From Acheta domesticus (Eukaryota; Arthropoda; Insecta; Orthoptera; Gryllidae), in the NCBI GenBank assembly GCA_031308135.1, contig JAHLJT010009436.1:120374608-120438607 (forward strand): DNA of 64,000 nucleotides, in the 5' to 3' direction. Under the pieces are notes generated by a model that saw only the letters and a list, made by a program, of their open reading frames with translations, did no database searches and had not been told where the DNA came from. Shown here piece after piece: positions 1 through 64,000 of the stretch (positions within the stretch are counted from its first letter, which is position 1; the number at the start of each line of letters is the position of its first letter). A program made the position numbers and the translations under genes.

Positions 1-555
1 CTCTGCTGCGTATACAAATAAAGAAGGGAGAAAAATCCATTAGACCTCTCGGAAGCATCCCCCATCTCTTGAGGACTCCACGTGTATCCACGCCATTGTA
101 AACCCATCTCCCCCGGAACGAGAGCGCCTGCCGGCAGTCTGTCGCCCTCGCCGCCGCCGCCGCGTGCCTCCCCTCGCAATATTAAAACGACGCGGTTGGC
201 GCGGGCACCGCGTGCGCCGCCCGGAATGCGGCCGCGCGGCGCCGCGCCGCACCGCACCGCGTCGCGTCGCGGCGCCTCTTCGCTCCGCGCCGCGTGTAGC
301 GTCGCGTGGCGCCGCACTTGCGCGCGGGGTAATGGAGTCCTCCGCGACCCGCCGCAGTAAACATATTCGTGCACCCCCCCCGCCCCTCGCGGGATGTGCA
401 GCAGCCGCGGAGGGCGGCCGCCGTCTGGCGGGCCGGAGGAGGGCGGGGGAACGAGGCTGTGAGCGCTGCCCCCCGCCCCCGCACTCTCGATGCCGCGTAT
501 GCCTCGACGCCCGCTTCCCTCCATGCACTCAACAGCACTTCTCAAATCCAGAACC
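1..555. other. CpG-rich island without a credible gene
   Basis: About 115-530 is extremely GC- and CpG-rich, with gcc/gcg runs and short C tracts, inside AT-rich DNA. Open frames here are long on both strands only because stop codons are rare in such DNA; their translations are Arg/Ala/Pro-rich and match no family I know. No splice-bounded exon was found. It could be an unmethylated CpG island acting as promoter or enhancer, or simply a GC-rich tract. Confidence 0.6.
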
Positions 556-1657
556 AATATTATTATTATTTCCGATTTTTCACACTTTCTCTGCTTTAGC
601 AGGGAAAACTTTCACCTGTCCAACTGATGTTATAGGACTAGGCTCGGACTGAGCAGGAAGGAAATTCATCCTGACCTACATGAATGTCACTCATTTAAAA
701 ATTTTCTGACAATATGACATGTTTGAAGGAGGGTGGCTTTCTGGGCTTCGTCAAAGATATTTTTGATATTTAATTTCTCCAGATTTCTTTTAAAGTTCCT
801 GGTGACAACTCCTTCAGCTGATATAACCATGGGGAAATGGGAGACCTCGTGCAACTTCCAAATGTTTTTGAATTCAATTGCCAAGTTCTCATATTTGCTT
901 AATTTTTCCGCTTCGGACTTCCGCAAGTTGCGAGTCAAAGGGATTGCGACATCGATTACAGAAGCTGTTTTCTTTTCTTTGTCTATTATGAGGATATCAG
1001 GGCGGTTATGAACAACTGTTTTATCCGTCTTAATAGGCCGATCCCAGTACAAGACGTGCGTCTTCGTCTCGAGCACAGCATCTGGTTCATACTTGTAATA
1101 TGCTGGAGCATTATTCCCCAACATTCCAAATTTCATTCCTACTTCTCGGTGAATGAGTTTTGCCACTTGATTATGTCTGCCTAAATAGGCACTCTCTGAC
1201 AAAGTACTGCACCCAGCCATTATGTGTTCAATAGACTCTCCATTGTTACCACATCTTCTACATTTATCGATATCATTTGTTTTTAAGATATGTTTTTCAT
1301 AGTTTTTAGTTCTTATTACTCTGTCCTGAATGGCTGCTACAAAACCTTCAGTTTCCGGGTACAAGAGACCGTTGCTCAACCACTTCAAGGACGCAGATTT
1401 GTCAATCATAGGGTCCAACAGAGAGTTCGGAAATTTACCATGAAGTATCATTTGTTGCCAAATTTGTATTTCCTCCTTTAGAGTTGGTACTGTAGTATTC
1501 ATGTCTTGGGTGCTAAAATTAAGTGGTGTGTATCCATTGTCAGCTCTCACCACCTTCTGCACGAGAGAATCCTGAGACCTAAGTATAGCGTCTCTCATTT
1601 TTTGTTCTTGGGTTCTGCAGAGTTTAAAAATATTGAGTAACCCTCGACCACCTTCTC

Positions 1658-1660
<3 letters not shown>
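556..1660 (-). mobile_element. 5'-truncated R4/Dong-like non-LTR retrotransposon
   Basis: A minus-strand fragment keeps the 3' part of an R2-superclade non-LTR element: the end of its single ORF plus a roughly 115-bp 3' UTR. The fragment ends at a short att-repeat (556-571) on its 3' side and at a 50-bp (ATT)n tract (1660-1709) on its 5' side. R4/Dong elements are known to insert into TAA repeats, which fits both borders. The reverse transcriptase is missing through 5' truncation, which is common when target-primed reverse transcription stops early. Family assignment rests on the zinc knuckle and restriction-like endonuclease described in the ORF entry. Confidence 0.8.
687..1659 (-). pseudogene. 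C-terminal part of R4/Dong-like ORF: zinc knuckle plus restriction-like endonuclease
   Basis: From the first internal Met (1598) the frame gives 303 residues and a TGA stop at 687-689. It stays open upstream to about 1659, where it enters the microsatellite, so the Met is not the true start. Visible features: a CCHC knuckle at residues 113, 116, 125 and 130 (C-x2-C-x8-H-x4-C), as in R2-type elements; then the endonuclease with RPD at 199-201, a second acidic residue D216 in the VIDVAIP segment, and a downstream K..KY motif near 232-236. In intact elements this endonuclease nicks the target to prime reverse transcription. The retained portion is uninterrupted, suggesting modest age, but without the RT domain it cannot act alone. 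Confidence 0.82.

Positions 1661-1709
<49 letters not shown>
1660..1709. repeat. (ATT)n microsatellite
   Basis: About 16 perfect att units. It lies between the 5'-truncated end of the R4/Dong-like fragment and the 3' end of the minus-strand SINE, so it may be both the LINE target and the SINE tail. Confidence 0.95.
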
Positions 1710-1967
1710 GGCGTACCGGCCAAATTTTTTCTTCCATTTTACACGATTAACATGTATAATTTATAGAATCGGCTTTTAAGCTGTATCCTCGATACGACAA
1801 GGCTGTTACGCCTCGAAGTGTGAATTATGAGGTGATAGGATGATGATGAGAGGTGATGGGACAAACACAAATACGACCATCCCTACGCAGGACTCCAACT
1901 TGCAGTCTCCTCGGCGCAGACGACGGCTGCTGCAACCGTCTACGCCACGGGGCCGGCTCTACTACTC

Positions 1968-1968
<1 letters not shown>
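1710..1968 (-). mobile_element. tRNA-derived SINE with (AAT)n tail
   Basis: Read on the minus strand, the unit starts near 1968 and holds a perfect box A (TGGCGTAGACGG, plus positions 1936-1947). About 38 bp further on is a box B with one mismatch (GTTGGAGTCC, plus positions 1890-1899), giving the spacing of a pol III promoter. A roughly 180-bp body unrelated to tRNA follows and ends at 1710 in an (AAT)n tail. A short frame on the plus strand here is a shadow. Like the neighbouring LINE fragment it is bounded by ATT repeats on both sides, which suggests shared integration machinery (inference). Confidence 0.68.

Positions 1969-2017
<49 letters not shown>
1969..2017. repeat. (TTA)n microsatellite
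   Basis: About 16 perfect tta units directly at the 5' end of the SINE; the other half of the microsatellite pair bracketing it. Confidence 0.95.
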
Positions 2018-2183
2018 GTTATCGTTTATTTTTCACAGCTTCCTGGTACAAGTTGTAGGAGTCATACAGATATTTCTATCAAAGCATGACTTCCGTAGTA
2101 CAATAATTTTAATTAAACTAATCAGGGAGTAAACAATTCTACAAATATAAATTTTGACACTTAAATAATTTACAAATTAAAAG

Positions 2184-2214
<31 letters not shown>

Positions 2215-3230
2215 CCAACTATTGTTATTATTAATATTAGTTATTTATTGTGTTTATGTTTATACTTATTGATTAAACCTATCCTAAAATTGATGTGGGC
2301 CTATGTTTTGAAAAAATATTATTTAGTAATCAACCGTTCGTAAAAAAGCGTAAACTACAATAAATTATTTTTCAGTAGTCATGAATGGAAATTTGTACAC
2401 ATCTTTACTGTTTATTGATTGGAAAGTGTTACAGCAAAATATGCTTTGCCGTGCGCTTACCGCAAAGAAGTCATGGTCACATAATGACCATGGATACTGT
2501 AAAGAAATCAAAACACTGGCGCAACATAAATTAATATGGCTGCACCTTGTATTTTGATAATGGTCCCAAAGTACATACGTATGTGTTTTCATGAATTCGT
2601 TCTAAAAAAAAAATAATGCATGCAACTTGAACGAAAGGGTCTTTTAAAATTTTCGGGCACGGCTGTTATTGTCCGTCAACATTTTATTCCCACGCGAAAT
2701 ACACCCTTTCTGTGTTAGTTACTAGATAATTATTTAAAAATTCAAACAAATTTGGACAGCTATTCTTCTCAAAGGTCTTCTTGCCTATGTCCTATGATCG
2801 TTCTTATTTTGCAGATTTTATTCGCTCTTCTTCCTCATTTCTTCCGTCCTGTTTTTACGAAACGTTCACCCCTTTTGATGGCTAGTTTTCTCCAATTATT
2901 CCCATTCATCGCATACTTCTTTTGCACATGCAGTTTCCACCTTCCCACCATCTCGTTTTCCCTTTTTATTTCTACAATCCACCAAATTTTTCTCTCACCT
3001 TGCACATGTCCCCTCCGTATATAACTCCTTCCACTTCTTTTGTGTGCACTACATTTACATTCACCTCTAATATGAGAATCACTTACACATTATTATTATT
3101 TTTACTATATCAAAACTCCTCAACACTATTTCACCACACACTTAATTTAGAGTTATGTACAATCCGGTTTTCCGCGCTCACCACGTACACCAAAGCCACC
3201 GTACTTGCCCTCTTGTTTCTCCTCAGTACG
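2018..3230. other. AT-rich non-coding stretch
   Basis: Contains another short (ATT)n tract at 2191-2213 and a strongly pyrimidine-rich plus strand at about 2760-3110. Short open frames have no recognisable domain and low-complexity composition. The pyrimidine-rich part could be a decayed antisense transposon, but no motif supports this. Confidence 0.5.
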
Positions 3231-3600
3231 CCATAGGCTTTGTCTCTCTCCGCCTCATCCCCTCCCGCCGTTCTCAGTCTCCTCCGCTGCCCCCGCGGGA
3301 CGCACGTGCATGCTTCCCCTAACGCGATTACCCCGCGCCAAGATCCACTCTGTCGCCATGGCAACGCCGACGGCGAAGGAGCATGCAAATACAACGCAAT
3401 TGGCTTAACGGAATAATTGAACGGCGCACTCGTTGCCGACGGCGGTGGCGCCGCCTGGTCGCCGCCCGCGGGCGATCGCCCCCGCGAGAGCCATCGCCAC
3501 CGCGGCCACCCGGCGCCGGGGCGGGGGCGGGGGCGCTCGTCTTGAGTGGCCTTGACGCGAGAGCGGTCGAGGAGTGCTGCGATCTTCAAAGACGAAACGA
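3231..3600. other. CpG-rich island
   Basis: GC-rich block with gcc/ggc runs, densest at 3420-3545. Overlapping Arg/Pro-rich frames occur on both strands and no exon signals frame a conserved protein. Confidence 0.55.
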
Positions 3601-4330
3601 GGAGAAATTACGTAATGGCTACGATAATGCAAAAAGTGAACAAGTCCTTTATACTTACTGTAAACCTCAACATTGATTGCTAAAGGAAATAAAGTACACT
3701 GTAAATTAATCAAATAAAGGTCAAAATCATAAAGTATACTGTAAATTATGCAAAAGGAAGCCACAGATGAGAACGGAACGGTTCACTTCGATTTTTTGAC
3801 TCAATAAAAGGCAGATTGTTGTAACATGCTATAGAAAAGCAATTAGTGAAATATTCATATAAGGTTTATTGGATATTTCTTTAAAACCATTTAGAGAAGT
3901 CTGAAAACAATAAATCACAACCCAAATTCAGTCTTGACAAATGCAAAATTAAATTTATAAAACGTGTTTGGCATATTTTGAATATAAAAAAATTAATATT
4001 TATGCAATAAAACGCACCGCAATTGAGAAATGAAACATACATTAATTTCATTATGATAACCATGTATCGTTAAAAGGACGGGCAACGCCTCATTCTTAAA
4101 TGCCTGCAGAATGTTCTTTTTCATCTTCTATTCCTCTTCCTCTACTGCCTATCAGCGTCGGGTTAGCCAATTAACTTATCACTTTTTGCCCTATGCCTTT
4201 GTGTTTTACTTCACGTATTTTAGTTCCACTCCCATGGCATCCATCAGTTATATAGACTTCCCATGTTCCTCTAGGTCTTCCGGGTGGTCTTTTCCCTTCT
4301 GGAGAACATTCGCAGCCTCTAAAAGGCAGT
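3601..4330. other. AT-rich stretch, nothing recognised
   Basis: No domain, splice-bounded exon, RNA gene or repeat recognised on either strand. Confidence 0.5.
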
Positions 4331-4560
4331 CGTGGGGTACCGGTGAGGCGTAGTCCCGCTCCCGCGGGCGTCGCCGCCGTTGCCTACGCCAACCGGACCC
4401 CAAAGCGACTTTTCTGCCGCCCCCGCACGCTCCACCGCGACGTCTGCCCCGTCCTGCCCCGCCCTTGGTCCGAAAGTTCTGCGGGAGGAGCTTATGAGAG
4501 TGACGCTTCCCGCCCCCTCCGAGGACGCGGTCGCGGCGTTGCGGGCCCAGAGGAGAGCAA
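4331..4560. other. CpG-rich island
   Basis: Short GC-rich block, followed by a purine-rich plus-strand stretch (about 4670-4800) with gaga and ggag runs. No credible coding sequence. Confidence 0.5.
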
Positions 4561-5260
4561 GAATGAAAAGATTCTGATGTTATAGCCCAGCCAGCCAACT
4601 TCGCAGTCCTTCTCCAGTTCTCCGCCAATCCAGTGACGTACCCTTTCACGAATTTTCCGCCGATTTCGGAGATCTGGGGAGAGAGAGATAGCAGGAAAGG
4701 AAGCGGGCCCCGGGGCAGAAAAAGGTAAAAACGATGGAGAGTGGTGGGTGGAAGGAGGAAAGTTGGGGGTGAGGCAGATATTATGGTGAATGGAGGGAGC
4801 TGTGGGTGGTGGCGATGGTCGGCAAACATCTATTGGTGGATGCCGGAGGGTAGTAGACCTGGGGAGATAGAATGGAGAAAACGCACTGGGCGGTCGAAAG
4901 ACTGCTTCAGAAAGCGGAGCACTACTTTCCATTGTTGGCAACCTGCCCCAAAAGAGAAGGACCGCGGAAATAAACCCCACTCCGCTGATTAATGAGACGT
5001 CGATTCCTACGAATGTGTTTTAAATTCGTAAAGAAACTTCCTTTACTTCTTCAAAAGTGACAAGACTGAACAGAGGGAACAAAGAATAAAGTTCGATTAA
5101 AGATAAAACAAATCCTGAAGGACCATCCCATACTTTACAAAATCGCGATAACCATTCGCGGCTGGTCTCCCAACTTAGGAAACGCCGGGCTAACACAAAT
5201 CGTCGAGACGTGATTTCGAGAATTATTGTAAACAGGACGGCGAATAAAATTCTCGGGAAG
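4561..5260. other. Purine-rich then AT-rich stretch
   Basis: Plus strand is G/A-rich to about 4980, then AT-rich. Frames on both strands are low complexity; nothing recognised. Confidence 0.45.
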
Positions 5261-5700
5261 TTCGAAGTTCGTTCGCGTGACTTTCTTCGACTTGCCCGCC
5301 CGCGACGCTCTTAAAGCCTCGACAGACAAACGGGGCCACAAAGTGCGGGAGCAGCGGCCCCGGCGCCGAGGGTGAGTTGCCCTGCGCGGTGTCAAGTCCC
5401 GCCGCCCGCCCACGGGGCGCCCGCGACGCCGCTGATGGAGAGGCCGGCGGCAGTTTTACGACGCGTGGCGGAGGGCGCGGGCGGCGGCAGGGGGCGGGGC
5501 TGCGCGACGGAACGAGCGGCGCAGGTGCGAGTGGCGGGTTGCATGGCCCGGGGCAGGACGGGGGAGGGGGAGCGGCGTGCGAGCGACGTGCCGCCGGCGT
5601 CCAACTTCCCGCCCTGCGAACTCGCGCGCTTCTGCACCGCCAGGCGCCGTACCCATGCCACCCGAACGCGCCGCCGCCGCAGCCAATCATGATGATACAC
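5261..5700. other. CpG-rich island
   Basis: Very GC-rich with four or more overlapping frames on both strands, all Arg/Ala/Pro/Gly-rich. This is the signature of stop-poor DNA rather than a gene. Confidence 0.55.
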
Positions 5701-7540
5701 GCTCGCGACTTCATTTCTCGCCGCACCATCAAACCTATAGAGAGATGCATTTTCGGCAAATGTAAAAACAAATTGCACATGAGCATGTTCTTTTGGGATA
5801 TAAAGGAGAAATATTATTAAAGAGGAACGTAGATAAAATATTTAAAGAGAACTAGCAAAATTTTCAAATTTCGGCTTCACCACAAGACTTCCTCCGAAGT
5901 CGAAATGTGATGTCAAAACGTACTCTGACAATATCTCATCAACACACAGTGGGATATGCTTAACCTGAAACTAACATTAATGTCAGCACGGTTTTGCACT
6001 CAACCTTCTGGACTTTGTCCCTTCCAATAACGAGGGGGCAGAAGGCCTGCTACATTGATCACTGGAGACCGGATTTTTATATGATTAAATATTTTTTGTC
6101 TTTCTACTTACCGTTCTCAAAATTGTAACCTTGGAAAATCGTCTCTCTTCTGACACAATATCTAATTTTTTCGTTACATATTTTTACACATTTAGTACTG
6201 TATTACATATTTTACATATATAATTGTCACCTTTGAACAAATTTCAATTTTTCACAATTATTCACAAATTTTTCACAAAAATTCAACAATATTTTCACAT
6301 TTTTTTTATTCTATCAATTTTCTTGAATTTTATTAATTTTTTTTATGAAAATAAGTATTTCCAAAAAAATGAGCACTTTTTTCTACATTATTTGTGAAAT
6401 CTAGAGGTGAAAGCATCATTATCGACGCATTTCGTTACCTTTAACCTTACTTTCCAATATACTTTGGCGATCGCCGACGTGTAACACTTCGATTAGAATG
6501 TTGGCACCTGCAGTGATTATTCGCTGGTCGTAGATATCGCCATGAATTCTATTGCGTGTAGCCTGGCTCAAGGTACTATTTAGTAACCTTGCTTATATGC
6601 ACCTTGGTATCACTGTTAAACTACGGTCCTAGATAACAATAGACAAAACTTTTACTACTGACGGGAAAGTTGTATGATGCAAAGTGTGCATCAACATGTG
6701 CTCTACAAATGATTTTTAAACGTTTATATTATTTTTAATATTTGTAAGGAATTTTTTATAAATGTAAATTCGTATTTTGCAACTATTTTATAATTGGAGT
6801 ATTGTAATGTTACATACTATATCCGATTCTACATACATTTACATATTTTTACTGTTTTCTTTACATATTTATGTACATTTTTGATGTTCCACACAACATA
6901 CTTTTCCGGCCTCTATTGATCACTGTCCTCGGCGCGCCAAGCCTTCTCATTTATGAAACAATAGATTTGTCCCAATTAAAATATTAATTAAATATATTCC
7001 GTCGAAAATAAAGCGTTATCTTTCCGCACGTCAGTAAACGATAACATTATCACGATGAAAATGCGACAACGCAAAATACTGCATGTATAACTATGTTTAC
7101 ATACGAATGTTGAGAATATTCACGAACAAAAAATTTCTAACAGAAGAAAACTGGTCATAGAATATAAGTTTAAAAATTTATTTTATTACAATCTTTGCAA
7201 TTAATTCAAAGAACAAAATCAAAAGAAATGAAAAGTAAAATAAGCGAATTTCTCTTACTAGATTGGAAAGTGTGAGGATACATATTAAAATTACGATGTG
7301 TAATCGTAACGTGAATCGTTCGTGAACTCGCTAATGAACATTTTAAAACATCGTAAGATTGTTGGCAATAAATTTACAATTTTTTATAATTTTAAATAAG
7401 TTAAAATCATAATATTCAAAGGAATAGACAGTCCATGTCAAATAATAACGTCAAGAAGTTTATTTGAAGCATTAAAAAAAACAAAAAAGAAGCGTAATAT
7501 TCACAAGTCATTCAACATCATGCGACAAACATTTTAATTT
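5701..7540. other. AT-rich stretch bounded by a short direct repeat
   Basis: Mostly AT-rich with many acatattt-type low-complexity runs (6160-6360 and 6780-6890). The 11-mer ATTGATCACTG occurs in the same orientation near 6053 and near 6915, each between GGCCT and CGG, enclosing a moderately complex core (about 6400-6660). This may mark the ends of an old mobile element, but no coding or terminal structure confirms it. Confidence 0.35.
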
Positions 7541-8000
7541 CGTGAAAGGGACCAAGTGGACAATTATCTCGCTACGAGTCTCATGTGAAACGCAAGGACG
7601 GCTTCTCTCTCCAAGAAGATCCGGGAGTCTCATTGGCGGGCAGCGCTCTCCGCGGGTGAGAATCCGTTTCGTCTCCGCAGCCGACGGGGCTCGCGCCCCG
7701 CGCCGCGCCGCGCCGCGCCAGGAGCGCGTGCCCGCTGATGCACGGGCAACTTGTGGCTTCCGCGGGCCCCGTGCTGCACCGCCGCGCCGCTCACCTTTCG
7801 CCCCGGCCGCGGCCGCGACGCGCCGAGTTACGGCCGGCGCGGACTTCCTGGCTAACTCCGGCTACTTGCGCGGAAGCCTTTTCTGGCGTGCGTTTCGTTG
7901 TTCCCGGGCAGCAAGGTCGTTTGCCAGCGAATGAAGTGCACGGCGAGCAACGGTCCTCTCCGCGCACAACCCGCCAAGAGATTGAGTACCTCCCCAACGA
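7541..8000. other. CpG-rich island
   Basis: Densest at 7620-7870 (gccgcgccgcgcc-type runs). No conserved protein. It is the island nearest the furin exon, downstream of it on the gene strand, so it is probably intronic if that gene continues left. Confidence 0.5.
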
Positions 8001-9020
8001 ACGTGTTTCGCGGGCTTATAACTTGCAAGAAGCTTTCCTTCGTAGTCACGGTTGTATTCATATATTCCATACGCGTCTACGGAGAGGAAACGATGTATAA
8101 AGTTCCGCCTACAAAAAAAGATGGAGATAAAATCCGCCAATAAATTGAAACAAAATTTCATCATCCCTGCTTCCGACAGAAAATCATATCGAAGGCAATA
8201 GCGACGTCAATCGATATCGATAAGATATTGACTGAAATATACTGTATTCATATTACGCAATCTCCGCCGTTAACGTTTCACGTATTTTTAAGTTAAATGT
8301 TTCGGAAGGAAGTTTGATTCTCTAAAAACCAGTACTGGATATAAACTCACCTTTTGCACTCCAGTATATATTTCACTCCAAAGACGAAATACAGGCTAAT
8401 CTAGAAACCTCTGTTAATACTCGTATATTTTCATTCCCTATATTAACGTTCAAAACAAGATCAACACAATAGAAAAATTACAAATTGATATATTTATGGC
8501 ACATCAAAGAATATGAAATGGTTGTTAAATATTGTACAAGTTTGACTGTGAATTTAAAATTAAAGATTCGTTTGTTTAAACAAGATTTTGAGAAGATTAA
8601 GTTTGAGTAAGGTCAATACGGTATCTCATCGCGTCGACAACCAAGTACAAGAAAATCATATGTAGAGTCAAACTGGCACTTGCCGAGAAATAAAAATATT
8701 TTTCCATTGTACGACATTTCGCATTCCAGTGGAAAACAGTGAGCCGTTCTCTGATTTCCTTCTTAACAATTCCGTTCAATTCTAATTCTAGTGCTGTTTT
8801 CTACTTTCGCCTTGCTTGACCTATCGTCACAACATTTACGTCTTACTGTCATTCAAAATCAGTTAATTCTACTTTCAAAATTCATATTATATGTATATTT
8901 CACACACATTATGGTTGCTTTTACTACGAACAAAAATAGTTACACTACTTATCGAATACAAAACGATTCACCACACCTTGATGTAGAAGTATCCAATGCA
9001 GAGAAGGAGCATCCACTTAC
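8001..9020. other. AT-rich stretch, probable intron of the furin-like gene
   Basis: Follows the donor site of the 9021-9125 exon on the minus strand. No further exon of the convertase (next expected: the end of the prodomain with its multibasic cleavage site) was found between here and position 1. Confidence 0.4.
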
Positions 9021-9125
9021 CTCTGGTTCGTCGCTGAGCTTCCGATGGTGTTCCTCGTTGGGAGTCAGCGACCTCTTGTGAACGCGGCGATGCTCGAAAA
9101 GGTAAAAGTTCGGAAGGCTGCCAAT
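9021..9125 (-). CDS. Internal exon of a furin-like proprotein convertase (prodomain part)
   Basis: Minus-strand exon of exactly 105 nt (35 codons, phase 0 at both ends). It follows an acceptor ending in tgtgtttcag and precedes a consensus donor gtaagt. The peptide begins IGSLPNFYLFEH, continues HRRVHKRSL and ends SDEPE. This matches the middle of the furin prodomain, where insect and vertebrate furins have a GQ-I...YYFxH...V.KRSL segment, before the Val-x-Trp-x-x-Gln-Gln stretch preceding the activating multibasic site. Furins are Golgi subtilisin-like serine proteases that cleave precursors after basic residues; the prodomain is an intramolecular chaperone and inhibitor. The catalytic, P and membrane segments lie in exons not present here. 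The HKR residues visible here belong to the prodomain rather than the catalytic site. Fur1 versus Fur2 cannot be decided from 35 residues. Flanking introns appear longer than 9 kb on the left and possibly very long on the right. Confidence 0.82.
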
Positions 9126-9778
9126 CTGAAACACAAAAACAACACGATTATGAGGGTTTGTTTGCATAGCAATATTTTCCTGTCATTCTCGTTACAGATT
9201 TTACATTCAAAGAACAAATTTCCCTGTTTTCTGTGTCCATTATCATTTACGTAGATACATGGTCCAAACATTTCAATAATTCAACGTCATTTCACGATAA
9301 CTAGATTAATAATACGGGACAAGTAAAAGAAATTACATGCCGTGACGTGAACGTATGAAACTGCATAATACATACGTACACGTCATTAATCGACCCGGCG
9401 GTTGTGTTACGTTACTCTGGTTTCCAGAGCGAATCGCTCATATTAAAGAGAAAACTGACAATAAAATATGAGACAATGTATGGTGAAGTATGTCATTCGA
9501 TCTAATCGTGCAATGAGTCAAAACTGAACTTTCATTTTACATGCAAAAATCAACAAATTGTTATTACATAAATCATTCCGATATCGCAGCAATGAACAAT
9601 AATGGTTTTTAATCTACAAATGTACAAACCGATGTAAGGTAAATGACTGTTTTCATCACTTTCATTACATTAACGAAAATTTAAAAAAATTAAAAAAATA
9701 AAAATAAAAAAACGGACGGATCAGAAAAATATTTTTGTACATTTGCACGGAATTTAATAAAATTATTTACTTAAACCA
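9126..9778. other. Intronic AT-rich stretch upstream of the furin exon
   Basis: Begins, on the minus strand, with the polypyrimidine-like tract and AG acceptor next to the exon. Nothing else recognised. Confidence 0.45.
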
Positions 9779-9820
9779 AATATTATTGTTATTATTTATT
9801 ATTATTATTATTATTATTAT
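9779..9820. repeat. (ATT)n microsatellite, slightly interrupted
   Basis: Around 13 att/tta units with one or two interruptions, adjacent to the mariner-like relic. Confidence 0.9.
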
Positions 9821-10250
9821 GCGACTAAGAAATGGCGCATTGAATGTACAAGGAATGCCTTTTTTCAACCTCTGATGGAATATAACAAAAAGACAAGAGT
9901 AAGAGTGCAAAATTTAATTCCAAAGCTATGTAGAAACATGGCTACTATTCTCAAGAACCACAAAAATTCAAAGATTTGTCTTTTCTGCCAACAAGCTGGA
10001 CGAACGTTGCCGCCAAAGATGTGAGAAGGATTAGAACTTTGCTTTGAAGCTCCTCACTGGTCTGGAAGCTTTAACTTCCTAGCACATTCGTCATTTCGAC
10101 GATGGGACAAAACTAACAAGTTGCTAAAAAGGATCCATGAGATGAAGCACGTCCAATTTGCCATAGAAGTTGTTTGGCTAAAGCAGAACTGTGAGCGTGA
10201 GCGTTGTCACGAATGAGAACATCTCCACGAAGCCAGCTTGCCTACTTTAT
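9821..10250 (-). mobile_element. Degraded mariner/Tc1-like transposase relic
   Basis: On the minus strand, about 10235-10130 reads through SWLRGDVLIRDNAHAHSS and ALAKQLLWQIGR. This resembles the region around the second catalytic Asp of mariner transposases (hydrophobic-x-DNAxxH, then ELLxxFGW). Downstream, toward 9821, the frame is broken by stops and shifts; only scattered resemblance remains and the expected PYSPDL block is not visible. No terminal inverted repeats were identified. Probably an old, dead copy; the superfamily is fairly likely but the exact family is not determined. Confidence 0.45.
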
Positions 10251-10321
10251 TGCTTGAGTGTTTTATCATATACTCGACTTAATTGTTTTGTGAATTTACA
10301 CTCCAAATATTCCCTTTCCCT

Positions 10322-10860
10322 TCTTTTTACTTTCTCTACTCCGTAGCGAGAAAGTTATGTAATGCTGCGCGAAAAACTGGGAATTATCGACAGAAAACCC
10401 TTATTACAAGGCCCTGGTAACAAAAAAGTGGGAAAATCCCGTTGTTAAATTTAGAAAAAAAATTCTGTATCACGTGATGTAGCCACAATCCATATTTTGT
10501 GTCCAAAACTCGACTGACGGCAAAACAGTCTGTCCATCCGTCAACAACGCTAACAGCTAAGCTGTTCAGACGATATTCTCCAAAATTGATATTCCCCTAT
10601 CGATCTGTCTGATGTCGCGGTCTCTTGGAATTTGAAACCGATATTTTAATTTTGGAGGGTACTTTACATGAAGTCCTTGGGCCAAAAAAATTGCTCCATT
10701 GTTTTTAACTAATTTCGTAATGAAATCTGTTCCTTGAGGATAGATTTGGAAATAGAATCATACAGAATTTTTCGAAAATTTTATTACTTTTCGCGTAATT
10801 TTGTGTTAAATACGGGCGAAATACTACGAGCTGTTTCAGCACTTCTAATGTAAAAAAGCT
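10322..10860 (+). repeat. Unclassified dispersed repeat, copy 1 (forward)
   Basis: Starts at a ctttttactttct segment with a cgtagcgagaaag block, then gttatgtaatgctgcgcg, ggccctggtaac, an acaatccatattt segment, a gtccatccgtc segment, and gaaaccgatattttaatt near 10640. The same blocks occur in the same order, reverse-complemented, at 12460-13203. Several mismatches and indels separate the copies, so this is an old multicopy family. No coding capacity or terminal repeats recognised. Confidence 0.7.
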
Positions 10861-11304
10861 AATATAATTATTCAGTTTGCACTTAGCGGTAACGTCAGTA
10901 ATATGCCTACCAGCTTTCTTCATATGCCAACAGCTCAGCTAAAATTGGCAATACGGCGTCGGTAGAAGCAGATACTATAATTTATGACGAAAGATAAGCG
11001 CAACCGCCCAATGGATTCTGAAAACATAGCTGTCTGACGGGTTAACATCTCGGAGGTTAAAACACGGCCTTTTTATTTGCAGACGGTTAAGTTATTTTTT
11101 TCACAACCGGCAGTAGAAGCCGGTTTCTAGGCTAAGAGGAACTTGTGGGCAAACAGAAAAGCGAACAATGGAAAGTTGCGCACAAAAGAAGATTATTATA
11201 TAAGAAGTAACGTTAGAAAACTGCTAAAGAAGACGCCGGAATGCGAAAGACAGAGTTGAAGAAAAAAACAGAAAGGAAGGCATGGCTCCGGGGATTGAAG
11301 GTGG
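10861..11304. other. Unclassified stretch before the duplicated block
   Basis: AT-rich, leading into the CpG island at 11290. Single-copy in this window (the copy-B counterpart lies beyond the N gap). Nothing recognised. Confidence 0.4.
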
Positions 11305-12130
11305 CTCGGTGGCACGGAGGCGAAGGGGCGTAAAGCGCGGAGGCGCGTCTGGGACGAGCAGCGGAATTAATCGGCAAACTTAGGAATCCGCGCTTCACAA
11401 TGCAGACGGTCCCCCTCTTCGCCGGCGCCTCCGCCCCCGCCTCGCGCTTCGAACTTGATAATTGATTCCTGTTCACAAGTCCGACATCCTTCACCGCCGC
11501 GGCGACCCGGATCCCGTGTATCCGGCGTAACGCTGTCAGAACTTTCCGGACTCCACGATTACGCTAGGTGAGAGAACCGGACCCGCCTCGCTTTTCTGCC
11601 TCATCACTTCTTCCATTTCGCGCCTCGCGCCACCGTTCCCCGCCGCTGTCGCGTCGCCGGGCGAACCACCGCCGCGCCGCTGCCGCACCGACCTCGGCGC
11701 TGGCGGCGGCGGCGGCCAGGGCGCTGGGATGGAAAATATGGAAAATAAAAATTTGAATGAGAAAACACACTGTCACCTTCCCCGGCTACCGCGCACTCGA
11801 CTTTATGGGGGAGAAAAATTTCCATCGAGGGCTGGAAGGGCGCTCGCTCTTTTACTACGATGGCGTGGCTGGCGCGACGCGTTTGGGGAAAGGACGCGAC
11901 CGGCGGCGGGGGAAACGGCAAGGGCGGAGGCGGCGGCGCGGGGCGAGGACGTCGGGAGCGTGGGCGGAGGCCGCGAGCGAGTGGAACGGACCGGAGTGAA
12001 GGGAAAGGGGAGGGGGAGGCGACGCTGGCGGGAGTGGTCGTCGTGCGTGAAGCTGTAAACTCGCAGAGGACGTACAATCTCTTTCCCGAGAGGCGGAGGC
12101 GGCCGCTGGCAAGGTCCAGGCTCTGAATGT
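11290..12130. other. CpG-rich island (copy A)
   Basis: Two GC-dense parts (11290-11740 and 11860-12120) with overlapping Arg/Gly/Pro-rich frames on both strands. The copy-B version (26501-27340) carries several 1-bp indels that shift these frames. That argues against a real protein, though sequencing error in homopolymers is an alternative cause. Confidence 0.6.
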
Positions 12131-12459
12131 CTCATTCCGTCCTTTAACGCGGATTGGGAGAGCAGCGTTAATCAGTAATACACATGCGCGCACGGTACAA
12201 AGTGAAAAGGAGTTCCAAAAGCAGATTTTAGCTGCGTAGCAGTATGACATACATGGCGAGATACCGAGCAATGTTGTTTTAATTCAAAGTAAGTCCGATT
12301 ACAGTTGCTGAACATAAATTCGCGTATTTGTATATATTAAAGCCCTACACAAACGCGGATTATTTTAGCACAATAAGCTCATTTAACTTGAGTTCGTAAG
12401 TACAAAGGATACTTTACATTTCCTAACGTACTGATAATATAAACTTTCATTATTGCAAA

Positions 12460-13203
12460 AAATCAACAACAAACAAGGTGCTAAAACCGCACGTACTTTT
12501 TCGCCAGTATTTTCATGCAAAATTATGCAAAAGTACTCAAATTTTCAAAAAATTGTACATGACCTTATTTCAAAATCTATTTTTGGGGGACATATTTTAT
12601 TAAGAGCAAACATCTTTATTTTTAATATTTTAGTTGTGGGAAGACTCCGAAAATATTTTGAAGTTTTGCAGTTTTCAAAAAATCAGGGTTTTTAATGAAT
12701 GTATGCCCTCCGCCTTTCTCAATATCCAACAACCTCAAGGACCTCACGTCCTTCACACTATCCAATAACAAAATTTAATCAAAAACGATGGAGCCATTTT
12801 TTTAATTCTTAAAATGTCCCAAGGGTTCATGTAAAGTACCCCCATAATTAAAATATCGGTTTCAAATTCAAGGGGCCGCGACATCAGCCAGAGCGATTGG
12901 GGAACATCAATTTCGGAGAAAATAGGCTAAACGGTTTAGCCGCTAGCGTTGTTCACAGATGGAACGACAGACGGACGGACAGAGAGACGTTTTGCCATCA
13001 TCCGAGTTTTCGCTATCAAGGACCCACGAAATATGGATTATGGCTACACCACTTGTTAGAGGATTTTATTTATAAGTTTGTCAACTGAATGTATCCACTT
13101 TTCGTTACCAGGGCCTCATAATAGGAGATTTTATGCCGAAAATTCACCGTTTTTTCGCGCAGCATTACATAACTTTCTCTCAACTCCGTAGCAAGAAAGT
13201 AAA
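12460..13203 (-). repeat. Unclassified dispersed repeat, copy 2 (reverse)
   Basis: Reverse-complement relative of 10322-10860, recognisable from the agaaagttatgtaatgctgc block at its right end through the conserved atccatatttcgtgggtcc area to the aagtacgtgcggttttagc segment at its left end. It is longer than copy 1 because of an internal stretch around 12600-12780 that copy 1 lacks or has diverged in. The two copies face each other across the CpG island. Confidence 0.7.
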
Positions 13204-13896
13204 AAGTGAGTTCGTAGTCGGAAACTTCTCAATAGCCCATTACAAGACACTCGATTTAAAAGTGCGAAGTGTTATCAAACAAGAAAATCAACAACGAGAA
13301 AGAAAATAAATAAGACATACATTGAAAGTACAATGAAAGTTCAAAAGCTTACTTGATATACGTCCATACACAGAAATCTCAATAGCAATTTGAATTCTTT
13401 ACAAACACAAATACACATTTTGAATGGATGCAATACTAAAGGAAACAAGTCCCAATCGCAATTACTTTCTTGTATTATTTTTGACATTTTTGTAATATTG
13501 TATCTATTAAAACTTCAGCCATCTCTTGAAAACCTCTTCACTGACAAAGCGCCGAATGTTAAAACAATACACCTTTTTAATTTTGTAAAATCCAAAAATA
13601 TTAAGGAAAATTACACATGGGTCGTAGAATTGTGTGTATTCTGCGCTACCTTTACAAAACACATTTTAAAAAATTGGAGCTATTTTTGGGAAAATATGTG
13701 TTAGGTATTTTGAAAATCGTTTCATTTTGATTCAAAATTAAGGAAACATTACTAATATTTTGAAAACAACGTATGTAAAATGATTTAAATACCTAATAAG
13801 GAAGGATACATTGCATTAAAAAAGAAACCTCTAGAGTCAATAATAAAAGTGTAGGAGTCCCTTTGAATGTGACATATGTAAATTCACAATAGTATT
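13204..13896. other. AT-rich stretch, nothing recognised (copy A)
   Basis: A short frame at 13390-13704 survives in copy B with small changes. It has no recognisable domain and is probably chance. Confidence 0.4.
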
Positions 13897-14124
13897 CATA
13901 AGTGTGACAAAGACATTTATAATGAAGTTTTAATGAAAATTGGGATTTTGTTATATTTATAAGAGAACCGTTCACGCAAAAATTTAAAGGAAAGTATAGG
14001 AGTGTTTTTTCATAAGTGTGACAAAGACATTTATAATGAAGTTTTAATGAAAATTGGGATTTTGTTATATTTATAAGAGAACCGTTCACGCAAAAATTTA
14101 AAGGAAAGTATAGGAGTGTTTTTT
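13897..14124 (+). repeat. 114-bp tandem duplication, present only in copy A
   Basis: The unit beginning cataagtgtgacaaag occurs at 13897-14010 and again, essentially identical, at 14011-14124. Copy B has it once (about 29097-29212). This is a recent private duplication or an assembly slip in one haplotype. Confidence 0.88.
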
Positions 14125-17035
14125 CTACAAAACAAAACAGGAAATGACGATCGGGCTTCATATGAAATATCAGTAAAAATGAAAAGAAATGTTTCAAATT
14201 CGCAGAGCCTCAACTTCGACATCCTCGATCAAAGAATATCCACTTGGAGGAAAATCCGGCGTACAGTTTAGACGCTCGAGTTGTCAGAAAGAGGGATAAG
14301 TAAACAGAGTGATAGCCACAAAACAACAGAGACAAAAAACGAAGAAACAGAGAGCCAGATTGACTGACAGTCACAGAGGAGTCTTTGAAAAACACCTTTT
14401 CGTTAACAGGGACCACCGAAAAAGTATGTGCGCAAAAACCTCGGCATCGATTTTTTGCAGTATTACACAACGCTATACCACGAACACGAGAAAGTGAAAA
14501 GAAATGTTGTGGAAGTTTCCATTCACAATTCCGATTGTATAACGAATCATTGAGTGTTATGGACGAATAGGTAGAGCCCCCCTGCTCCAATTGCAATCCG
14601 CGATCGCAAACGAGCGCGTGAACGGCTCCTGGCAGCCGCGGGGGGGGGGGCGGGGGGCGGGGGAGGGGCAGCGCACAGCCTTACGACCCTCGCGGGAGCG
14701 GAGTGGCGGCAGCGGCGCGGTGCGCGCTCCAACGAATCGCGCTGAGTTGGGCGGCGGTAATTTATAACAAAAGACTTTAATTAGTCCGTCGCAACCGCGC
14801 CACCAATTATAATGCCCCGCCTAGCGCACGGAGCTTGCCTGGGGAACGGATGGAGGCTGGCAGAAATGGCGGAAAAACGAGGCGGTCCCAGGAAACGGGG
14901 AGGGGAAAGTGACGTGACGCCGGACGGCGGCAATGACAAGAGCTGCTTTAAACAGCAAGGGCGATTTTTGTGGAAAGCAAATAGTGATAATAATAGAGGG
15001 GGACATAGATGCTAAAACTACCAGGCTGGCAATATCAAGAGGCATGGGTAATGAGGGAACTCTGAGCAGCTGACGATATCATAGACATTTGGACGGGGGT
15101 TTGAACTCGATGAGTGACCAGTGATGTGCTAGAAACGTTTGTTTTCACGCAAGGTCTGTAATCGAATAGGACGAGCAGCGGGAAGGGGAAGGAGGAGGCG
15201 GTGGGGGAAATGCGCCGCTGAGCTCCGAACAGATGAACGGATGAGCGATCAGCCCTCATTGAGGTGCCATGATAAAGGGCTGGGTCTAGACCGCTGGCCT
15301 GCTTATTACTCCCAATTACAATTTCCAAAATCGGTGAACGCAGCATTTGAATATGCGCGGCAAAGTGCGAACCATTCGGGATGAGGAAGCTCGGAAGGGG
15401 AAGTGTGCAAATTACAATAACTTGGTAACAGACACGAGACCTTATCTTTATTTCCTTTAATTTGCCATTGAAGACCTGGAAACCGCAATTGCTAATCACC
15501 GAATGGAATTGCACACAGAACTTAAAATTGAAAGGAAGGAGAAAATCAACATCTCGCATTTATAACACACTAAAAAATGTAAGTATGCATCTGTATTGAA
15601 GGTTTGTATAATCATTTAAAAATGTAGCTAACAATTTATTAAACATTAAGCATTCATAAGCTTATTTTTGTAATGTGTAGTGATATTTAAAACGTTACTA
15701 TAGAAAAGTAAAGATACTTGAAATTAAACTAGGTTTACATGAGAATATAATTGGATTTAGTATCGATGGATGTAGGCAGAGAAGAAGTAGGAAAAGCAGC
15801 AGAGGCAAAAAAAGAATGAGAGAGAGAGAACGATAACGAGTGAAATAGCGAAAGCGAGATTATAAGAAAGAAGAGGAGATATAATGAAAGAGAAAGAATC
15901 CAAGAACCCTCAGCTAATGAATCCGTGCACTATTTATTATTTTCTTAAAACAATGTTACAAAGTGGGTGTACGTAGAAGAGCAGAACTTCCAAACTAATA
16001 GTAATACATTTACGGGGAGTAGTGTCGAGAAGGAAGCTTATGAATTGTATAAAACCTTAATCAACCCTTCGTGTACTATTCTGGGCGATTTAAAATTGTC
16101 TTCGAACCTGCGAGATGGGGCTTCTGTTTTCCAAAATGATTCAATTTCTGAAATAATAAATATGGAAATTCTTGTCGTTTTGAAATAATAAAAGAGACGG
16201 GATATTGTCGAAGCCAAGAGTCAGAGGCATCATATGAAGCATCGTCTTACATTAGCATGCACTGGCCACTCTCACCTACCGAAATGCCATTTCAATAATG
16301 TACGCACAACAAGCAAGTGTAATTATTCATACGTCAAGCGCGCGATAACGTAGACTGAATCATGAAACCGAGTGACGCGCAGTCAATAATTAGCGCTTTC
16401 ACAATTTCCTTAGGGTCACAGCTTCCGCACGGGGAATGTTTTCCCTTCCCAACACCAAGTTGGCGGTCTAGTCATGTGTATCGAAAGTTTCGCCACTAGG
16501 CGGTTCCTCATGTTTCTCTGTTGGCGGCAATATGCTAACAATTTCGCAAGAACACGGTATCGCTCACGATTTGTATCGAGGCGCCTCTGACTTTCAGGAG
16601 CAAAGCATGTCACCTTTATACGGACAGAATGAGTCAAACACTCGAATTTCATGTTATGAAAGGAAATTGGTTTTTTTGCGTACTCATACGAAGGGTGAAA
16701 GTTTGGCTCGTACTCATGTGTAAGAAATAACTGCTCTCAATCAAGTTTCAGAACGTTCCAAGTTGGGTGAAAGAAATCATTCTTTTCAAAGCCTTTGCTT
16801 ATTAAATTTATTTATATCCAAGGAATATTTTTGTTAATTCTACATTCATACAATTATTACTGTTTAATATCAATGAACAATACGTATTTATACTGTATAA
16901 CGCTTATGCCCCGTTTCATGAAACAGCGCTCACACAAATAAACTCAGATCATTGTTAAAGTATAAATACAATGTTGAGTCAGCCAAAGGATGTGCTGAAC
17001 CTTTTACTGGCTAAAAAGATTTCCTGATAGAAGAG
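14125..17035. other. Mixed AT-rich DNA with small GC patches (copy A)
   Basis: Holds a GC patch at 14590-14750 with a G-run near 14640, GC-moderate DNA at 14810-15240, and a purine-rich low-complexity stretch at about 15770-15900 (gaga-rich). No gene, RNA gene or element recognised. All of it recurs in copy B (about 29213-32130). Confidence 0.45.
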
Positions 17036-18400
17036 TCGTAATGTCGGCGAGGCCACTTGGGTCGAGAAAGGGCGAGTCGGCACTCGGCGGGCAACGAGTG
17101 CCTTGCCAGCAGCGGCGCGGCGCTGGGTGTATGACGAGCGTGCTTGCGAAAAGGAAAATGATGCAAATCAGCGCATTTCGCATCCACCTTTCTTCGCCGG
17201 CCGGTCACGAAGGGAGCAAATTCTCAGCATATGGGGCGATTTTTGCTCGGCCCACTCAACATCAAAATACGTCCACTTTTGTGCAAAATATGCCATAGAC
17301 GCCATATCAATGCCCAATTTGGCCAAAAATGTCATATAATCCAAACTTATAATTCATAAAAGTTACACATTTATGTATTATGTTTAGTATAAGAGACGAA
17401 TTTCGAAACCATAGAACTGACGGATGTATCGTTTTATTTGTTTGATTTTTGTTTGAATACATCTTTGGCTTTATGTATTGTCACTTTTCACTCAAAGACA
17501 TTGCTTGAAACCCATTGAACACATCATATTCAAAATATTTGGGGTCATGTTTCCTAAGACGATGATAAAATAGACCGAAGAAAACTTCCCATTCGAAAAA
17601 TATTTATTGTGAACTATTTAGAAGTAACTTAAATCAAATCAAAAGAACATTTGAAGACGCTGGAGCATTGATATGGCTATTCAAAAATTATGACACGATC
17701 TAAATATGCACCTTGACAGAACATACGAAAGATCTTTCTTTACTTCGACAATCGCACATACACAACACAACTTAAAAAGGAAGATCTTATATATACACAG
17801 TACTTAATTTATAAAATTTTAGGTTCCAGAACGCGCCACAAAAATGTGGTTAATTTAATATAAATAGTTGAATATTTATATTATACTTTAATAATTATTC
17901 ATGAGCTACCGGAACGCCGTTCCGTCGCGACCCGCCAAAAAAACAAGCCATGTATATATAAGAACAATAGGAATGGAATATTGTAATAAGTGGTATTAGA
18001 AAAGTCATTAAAACTACAAATTTATAGAACATAGAAAATACGGACGTAAAACTATTAACAGTAAAGTATTACAAAAAATCAATGCATCGAAAATTTGCTT
18101 AAATTTACAAGCAAAGAGGATCTAAAAGTAACTTATGTAACGGAATGGCAACATTGAAAAGCATACAAATTCGACAAAAATCGAGAAAAGATGGAAATTA
18201 TATAAAAATAATCCTACATTAAAGAACATTCAGAAGAGAAAGTGATAATCGAAAAGGGTCAAAGGAGAAGTTCGAAAAAGAATAAGAAGCAATTTGAAGA
18301 AAGAAAACAAATCAATCAACAGAAATGAATATAACGTAAAGTGGAGCAACAGAGGTAGCTTTTGCAAAGCTATAGTGGAAAAATAACGCAGATGCCTGGC
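17036..18400. other. Small CpG patch then AT-rich DNA (copy A)
   Basis: GC patch at 17040-17220. A near-palindromic segment (ggaacgccgttccg, around 17910-17924) lies in otherwise AT-rich sequence. No coding evidence. Confidence 0.4.
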
Positions 18401-18697
18401 ACAACGGCCGTCCCCAAATCCCGCCCTCCGACAAGTCTATTCGAGGGCAGGAAGGTGGTCAGGACGAGCGTCGCGGGGCGAGCGAGCCGTGTGCCCAGAC
18501 AGCGGGTAAATGTTTAGAAATAATAAAAAGCGCGGCTCGGCGAGGCGTGCGCCGCGGCTGACGAGCGGAGATGTAATTAATTCCGGCCGCGGAGACCGGC
18601 GAAAGCTCGGGTTATGAATCGGATTACACAAGGAAAACAAGAATACCGCGGCCCTTGCCCTCATTCCCCAGCCTGGCCGCCGCCAACGGCGCCGCCA

Positions 18698-18755
<58 letters not shown>

Positions 18756-19000
18756 TTGCCGCTGCTGCAGCCACCGCCGGCGACGGCGGCCGTCGCCGCA
18801 TGCCGCCACCGTATCTCTTTTAAATTGAGAGCCTTAATCCGGAGACTCATTTCCAGGCCCCACCACCCCTGTCAACCTCTCTCGGGCCTCGTGCAGGAGC
18901 TTCAGTGCCCCAACCTCTCGATTTCTCCTCCCTCCGCCATTATCCCCTTAGCGTCCTCCCTCGCCTCACCCTCCCGATTCCACTTTTCCGGAATCTTCCC
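18401..19000. other. CpG-rich island with (CCG)n tract (copy A)
   Basis: GC-rich from about 18410 to 18790, then C/T-rich to about 19000. The core is a (CCG)n microsatellite at about 18700-18755 which gives poly-Pro, poly-Ala or poly-Arg depending on frame. No reading frame is convincing. Confidence 0.6.
18700..18755. repeat. (CCG)n microsatellite, long allele
   Basis: About 18 uninterrupted units, then cttgccgctgctgc. Copy B has only about 12-13 units and ends in several gct units (33795-33840), so this locus differs in length between the two copies. Confidence 0.9.
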
Positions 19001-19079
19001 TACTGTTTCTCTACTCTCACACAAACTTTAACTTTTCTGAAAGTCTAATAATGACACCACCTCGACTGTTTGTGTGTCT

Positions 19080-19083
19080 GTAG
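19080..19083 (+). other. Empty target site of the LTR retrotransposon
   Basis: In copy A the sequence tgtgtgtctgtagagtttga is uninterrupted. In copy B it is split after gtag by the 34157-40312 element and gtag is repeated on the far side, so this is the pre-insertion allele. Confidence 0.95.
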
Positions 19084-20780
19084 AGTTTGATTCTGGGTCT
19101 TCTTTTCTACCACAGTCTAGTTTTCTCGCAAACCACACTTATTGTGTGTGTATTTTCGTCGATATTAACACGTCTTCTAAACGTCTCTCCACTACTTTGT
19201 CAGTTCTGTAAATATAACTATTTCGCTAAATATCATTGATAAGAGTATCTCAATGATATTTTTTCAGCACAGAATCGCGCAATCCAGGTTGTTTTCCAAC
19301 TTTCTGGGCCACTTTGTCTGCTTGGGAAAGGATGACTGCCTGAAAAATTACTGGTACTCAAATTGCTGTAATGTGATTCTCATTTCCATGATTACGTTAC
19401 TTTGTATACAGATGAATAAACTACTCCTATAAAGAACCATTTGTACCAACGCACTTTAAAAAAGATGAAAAAGATATAAAGGATGTGAGCAATGATCATG
19501 AATGCACTCACTTGAAACGCAAAGAAATGAACAAATGCAACAAATTGCAATCGTTTTCGAACCACGTCAAATAATTATAATAATTTTATGGATTTTTTAT
19601 ACTTGACCGTTTCACGTTTTGTAGTTCATAATGCAGGAGCTCTTCTTTTCATATGAATTATATGTTCAGATTTACTTCGATGAGCAAATAATATTGTATT
19701 TTGCTAAATTATTTTGTGTATTCACAATACAAAGTCGCCTACATTAGATTTGTCTTGTTAAGTTTTTAATATGATAAAAAAGTTATTTAAAAAATAAGAG
19801 CTTTTCATGTGGCTTGAAATATATTACTATGCGTATATACCAAGAACGAAAAATAAGTGTATTTGCGAAAAAAAGACCATTTTTATTCGAGGCGGAGCAG
19901 AGCCGCGGGTGGTAAAAATGTATGTCTGAATTTCTTTTCACCGGAAGTAAACACAAATATTTGTGTAAGCTCACTTCCAAACAATGGATTACAAGTTTCA
20001 AACATTAATGGTTTCAGAAATTATCTTGAGAAAATAATTATCATAACTGATAATTGGGTTGCCGATTATTGTAACTCCGGTAGTGTTTGTAACGATGAAG
20101 CAGTTGAATTCTAGCAAACCTTGCTTTAATACAAAACGTTCTACTCCCAAAGAAGCTTATTCATTTAACATCGAAGAGCATGGAAAACAACCATGTTTAA
20201 CAATGCAAAGAAATACGTGTTTAACCTGAATATTTCAAAATAAAGTTCATTGAAATAAATTTACCTTCGAACTCGAAATTAGAGGTTGAAATGGATTAAA
20301 AAGCAGTATTTTCCCCTGCTGGCATATGACTTTTTAAAAGTTGGTGCTAGCGTGTTTACCAGCCGAAAAAAATCGATTTTACGAACAATAAACAACTCGT
20401 AAAATGGTTCGTTAAGAGGAGAGTGTACAAAAAAATCTTGTAATGGTGGCACATAATACATTTCAATCATGTTTTCTGGAATGGGCTAAAGTCTATGAAA
20501 TTTAAAACAAACATTGAAATCAACCAAACTATATGGAAGTTATAATTAAAGACTGTGTGTTTAAACTGTATACACATTGTTTGTGAAAGCTTTTCACATT
20601 TATTAGGTTTTTCGGTAGTTACATGCTAAAATAATGTTTTCCCTATCTACTGTACACAAAAACTTTGATTATTCGCTAGTAAAATATAACTTTTTGCGCA
20701 ATACTTATTCCTGATGTGAAAATAACGCATTGGCGCTTAACGAATCCCATTTAATGCTTCCATTTAATTACCGAGCGTCT
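19084..20780. other. AT-rich stretch, nothing recognised (copy A)
   Basis: No recognisable domain, RNA gene or element. Copy B (40317-42035) matches with small indels, including an extra stretch of about 20 bp near 41876-41898. Confidence 0.4.
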
Positions 20781-21080
20781 CGCTAAGCGTTTCTCCTAGA
20801 CTCCAACTTCATTATCCGGCGCGCCGATTGTCTGTACAGAGGCAGCGGCAGCGGCCGTCGGAAAGCAGTCTCGTCCTGCGCCATTACCGCTAATAGACCA
20901 GAACAGCGGGGGTGGGCGACCGGGACCGCAGGCCCTCGGCCGCGGCAGGCGGCGCGGGGGCGGCGGTTGAGGCCGCCCGCGGGCAAGACGTAGGCGCCGG
21001 ACACGGGCAAAGCGGACGGCATGGGTGCTGACAGCCAGGCCCAGATGCAGACGCCGCAGGCGAAACGGCAGGGAAGTCGT
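20781..21080. other. CpG-rich island (copy A)
   Basis: GC-rich block with no credible frame; repeated at about 42034-42320. Confidence 0.5.
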
Positions 21081-21515
21081 GAGAACGGAATCCGGAGAAA
21101 AGGAGTGGTAGTTTATTATACCAATGATGAGATGTGAGAGAAAAGATTTGTTAGGTTAGTGAAGAGAAAGAGAAGGGGGTGATCACAACACAGGGAAGCA
21201 CAATGAGCAAGTCGAAAGCAATGAAAGAAACAGAGCACACTTTGGAAGAAAAGAAGACAAGTAATCAAGTGAGAATATAATCTCATAATGATAGTACAAA
21301 TAAATGTGGGTCATACTCGCGTGGAAGAGCGTAAGGAGACATACGGACGTTTAGAAAACAAAAATGTTGAAATTCGAACGAAATCCAACTCATACACAGT
21401 CGAACCTTGCAGCTTGAAACGAGAGGAAGTTATATGAACGCTAGGCTTGTATTAAAAGTACCACTACAAAGATTTTCGATTACGAGGGGTAACATTCGAA
21501 AAACATGAAAGTAGG
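21081..21515. other. Purine-rich then AT-rich stretch (copy A)
   Basis: Plus strand is A/G-rich (many gaaag and gagaa runs) at 21080-21290. Nothing recognised. Confidence 0.4.
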
Positions 21516-21885
21516 CAAATGGAGCCACTGCGCCATGTAGATCGGCGGCGGCCGCGGCCGGGAGCGACAGCGCAAGCGGGCGTCGCTGTCGGTGGGTGGG
21601 TGGTCGGCGGGTGGTCGGCGGGTGCGCCTGCGGGCGCTGTGGGTGGCGCGGTGGGCAGCGGCCGCCGCTGGACCGCCCGCGCGTCGCGCGGCGTCAGCAC
21701 CTCGCGTCAGCGCGCCGATCAATACGCGGCGGGCACCGCCTGAACGCGCAAGGCTCCAGCGGCGCCGCGCCGCGCCGCGCCGCGCCACGCCGCGCCGTTC
21801 CCGCGGCGGTGCAGGCGGCGACGGGGCTGCCTTCGCCTCGGCGGCCGCACCCACCGAGTCGGGCCCACGCTAAGGTTCGGTGGCA
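21516..21885. other. CpG-rich island (copy A)
   Basis: Contains imperfect ggtgggtgggtggtcggcggg repeats near 21590-21625 and ccgcgccgcgcc runs near 21765-21800. Frames on both strands are low complexity. Confidence 0.55.
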
Positions 21886-22159
21886 GTTTACAGAAGTTAA
21901 ACAACGGACTGCGCGAGAGAACGGAGACGTACAACGCGTAGGTATGGATAAGGTAAGGTGTTTGAAGTTCCCTGCATCAAGAGGCGACCGGGGAGAACTG
22001 CATATGTCAAATGAGACACAAGGTGAAGTTGACCAGTCAAATCTACGACGAATGCTACTATGTCACCCTGGAGGTCGCTCTTTGTAGGAAGGATAGAAAC
22101 GGAAACGAAATCCACAAGGCGCGGTAGTATCGTTACAATTCAATTTTCAATGCGGTGTC

Positions 22160-22222
22160 GGCGATTTGAAATAGGTGAGCACACGGTGATGGCGATTTAA
22201 AATAGGTGGGCAAACGGGGTTG
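22160..22222 (+). repeat. Imperfect tandem pair, about 31 bp per unit
   Basis: ggcgatttgaaataggtgag is followed about 31 bp later by ggcgatttaaaataggtggg, each then running into acacgg- or aaacgg-type sequence. It lies just upstream of the hairpin cluster and is preserved in copy B. Confidence 0.75.
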
Positions 22223-22298
22223 ATGATAAAGAAAGACCTAATACGAAATGGTTGAGAGGTGACAGAGCATTGACCAAAATAGAAATTTGACATCTTCA

Positions 22299-22455
22299 CC
22301 CCACTTCCATCCACTAGAACGAACATCTACGAATACCCGTTACATTCTTCTGTACAGAGGGCCTTGGAAGTGGGGATAAACCGGAAAAAATGGCTGAAAG
22401 AGGAGTCCTAACCTCCTCTAACCCTAAGCAGGATAATCCTGCAGCACTTAAGTGC
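22299..22455. other. Cluster of four consecutive perfect stem-loops
   Basis: Stems: CCCCACTTCC 22299-22308 with GGAAGTGGGG 22366-22375; AGAGGAG 22399-22405 with CTCCTCT 22413-22419; GCAGGAT 22428-22434 with ATCCTGC 22436-22442; and the 12-bp palindrome GCACTTAAGTGC 22444-22455. Their close packing suggests a structured RNA, a transposon end or a protein-binding region; no family was recognised. All are intact in copy B starting at 43553. Confidence 0.7.
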
Positions 22456-23735
22456 AAAGGGGTGAATTAATTAATTAGAATTAAATTAGAACTTTGGTGA
22501 TTAATCAAACTGTTTTGTTGTGAACTATTACGGGTTTTCCAAAGCCTCAGAGCTTCTTTAAGAAATGTGTAATAAATTCTCTAATTTCCTGAAAATTAAA
22601 AAAAATTAATAAAAACTTGTGAAAATTATTGTAATTAATTATTATGTTGATTATAATTTTTAAAATGTTATTATTGTGCATAAAATAATAGTGTTCGCTA
22701 ATGATCTCAGCTGTTTCTAAAGCAATATAAATGAAATGAAATTTAAAAATCCTGATTGTCAGTATAAAAAAGGGAGGGAATTGAAAATATTTACAGAAAT
22801 AAAATGTTTAACAACATACAGCTTTGAGGCTTTTCAAAATGTTCAGAAGGGCAACAGCCCTCTGTCGACTTTTGTGCGCGACTAAGATTTCATATATTAT
22901 TCTCATAAACATGTTCGGATACATAAATATTCGTATTAACGATTTTCATGTACATGAACTGTATTCTGAATTATTTCGGAATGAAAAGCATCTCTAAGGC
23001 AGCTCCCACCCTCAAGATTATATATAGTCTTTCAGCTACATTTTTAACTTGAAGGAATCATTTTCAGTGTTGAGAATAAAGTACACGCGATAGCTAACAC
23101 GTAAAACATTTTAAACACGGACATTTACAGCTAAAGCGGAGATTGTTTTAGGAGAGTTAAGAGTCGACTCCTCTACGAATTATTTATTTCTGTCTCGTTA
23201 TTTAATAAAAACAGCATGAAAACATGTGTTACTGTGTAAGAAATAAAGGAGATAAATTTAGTTTATCGTGCGACGACCTGAGAACATTTCGATTAAAAGG
23301 CGAGCTGTACTACAAATAATATTGCAATAACCACTGTAACTCTATTGTAGTATGAGAAAAATATAATTTTCAATCCACTAACACTCATTTTCAGTAAACT
23401 TTCATAGAAAAGTTCAATACATTTGGAAGATTTAGATTCACATCATTTCAAACTATATTTACTATATTTTTAATCAGATTTCTTTCCATAACCCAACGAC
23501 ATTTTCAGGATTTTTGGAGGCATGCCTCCAAAATAATTCTCTACAATTTACTTCTCGTCGCAACGGTTCTCTGTGAAGGAGTACCACTAGCACAATAGCC
23601 CTTCCGTGACTTGGAACGATTTCTATCAACCAAGTTTAAGCAAAAATTTACATTCCTCTTAGGGGTTTCATCCTCGACCGCCGAAGCAGCGTTTATATAA
23701 CAATCAACACACAAAAAATAACCGTCCCTAAGCAT
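22456..23735. other. AT-rich stretch, nothing recognised (copy A)
   Basis: Low-complexity aattaatta-type sequence near 22470-22680; no gene or element recognised. Confidence 0.4.
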
Positions 23736-24110
23736 CGAAACGAAGCTCCGCTGGCAGCGGAGTGGGGGGGTGGGGGTGGAGGTGGGGGAGGGCGCGCTAA
23801 GGAGGGCGGCGGGCTGCCTGCGCACGCGCGCGTCGCGTGACGGACGCCGGCGCCGGCGCCGCGGGCAGTGACGGAGCGCGGGGCGGCGCCGACGCGTCTT
23901 GCGGCCCCGGCCGCAATCCGTCAACGCAGCGAGATATGCGGCCTCGCGCGCGCAGCCTCCGCCGCGCCGCCGCCACCGTCTCCGGGCTACGATAAGGCAG
24001 CGACGGCGGACGGCCGTGATCACACAAACGGCGACGCGGGAAGAATGGCTCTTCGCGCCGGGACGCGAGCGCGCAGCTCGCTTCGCTGCGACGCCCACGA
24101 GAAATTTTTT
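23736..24110. other. CpG-rich island (copy A)
   Basis: Begins with a G-rich run (about 23762-23800). Overlapping Arg-rich frames on both strands differ by frameshifts from copy B, so coding is unlikely. Confidence 0.55.
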
Positions 24111-25500
24111 CAACGATAAGATGCGTTATGTTTACAGTTTTACGCGCGTCCAACGTTCTTGGAAACGAGAAGTGTACCGTACGTGAGCTTGCTTTACAAA
24201 GCCTCAATTTCTCCAAGAATTGACAGTTTTCAATACAGAAAGAAGGAAATCGACAGTATCGTACCCCAATATTACGAATCTAATGAAGGGAAAGTTAAAT
24301 AATTTCTCCTTAATACAGCGTGTACACACTCCTTAGCAGCGAAAGACAATTGCTGTAAACCTTGTAAAAATATTGTTACGTGTCATTTGGAGATTGGCAT
24401 TAAGAGAACTAACAATTACCATAATAAACAGATTCTCAGCATTAGCAATCAAAGCGATGAAATAAAAATATTTGAAAAATCGAAAATAAAATATGATTTT
24501 GACGCAGGATTTAACTAAGGTTACGTATTTATTAAAATATGAGTAAATTTACTTAATGAAACATTACAAGAAGTATGTGTGAAATCGCATGTAATTAATT
24601 CCCTGGATTGATTTCCGTTAAAAATCTCCTTCAGCCAAAAACTATTCATTACTACAAACAATAGCGTTTTGGATGTACTATACGCATTTTCATATGTTCG
24701 ACAACACTTACGCATTTTTCGCTACAATCATATTATCAAATGTTGCGAGTTTTTTCATCCCTTTTTTTTACTTAAAACCAAAATTGGATTGGAGGGGCGA
24801 ATATCAACGAATGGGAAATTTAGTGAAAATCCGTCCCCGAGTGTTTTTCTACCGGTGTAATCCAGATCTCGGAAACACGCAAAATATCACGCAAATCACA
24901 TTAAAAATATATCCAAAATAAATTAAAGAAACAAATCTAAACGATTTTTGCCGTCACATTACGCATAGTGAAGGTACGCACGCTACTAAGGTACAAATAC
25001 CAGCATTTTGAAACGCAAGACAAATATTAATAGCATTATTCATTTTAATGCTGTAATAATTAGTTAAAAATATGAGTAGTTCACAAAGTGACATCACCCT
25101 GGGGTGCTAGAAAGTTTCCATAACCAAATTAACCACTCGGAAAAGTCCCACAATATTTATTCCAATCGCACACAATGAAATTATCTATTTATTACACTGC
25201 TATCAAGCTATAAACGTTAAGCCCCGAAAAATTTTTGCAATAATTCGAAAGACAAGAAATTACTAACTGTGAAAATGAGTCCGAATATCACCCAAATCTT
25301 GATGTATCTATTTTTTTTCTCCTTAAGAAATCCTATTTATATCTGAAATATCGGTTCGTTTAAACAATGAGGGAATTTTCTCAAAAAAATTCGGAAAATA
25401 AAGTAAATAAACGCTCGTTTTTATGAATGACGCTACGCGAGAACTATCGTCACAAGAATGTCATATAATAATTGTTATCGTGAGCATAAATTAACGAGTA
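24111..25500. other. AT-rich stretch to the assembly gap (copy A)
   Basis: Nothing recognised. The last bases before the gap (to 25500) match 46764 and its left side, where copy B carries on without a break. Confidence 0.5.
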
Positions 25501-26500
25501 NNNNNNNNNNNNNNNNNNNNNNNNNNNNNNNNNNNNNNNNNNNNNNNNNNNNNNNNNNNNNNNNNNNNNNNNNNNNNNNNNNNNNNNNNNNNNNNNNNNN
25601 NNNNNNNNNNNNNNNNNNNNNNNNNNNNNNNNNNNNNNNNNNNNNNNNNNNNNNNNNNNNNNNNNNNNNNNNNNNNNNNNNNNNNNNNNNNNNNNNNNNN
25701 NNNNNNNNNNNNNNNNNNNNNNNNNNNNNNNNNNNNNNNNNNNNNNNNNNNNNNNNNNNNNNNNNNNNNNNNNNNNNNNNNNNNNNNNNNNNNNNNNNNN
25801 NNNNNNNNNNNNNNNNNNNNNNNNNNNNNNNNNNNNNNNNNNNNNNNNNNNNNNNNNNNNNNNNNNNNNNNNNNNNNNNNNNNNNNNNNNNNNNNNNNNN
25901 NNNNNNNNNNNNNNNNNNNNNNNNNNNNNNNNNNNNNNNNNNNNNNNNNNNNNNNNNNNNNNNNNNNNNNNNNNNNNNNNNNNNNNNNNNNNNNNNNNNN
26001 NNNNNNNNNNNNNNNNNNNNNNNNNNNNNNNNNNNNNNNNNNNNNNNNNNNNNNNNNNNNNNNNNNNNNNNNNNNNNNNNNNNNNNNNNNNNNNNNNNNN
26101 NNNNNNNNNNNNNNNNNNNNNNNNNNNNNNNNNNNNNNNNNNNNNNNNNNNNNNNNNNNNNNNNNNNNNNNNNNNNNNNNNNNNNNNNNNNNNNNNNNNN
26201 NNNNNNNNNNNNNNNNNNNNNNNNNNNNNNNNNNNNNNNNNNNNNNNNNNNNNNNNNNNNNNNNNNNNNNNNNNNNNNNNNNNNNNNNNNNNNNNNNNNN
26301 NNNNNNNNNNNNNNNNNNNNNNNNNNNNNNNNNNNNNNNNNNNNNNNNNNNNNNNNNNNNNNNNNNNNNNNNNNNNNNNNNNNNNNNNNNNNNNNNNNNN
26401 NNNNNNNNNNNNNNNNNNNNNNNNNNNNNNNNNNNNNNNNNNNNNNNNNNNNNNNNNNNNNNNNNNNNNNNNNNNNNNNNNNNNNNNNNNNNNNNNNNNN
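25501..26500. other. Assembly gap of exactly 1000 N
   Basis: A round-number run of N, typical of a placeholder gap of unknown size. Two open frames that span it are artefacts of reading through N. Confidence 0.99.
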
Positions 26501-27345
26501 CTCGTGGCACGGAGGCGAAGGGGCGTAAAGCGCGGAGGCGCGTTCTGGGACGAGCAGCGGAATTAATCGGCAAACTTAGGAATCCGCGCTTCACAATGCA
26601 GACGGTCCCCTCTCTTCGCCGGCGCCTCCGCCCCCGCCTCGCGCTTCGAACTTGATAAATTGATTCCTGTTCACAAGTCCGACATCCTTCACCGCCGCGG
26701 CGACCCGGATCCCAGTGTATCCGCGCGTAACGCTGTCAGAACTTTCCGGACTCCACGATTACGCTAGGTGAGAGAACCGGACCGCCTCGCTTTTCTGCCT
26801 CATCACTTCTCCATTTCGCGCCTCGCGCCACCGTTCCCCGCCGCTGTCGCGTCGCCGGGCGAACCACCGCCGCGCCGCTGCCGCACCGACTCGGCGCTGG
26901 CGGCGGCGGCGGCCAGGGCGCGGGATGGAAAATATGGAAATAAAAATTTGAATGAGAAAAACACACTGTCACCTTCCCCGGCTACCGCGCACTCGACTTT
27001 ATGGGGGAGAAAAATTTCCATCGAGGGCTGGAAGGGCGCTCGCTCTTTTACTACGATGGCGTGGCGGCGCGACGCGTTGGGGGAAAAGGACGCGACCGGC
27101 GGCGGGGGAAACGGCAGGGGCGGAGGCGGCGGCGCGGGGCGAGGACGTCGGGAGCGTGGGCGGAGGCCGCGAGCGAGTGGAACGGACCGGAGTGAAGGGA
27201 AAGGGGAGGGGGAGGCGACGCTGGCGGGAGTGGTCGTCGTGCGTGAAGCTGTAAACTCGCAGAGGGCCGTACAATCTCTTTCCCGAGAGGCGGAGGCGGC
27301 CGCTGGCAAGGTCCAGGCTCTGAATGTCTCATTCCGTCCTTTTAA
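26501..27345. other. CpG-rich island (copy B)
   Basis: Counterpart of 11305-12130. Open frames (such as one of 222 codons on the plus strand) arise from indels relative to copy A and are not conserved between the copies. Confidence 0.6.
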
Positions 27346-27659
27346 CGCGGATTGGGAGAGCACGTTAATCAGTATACACATGCGCGCACGGTACAAAAGT
27401 GAAAAGGAGTTCCAAAAGCAGATTTTAGCTGCGTAGCAGTATGACATACATGGCGAGATACCGAGCAATGTTGTTTTAATTCAAAGTAAGTCGATATTAC
27501 AGTTGCTGAACATAAATTCGCGTATTTGTATATATTAAAGCCCTACACAAACGCGGATTATTTTAGCACAATAAGCTCATTTAACTTGAGTTCGTAAGTA
27601 CAAAGGATACTTTACATTTCCTAACGTACTGATAATATAAACTTTCATTATTGCAAAAA

Positions 27660-28395
27660 AATCAACAACAAACAAGGTGCTAAAAACCGCACGTACTTTT
27701 TCGCCAGTATTTTCATGCAAAATTATGCAAAAGTACTCAAATTTTCAAAAAATTGTACATGACCTTATTTCAAAATCTATTTTTGGGGACATATTTTATT
27801 AAGAGCAAACATCTTTATTTTTAATATTTTAGTTGTGGGAAGACTCCGAAAATATTTTGAAGTTTTGCAGTTTTTCAAAAAATCAGGGTTTTTAATGAAT
27901 GTATGCCCTCCGCCTTTCTCAATATCCAACAACCTCAAGGACCTCACGTCTTCACACTATCCAATAACAAAATTTAATCAAAAACGATGGAGCCATTTTT
28001 TTAATTCTTAAAATGTCCCAAGGGTTCATGTAAAGTACCCCCATAATTAAAATATCGGTTTCAAATTCAAGGGGCCGCGACATCAGCCAGAGCGATTGGG
28101 GAACATCAATTTCGGAGAAATAGGCTAAACGGTTTAGCCGCTAGCGTTGTTCACAGATGGAACGACAGACGGACGGACAGAGAGACGTTTTTCCATCATT
28201 CGAGTTTTCGCTATCAAGGACCCACGAAATATGGATTATGGCTACACCACTTGTTAGAGGATTTTATTTATAAGTTTGTCAACTGAATGTATCCACTTTT
28301 CGTTACCAGGGCTCATAATAGGAGATTTTATGCCGAAAAATTCACCGTTTTTTCGCGCAGCATTACATAACTTTCTCTCAACCCGTAGCAAGAAA
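27660..28395 (-). repeat. Unclassified dispersed repeat, copy-B counterpart of 12460-13203
   Basis: Same repeat as copy 2 in block A, with a few 1-bp indels. Confidence 0.7.
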
Positions 28396-31300
28396 GTAAA
28401 AAGTGAGTTCGTAGTCGGAAACTTCTCAATAGCCCATTACAAGACACTCGATTTAAAAGTGCGAAGTGTTATCAAACAAGAAAATCAACAACGAGAAAAG
28501 AAAATAAATAAGACATACATTGAAAGTACAATGAAAGTTCAAAAGGTACTTGATATACGTCCATACACAGAAATCTCAATAGCAATTTGAATTCTTTACA
28601 AACACAAATACACATTTTGAATGGATGCAATACTAAAGGAAACAAGTCCCAATCGCAATTACTTTCTTGTATTATTTTTGACATTTTTGTAATATTGTAT
28701 CTATTAAAACTTCAGCCATCTCTTGAAAACCTCTTCACTGACAAAGCGCCGAATGTTAAAACAATACACCTTTTTAATTTTGTAAAATCCAAAAATATTA
28801 AGGAAAATTACACATGGGTCGTAGATGGTTGTGTATTCTGCGCTACCTTTACAAAACACATTTTAAAAAATTGGAGCTATTTTGGGAAAAATATGTGTGA
28901 GGATTTTTGAAAATCGTTTCATTTTGATTCAAAAATTAAGGAAACATTACTAATATTTTGAAAACAACGTATGTAAAATGATTTAAATACCTAATAAGGA
29001 AGGATACATTGCATAAAAAAGAAACCTCTAGAGTCAATAATAACAAGTGTAGGAGTCCCCTTTGAATGTGACATATGTAAATTTCACAATAGTATTCATA
29101 AGTGTGACAAAGACATTTATAATGAAGTTTTAATGAAAATTGGGATTTTGTTATATTTATAAGAGAACCGTTCACGCAAAAAATTTAAAGGAAAGTATAG
29201 GAGTGTTTTTTCTACAAAACAAAACAGGAAATGACGATCGGGCTTCATATGAAATATCAGTAAAAATGAAAAGAAATGTTTCAAATTCGCAGAGCCTCAA
29301 CTTCGACATCCTCGATCAAAGAATATCCACTTGGAGGAAAATCCGGCGTACAGTTTAGACGCTCGAGTTGTCAGAAAGAGGGATAAGTAAACAGAGTGAT
29401 AGCCACAAAACAACAGAGACAAAAAAACGAGAAGAAACAGAGAGCCAGATTGACTGACAGTCACAGAGGAGTCTTTGAAAAACACCTTTTCGTTAACAGG
29501 GACCACCGAAAAAGTATGTGCGCAAAAACCTCGGCATCGATTTTTTGCAGTATTACACAAACGCTATACCACGAACACGAGAAAGTGAAAAGAAATGTTG
29601 TGGAAGTTTCCATTCACAATTCCGATTGTATAACGAATCATTGAGTGTTATGGACGAATAGGTAGAGCCCCCCCTGCTCCAATTGCAATCCGCGATCGCA
29701 AAAGAGCGCGTGAACGGCTCCTGGCAGCCGCGGGGGTGGGGGGGGGCGGGGGCGGGGGGAGGGGCAGCGCACAGCCTTACGACCCTCGCGGGAGCGGAGT
29801 GGCGGCAGCGGCGCGGTGCGCGCTCCAACGAATCGCGCTGAGTTGGGCGGCGGTAATTTATAACAAAAGACTTTAATTAGTCCGTCGCAACCGCGCCACC
29901 AATTATAATGCCCCGCCTAGCGCACGGAGCTTGCCTGGGGAACGGATTGGAGGCTGGCAGAAATGGCGAAAAACGAGGCGGTCCCAGGAAACGGGGAGGG
30001 GAAAGTGACGTGACGCCGGACGGCGGCAATGACAAGAGCTGCTTTAAAACAGCAAGGGCGATTTTTGTGGAAAGCAAAATAGTGATAATAATAGAGGGGG
30101 ACATAGATGCTAAAACTACCAGGCTGGCAATATCAAGAGGCATGGGTAATGAGGGAACTCTGAGCAGCTGACGATATCATAGACATTTGGACGGGGGTTT
30201 GAACTCGATGAGTGACCAGTGATGTGCTAGAAACGTTGTTTTCACGCAAGGTCTGTAATCGAATAGGACGAGCAGGCGGAAGGGGAAGGAGGAGGCGGTG
30301 GGGGAAATGCGCCGCTGAGCTCCGAACAGATGAACGGATGAGCGATCAGCCCTCATTGAGGTGCCATGATAAAGGGCTGGGTCTAGACCGCTGGCCTGCT
30401 TATTACTCCCAATTACAATTTCCAAAATCGGTGAACGCAGCATTTGAATATGCGCGGCAAAGTGCGAACCATTCGGGATGAGGAAGCTCGGAAGGGGAAG
30501 TGTGCAAATTACAATAACTTGGTAACAGACACGAGACCTTATCTTTATTTCCTTTAATTTGCCACTGAAGACCTGGAAACCGCAATTGCTAATCACCGAA
30601 TGGAATTGCACACAGAACTTAAAATTGAAAGGAAGGAGAAAATCAACATCTCGCATTTATAACACACTAAAAAATGTAAGTATGCATCTGTAATTGAAGG
30701 TTTGTATAATCATTTAAAAATGTAGCTAACAATTTATTAAACATTAAGCATTCATAAGCTTATTTTTGTAATGTGTAGTGATATTTAAAACGTTACTATA
30801 GAAAAGTAAAGATACTTGAAATTAAACTAGGTTTACATGAGAATATAATTGGATTTAGTATCGATCGATGTAGGCAGAGAAGAAGTAGGAAAGCAGCAGA
30901 GGCAAAAAAAGAATGAAGAGAGAGAACGATAACGAGTGAAATAGCGAAAGCGAGATTATAAGAAAGAAGAGGAGATATAATGAAAGAGAAAGAATCCAAG
31001 AAACCCTCAGCTAATGAATCCGTGCACTATTTATTATTTTCTTAAAACAATGTTACAAAGTGGGTGTACGTAGAAGAGCAGAACCTCCAAAACTAATAGT
31101 AATACATTTACGGGGAGTAGTGTCGAGAAGGAAGCTTATGAAGTGTATAAAACCTTAATCAACCCTTCGTGTACTATTCTGGGCGATTTAAAATTGTCTT
31201 CGAACCTGCGAGATGGGGCTTCTGTTTTCCAAAATGATTCAATTTCTGAAATAATAAATTTGGAAATTCTTGTCGTTTTGAAATAATAAAAGAGACGGGA

Positions 31301-33480
31301 TATTGTCGAAGCCAAGAGTCAGAGGCATCATATGAAGCATCGTCTTACATTAGCATGCACTGGCCACTCTCACCTACCGAAATGCCATTCAATAATGTAC
31401 GCACAACAAGCAAGTGTAATTATTCATACGTCAAGCGCGCGATAACGTAGACTGAATCATGAAACCGAGTGACGTGCAGTCAATAATTAGCGCTTTCACA
31501 ATTTCCTTAGGGTCACAGCTTCCGCACGGGGAATGTTTTCCCTTCCCAACACCAAGTTGGCGGTCTAGTCATGTGTATCGAAAGTTTCGCCACTAGGCGG
31601 TTTCTCATGTTTCTCTGTTGGCGGCAATATGCTAACAATTTCGCAAGAACACGGTATCGCTCACGATTTGTATCGAGGCGCCTCTGACTTTCAGGAGCAA
31701 AGCATGTCACCTTTATACGGACAGAATGAGTCAAACACTCGAATTTCATGTTATGAAAGGAAATTGGTTTTTTGCGTACTCATACGAAGGGTGAAAGTTT
31801 GGCTCGTACTCATGTGTAAGAAATAACTGCTCTCAATCAAGTTTCAGAACGTTCCAAGTTGGGTGAAAGAAATCATTCTTTTCAAAGCCTTTGCTTATTA
31901 AATTTATTTATATCCAAGGAATATTTTTGTTAATTCTACATTCATACAATTATTACTGTTTAATATCAATGAACAATACGTATTTATACTGTATAACGCT
32001 TATGCCCCGTTTCATGAAACAGCGCTCACACAAATAAACTCAGATCATTGTTAAAGTATAAATACAATGTTGAGTCAGCCAAAGGATGTGCTGAACCTTT
32101 TACTGGCTAAAAAGATTTCCTGATAGAAGAGTCGTAATGTCGGCGAGGCCACTTGGGTCGAGAAAGGGCGAGTCGGCACTCGGCGGGCAACGAGTGCCTT
32201 GCCAGCAGCGGCGCGGCGCTGGGTGTATGACGAGCGTGCTTGCGAAAAGGAAAATGATGCAAATCAGCGCATTTCGCATCCACCTTTCTTCGCCGGCCGG
32301 TCACGAAGGGAGCAAATTCTCAGCATATGGGGCGATTTTTGCTCGGCCCACTCAACATCAAAATACGTCCACTTTTGTGCAAAATATGCCATAGACGCCA
32401 TATCAATGCCCAATTTGGCCAAAAATGTCATATAATCCAAACTTATAATTCATAAAAGTTACACATTTATGTATTATGTTTAGTATAAGAGACGAATTTC
32501 GAAACCATAGAACTGACGGATGTATCGTTTTATTTGTTTCATTTTTGTTTGAATACATCTTTGGCTTTATGTATTGTCACTTTTCACTCAAAGACATTGC
32601 TTGAAACCCATTGAACACATCATATTCAAAATATTTGGGGTCATGTTTCCTAAGACGATGATAAAATAGACCGAAGAAAACTTCCCATTCGAAAAATATT
32701 TATTGTGAACTATTTAGAAGTAACTTAAATCAAATCAAAAGAACATTTGAAGACGCTGGAGCATTGATATGGCTATTCAAAAATTATGACACGATCTAAA
32801 TATGCACCTTGACAGAACATACGAAAGATCTTCCTTTACTTCGACAATCGCACATACACAACACAACTTAAAAAGGAAGATCTTATATATACACAGTACT
32901 TAATTTATAAAATTTTAGGTTCCAGAACGCGCCACAAAAATGTGGTTAATTTAATATAAATAGTTGAATATTTATATTATACTTTAATAATTATTCATGA
33001 GCTACCGGAACGCCGTTCCGTCGCGACCCGCCAAAAAACAAGCCATGTATATATAAGAACAATAGGAATGGAATATTGTAATAAGTGGTATTAGAAAAGT
33101 CATTAAAACTACAAATTTATAGAACATAGAAAATACGGACGTAAAACTATTAACAGTAAAGTATTACAAAAAATCAATGCATCGAAAATTTGCTTAAATT
33201 TACAAGCAAAGAGGATCTAAAAGTAACTTATGTACGGAATGGCAACATTGAAAAGCATACAAATTCGACAAAAATCGAGAAAGATGGAAATTATATAAAA
33301 ATAATCCTACATTAAAGAACATTCAGAAGAGAAAGTGATAATCGAAAAGGGTCAAAGGAGAAGTTCGAAAAAGAATAAGAAGCAATTTGAAGAAAGAAAA
33401 CAAATCAATCAACAGAAATGAATATAACGTAAAGTGGAGCAACAGAGGTAGCTCTTGCAAAGCTATAGTGGAAAAATAAC
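28396..33480. other. Copy-B counterpart of 13204-18390, no gene recognised
   Basis: Holds the single 114-bp unit (29097-29212), GC patches at about 29690-29850 and 32140-32310, and a purine-rich stretch at about 30870-31000. No coding, RNA or mobile-element evidence beyond what is listed for copy A. Confidence 0.45.
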
Positions 33481-33792
33481 GCAGATGCCTGGCACAACGG
33501 CCGTCCCCAAATCCCGCCCTCCGACAAGTCTATTCGAGGGCCAGGAAGGTGGTCAGGACGAGCGTCGCGGGGCGAGCGAGCCGTGTGCCCAGACAGCGGG
33601 TAAATGTTTAGAAATAATAAAAAGCGCGGCTCGGCGAGGCGTGCGCCGCGGCTGACGAGCGGAGATGTAATTAATTCCGGCCGCGGAGACCGGCGAAAGC
33701 TCGGGTTATGAATCGGATTACACAAGGAAAACAAGAATTACCGCGGCCCTTGCCCTCATTCCCCAGCCTGGCCGCCGCCAACGGCGCCGCCA

Positions 33793-33832
<40 letters not shown>

Positions 33833-34100
33833 TGCTGCTGCTGCAGCCACCGCCGGCGACGGCGGCGTCGCCGCTGCCGCCACCGTATCTCTTTTAATTG
33901 AGAGCCTTAATCCGGAGACTCATTTCCAGGCCCCACCACCCCTGTCAACCTCTCTCGGGCCTCGTGCAGGAGCTTCAGTGCCCCAACCTCTCGATTTCTC
34001 CTCCCTCCGCCATTATCCCCTTAGCGTCCTCCCTCGCCTCACCCTCCCGATTCCACTTTTCCGGAATCTTCCTTACTGTTTCTCTACTCTCACACAAACT
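33481..34100. other. CpG-rich island with (CCG)n tract (copy B)
   Basis: Counterpart of 18401-19010; the trinucleotide tract at 33795-33840 is shorter and ends in gct units. Confidence 0.6.
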
Positions 34101-34152
34101 TTAACTTTTCTGAAAGTCTAATAATGACACCACCTCGACTGTTTGTGTGTCT

Positions 34153-34156
34153 GTAG
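34153..34156 (+). other. Left target-site duplication (gtag)
   Basis: Identical to 40313-40316 and present once at the empty site 19080-19083. Four base pairs is a usual size for Ty3/gypsy integration. Confidence 0.95.
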
Positions 34157-34546
34157 TGTAGCGGTACGCTATTTTTAATATTTTTTAAATTTCACAAATA
34201 ACTGTCGATGCGAGGCGTCACTCCCGCCGCCGCCAGCCGGGTCGGCGCGCCCCCTCCGCTAATGGAAGGGATGACAGCACGCGCTCCTCTAAAGTTTATG
34301 GCCATCGTCCGCGAGTCGACCCTCATCCCGTCACGCACCCGGGCGCCGAAGAAGAGATTAGAGACGTGTGCTGATCCCGCCGTTCCGGGTATCATGCGCA
34401 CTAAGTACCCAGGCCGTCCTTCGCAGTTTTCTCCAGGGGTCCCAACGGACATTCCGCGTACCCTTTACTGACCTACTTCCGAAGTCAGACGGAGAGCGTT
34501 TTCCAGACAGAGATAGGGCTACGGAAAATTCCTAGAATCACCGGAC

Positions 34547-34595
34547 CTGATTGGCCGAGGACAAAATTACGGCGTAGTAGCACTTAGCCAATCAG
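34547..34595. promoter_or_regulatory. Inverted pair of CCAAT-type boxes in the LTR
   Basis: CTGATTGGC (34547-34555) and its exact reverse complement GCCAATCAG (34587-34595) face each other 31 bp apart in the likely U3. They could bind an NF-Y-type factor in both orientations; function is inferred. The same pair is in the right LTR. Confidence 0.5.
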
Positions 34596-34726
34596 GGGCA
34601 AAATTCCGTGGGGTGGGAGCGATTTTGGGGCACTTTTGAATTTTCGGGGTGGCGGAACGAGGAGACCTCCACGCTAGCGGCGTAGGGGAGAGGATCACTT
34701 CTTCTTGTTCGATTGAGCTGGGGGGG

Positions 34727-34845
34727 GCGAGCGCCGCGGAGCGAGTAACAGCTCCGGCGCCGCGTTCGAGGGCTACGTGTACTCGACTTGTTTTGGGTGG
34801 CGAGCGCCGCGGAGTAAGCGATAGCTCCGGCGCCGCGTTCGAGGG
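34727..34845 (+). repeat. Duplicated 46-bp GC-rich motif inside the LTR
   Basis: Units at 34727-34772 and 34800-34845 share gcgagcgccgcgga, then gctccggcgccgcgttcgag, with a few substitutions between. They are spaced 73 bp start to start and are also in the right LTR. Such internal LTR repeats often carry promoter elements, but none was identified. Confidence 0.75.
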
Positions 34846-35469
34846 AGAATTATTATTTTGGGATTTAGTTCGTGGACACTGAGCTCTGCCGTGGGCAGTG
34901 ACCGGTGACTAGTTTTCTCCGAGATTCGTGATCGTGATAACTCCAGAGAACTTTCCGTGAGAACTACTAATTTGTGTGAACGGAATTCGCGATCATTCAC
35001 GATCCGGGCCAGCTGACCGTCGCCGCCGCCGCCGTCACCGCCGCAGCCGCTGTCGCCGCCGCCGCTCCTTTGGTAGCTACTGTGGAAGGACGTTTCTCGG
35101 CCTAGCAGGGCCATCTCAGCCGCCGACCCAGACGGAGAGAAGCCGCGACCCCCGCCGCCGACGCCGAGGGCCGCCTACACGCCGCCCCATTCAGGCATAA
35201 ACTTCGGTCAACGACCGCCAAAGAACTATTGTGCATTGCTGTGCCGCGCTTAGGCACTTGTTTCCTCATTATTGTCAGCCAGAAGGCGAATGGCCTAGAG
35301 TTTGTTGGGGCCTGTAAAGGAATTTAATTGTAATTCTCGTTCTTTCTCTTTTTTTTTTTAGATTTAAGTTTTATCTCATTTTTTTTTTCGTTTCTAACTG
35401 AGCTCATCAGGTAGGGCCTTTCTTAACTCTTTGAATCACTGTAACTTCCCCGGCCTATTATTAGGCGGG

Positions 35470-35475
35470 AATAAA
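35470..35475 (+). promoter_or_regulatory. Polyadenylation signal AATAAA in left LTR
   Basis: Canonical hexamer in the 3' third of the LTR; the right-LTR copy at 40082-40087 would serve transcript 3' ends. Confidence 0.5.
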
Positions 35476-35702
35476 CCTTTTTATTTGCTTTACCAACCAC
35501 TGAATTGTTTCTGTAGTTAGCAAACGCCTTACGACTCCTTCCATCCGAGTTAGATTCTAAGCAGGTGACAAAGTTGGCCGACTGAGCTAGGCCCGGGCCG
35601 CCCTCGTTGACTTCGGCGCACACCCACGCCGCCGGAGCTCGACGCTGTGGTTGACAATCGACGCCACCGTGTGGCTCGATAACGAACCTTGGGTGTGACA
35701 AT

Positions 35703-35725
35703 TGGCTTTCCCAAGTGGGGCTCGA
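35703..35725 (+). other. Primer-binding-like site, tRNA-Lys-like
   Basis: Two bases after the LTR comes TGGC, then a tttcccaa segment and GTGGGGCTCGA. The second half equals the complement of an insect tRNA-Lys T-arm and the first four bases match its CCA end. The middle does not align without an indel, so pairing would be imperfect. Tentative. Confidence 0.5.
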
Positions 35726-35976
35726 TAGTACCACAGATACCCCAGTAAAACGCCCTAGAATCAATTCATGTCTCAGTGCCAGTTTGATAATAGTCGCAGA
35801 ACCTAATTTTTTATTACTGTTGTTTTTTTAAATGGATGGAAGGACGCTGCTACGAAAAGAACAATTTGTGGTCTGGTAATGATATTATTTATTATTGTAT
35901 TTTGTGTATAAGTGTTATTGTTTTGTGCTTTGTGTGTTGTGAATACCGTGTGCGCGTTTCACGCAAAACAGCCAAA
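35726..35976 (+). other. Leader between primer site and gag remnant
   Basis: AT-rich. A frame starting at 35836 contains a hydrophobic stretch, but it runs into the likely gag start at 35977 and is probably untranslated leader. Confidence 0.5.
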
Positions 35977-37025
35977 ATGCTGGACGAATCAGGCGTCGAT
36001 GTGGCGGGAGAGAGCAGTTCGGGGAACAGCCTGCGCCCGAGATCACCCTAAGTGAACTTATGCGAGTTCTCACGAAGCAAATCTCGGAAAGCAGTAAAAG
36101 ACATGAGGAAAGATTTGACCGGCTAGACAGTTGTTTGGTTGACCAGGCCGCGAAACTAGAAAATTTGGAGGCGAAATTTGATCACAAAATAGGAACTTTG
36201 CAGAATCAGTTAGAGGGTAGATGTGGGAAAATTGAAACTAGCGTGGAGAACTTAGGCCAGGAGTTAGAAAGTTCTAGGGCCGAGGCAAGGGGAAATATTA
36301 TCAAAATCGAATCAGAAATTAGTCAGAAACTTCAGGCATGTGACAGGAAAGTGGAAGCTTATTGCGAATCAATTACTGAGAATATTGCCGAGGTTAAAAC
36401 AGAAATGAACGGCAAATTCACGAAAATTGAAACCAAACTCAGCACGGAAGTGAGTGAAATCCATGGCAAATTCGAGAAATTAGGAGTTATTGAAGGGGAG
36501 AATATCAGGGACAGGGAAGAAAAGTTAAAGAAAGAAATAGACAAGAACTTAATAAAATTAGTAAGGGAGGAAATCGAGAAAGAGAAAGAGAACGGTCCTA
36601 TTGCGAATTCATCGGGAGGATCAGGGCTTAGATTCTCGTGGGCCCCTCCACAAAATTTATGTTTTTGGGGAAAAGCAGATGAAAATCCAAAGGTTTTTCT
36701 CGACCGTGCCGAGAATTACATGGATTTGACGAAGGCAGTACCGTCCAAATTAAAACCTAAATTCATGCAGGAACTTCTACGCGGAAATGCAGCCCTCTGG
36801 CTCACTGCGCTTGCACCATTCCCACAAACGTACGAAGAGTTTCGTACCAAGTTCCTTGCGCGTTACTGGAACGAACAAACGCGTTACGAATTCGAGAGAA
36901 AGATTCTAGAGACCAGGTGGGACAAAAGACGCGACCAATCTTACCTTGACTACGCCATGGAGAAAATCTCCGCTATTAAATTGTGTGACCCCATGATAGA
37001 GGATAAAAAGGTCATTGGCTTTTGA
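35977..37025 (+). pseudogene. Broken gag of the LTR element
   Basis: An ATG at 35977 opens a frame that stops at 36051. A different frame then runs 36060-37025 (321 codons), so a frame break lies near 36015-36050. The long part begins with about 140 residues of predicted coiled coil (heptad-like E/K/L-rich segments). A capsid-like retrotransposon gag domain follows in the last 130 residues, recognisable from LCFWGKADENP and WLTALAPFPQTYEEFRTKF. Gag forms the particle that packages element RNA. It ends early at a TGA (37023-37025); downstream DNA to about 37366 is degraded and no intact zinc knuckle was found. With these breaks a full-length Gag is unlikely. Confidence 0.78.
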
Positions 37026-37366
37026 CCGCGCATTACCCTACCTATGTGCAAAATTTAAATTAATAGTGTAGGATGTGAGGACTTCGATCGATTCCAGGAG
37101 CTGCTCGCTCAATTTGATAGGACTCGGGTAATTTTCTTATGAGGATAATTGGGAGCGAAACCAAGGGAACGGCCAGAACCGACCGTCATGGCGTCGCGAT
37201 GACCGGAATCGGGGAACGCTGCAAATGAGCGACGCCCACCACCGGATTCTAATGAGAATCGAGGCGGGAACGCTGGGGACAGAAACGGTCAGCATGATTC
37301 CACTAGGCAGAGCCCGTTAAATTAGAACCGTTCGAGCCAGTAAGGTACCGGGGTCCCGAACGAGTT

Positions 37367-38491
37367 GTGTCAGAGGTACCAATTTCCAAGGTAGTGTCAG
37401 TGAACTACGCATTTCATGACTTAAATGACGATGCGAATGAACATGTGAAGGAACTCGCACGGAAGTGCCCAGTAATCGAGTTTCTCACAGGAAATTTTAA
37501 TGTACGCGCTCTAGTAGATACCGGCAGTGAGGTTAGCGCAATTTCAAAGAAATTTTACTCGCAACTAATAAGTGAACGCATTCCAGTGCCAACTTTGCCT
37601 ACGGGTAAATGCTTCGTTGTAGGAATCGGGAAGAAGAAAAGTAAGCCGATTTTCATGCAGGCCTTAATCTCACTAAATTTTCGGGAAGTTTCATTCGACG
37701 TGCCATGTTTAGTCATAGAAGACTTGAATTATGATGTTATTCTAGGGGTAGATTTCTTGCGGGAAAATAACGGGATAGTGGATTTTTCCAGGAATATTGT
37801 GAGTTTCGGTGAGGGTAGGGAAATTGAGATACAAGATGACGAGGACAGACCGGACATTAGCATTTCATGTGGGTTTGGGGATTCGGGGGATGACGTGAGT
37901 GGAGTCATTAACAAGTGCTTGCTAGGAAATGATTCACTAAATGACCACGAGCGCCATCAGCTGCAGCAATTGCTCTGCAAATACGGCAACGTTTTCGATC
38001 GTCCCGTGCATCCAATAAAAGACTTTTGCTTTCGGATCCAGGTCACCGATGACTCACCCTTTAAAGTGAAAAATTACCCTATTCCGCAGTCCATTAGGGG
38101 GGAAGTCGATGAAACGATCAAAAACATGATTAGTGAAGGCATTATTGAGAGGTCAGTCACGGCCTACTTAAACCCGATTGTTGTTGTCAAGAAGAAAGAC
38201 GGGAAAGTTAGAATTTGTTTAGATGCACGACGAATCAACGAAGTTACAGTCCCAGAAAACGAGGCACCTCAAAACATAGACGAAATTCTTTGGAAATTCA
38301 ACGAAACTAAAAAATTTTCGGCCTTAGATTTTTCGAGTTCTTATTGGCAGATTTCCATCCACCCCGACGATAGGAAGTTCACGGGATTCTTATACAACGG
38401 CTTAACCTACGTCTGGAAACGTATGCCTCCTGCGGGACGAAAACGGCCTTCCAGCCGGAAAATTCAATTTTTTCAACCTCCGTCCGTTTAA
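37367..38491 (+). pseudogene. Truncated pol: protease and N-terminal half of reverse transcriptase
   Basis: A 374-codon frame. Residues 51-59 hold the aspartic protease motif DTGSEVSAI and 125-130 the ILGVDF motif, as in Ty3/gypsy proteases. From about 235 the RT fingers and palm begin, with KKKDGKVRICLDARRIN near 275-291 and motif A FSALDFSSSYWQI at 317-329 (catalytic Asp 321). Beyond WKRMP (about 350) the frame shifts and stops. The YxDD-box motif, thumb, RNase H and nearly all integrase are missing. Normally pol makes the enzymes for reverse transcription and integration; this copy cannot. The open frame's Met is not necessarily the natural start, since pol is usually made by frameshift from gag. 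Confidence 0.85.
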
Positions 38492-38494
38492 AGA

Positions 38495-38553
38495 GTAGAA
38501 GTCACTGACAACCTCTGCACACGATTCGGAGTACCTTGGGCTCGCGGTACAGT
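38495..38553 (+). pseudogene. Integrase remnant after the pol deletion
   Basis: A short stretch reads LCTRFGVPWARGT, resembling the TRFGVP segment in the retroviral-type integrase core. It sits directly after the broken RT, implying that a deletion joined mid-RT to mid-integrase. Only about 20 codons support this. Confidence 0.5.
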
Positions 38554-38752
38554 TCATGTTCTTCTTTGTTAAATTTTGTAGGGTTAATTAGAATTAAGAT
38601 CTAGTAGTAGTTGCAATTTTCTTAGTTACTGTAGAATGATTTTAATGTTAGGCATCGCCATGTTATTTTTTTTGAAATTTCATCACGACGAGAAAAAAAA
38701 TTCTCATTTCCAAATCTCAATTTTTCAAAGCCCCAATTTTTTTTCTCTATTC
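38554..38752 (+). other. 3' untranslated part of the LTR element
   Basis: AT-rich with several T-runs; no env-like frame. Confidence 0.5.
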
Positions 38753-38763
38753 GGAGGGGAGGG
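38753..38763 (+). other. Polypurine tract
   Basis: ggaggggaggg just before ccaa and the right LTR; the usual primer for plus-strand DNA synthesis. Confidence 0.8.
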
Positions 38764-38767
38764 CCAA

Positions 38768-40312
38768 TGTAGCGGTACGCTATTTTTAATATTTTTTAAA
38801 TTTCACAAATAACTGTCGATGCGAGGCGTCACTCCCGCCGCCGCCAGCCGGGTCGGCGCGCCCCCTCCGCTAATGGAAGGGATGACAGCACGCGCTCCTC
38901 TAAAGTTTATGGCCATCGTCCGCGAGTCGACCCTCATCCCGTCACGCACCCGGGCGCCGAAGAAGAGATTAGAGACGTGTGCTGATCCCGCCGTTCCGGG
39001 TATCATGCGCACTAAGTACCCAGGCCGTCCTTCGCAGTTTTCTCCAGGGGTCCCAACGGACATTCCGCGTACCCTTTACTGACCTACTTCCGAAGTCAGA
39101 CGGAGAGCGTTTTCCAGACAGAGATAGGGCTACGGAAAATTCCTAGAATCACCGGACCTGATTGGCCGAGGACAAAATTACGGCGTAGTAGCACTTAGCC
39201 AATCAGGGGCAAAATTCCGTGGGGTGGGAGCGATTTTGGGGCACTTTTGAATTTTCGGGGTGGCGGAACGAGGAGACCTCCACGCTAGCGGCGTAGGGGA
39301 GAGGATCACTTCTTCTTGTTCGATTGAGCTGGGGGGGGGCGAGCGCCGCGGAGCGAGTAACAGCTCCGGCGCCGCGTTCGAGGGCTACGTGTACTCGACT
39401 TGTTTTGGGTGGCGAGCGCCGCGGAGTAAGCGATAGCTCCGGCGCCGCGTTCGAGGGAGAATTATTATTTTGGGATTTAGTTCGTGGACACTGAGCTCTG
39501 CCGTGGGCAGTGACCGGTGACTAGTTTTCTCCGAGATTCGTGATCGTGATAACTCCAGAGAACTTTCCGTGAGAACTACTAATTTGTGTGAACGGAATTC
39601 GCGATCATTCACGATCCGGGCCAGCTGACCGTCGCCGCCGCCGCCGTCACCGCCGCAGCCGCTGTCGCCGCCGCCGCTCCTTTGGTAGCTACTGTGGAAG
39701 GACGTTTCTCGGCCTAGCAGGGCCATCTCAGCCGCCGACCCAGACGGAGAGAAGCCGCGACCCCCGCCGCCGACGCCGAGGGCCGCCTACACGCCGCCCC
39801 ATTCAGGCATAAACTTCGGTCAACGACCGCCAAAGAACTATTGTGCATTGCTGTGCCGCGCTTAGGCACTTGTTTCCTCATTATTGTCAGCCAGAAGGCG
39901 AATGGCCTAGAGTTTGTTGGGGCCTGTAAAGGAATTTAATTGTAATTCTCGTTCTTTCTCTTTTTTTTTTTTAGATTTAAGTTTTATCTCATTTTTTTTT
40001 CGTTTCTAACTGAGCTCATCAGGTAGGGCCTTTCTTAACTCTTTGAATCACTGTAACTTCCCCGGCCTATTATTAGGCGGGAATAAACCTTTTTATTTGC
40101 TTTACCAACCACTGAATTGTTTCTGTAGTTAGCAAACGCCTTACGACTCCTTCCATCCGAGTTAGATTCTAAGCAGGTGACAAAGTTGGCCGACTGAGCT
40201 AGGCCCGGGCCGCCCTCGTTGACTTCGGCGCACACCCACGCCGCCGGAGCTCGACGCTGTGGTTGACAATCGACGCCACCGTGTGGCTCGATAACGAACC
40301 TTGGGTGTGACA
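38768..40312 (+). repeat. Right LTR
   Basis: 1545 bp. Matches the left LTR throughout by eye, except a G-run (9 against 8) and two T-runs (12 against 11, and 9 against 10), all typical sequencing-error positions. Confidence 0.95.
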
Positions 40313-40316
40313 GTAG
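40313..40316 (+). other. Right target-site duplication (gtag)
   Basis: Second copy of the target; followed by agtttgattctgggtc exactly as at the empty site. Confidence 0.95.
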
Positions 40317-42033
40317 AGTTTGATTCTGGGTCTTCTTTTCTACCACAGTCTAGTTTTCTCGCAAACCACACTTATTGTGTGTGTATTTTCGTCGATATTA
40401 ACACGTCTTCTAAACGTCTCTCCACTACTTTGTCAGTTCTGTAAATATAACTATTTCGCTAAATATCATTGATAAGAGTATCTCAATGATATTTTTTCAG
40501 CACAGAATCGCGCAATCCAGGTTTGTTTTCCAACTTTCTGGGCCACTTTGTCTCTTGGGAAAGGATGACTGCCTGAAAAATTACTGGTACTCAAATTGCT
40601 GTAATGTGATTCTCATTTCCATGATTACGTTACTTTTGTATACAGATGAATAAACTACTCCTATAAAGAACCATTTGTACCAACGCACTTTAAAAAAGAT
40701 GAAAAAGATATAAAGGATGTGAGCAATGATCATGAATGCACTCACTTGAAACGCAAAGAAATGAACAAATGCAACAAATTGCAATCGTTTCGAACCACGT
40801 CAAATAATTATAATAATTTTATGGATTTTTTATACTTGACCGTTCACGTTTTGTAGTTCATAATGCAGGAGCTCTTCTTTTTCATATGAATTATATGTTC
40901 AGATTTACTTCGATGAGCAAATAATATTGTATTTTGCTAAATTATTTTGTGTATTCACAATACAAATTCGCCTACATTAGATTTGTCTTGTTAAGTTTTT
41001 AATATGATAAAAAAGTTATTTAAAAAATAAGAGCTTTTCATGTGGCTTGAAAATATATTACTATGCGTATATACCAAGAACGAAAAATAAGTGTATTTGC
41101 GAAAAAAAGACCATTTTATTCGAGGCGGAGCAGAGCCGCGGGTGGTAAAAATGTATGTCTGAATTTCTTTTCACCGGAAGTAAACACAAATATTTGTGTA
41201 AGCTCACTTCCAAACAATGGATTACAAGTTTCAAACATTAATGGTTTCAGAAATTATCTTGAGAAAATAATTATCATAACTGATAATTGGGTTGCCGATT
41301 ATTGTAACTCCGGTAGTGTTGTAACGATGAAGCAGTTGAATTCTAGCAAACCTTGCTTTAATACAAAACGTTCTACTCCCAAAGAAGCTTATTCATTTAA
41401 CATCGAAGAGCATGGAAAACAACCATGTTTAACAATGCAAAGAAATACGTGTTTAACCTGAATATTTCAAAATAAAGTTCATTGAAATAAATTTACCTTC
41501 GAACTCGAAATTAGAGGTTGAAATGGATTAAAAAGCAGTATTTTCCCCTGCTGGCATATGACTTTTTAAAAGTTGGTGCTAGCGTGTTTACCAGCCGAAA
41601 AAAATCGATTTTACGAACAATAAACAACTCGTAAAATGGTTCGTTAAGAGGAGAGTGTACAAAAAAATCTTGTAATGGTGGCACATAATACATTTCAATC
41701 ATGTTTTCTGGAATGGGCTAAAGTCTATGAAATTTAAAACAAACATTGAAATCAACCAAACTAATATGGAAGTTATAATTAAAGACTGTGTGTTTAAACT
41801 GTATACACATTGTTTGTGAAAGCTTTTCACATTTATTAGGTTTTTCGGTAGTTACATGCTAAAATAATGTTTTCCCCTGCCCAATGTTTCCCCCGTTTTC
41901 TACTGTACACAAAAACTTTGATTATTCGCTAGTAAAATATAACTTTTTGTGCAATACTTATTCCTGATGTGAAAATAACCCATTGGCGCTTAACGAATCC
42001 CATTTAATGCTTCCATTTAATTACCGAGCGTCT
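40317..42033. other. AT-rich stretch, copy-B counterpart of 19084-20780
   Basis: No gene recognised. Around 41876-41898 it carries about 20 extra bases (cctgcccaatgtttcccccg-like) absent from copy A. Confidence 0.4.
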
Positions 42034-43140
42034 CGCTAAGCGTTTCTCCTAGACTCCAACTTCATTATCCGGCGCGCCGATTGTCTGTACAGAGGCAGCG
42101 GCAGCGGCCGTCGGAAAGCAGTCTCGTCCTGCGCCATTACCGCTAATAGACCAGAACAGCGGGGGTGGGCGACCGGGACCGCAGGCCCTCGGCCGCGGCA
42201 GGCGGCGCGGGGGCGGCGGTTGAGGCCGCCCGCGGGCAAGACGTAGGCGCCGGACACGGGCAAAGCGGACGGCATGGGTGCTGCAGCCAGGCCCAGATGC
42301 AGACGCCGCAGGCGAAACGGCAGGGAAGTCGTGAGAACGGAATCCGGAGAAAAGGAGTGGTAGTTATTATACCAATGATGAGATGTGAGAGAAAAGATTT
42401 GTTAGGTTAGTGAAGAGAAAGAGAAGGGGGTGATCACAACACAGGGAAGCACAATGAGCAAGTCGAAAGCAATGAAAGAAACAGAGCACACTTTGGAAGA
42501 AAAGAAGACAAGTAATCAAGTGAGAATACAATCTCATAATGATAGTACAAATAAATGTGGGTCATACTCGCGTGGAAGAGCGTAAAGGAGACATACGGAC
42601 GTTTAGAAAACAAAAATGTTGAAATTCGAACGAAATCCAACTCATACACAGTCGAACCTTGCAGCTTGAAACGAGAGGAAGTTATATGAACGCTAGGCTT
42701 GTATTAAAAGTACCACTACAAAAGATTTTCGATTACGAGGGGTAACATTCGAAAAACATGAAAGTAGGCAAATGGAGCCACTGCGCCATGTAGATCGGCG
42801 GCGGCCGCGTCCGGGAGCGACAGCGCAAGCGGGCGTCGCTGTCGGTGGGTGGGTGGTCGGCGGGTGGTCGGCGGGTGCGCCTGCGGGCGCTGTGGGTGGC
42901 GCGGGTGGGCAGCGGCCGCCGCTGGACCGCCCGCGCGTCGCGCGGCGTCAGCACCTCGCGTCAGCGCGCCGATCAATACGCGGCGGGCACCGCCTGACGC
43001 GCAAGGCTCCAGCGGCGCCGCGCCGCGCCGCGCCGCGCCACGCCGCGCCGTTCCCGCGGCGGTGCAGGCGGCGACGGGGCTGCCTTCGCCTCGGCGGCCG
43101 CACCCACCGAGTCGGCCCACGCTAAGGTTCGGTGGCAGTT
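42034..43140. other. Two CpG-rich islands (copy B)
   Basis: Islands at about 42040-42320 and 42770-43130, with purine-rich DNA between. Counterparts of 20781-21080 and 21516-21885; frames are altered by indels between copies. Confidence 0.5.
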
Positions 43141-43552
43141 TACAGAAGTTAAACAACTGACTGCGCGAGAGAACGGAGACGTACAACGCGTAGGTATGGA
43201 TAAGGTAAGGTGTTTGAAGTTCCCTGCATCAAGAGGCGACCGGGGAGAACTGCATATGTCAAATGAGACACAAGGTGAAGTTGACCAGTCAAATCTACGA
43301 CGAATGCTACTATGTCACCCTGGAGGTCGCTCTTTGTAGGGAAGGATAGAAACGGAAACGAAATCCACAAGGCGCAGTAGTATTCGTTACAATTCAATTT
43401 TCAATGCGGTGTCGGCGATTTGAAATAGGTGAGCACACGGTGATGGCGATTTAAAATAGGTGGGCAAACGGGGTTGATGATAAAGAAAGACCTAATACGA
43501 AATGGTTGAGAGGTGACAGAGCATTGACCAAAATAGAAATTTGACATCTTCA

Positions 43553-43709
43553 CCCCACTTCCATCCACTAGAACGAACATCTACGAATACCCGTTACATT
43601 CTTCTGTACAGAGGGCCTTGGAAGTGGGGATAAACCGGAAAAAATGGCTGAAAGAGGAGTCCTAACCTCCTCTAACCCTAAGCAGGATAATCCTGCAGCA
43701 CTTAAGTGC
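43553..43709. other. Hairpin cluster (copy B)
   Basis: Same four stem-loops as 22299-22455; the first stem is 43553-43562 with 43620-43629. The preceding imperfect tandem pair is also kept. Confidence 0.7.
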
Positions 43710-44995
43710 AAAGGGTGAATTAATTAATTAGAATTAAATTAGAACTTTGGTGATTATTATTAATCAAACTGTTTTTGTTGAACTATTTACGGGTTTTCCA
43801 AGCCTCAGAGCTTCTTTAAGAAATGTGTAATAAATCCTCTAATTTCCTGAAAATTAAAAAAAATTAATAAAAACTTGTGAAAATTATTGTAATTAATTAT
43901 TATGTTGATTATAATTTTTAAAATGTTATTATTGTGCATAAAATAATAGTGTTCGCTAATGATCTCAGCTGTTTCTAAAGCAATATAAATGAAATGAAAT
44001 TTTAAAAATCCTGATTGTCAGTATAAAAAAGGGAGGGAATTGAAAATATTTACAGAAATAAAATGTTTAACAACATACAGCTTTGAGGCTTTTCAAAATG
44101 TTCAGAAGGGCAACAGCCCCCTGTCGACTTTTGTGCGCGACTAAGATTTCATATATTATTCTCATAAACATGTTCGGATACATAAAATATTCGTATTAAC
44201 GATTTTCATGTACATGAACTGTATTCTGAATTATTTCGGGAATGAAAAGCATCTCTAAGGCAGCTCCCACCCTCAAGATTATATTATAGTCTTTCAGCTA
44301 CATTTTTTAACTTGAAGGAATCATTTTCAGTGTTGAGAATAAAGTACACGCGATAGCTAACACGTAAAACATTTTAAACACGGACATTTACAGCTAAAGC
44401 GGAGATTGTTTTAGGAGAGTTAAGAGTCGACTCCTCTACGAATTATTTATTTCTGTCTCGTTATTTAATAAAAAACAGCATGAAAACATGTGTTACTGTG
44501 TAAGAAAATAAAGGAGATAAATGTAGTTTATCGTGCGACGACCTGAGAACATTTCGATTAAAAGGCGAGCTGTACTACAAATAATATTGCAATAACCACT
44601 GTAACTCTATTGTAGTATGAGAAAAATATAATTTTCAATTCACTAACACTCATTTTCAGTAAACTTTCATAGAAAAGTTCAATACATTTGGAAGATTTAG
44701 ATTCACATCATTTCAAACTATATTTACTATATTTTTAATCAGATTTCTTTCCATAACCCAACGACATTTTCAGGATTTTTGGAGGCATGCCTCCAAAATA
44801 ATTCTCTACAATTTACTTCTCGTCGCAACGGTTCTCTGTGAAGGAGTACCACTAGCACAATAGCCCTTCCGTGACTTGGAACGATTTCTATCAACCAAGT
44901 TTAAGCAAAAATTTACATTCCTCTTAGGGGTTTCATCCTCGACCGCTGAAGCAGCGTTTATATGACAATGCAACACCACAAAAATAACCGTCCCT
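43710..44995. other. AT-rich stretch, nothing recognised (copy B)
   Basis: Counterpart of 22456-23735 with small indels. Confidence 0.4.
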
Positions 44996-45375
44996 AGCAT
45001 CGAAACGAACGCTCCGCTGGCAGCGGGGGCGGGGGGTGGGGGTGGAGGTGGGGGAGGCGCGCTAAGGAGGCGGCGGGCTGCCTGCGCACGCGCGCGTCGC
45101 GTGACGGACGCCGGCGCCGGCGCCGCGGGGCAGTGACGGAGCGCGGGGCGGCGCCGACGCGTCTTGCGGCCCCGGCCGCATCCGTCAACGCAGCGAGATA
45201 TGCGGCCTCGCGCGCGCAGCCTCCGCCGCCGCCGCCACCACCGTCTCCGGGCCACGATAAGGCAGCGACGGCGGACGGCCGTGATCACACAAACGGCGAC
45301 GCGGGAAGAATGGCGTCTTCCGCCGGGACGCGAGCGCGCAGCTCGCTCGCTGCGACGCCCACGAGAAATTTTTCA
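44996..45375. other. CpG-rich island (copy B)
   Basis: Counterpart of 23736-24110. Confidence 0.5.
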
Positions 45376-46764
45376 ACGATAAGATGCGTTATGTTTACAG
45401 TTTTACGCGCGTCCAAACGTTCTTGGAAACGAGAAGTGTACCGTACGTGAGCTTGCTTTACAAAGCCTCAAATTTCTCCAAGATTGACAGTTTTCAATAC
45501 AGAAAGAAGGAAATCGACAGTATCGTACCCCAATATTACGAATCTAATGGAAGGGAAAGTTAAATAATTTTCTCCTTAATACAGCGTGTACACACTCCTT
45601 AGCAGCAAAGACAATTGCTGTAAACCTTGTAAAAATATTGTTACGTGTCATTTGGAGATTGGCATTAAGAGAACTAACAATTACCATAATAAACAGTTTC
45701 TCAGCATTAGCAATCAAAGCGATGAAATAAAAATATTTGAAAAATCGAAAATAAAATATGATTTGACGCAGGATTAACTAAGGTTACGTATTTATTAAAA
45801 TAATGAGTAAATTTACTTAATGAAACATTACAAGAAGTATGTGTGAAATCGCATGTAATTAATTCCCTGGATTGATTTCCGTTAAAAATCTCCTTCAGCC
45901 AAAAACTATTCATTACTACAACAATAGCGTTTTGGATGTACTATACGCATTTTCATATGTTCGACAACACTTACGCATTTTTCGCTACAATTCATATTAT
46001 CAAATGTTGCGAGTTTTTCATCCCTTTGTTTACTTAAAACCAAAATTGGATTGGAGGGGCGAATATCAACGAATGGGAAATTTAGTGAAAATCCGTCCAC
46101 CGAGTGTTTTTCTACCGGTGTAATCCAGATCCCGGAAACACGCAAAATATCACGCAAATCACATTAAAAATATATCCAAAATAAATTAAAGAAACAAATC
46201 TAAACGATTTTGCCGTCACATTACGCATAGTGAAGGTACGCACGCTACTAAAGGTACAAATACCAGCATTTTGAAACGCAAGACAAATATTAATAGCATT
46301 ATTCATTTTAATGCTGTAATAATTAGTTAAAATATGAGTAGTTCACAAAGTGACATCACCCTGGGGTGCTAGAAAGTTTCCATAACCAAATTAACCACTC
46401 GGAAAAGTCCCACAATATTTATTCCAATCGCACACAATGAAATTATCTATTTATTACACTGCTATCAAGCTATAAACGTTAAGCCCCGAAACATTTTTGC
46501 AATAATTCGAAAGACAAGAAATTACTAACTGTGAAAATGAGTCCGAATATCACCCAAATCTTGATGTATCTATTTTTTTTCTCCTTAAGAAATCCTATTT
46601 ATATCTGAAATATCGGTTCGTTTAAACAATGAGGGAATTTTCTCAAAAAATAATTCGGAAAATAAAGTAAATAAACGCTCGTTTTTATGAATGACGCTAC
46701 GCGAGACTATCGTCACAAGATATGTCATATAACTAATTGTTATCGTGAGCATAAATTAACGAGT
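45376..46764. other. AT-rich stretch to the end of copy B
   Basis: Counterpart of 24111-25500; continues without a break into unique sequence at 46765. Confidence 0.5.
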
Positions 46765-48480
46765 ACTTATTTGAAGTGCAACATTTCTCCGTAACCTTTT
46801 TCATGTAAGTCCCCACACTGCTTCATTCACTGCGCACAGATTTTCTAGAGAACACAATTAGTTTCTTAATTTATAAATACTACAAAAAAATTTGGGGAAG
46901 TATATTTAAATGTGACAAGCATGACTAGGGCATGAACGACTATTGAAGGAAATACGTTTACAAACGTACGTGTCAACTGCACGAACGAACTTCAGTAGAA
47001 TCATCGTAGCAAGTGATGTTGATGGATGCTCCTGCGGCATTGACACATCGCTTGCGGTGGTTGTTCTTCGACGACCTCAAGAAAGAGTAGGGGGCGAGTC
47101 GCTCGGGCAGGCTTTGCTGCGTAACATAACATCGTTTCACCCCTAAAAATTACCGCCATCTTTAAGCGATCTTGAGACTGGGGCGATTTTTTTTTCTTGC
47201 ACGAAGACCGTCGCTGATGTAGGCGAACAAAGGATGTGTCTGTCATTTTCCTCGAAGCTCCCATAAAGAGGCAAGCAAGCGCCTGCGGCGGCTCTGAGCA
47301 ATGAGTGGCGACGCGGAGCGACCCGGGGCGAAGAGGGAGAGAGGCTTAATGATGGCTCCATCCGCCAGTCTCCGCGTCCGTACGTTCATCATGCGGACAC
47401 CTCGCCCTGGGTCTTCTAACCTAGTCTTAAAGAGTTACACAGCTTTCGTTGCTCGCAACGTCTCTCAAGATTTGAATTGACATGTAACCTAAGATAACAC
47501 ATTGTACAAATTTCCTCCGTTTAAACAAATTAAGAAAATATTCATTAGTTTTTCACCATCACTACAAAGAAAACATGTTAAAAGTAGTTGTTTTCTGATG
47601 CTGAAATACTGCTCCTTTATATAAAACTGCTCCATTAATGCAATTAAGAGAGTCAGCGAGAGATCAGCCATAATATGGAATTATTTCAGTAGACCTTAGG
47701 ATAATATTCACTCAAAATTCTCATATTCAGAATTAATGATTTCCTCTTTCTTGTTATTTTGCACCTAACAATTTTCTTATTCTCCGTTATTTAAATGCTT
47801 TTGAACATTAAATTAGCTATATATCTAAAATGAGTAAGTGGCTTATGATTCTCTCTCAATGATCCTTTCACTTATCAAGGGGGAAAATTGTTCACGGAAT
47901 TATTCCGTGAAATCAATTAGTTAAGTGTACTTCATTACACATCAAATATGAAAATAATCGATAATATATTTGTCAGATCGTAAGTGTAGTCGACTACTTA
48001 AAGCAATAAGAAATTACGAATATACAACGTTCCGAAAAATCAAATGATTAGTTAACGCAGAGGGAGAAAAGAGGAAAATGAAACATAAAATTTTTAAAAA
48101 AGGTACGTAGACAACCCTTAAGCATGCAGAATATCTACAATTTAAATTACAATATATGCATCACGTTACTATTTTATGGATACAAAATTATCTAATATGT
48201 TAAAAAAATAGCTGCACACTCTGCCTTTCATAGTTGTACAAGTAAATTTTGGTTGGTATCAGCGCACTCTGTCGGGGTGGCTGCTGTACTATTGCAAGTC
48301 GGAGGCCTTGAGCCCTTCTCTGTGTGCATGTGGCGGGCACGTAATTTCTGCCTCCATTGCCCTTAGGACGCCTGCCCTTAGGTGCGGCTGCATCTCTCCA
48401 GTCTCACTCTCACTCTTTGTACGGTCGTTGGCGAGGCGCGATGTGCGCTACGAGATGCAATAGCCAGCCATGGATGTAAT
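46765..48480. other. Single-copy AT-rich DNA
   Basis: A moderately GC-rich part at 46980-47400 and another at 48260-48480 have short frames without recognisable domains. A small hairpin (ttcacggaa / ttccgtgaa, 47891-47911) is present. No gene assigned. Confidence 0.4.
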
Positions 48481-48765
48481 GTTGACCTACGGACCAGGGA
48501 TGTAATATGCATTTTATCTTAAGTTATATCCTTGTATAAAAGGATGATTTCACACATGTTTTATGATGAAGTGGTCTACGGTGGTCTGATGGAGCTATCG
48601 GGCGCATTTAATCGTACAACGTGGGGATTGGTTTTCCGTGCATGGCCGAGCCACAACACATGGGTGGCTCTTGCAACGTTTGTATCAGGAATGGTGGAAA
48701 ACCATGCCGTTGAAGGCAAAATTTAGTTTATTTGTAGAGTTGTTTATGTTTTGAGTTAATGTTTT
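48481..48765 (+). other. Stretch with a TATA-like motif, unassigned
   Basis: TATAAAAGG at about 48535-48543 matches a TATA box. It is followed by a 64-codon frame with no recognisable domain. A promoter or a solo LTR is possible, but no borders, repeats or conserved product were found. Confidence 0.25.
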
Positions 48766-49090
48766 TTTGTATAATTTAATCATGCAACAGCTTTCTTTGT
48801 GTAATGTAGTTTTAAGAAAATTATCATCCTGCCAATCTACGGGGTCAGTGTTTATTGCTCGTAGAGGGAAATTTGCTTATTCAATTCTCAATTTATTCTA
48901 TTTTTGTAGAATTAATTATTTGTTGTTTTAATGAAAATCTTCCGTGTAATGCAATGTATTATGCAACATTTTATACATTAATGTAACTTTAAGAATATTC
49001 TTCCAGCCACGCCACGTGGGTTTGTGTTTATTAGTCATCTTCAAAGGTTTGTAAGCTAAATTCTTTCATTCTCAATTTAATGACATTAAA
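48766..49090 (+). repeat. Diverged tandem duplication, about 180 bp per unit
   Basis: Segments near 48780-48900 and 48960-49085 share the order atgcaaca, ttaagaa, gtgtttatt, then attctcaattta, with many differences. This is an old local duplication or two fragments of one repeat family. Confidence 0.5.
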
Positions 49091-52003
49091 TTATTTAAAT
49101 TTGTATCTTTTTCGTTTTATTGTTGAAAGCACATGCGATTGTGAATGTGTGTGAGCTACCCGAGGAGAATAGTCGCCATAGCAAGGTAATTAATTATACG
49201 TGTAAATGTTTCCGACTGGTGTGAAGGCATGTTGCTGTGGCGTACAATAGCTCCAAAAAAATCTGTTACAAAAAACAATACAAAAAGCATGAATTTTTAG
49301 AAGTCCATGATAATATCTCTCATTTTCAAGGAAAGGCACAACATCATCCAGTATTGATAAAATATCCTCCAAATACTAATGCTTGTACAAACATGTTTTT
49401 TACTCTATTCAAGTCACTTCAGTTTGCGGTTCGCCAAAGGAGACATAAACCTTGTGCGCCTCAATACGTCCCACCATCATCCCTCATTGGACAGAAAACC
49501 TAAGCAATATTATTTAGAGCAGAAAGAAAGAAGCAAAAATAAGAGAAAATACAATCTTACTCAGATATGAGCCGAATAGTTCAACGTGACTTCTGAGCAT
49601 ATTAGTTCTCATATTTGTTTATTAGATAATTAGAAGGATTGACAAAAGTTAAATTACAGAGCCATAATATTTTCATCGGAGTCCTTAGCTCTTATGATTC
49701 TCACATGCTGATCCAAAGGTAGAAGACTTTTTCTACAAGTAAAGCTACAGGAAACTGGTAGCTTTTTTTCTACGAACTTCACTTCAAAATTTGAACAGTC
49801 TCTTACTGTTTAAACATCGTAACAAAGCACACACTCTTACAACACCAACTTGTTACTAACGAATTGATTTTAAAACAATGTCTGTATGTTACTGTTTATT
49901 CCGTTTAGTAATCCATTTGGAATAAATAGGTCTATTAATATGTTTTGCTGATTACTTTTTAAAATTAACCCAATTGATTCTCACAAAACCATGGCAAAAT
50001 GTTCAACTGTTTCCCACAAATTAATTTTGAAACCGCATTCATTTTGTTACAACAGAATTCGAGGCTCAGTACATTCGAACAAAATGACAAACTCCACCAA
50101 TCTGTAAATGAGAACTAAGAATTACGAAAATTTACAATGAGATTCTTCCACATTTCAGTTTGAATAAAACTGTCATTTCCGGCCAGGCTCACATTTAAGC
50201 AGTTCCAAAGGGAAATATTCGGCCTGTGTTTGAGTGGAATATCACGCTCTCATCGCAACATCTAATCGCAACATTAACAGAAGAGTTACAAAGTAATTAC
50301 TGTATGCATCAAAAACATCAATGTACCGTAATATTAAAATGTTGACGAGTTTATTTATTCCAAAATGCGACAATCACGCTGGAGATGTCGTAATGTACAA
50401 AACGCTCTGCTAGTCCGCATCAACAAACAGTGCAAATAGATTGCAAATTTGGATTGAAATCAGTGGACTATACGAAAAAGGGTATTGTCGAAAAGTGATT
50501 TTACGTTTTAGGGACTTCAAATGCATAAATACATAATGAAGAAATGCCTTGAAAACTACGTATTAAAATATACGCCAATATTACTTCGATAACAATGAGC
50601 AAAATATTTTAAATCAACCAGCAAACAAACTTTCCAAAGGGAACACATTTCACAGCTTGAATGAATTAATAAATTTCATGCATTTCAACATTTTTTTACA
50701 ATATTACAGACTCGCACATTGAAAATTCGTATAAATACGCTAAAATTGTGTATTATATAAACGATATATGAGGCCATTATAACATCATTTCGAATGAGCG
50801 CGTTCCATTAAGACACTATGACGTAATATTACAATGAAAATGGGGCCGCAACAAAATAATTCCATTTCATGTGAAAAGCTATTAGCAAGCTTCGGCTTTT
50901 AAAATGGACCATTATTAACAGATTCCCGTTAAACCCAGAATATGGGGTCATTTCGGAAGATTACCTGCATAAAACAAATTCGTACCTTTATGGTAACATG
51001 CCATTAACAAATCATCTGCATTCTTAATCTCTACATGTTTCATGGCTTAAAATATAATCGATGATGTTCTTGAAAAAGGAAATAATTTGAACATATTTTT
51101 TACAGCAAATAATTACATCATCGAATGTTCCCACAATGCTTTAAATAAATTAGTATATAATCAATGATCTTACGAAAATAAAGAATTTAAAGGTAATCTT
51201 CCTTGGAGAAATTAGTTACATTATTGCATGTTTTTACAATTCAGAGTGAATAACATCGGAGGAGTACCAGAAGACTCAAAAAAGAATACATACACTTCTC
51301 CTTCTCTGAAAAGTCAGTAAAGACAATATCGTATTCTTTTGAACTTATAACTACGTAAACGAAATAAAAAATAAAACAATAGATGATAATATGGTTGAAG
51401 TCGATGTGAGAAGTTGAGAGTATTTCTATGTTTACTACGCATCATTAATCTCTAGCAACGTGGTGTTTTTCAAACCGCATAAACGTCGGATTTCTTTCCT
51501 AATAATAATTTCCCCATTTAAACATTATCGAGTCTATTTCGGAATTATTCGAAAAACATCACGGACGTAGTATTAGTATATGTACCGCTGTGGATCGATT
51601 TACAAACGGCCCATATTTAACACGAGTCATGAACCACAAAAGCAGCGGGGTAGATGTAGGGCAAAGCATCATTGTGGTTAACACAGTGGTCGTTGGCTAG
51701 ATCGCTACTTGCTTCCACCACCCCTCTCGTCACTACCTCTGTGTATACGGAGTGGCGGCTGCGTGTGATTTATGGGAGCAGATAGTACAAGTGGGTGGGG
51801 TGGGTGCGGGTATAGGGGATAAAGGGGTTGCGGCATAGGGGACGAGGGACGTCACCGGCGATGAGAACGATAGTCTAAGCAATAGTCTTATGCCGTTCTA
51901 GTTCCCAACCCTCTTCGCGTTTCACGCTCCACGACCAATGTCGGAGGATATCTTTAGGCAACCCGTGAGACACCTGTGTCTGGCGGGCACTCAACTTTCC
52001 CTA
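49091..52003. other. AT-rich DNA, nothing recognised
   Basis: Short frames near 49190-49570 lack known motifs. A moderately GC-rich part lies at 51640-52080. No RNA gene or element recognised. Confidence 0.4.
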
Positions 52004-52055
52004 CGAAGCAGAACGGCACAAAAGACGGACCTCATATGAGCGCTGTTCTGCTTCG
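52004..52055. other. Perfect 11-bp hairpin
   Basis: CGAAGCAGAAC (52004-52014) pairs with GTTCTGCTTCG (52045-52055) across a 30-nt loop. Possible small-RNA precursor or transposon end; unassigned. Confidence 0.6.
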
Positions 52056-53698
52056 AGCGTTGGCTACCATCAATTTAGCACTTTGACCTCCGATGTCATG
52101 TTGCCTGGTAACAGGCAAATATAAAATTCATTTCTCACTTCTTAAAGTAGCATAATCTACGCTAAAATCAACGGTTATGTAAACAAAACTACTAAATTTG
52201 GCGACAATTATTTAACAATAATAAAACAATAATAAAACGCAAAACTATAAAATGACTAAATTACGAATACAATTTTAGTTTTACTGTATCAATGAAGGAC
52301 ACAGAACGCGAAGATTAATTTAAATCATCAGTTCTTTGCTCCTGATAGAGAAATCGATTTCGTAAATGGAAAAATATTTAATACCTGTATCCTGTATTTC
52401 TAATAAGTCATTGAAGGAGTTCAATAACTTACATAGTGGACTTTCTATCACAACCTAGCAAGATTATCCATATTTTGAAGGAAATGTTCGGCACAAATGT
52501 TCCTTTTTCTACTCTTATTTCATAATTCTCCTATTAGATGGGTGCAGCTCCTTGGACAATGATACTGCTTCATTTTAATACAGGTGTTCCATCAATCAGA
52601 GAAGTTTACAGTTTAAAAGTAATCATTGGTCATAGTTCTATTAAATGTTTCATTGGATTATTGTGCTTAAACTACACCTGGAGAGGAGAGGGACAGTAAA
52701 CCACAGATGTCCTTCCGTTTCAAGAATCAGAAGGAAATCAGAAGAGTGAGTCTCTCTACGAAAACTATCAGTCACTAAGGTGGCAAGGAATTATATCAAA
52801 TGCTGAAATTTGATGACATTTTTTAATAAATTGAAACTTAACTTCACTCCTGTAATAATCATTTGAAGTGGGACTACATTTATGATTAACCAATGTCATC
52901 CGGGAGATTGGGTGACTGTCCGCTAGGTGGCGTTGGTTGAACACTGTAGTTCAGCTACCACCATTCAATGGAAAAGTTTAACTTATAATAGCTATTATTA
53001 GTGTTAGAAATAGTACTGAAACTCAATGTAATGGGTACTAATACATTCGACTGGTGTTTAAGATACTGCTCGTTCCTCGCTCGTATCGTAATCAAACTCA
53101 TGTATTATACCGATCTTAGCATAATTGTTTTATAATATACCACTTATTTTACTCTTTTTATTACCACTATTTTACTCTTCATTATACAATTTCCCCTTTT
53201 TCTTAAATATATTGTTTTCTTTTTACCGAGACACTTATTCCAAAAATATTACCATAAAACATGTAACCCAGAAGTGCTATTTTCAGGCATAAAATTAGAA
53301 CACATACTAATAGCTGCAAATTTGTAGCAAACAAACATTATACAATATACCTAATCACCAATACACTTTCCAGAAAGTAAAGCATACCAAATAATGTTAC
53401 AAGTACTACGTTTAAAAATGAAGAGACACATTGTATTGTTTTACCTCTTCTTGCGTGGCACAAGCAAGACAATGTCAACTGTTTTCAACAACGAACAGCA
53501 AAATATAATCTTCCTACGAAGCCCAAATCTGTCGTTAACATAACTGAGAACATTCTTTTCAGGGAACATGTATAGTCACATATACACAACACACTGGGTA
53601 ATGTTCACGCAAATATAAATTTAATAGCAAAAGCAAGCAGCAAAAACGCAGCGACCTGTTTCCCACCGCGCATTTCCACATTCTTGCCTCCACCTCGA
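52056..53698. other. AT-rich DNA, nothing recognised
   Basis: No gene, RNA or element recognised. Confidence 0.4.
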
Positions 53699-53721
53699 AG
53701 TGCAAGAATATTTCTTGCACT
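53699..53721. other. Perfect 10-bp hairpin with 3-nt loop
   Basis: AGTGCAAGAA, loop TAT, TTCTTGCACT. Tight inverted repeat in otherwise ordinary sequence; function unknown. Confidence 0.75.
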
Positions 53722-54770
53722 CCAGCAAGCATATGCGTTTTAGATTCTGGAGATCTCTGATACTGCGCTCAAACAGACGTTACTTTGGCGCCCACATCAG
53801 AGTCCGCAGCTCTCCAAAGCGGAAAAGTGAAGTCGTTACGCGTGCGAACGTTGATGCAATCTGCGCAAACGAAACGATGAGCTACCGCGGTCACAATCTG
53901 CGCCTGTGCGCGACGCGTCGGCCATTTCCACAGCGCATGTGGGTGCGCTCCCCCCCCCCCCCACGGGCTCATTTTAAAACAGATTCTCAATAATTCAGTA
54001 TTCAAATCCAGCCAATATACACGGACGCAATATCAACCTGTGTTTGCAGGTGCGTATTAAACAGCAATAAACATCAATTACACCCTTGAACTTTAATGTA
54101 GTTTAACTCGAACACAGTCGCGTATTATCGGGGCAGCCAATGCCCCGAACATATCGACAATCCGAACATGCGCTGGGATGAATTAGCTTGCGTCGCATGG
54201 GTGGCCGTTCGTATTTTCTGCGAGTGATTGTGCGTTTGCAGTGCTGGCAATTCTGAATCCTCGTTGGAAGAAGTGTTTTAGGTAATAATCACAAGTATTT
54301 GCAGTCCGTTTCTACACCTCGAAAATATAAAACATATTCACTTCATTGGACCTCACAGGATTGTATTGTATTTTACAGTAGAGGGAGATAGATAAATGAT
54401 ATATTGCGCATATAAATGATCGCATGTGCGAATTCAAGTGCGAGGAATCAAATTAAATTCGAAATTAATTTTGTCCCATAAAAGTGAAGATAACATGAAA
54501 GAAAATAGGAATGCTTTTTCTTACAAAGGCATTGAGGAAATGGAGATCAAATAACTTCCATCTTGAAATTAATAAAACTAGTTTCAATCGACTACAGCAA
54601 AAACAAATTGTTCAAAACAGACATCCGGGAATCAACATGTTTTCTTCCAGGTTTGTGCAACCCCATAACCGAAATCCTACATTACATAATAACTCTTTTT
54701 AGCCGAAGTACTTTAACTACAACAATTAACGTTGCGTCTGTTACAAAGTCCGCTGATCCCAAGCAGCACG
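53722..54770. other. Mixed DNA with a C-run
   Basis: A C homopolymer of about 13 bases ends at 53962. Otherwise nothing recognised. Confidence 0.4.
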
Positions 54771-55075
54771 CAAATGTGCAGAGTCGCTTCCGGTGTTCCA
54801 AATGGCACTTGACGCGCATGGCGACGGCAGCCGCGTCCGCCTCGTTGTTCAATAGACGCCGCCAGGCTTCATTAGCGCACGGGGCGCCACGCGCGGGAGG
54901 GCGCGCGCGGGTCGAGGCGCGGCGCGGCAAAGCGAACGCGGGACGCCAGCGCGCGCGGGGGGCTTTATTTTGACTTGGAATTGGGAGCGAGGAATTCGAT
55001 TTCCGCCGGCTGATGCGAGCCGTTTAGCCTCCCTCTCTGGCTGCGGGCCCGCGCGCGTCATTGGTAGCGGTGGGA
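54771..55075. other. CpG-rich island
   Basis: GC-dense at 54870-54962 (gcgcgcgg runs). Frames on both strands are Arg/Ala-rich with no recognisable domain. Confidence 0.5.
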
Positions 55076-55355
55076 GTGACCATCTCCAGATGCAAGCACT
55101 AGATCTCGTTTCGCGTAGACCTAGATAATTTCATATTCTTATTTGAAAACTGGGAAATACCGATACGTATATATACGCCCCGCCCCTAAATGCTTATTTT
55201 CACTTTATCATCAATGTTATCCATTTTCAAGACATTTGCAATCAAAATGAAATAAATAAAAACCAAGTGTGTAACAATGAGATGTTAGATATGTGAGTTC
55301 ACTTATTATTTGTCTAACCACAAACGTAAGGTCTAAAAATTTATTTTGCTGCACT
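55076..55355. other. AT-rich spacer
   Basis: Nothing recognised. Confidence 0.4.
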
Positions 55356-55365
55356 GGATGACTTT

Positions 55366-55630
55366 TCCTCCCTCGGTGGCTCATTGGTTAGCATGCTTGC
55401 TTTCTACGGCGCAACCCAGGATTTGATTCCCGGCCGAGGCACATTATACCTGTGCGCTTTCCATACAAATGTCCCAGTATCTATTGCAGTGTGTCGATGA
55501 GAAAGCGCGCCCTAAGATTATGAAGACGATATATGGTAAAGGAATGTCTTCGTGCTAACCACACGAACCCATTATCCCATAGCCGAGAGGCTGAATCACC
55601 GCTGGTTGGCCAAGACCAGTAGCGGGAACA
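55366..55630 (+). mobile_element. tRNA-derived SINE flanked by 10-bp target duplications
   Basis: The 265-bp unit lies between two copies of ggatgacttt (55356-55365 and 55631-55640). Its head looks like a tRNA: CCTCGG (55371-55376) can pair with CCGAGG (55434-55439) as an acceptor stem. Box A is TGGCTCATTGG (55377-55387) and box B GATTTGATTCC (55420-55430), the last with a loop one base longer than usual. A roughly 190-bp tRNA-unrelated body follows. There is no long A or microsatellite tail, unlike the SINE at 1710-1968, so this is a different family. Intact duplications indicate a fairly young insertion. A functional tRNA is unlikely given the altered T-loop and mismatched T-stem. Confidence 0.82.
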
Positions 55631-55640
55631 GGATGACTTT

Positions 55641-55922
55641 ACTTTAAAATAGGTACCAGCAGAATACTGACTTAATGTGACATGAAAACAGCGGGAAATG
55701 AATGTTATGCAGATGAATTGAGTAATCGTCGAATGAAGTACTGATTGGGTTAAAGAGGTTACTTGAACAGAAAACGTAATAGAAAATAGTCGCCAATCAA
55801 ACGAAATGAACTAAAGTATAGACTGCGGGAAGCATGCTCATAATATCAATGTACCAAATGAGAAAATTGGCTTATTAACGTCCACAAAGACCAGTTGAGA
55901 TGTCTAACCACTAAGGATGCAC
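55641..55922. other. AT-rich spacer
   Basis: Nothing recognised between the SINE duplication and the inverted repeat. Confidence 0.4.
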
Positions 55923-56094
55923 CGCACAGCAGGAATCTCGGGTGAAATTGCCAGAGAGGTCGTTGCGCTCTTCATGCGCAACAATTTCCTAATCTGAAGG
56001 GGATCCCACTGCCTAGCAACGCAAGCAACTATTCACCGTCGGCACAAGTTACACAGTCTCGTGTAGCAAAACACTTCGCCGTTCCTGCTGTGCG
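55923..56094. repeat. Nested inverted repeat / possible fold-back element
   Basis: Outer arms CGCACAGCAGGAA (55923-55935) and TTCCTGCTGTGCG (56082-56094) are perfect 13-bp inverted repeats. Inside them GAAATTG and CAATTTC form a second stem, and GTTGCGC with GCGCAAC (loop TCTTCAT) a third. No clear target duplication flanks the outer arms, so MITE status is unproven. Confidence 0.55.
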
Positions 56095-57171
56095 ATTTGT
56101 ACACCGCACTGTGCATACATAAGTGAAAGGACAGGCTGCATCTAGCAGAGAGCACACTAGCAAAGCCGTGCCGAGAGAGCTGGGCGCCAAGATAGGGGTG
56201 AAGCATTAGGAATGGATGAAAAGCACGATACCATCAAATGCAAACGCACGGCAACTTTATACACACAGATCACGGGTGCCTACTTCAATGTCGACAGTAA
56301 CTTCTTAAATAGCACTTAACTAGCGCGCTAACGATACACGGGTGCGTGTACATTATGCATAATTAATGAGGACTCGGGATAAGGGTGCATATCATGCATA
56401 TTTAGCCGATGGTTGCTTGTGAACAGCGCTGGCTTTGAACCCTCACAAGAAATACGTTTTCCCGACTTCCTCTCCAACTATCCGAGCGGAAGGCCGAATG
56501 AGGGGAGAAGGGCAAGTGGGTCGACTTGCCCTTCCTGTAATTTCCTCCTCGTCAAATTATTCAACATTCTCCCTTTCTGTAGGTAAGTCAGGCGGAATAC
56601 AACACAGAACGAATGGAGATTTGATAATAATATTAAGAAGACAATAGCAGAACACGGATCCTTAAAATACGGAACGTTTCAATCACCGCTGTTTCCTATG
56701 GTCTTGGCATTCAAAATGTAATACTGAGAAACGTATTTCTTTGGAGAAAAGTGTAGTTTTTTCACATGAGCTAGATTTACGTTTCTTGACGCTTCTTTTT
56801 TACTGAGCTGGAACTAATCTCAATTAAACTTTGAGTCTACATCGTGGGAGATTTATTTGTATACAAGGTGTTAGGGTTTGTGTATAGGTTAGGGTTTATA
56901 TGTGTACTATCCATGGAGTACAGTCCTGAGAGATGTGCCAATTTCTATTGTCAGTTGGTAATCTGTCAATGGCATTATACGTTAAGAAAATTAAAATGTT
57001 TTTTTTAATGATGGAAGTACAAGCATTACAATAAAAACGATAATGCTTTTCAGGAGAGTGTTATCGTATCATAAGTAAAATGCAGTTCGACTAGTAATGA
57101 GAAAACTATCCAAATCATAGGAAGAGCTAAAATATTCGCAATGTAAAAACTGTACTTTGGACAATAAATGC
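56095..57171. other. AT-rich DNA, nothing recognised
   Basis: Includes two isolated ttagggttt-like motifs near 56870-56910, not an array. Confidence 0.4.

Positions 57172-57209
<38 letters not shown>
57172..57209. repeat. (TA)n microsatellite
   Basis: About 17 ta units. Confidence 0.92.
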
Positions 57210-57214
<5 letters not shown>

Positions 57215-57399
57215 AGGTGGGTATAAAATATCTAATTTAAATAATTTTAAAATTCCCATTCATTATTTCGCAATAAAAACAAATCCATAGACCAGGAAAC
57301 AAACCTTTTCACTGGACATAAGAATCCGGTGACATTGAACAAACCCTCCAATAATATACTGAGAACGCATAGACACCAACGGAGAAAGAAGAAACTCAA

Positions 57400-57770
57400 A
57401 TCTCGGAACGGTCACCCGCTTCCGGCGAAACACGTGCGCCACTATCCCCAATCCGCCAAAGCCCTCGCCGCCCCTCGTCAGGTCACGAGCGAGCGAAGCG
57501 CGCGCGCGCGCATCGGCAGTGTGGCCCCGCCGCTATCGCACGTCTCCGCCGCCGCCGCCCAGTCGCTGCTGCCCGCCCACCCGCCCGCCCGTCCGCCCTG
57601 CCTCGGCGGCGCGCTCGTTCATCATGCGGAGGCTGAGCGGCGCGGCGCGGCGCGGCCGGGGCTGCTTCCAGGGCCTCGGCGTCGGGCGGAGACCGCAGTA
57701 CTTCTGTAGTGTTTTTGCCGCGCGCGCGCGGAGCGACCTAGTTTTCAGAGATGTCGCGATTTACTCCGGA
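57400..57770. other. CpG-rich island
   Basis: GC-dense at 57460-57740 with cgcgcgcg and gccgccgcc runs. A Met codon at about 57624 opens a 67-codon Arg/Gly-rich frame with no recognisable domain. It could be a promoter CpG island on either strand. Confidence 0.5.
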
Positions 57771-58495
57771 ACTTTTCTTCCGTCTGCCTCTTTCCTCGCA
57801 CACAGAAACGCTTATCGCTCGTAGGACAATCTGCCTTGGAAGCGCCTCCCACAAAACGCACAGTAGAAACAGGAAGAAAGCTATTTTACTGCTCCAGTTG
57901 CAAATCTACTTCTAATTTAACGAAGGCATACAGTAGTTTGGAGGAAAACAAAAAAAATTGAAAATCATCTGCACACATCCCACAAATTTCATAGAGGAAA
58001 CAGAAATACGTCGCAGGATGATAAAAAATAGAACTTGAATGATACGAAATAAACGTATTCCATCCAAACCATGCCGTTGCGGTATTCTTATGCACGTAAT
58101 ATTACAGAAATTTTATGAAACGTGGACATGGTCGGAATAGGACCACGGCATATTGCAAGTAGACGGCAGAGTGAACGAACAATGTTCTGACTTGAGTATG
58201 GAATACAATGAATATGCATATAATGGAAAGCAATGAATATAAATCAAGTCAAATAATTTAAAGAACAATGTGAACCACATTTCCGATGCGAAATAAAAAC
58301 TTTGCCCAAATGTGAAATTTCTGTTCATTGCTATTATGCCTCAAGTCATACTTTTCGGAAAATACACGTGGCTTCTGACAACGATTGGATTACTTCTGCA
58401 TATCAATAACACAGAAAAGAAGTCGATTAAAGAACGAGTGTAGGCATTAAAGCAAATGACCGACATAGAAACGAGACCAAAAGCTGAACGAGAGA
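57771..58495. other. AT-rich DNA, nothing recognised
   Basis: No gene, RNA or element recognised. Confidence 0.4.
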
Positions 58496-58574
58496 GCATA
58501 AGAGGTCAGGCACCGCAGACGACCGCGGCACCGCCACCGCTGCCGCCGCTCCCTGCGCAGACAACGGGGCAGCA

Positions 58575-58620
<46 letters not shown>

Positions 58621-58900
58621 TCGCCGTGACGCCGTATGTCAGCGGCGGCGCCCGACGTGCCGTGAAATTAAGCAGAAGAAAGAAACCGCAGCGGGCGCGA
58701 GCGGGCGAGTGGGCGGGGGAGCCTCGAGGGCTTGGGCCCCGCGCGAGGAAACCCGCTCGCGTCGATCGCCCCGACGAGAAAGACCGGGCCCAGGGGAGAA
58801 GGGCCGGCGCGGCCCCGCCAAAGAGCTACGGGAAGAATACTCCCGCGGATCGATTCCCCTCCAGTCCTTCTGACAGAAGACTTGCGGCGTAACGGCTCCT
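58496..58900. other. CpG-rich island with (CGG)n tract
   Basis: Contains about 15 cgg units (58575-58619). The flanking island continues to about 58890 with Arg/Pro-rich frames only. Confidence 0.55.
58575..58619. repeat. (CGG)n microsatellite
   Basis: Uninterrupted run of about 15 units in a CpG island, similar in setting to the (CCG)n tract at 18700. Confidence 0.92.
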
Positions 58901-60160
58901 TATTTCGGGTAATAGAACGTCTTTGCGGTTCACAGCCTCACAAGATGGGAGTCACGAATGATCTGACAGAAATGTACACCTTTTCAAAAATTTCACAGTA
59001 GCGAACACGGAACATTACCGTCCATTACCCATGGGGTTCGCATCCATTTGCATTAAATTAAAGACAGGCATCGGAGCTACATGGAAGAAACAAAAGCACT
59101 CTAATATTGCACAGGGAATTATACGCTTCATTACATAATAAAATCAATACTACTTTGAACATATTAACAATTTATTCGAATGCATTCACGATATTCTGTA
59201 TGACATTTATAAAGAGGTTTGAAAATGTAGTCACTAAGACTATATTCTCTATAAATTTTCTCATTTCCGGAAAAAACAAACATGGAATCTAAAATCTCAG
59301 GATGGCAAGAAAAGTGTTTCATGCAAGTTAGGGGATAGATTTTTATAAAATACACACAGGAGGGAGAAGTAGGAAAGAACCAGTTTTCTTGTAGGAAATA
59401 TGTTTGTTCACAAAAAACATTTAAATGAGACCCATTTGCTAAGAAGCAGAAGTTAGAACCGCAATTACAAAAACGAAGAATTTGCACTGCATGAATGAAA
59501 GGCTGGTGAAAGGCTTTCCTTAATCGACGGCTTGTTTTCCCCATTGAAAGCCGTCACAATCGCCTCGAGCCATTTGCGTAACACCACCAGTTCGCATCGA
59601 AGCGTTGCCAAACCCTAGGATTTCGTCGAATTGCGTGACGGCTGCAGAACTTAATCTGCCCAGCAGTAATACCATCCACATAATCCATAATTAGAGCTCA
59701 CATTAGCAGCCAAACCCCTTGCGATACCCACACACACTACCACCAGATGGCAAGATATCCGACGGCGGCCTTTTGAAGCGGAAATCGAACCGCGAATTTC
59801 AGAGAAAGACTCCCACAGACTGGTCTCGGTTTTATCCGACCGCACAATAAACTTCCTGTGTGCTTTTATTCTCACAACGAAGAACCGAAAGAGCCAGTAC
59901 AGCCGCAGACCGCCAGTTTTATACCAAGCTGGGACAATGAACGCATTAATAAAATTAAAAATGTCGTCCCGAAATCTCGGGATATTACAAGAAAATGCGG
60001 TGCAAGAGAAATGGCAGAGATGGCCTGCTTTTTTCTCGGGACCGCGTAGGAAAGTTTTTCCCGGGGAAATAATTCCGTAACATTGTTACAACGGGAGGAA
60101 CATCGTCGCGTGCATTAACGAAATGTAAAATGGGAATCAGAACGTCGACGGGTTGCGGAT
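58901..60160. other. AT-rich DNA, nothing recognised
   Basis: No coding or RNA evidence; short frames lack motifs. Confidence 0.4.
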
Positions 60161-60560
60161 AAAGCAGATTACGGCGGCGAGACAAATGGACGGCAGGGCA
60201 GCGGCCGATGGACGGCCGGGCCTCGCGGGAGGACGGTGGCGACGCGCTGCGGACGCACGGTGCTGGGTGCGGGGCGCGGGGCAGCGTGCGAGGGGCGAAG
60301 GGCGAGGGCGGCGCTGGCCGACCCATCGGGAGGACGCGGTTTCCTCCGCTAAATAAGCAATCTCCTTAATGCGCAAAAAAAGCAGCTCGGCGAGGCCGCG
60401 TATTACTCATCCACGCCGCGCCGCCTGTCGTCTGGCGCTGGCTCTTGGGTTGGTCCACGGCCGGGGCTGCTGAGGAGCCAGGTTCGAGGCGCCGCCGACG
60501 CCGTCTTATTTTCTCGTCTCCTTCATCAGCGAAACGAGTTTGCGCTTGACTGATATTCAA
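60161..60560. other. CpG-rich island
   Basis: GC-rich at 60170-60345 and 60390-60515, with frames on both strands of biased composition. Confidence 0.5.
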
Positions 60561-61480
60561 TTTCGAAAATGACTTTTATCAAAGTGTAAACATACCGTTT
60601 AGGTTAAGATCACAATTTAGCATATTCTATGTTTTAAACAACATAATAAAAATAATAAATTGATTACACAAAACTACTGCAAACGAAATTATACAATAGG
60701 ATATTCAACAGCAATATTTCTTCAGTCTTTATTCACGTAGTTTACTATATCTCTGATAAAGACATTGTTCATTTTCTTTTTCATTTAATTTGCTTATAAA
60801 TTTACCAGCACTATAATAATATACAGCTTTCACATTATCAATTAGATAAAACATTTGACAACATTGGAGACTTAGAAATATCTCTATACTACTTACACAA
60901 GAAGAGAATAGTGCAGTAATTATTTCTTTTCAGTTGTTGAATGATTGCACAGTTTTCTTAGCGGAAGAAATATGACAAGTAAATCCTTTATTTATAGACA
61001 AATCGTTATGTTTAGTTTAAGTTATGTTGAGATAGGTCAAATATTGGAAGTCGAAGAGAGTTAATTTAAAAAATGTACGAAATTCTAGCTTGTTAAAAAC
61101 AGGAAGGGAGGATGTAGAAACTGCTTTCGACGTAACATCCTCTTCATATTCTTCTGTTTAAAATAACTTCATTGCAATGAATTATCTAAGTCATAATTTA
61201 AAAATAACAATTTAAATTATTATAGTAAAGCAACTTCAGTGAAATTCAGAAAACTTAAAGATGAATACAGAGTGCTTTCACTTAGCAGTTAATAATGTAT
61301 GCAATAATAATCAGTGGCACAAAATTAAAACTTTTGGACAACTTATAGTAGGCATGCAAAGAAGTATCGCATACTAAGAAAAATATCTCTCTCACTTAGG
61401 TTCTCTTAATGTTATAACTATATCAACAACAGAAATTGGTGGTGAATGGCATCCGCCCAAGTTCAATGGGCACTTGAACT
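60561..61480. other. AT-rich DNA, nothing recognised
   Basis: No gene, RNA or element recognised. Confidence 0.4.
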
Positions 61481-61980
61481 AGCAATGAGGCATCGAAAAG
61501 AGGCAGAGGACGTCGAGTGGCGTGGAGCCCTTCCCGTGGGCACGCACCACTGCGCTGACGAGGGGAACCAGCCCCGTGGGGAATGATCAGGGCGCGGTCG
61601 ATACTTGCAGAAGAGTCCCTCGAGTCAATCTTCCCTCTAGAGTTTCAAATTAAAACCGGTCGGGGAGTTCCCTCTCCGTCTTTCTCTCGCCGCTCGTCTT
61701 TTGTCTCCCCTCCCCTCCGTTTCCGTTCGCTCTCTCCCACAGTTTCCCCCGCGACACCTTTCCCCTCTTCGGCCTTCCCGGCCCGACCTCAACTGCCCAT
61801 CGCCGCCCCGACGGTACAGCGACTTGGGCGAGCCGCGCTGCGCAGGCCGACTTCCGAGCACCTGGCGGCGCGGAGCCAACTTTCGGATCCAGGTCATCCG
61901 CAACGCCGTACGTTCTGAGGCCGCCGGACTTCCGCACTCGCATGATGAACAGTCGGAAACGGGCGAACACCTTCACCTAG
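61481..61980. other. CpG-rich island, C/T-rich on plus strand
   Basis: Pyrimidine-rich at 61660-61800, GC-rich to 61930. Ser/Pro/Arg-rich frames; no recognisable domain. Confidence 0.5.
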
Positions 61981-63320
61981 AGGCAGGCGCAGGCGTCTTT
62001 CGATTTTCTTTTACCCGGCAATTCTCCAAGAATCTAAAGAAACTTCGAATTTCGTGAGCAGAGTCTAAAAATAAGCAATCAATTTAAAGATAACCTGAAC
62101 GGTTCTGAAGTGCTAATTCCCTCCACGTTATTTCTTACAAAGTTAAATATAGAGGTAGAATCTTACTCCACTGAAGGAGATTGAAATTCGCTGCGAACTT
62201 CGCCTCTGAAGAAGTTAAAAATTGAAGTTGAGACTTTTCTAAGTAAAGGAAGTGTTTCTTGTCATTAAACTCAATTTACAGACAATACTTCAATCAAAGA
62301 AATTATTTTAATTAAAAGAATAATATTGATCTGATCTGAAGAGCTTTAGAAGTATTCCCCTAGGCTCTGTTTGAATTGCGTTGCAAGTGCAGTAAGGACG
62401 AGATAATATTATATTACAAAGCATAAGCAATAACCATTTTATGTCAAAAAGAAACAGCAATATCCATAGTATTTCGCTATATCAGTTACTACAGCGGTTT
62501 TGACCTAGTAAAAGTCCTTCCTTCAAACCTGATTCGCGCTGGCAGTGTTGGCTCACGTACCTATGACACATTTCTCCCACTCTCCACATGTTGCTGAAAA
62601 CAGGATTTTCGATCGTTACGTTCGTATTTTCCGCTTAGTCGGACAAACTTAATGAACATTCGCGCATGTCCTGTCGATAACCCGATGAACTATGACCACC
62701 AGCGCGCCAATGCCATTATTTCCAATCGCCGTTGTCACCAGGGAACAGTCCAAGAAACAAATCAATCACGGTTCTGCGACAGCCGATAGTATTTCGCCCT
62801 GCACCCACAGTGACCATAATTCGTCGTTCAAACTCGTTTCATCAGAACCGAGAGTCTGCGGCCAGTGAAGCCCCTTGTGGCAAAATAAATATTAGCAGAA
62901 CTATTTTGAATACTTGCCACGAATGAGACTAACAAGCCATTCTCATACAACACGTAGGTTTGTTGGGGTGCTAAAATTGCAAAGTAACATTTGGAGTGGA
63001 ACGTGCACTGGTTAAACGGCATCATCCTTCTTACGTTAATATAATTTCATTACATTTAAATACTTTCAAACAAAATGCATTATATAAATTAAATAATGGA
63101 GGAGGCAACAAAACAAATCGAGAAAATACTTAAGAGTGCAATATTTATGCAGAAAGGTACAGTAAAACATCAATATTGCTACATTAATTTCATTGTAAGC
63201 CAAGGAAATATCAACAGTTCCAATTGTTGCGACGTCCGAAATAAAAATATGAAATTGCACAAGACATGTACAATCATAACAAGAAAGAACTGTGTTTGCG
63301 ATGTGCTAAACCGAGAACGT
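61981..63320. other. AT-rich DNA, nothing recognised
   Basis: No gene, RNA or element recognised. Confidence 0.4.
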
Positions 63321-63700
63321 GAAGAGACGCCACCTGCTCCCTTACGTAGCGCAGTACTAGCGCTGCAACCGCAGCGTGGGGGCGCACAGAGTGCTGCACG
63401 CATACGCGCCTGCCGGACGACCTGCGGCGGCAACGACGGCGTCGGATGGCGCAATGGCGGGCGGTCTGTGCGGAGGGCGCACTGAGGGCGATCGAGGTAA
63501 TTACGGCGACGGCAGGCAGCGCGCGAGGGGCCTCGTTTCGGGTTGAAAACGAGCAGGTGGGCGTCACAAAGTGGCCGCAGCCAGCGCCGCCGCGCCCGCC
63601 CTTCGGTGGAGGCGCTCGAGTGGCGCGAACGAGAGACAGCCTGGCGCAGGCCTTCGGGGCGCCGAGCGCGGCCCACGCTACACTAACAGAGGGCGGGCGA
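63321..63700. other. CpG-rich island
   Basis: GC-rich block with overlapping low-complexity frames on both strands; nothing further recognised to the window end at 64000. Confidence 0.5.
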
Positions 63701-64000
63701 ATTCTAGATTCTGAAAGTAATATCTCGTTGTGTTTACAATACTACGCCTGGTGTAAAGTGCAACAGGCAGAAGACAGATCAAATGATTGGAAAGGTCTGT
63801 CTCGAGGGGTCAATTACCACACACTAATTTGTTGGTAGTGTGTAGGAATTCAATCAAGGAAATTTTGAGGAACAAACAAAACATAAGCACAAAAAAGATA
63901 AATGAGATAAAGAAAATATTAAAAGAAGAGGCATGAAATTGTGAGTAAAAGGAAGCACGTTGTAAAGGAATACAAATGACTGGGGTTGAAAATAGCTAAA

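Follow-up and report, generated by a model that had tools for sequence, protein, structure and literature searches.

Duplicated overlapping contigs (DOCs) have been described as adjacent contigs whose alignment exceeds 300 bp and 95% identity and comes within 300 bp of the end of each contig, with unshared sequence at the opposite ends and mate pairs that are more consistent after merging (Kelley and Salzberg 2010, PMC2864568). Of 13,576 chimpanzee DOCs, 11,113 (82%) were no more than 10 bp away from the ends of their contigs (Kelley and Salzberg 2010, PMC2864568). For the heterotype form of false duplication the marks given include a gap within the pair, haploid half depth and haplotype-specific single-copy k-mers (Ko et al. 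2022, PMC9516828).

The window analysed here is the whole 64,000-nt stretch, and its sole N run (25501-26500) is exactly 1000 N long. An earlier note on this DNA had reported a stretch present twice around this gap. Self-BLAST confirmed this and returned three collinear direct blocks, about 14.2 kb in all, between a copy on the left of the gap (A) and a copy on its right (B). The window is laid out as follows.

1..11304, no strand, left flank, contig 1 only
11305..25500, + strand, copy A, at the right end of contig 1, allele lacking the LTR element
13895..14125, + strand, tandem duplication in A with an offset of 114 bp, single in B (29095-29212)
25501..26500, no strand, 1000-N gap between contigs 1 and 2
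26501..46765, + strand, copy B, at the left end of contig 2, allele carrying the LTR element
46766..64000, no strand, right flank, contig 2 only
11305-14011 against 26501-29212, direct, self-BLAST block 1, 98.06% identity
14009-19083 against 29095-34156, direct, self-BLAST block 2, 98.72% identity
19072-25500 against 40305-46765, direct, self-BLAST block 3, 98.18% identity

These edges agree with those given before except for the right edge of B, which lies at 46765, one base beyond the earlier 46764. The self-alignment that the earlier note had proposed for quantifying identity gave 98.06-98.72% in the three blocks. The two copies form an exact dovetail: the right contig is homologous from its very first base and the left contig up to its very last, leaving an overhang of 0 bp on either side of the gap. 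As in DOCs, only the facing ends of two adjacent contigs align, they do so over the required length at more than 95% identity, and the opposite ends are unshared (Kelley and Salzberg 2010, PMC2864568). Unlike DOCs as described there, the overlap carries indel errors resembling those of long reads and has a transposable element inserted within it. The block also resembles a heterotype false duplication in the features taken here from that description, with a gap (1000 N) between near-identical copies on one scaffold and haplotype-specific sequence differences between A and B (Ko et al. 2022, PMC9516828). The block thus very probably belongs to a class already described, the heterotype false duplication formed by overlapping contigs (Kelley and Salzberg 2010; Ko 2022).

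From its sequence the block is very probably a single locus represented by two unmerged haplotype contigs and so falsely duplicated. The false duplication proposed in the earlier note is supported by the dovetail geometry, by the copy numbers of tiles in the assembly, by an error gradient towards both contig ends and by an insertion site that is empty in one copy and filled in the other. We infer that A and B are alleles and that the 1000 N are a scaffolder's spacer. Repeat-graph assemblers can terminate contigs at repeat boundaries, and a true tandem duplication of exactly this block, with both contigs broken at its boundaries, could give a similar picture. We regard this as exceedingly improbable, as both contig ends would have to match the boundary to the base.

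Copy number was assessed by searching the 2.33 Gb assembly with tiles. All five block tiles tested, which cover 10.3 of the 14.2 kb of copy A (11305-11999, 14001-14999, 17001-19083 and 25401-25500 fall outside them), matched at full length exactly twice, once in A and once in B, and no third full-length copy of these tiles was found. The tile at 23400-25400 matched A, B and two short sequences only. Both flank tiles tested, 9300-11304 (the last 2 kb of the left flank) and 46765-48765 on the right, had one full-length match each, themselves, which agrees with the earlier observation of unique sequence on the sides away from the gap. The copies are separated in the assembly by the N run alone, and the gap could hide a junction between the end of a first copy and the start of a second. 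A true recent tandem duplication could have had a unit larger than the overlap, with the right part of copy 1 and the left part of copy 2 each lost by collapse onto the other copy and the LTR element entering copy 2 only later. This would give the order left flank, first copy, gap, second copy, right flank, and would explain the dovetail without coincidence, but it requires two separate collapses and we consider it improbable. As its collapsed flanks would be expected to give the same local block-to-flank coverage ratio as the artefact, a coverage test has to be judged against genome-wide diploid depth.

The small differences between A and B fell into 21 complex clusters and, as isolated changes, 110 indels and 32 SNPs. 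Nearly all isolated indels (105 of 110) were 1 bp long and 86 of these 105 lay within a homopolymer run of at least 2. The earlier description of the differences as mostly homopolymer indels therefore held for the small ones, and it left out the two largest, the 6,156-bp LTR element in B and an extra tandem unit of about 114 bp confined to A. One-base indels per tenth of the block followed a U shape (19, 11, 7, 6, 3, 12, 5, 8, 16, 18), and the distance of the 105 indels from the block centre was reached by 0 of 20000 uniform simulations. The 32 isolated SNPs were spread evenly along the block (p 0.42). Runs of at least 4 were somewhat commoner at the left end of the block and runs of at least 2 were even. 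Dispersed repeat copies allowed the odd copy to be identified at some sites. It was B at 8/8 indels 1.2-1.9 kb from the start of contig 2 and A at the 1/1 testable indel about 3 kb from the end of contig 1; attribution at the right end rests on this single site because tile 23400-25400 had no usable dispersed copies. At one of two SNPs in the left region the odd copy was A and not B, as is expected of real polymorphism. Because the indels pile up towards the contig ends and the repeats assign the testable ones to the copy that ends there, the majority of the small differences look like contig-end consensus errors. This corrects the earlier reading, as the homopolymer indels mostly reflect poor contig-end consensus and not allelic difference.

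Further comparison was made with LTR pairs elsewhere in the assembly, each verified by its flanks. Six such pairs held a total of 1 indel and 5 substitutions, an indel-poor spectrum, as compared to 105 one-base indels and 32 SNPs between A and B, a comparison that may be weakened if young LTR pairs are less diverged than alleles. One further candidate pair, L014/L018 (1 substitution, 0 indels), was dropped from the count as its flanks showed that it was not one element. Even in the middle of the block the indel density (3-12 per ~1.43 kb) greatly exceeded that of the LTR pairs, and proximity to a contig end therefore leaves some of the indels unexplained.

These patterns also bear on the two tandem duplications. 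If exactly this block were duplicated, read-supported ends would be expected from both copies, whereas the start of contig 2 is error-rich. For the duplication of a larger unit, the indel gradient fits thinly covered dovetail ends, although by itself it does not exclude that history, and the isolated-SNP divergence of about 0.23% falls within the range of ordinary allelic diversity. A third explanation, homotype false duplication, would have a single haplotype assembled twice through read errors, so that A and B would not truly differ as alleles. The majority of the small differences do resemble consensus errors, but an LTR insertion of 6.2 kb flanked by a target duplication, a tandem unit of about 114 bp and evenly spread SNPs are unlike read errors, and the filled and empty insertion sites already contradict it, leaving it only a negligible chance. 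What speaks for two haplotypes is the LTR insertion, together with the tandem unit by which the copies differ and the even spread of the SNPs.

The inserted element and its site have the following parts.

34153..34156, + strand, left target-site duplication GTAG, 4 bp
34157..40312, + strand, LTR retrotransposon of 6156 bp, internally deleted, copy B only, most likely Ty3/gypsy
34157..35700, + strand, 5' LTR, 1544 bp
36060..37025, + strand, ORF in gag position, 321 aa, without a gag family match
37367..38491, + strand, truncated pol-like ORF of 374 aa with an aspartic protease and the beginning of a reverse transcriptase
38768..40312, + strand, 3' LTR, 1545 bp
40313..40316, + strand, right target-site duplication GTAG
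19080..19083, + strand, empty target site GTAG in copy A

The insertion site was clean: in B the element has GTAG on both sides, and in A GTAG is present once. Paired LTRs, target-site duplication and TG...CA ends (TGTAGCGG...GTGTGACA), as expected of an LTR retrotransposon, were all found. The two LTRs differed by three homopolymer lengths and no substitution. In the pol-like ORF the protease scored above the curated Pfam cut-off (PF13975, 30 against 28.2 bits; PF08284, 26.7 against 20.3) and was followed by a truncated RVT_1 match that was below cut-off (21.8 against 29.6) and to which reverse transcriptase relatives align. The ORF at 36060-37025 matched only Baculo_PEP_C and Apolipoprotein in Pfam, both below cut-off, and no gag family match was found there. 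Protease preceded reverse transcriptase with no integrase between them, the Ty3/gypsy order, which excludes Ty1/copia and alone does not exclude BEL/Pao; judged on domain order, Ty3/gypsy is the most likely class. RNase H and integrase were absent downstream of the reverse transcriptase, where only 276 bp lie between the end of the pol frame (38491) and the start of the 3' LTR (38768). As this leaves no room for either domain, the element is an internally deleted derivative and not a complete Ty3/gypsy member. We lean towards a non-autonomous, internally deleted LTR family that is still mobile in the species and is seen here as a heterozygous insertion in the sample, probably trans-mobilised by relatives with a longer pol.

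A single locus assembled twice could have come from one animal that was heterozygous here or from several pooled individuals. Contig 1 would represent the haplotype without the LTR insertion and stop at 25500. Contig 2 would begin 14.2 kb back, at the homologue of 11305, and follow the haplotype with the 6.2-kb LTR retrotransposon. If the assembler left this dovetail unmerged and scaffolding then ordered and oriented both contigs correctly, putting 1000 N between them, the overlap would be seen twice. The heterozygous insertion may have caused the assembly break, and combined with thin coverage it would account for the failure to merge. Merging would reduce the window to about 42.7 kb (A allele) or about 48.8 kb (B allele). 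If left uncorrected, the artefact adds about 15-21 kb to the assembly at this locus (one copy plus 1000 N), repeats within the block count double and what is probably a single heterozygous locus would be reported as a segmental duplication. The block is a compact teaching case, as neither the U-shaped indel density nor the repeat-based error attribution needed reads, both having been derived from the assembly itself.

With a minimum length of 90 aa, 131 stop-to-stop ORFs were listed in the window, six of them crossing the N gap. No host gene was recognised among the 34 of 131 ORFs scanned against Pfam, a scan that could miss spliced short-exon genes, and the only matches were in the two ORFs of the LTR element, those of the gag-position ORF being below cut-off. 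Rfam (gathering scores) and ARAGORN found nothing in the window. Unlike the part of the account of Ko et al. (2022, PMC9516828) drawn on here, no host gene was recognised in the block itself among the ORFs scanned. In the left flank, the ORF at 687-1598 had named relatives at 37-56% identity, mostly from insects (psyllids, planthopper, beetles, moths, butterflies), the others being a record from a mite and one from a bacterium.

The window was compared with itself. Copy A (11305-25500, 14,196 bp) was collinear with copy B (26501-46765) at 98.1-98.7% identity, and the homology spanned from base 1 of the right contig to the final base of the left contig, on either side of the single gap in the window (1000 N, 25501-26500). 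The block coordinates given in the earlier note agreed with self-comparison and alignment to within at most one base. The window lies at C6162:120374608-120438607 (C6162 being an assembly sequence), and the whole assembly (2.33 Gb, 6511 sequences) was searched with tiles. The block tiles 12000-14000, 15000-17000, 19084-21100, 21100-23400 and 23400-25400 each had two full-length matches, A and B, and the flank tiles 9300-11304 and 46765-48765 had one each; the search passes over words that are very common and scores just the top candidates, so the counts refer to full-length copies. The remaining tile matches were partial; besides the second unit of the tandem repeat within A, they came from repeat copies elsewhere.

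The largest difference between the copies was an additional 6,156 bp in B (34157-40312) with a direct repeat at either edge (1544 and 1545 bp); these repeats are LTRs with the ends TGTAGCGG...GTGTGACA. GTAG was found on either side of the element in B whereas a single GTAG was found at the matching site in A (19080-19083), identifying A as the unoccupied and B as the occupied site. An additional tandem unit of about 114 bp was present in A (13895-14125) and single in B, and a CGC-rich run contained 19 bp found only in A. Further smaller length differences included 20 bp and 6 bp present only in B. The insertion and the tandem unit indicate two different source sequences, and simple re-assembly of one haplotype was thereby ruled out.

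Global alignment with the LTR element left out resolved 163 difference clusters. Of these, 32 were isolated SNPs (19 transitions and 13 transversions), 110 were isolated indels and the other 21 were complex. The isolated SNPs correspond to a divergence of about 0.23%; BLAST counted 54 mismatches in its three pieces, and the global alignment had 95 mismatched columns, which include shifted bases beside indels. One-base indels made up 105 of the isolated indels, 86 of them in runs of at least 2, and two 4-bp indels were found, one being the target-site duplication itself. The one-base indels were distributed over tenths of the block in a U shape (19, 11, 7, 6, 3, 12, 5, 8, 16, 18) that was matched by none of 20000 uniform simulations, and the isolated SNPs (1, 2, 2, 5, 3, 2, 2, 5, 7, 3) were compatible with uniformity (p 0.42). 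Homopolymer runs of at least 2 were evenly spread (264-300 per tenth); runs of at least 4 ranged from 23 to 58 per tenth, with the left end of the block richest.

The copy carrying the errors was assessed using dispersed repeats. The repeat at A 12478-13215, where the differences tested are located 1.2-1.9 kb into contig 2, was compared with six copies elsewhere (L003-L008, about 78-80% identical; found using A as query, with L003 and L004 seemingly almost alike). At all eight A/B indels A matched the family length and B was odd (five losses, three gains); of the two SNPs, one was odd in B and one in A. A dispersed repeat of about 190 bp, SINE-like in size, lies at A 22291-22490, with 93-99% identity among the 40 partial matches listed of 1010 candidates. 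Its single A/B difference (22459, some 3 kb short of contig 1's end) was odd in A as compared to B and all six repeat copies. At testable sites errors thus fall in whichever contig is closer to its own end, the right side being represented by one site. Six LTR pairs of the element's family at other places in the assembly, each free of N within 1.5 kb, served as a control and together had 5 substitutions and 1 indel (a seventh pair was left out), so sequence elsewhere is far cleaner in indels. The 5' and 3' LTRs of the element in B had 3 homopolymer-length differences and no substitution.

These results bear out the earlier note, which from the raw sequence had read the block as an assembly artefact. 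Contig 1 would consist of the left flank and the A allele and contig 2 of the B allele and the right flank, the two having been set side by side and never merged, possibly because the heterozygous 6.2-kb insertion together with thin, error-rich ends blocked the merge. Identical geometry and the same local block-to-flank coverage ratio would be expected of a true tandem duplication whose unit exceeds the block and whose inner flanks have collapsed onto the outer ones. Such a duplication would likewise yield reads running left flank-block-right flank; we consider it very improbable. The unmerged-contig layout is that of the "duplicated overlapping contigs" of Kelley and Salzberg 2010 (PMC2864568), and the block agrees with the gap criterion for heterotype false duplications in Ko et al. 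2022 (PMC9516828). The block is very probably an ordinary, well-known assembly artefact, and its own biological interest is low.

The element in B contains two ORFs:
36060-37025, ORF in the gag position
37367-38491, truncated pol ORF with aspartic protease and the start of reverse transcriptase

Only 276 bp separate the pol ORF from the 3' LTR, too short a stretch to hold RNase H and integrase. The same aberrant residues following the reverse transcriptase break are found at the end of P0001, a database protein with 11 member sequences. Two further copies in the genome (L039, L040) are collinear with the element across the break at 99.3-99.5%, except for a minor rearrangement around element position 1918-1949. 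Dispersed copies thus share the pol deletion. LTR matches in the assembly had 98-100% identity among 40 scored of 951 candidates; this capped set lacks the window's own 3' LTR, so it gives no copy number and is not exactly the 40 best matches. The family (34157-40312; L039, L040) is a young, dispersed, internally deleted LTR retrotransposon with 1.54-kb LTRs and 4-bp, mostly AT-rich target duplications. A related LTR-element family is represented by P0003, which shares 74% identity with the pol ORF. In this assembly it had at least 103 matches scored, at 98-100% identity, of 6517 candidates; most of those listed fall in frames 445 or 476 aa long, and some in open frames 1112 aa long. These lengths may mean that subfamilies shortened by a deletion or a stop coexist with longer ones. 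Mobilisation of the element in trans is plausible.

At another locus, L063 (C392:225509000-225518500), a flank of about 170 bp together with an LTR of the element family occurs twice (1794-3506 and 6247-7960) at a distance of 4.45 kb, the interval holding a 5'-truncated element and no N gap. This looks like a single target site in two states, one carrying element sequence and the other a solo LTR; it may stem from two haplotypes stitched together within the contig or from a real local duplication. In the left flank, an ORF on the minus strand (687-1598, 303 aa) had no match in a Pfam scan; it is related to insect proteins, some named reverse transcriptase, with 96% identity to an unnamed database protein and 49% to a Diaphorina citri protein.
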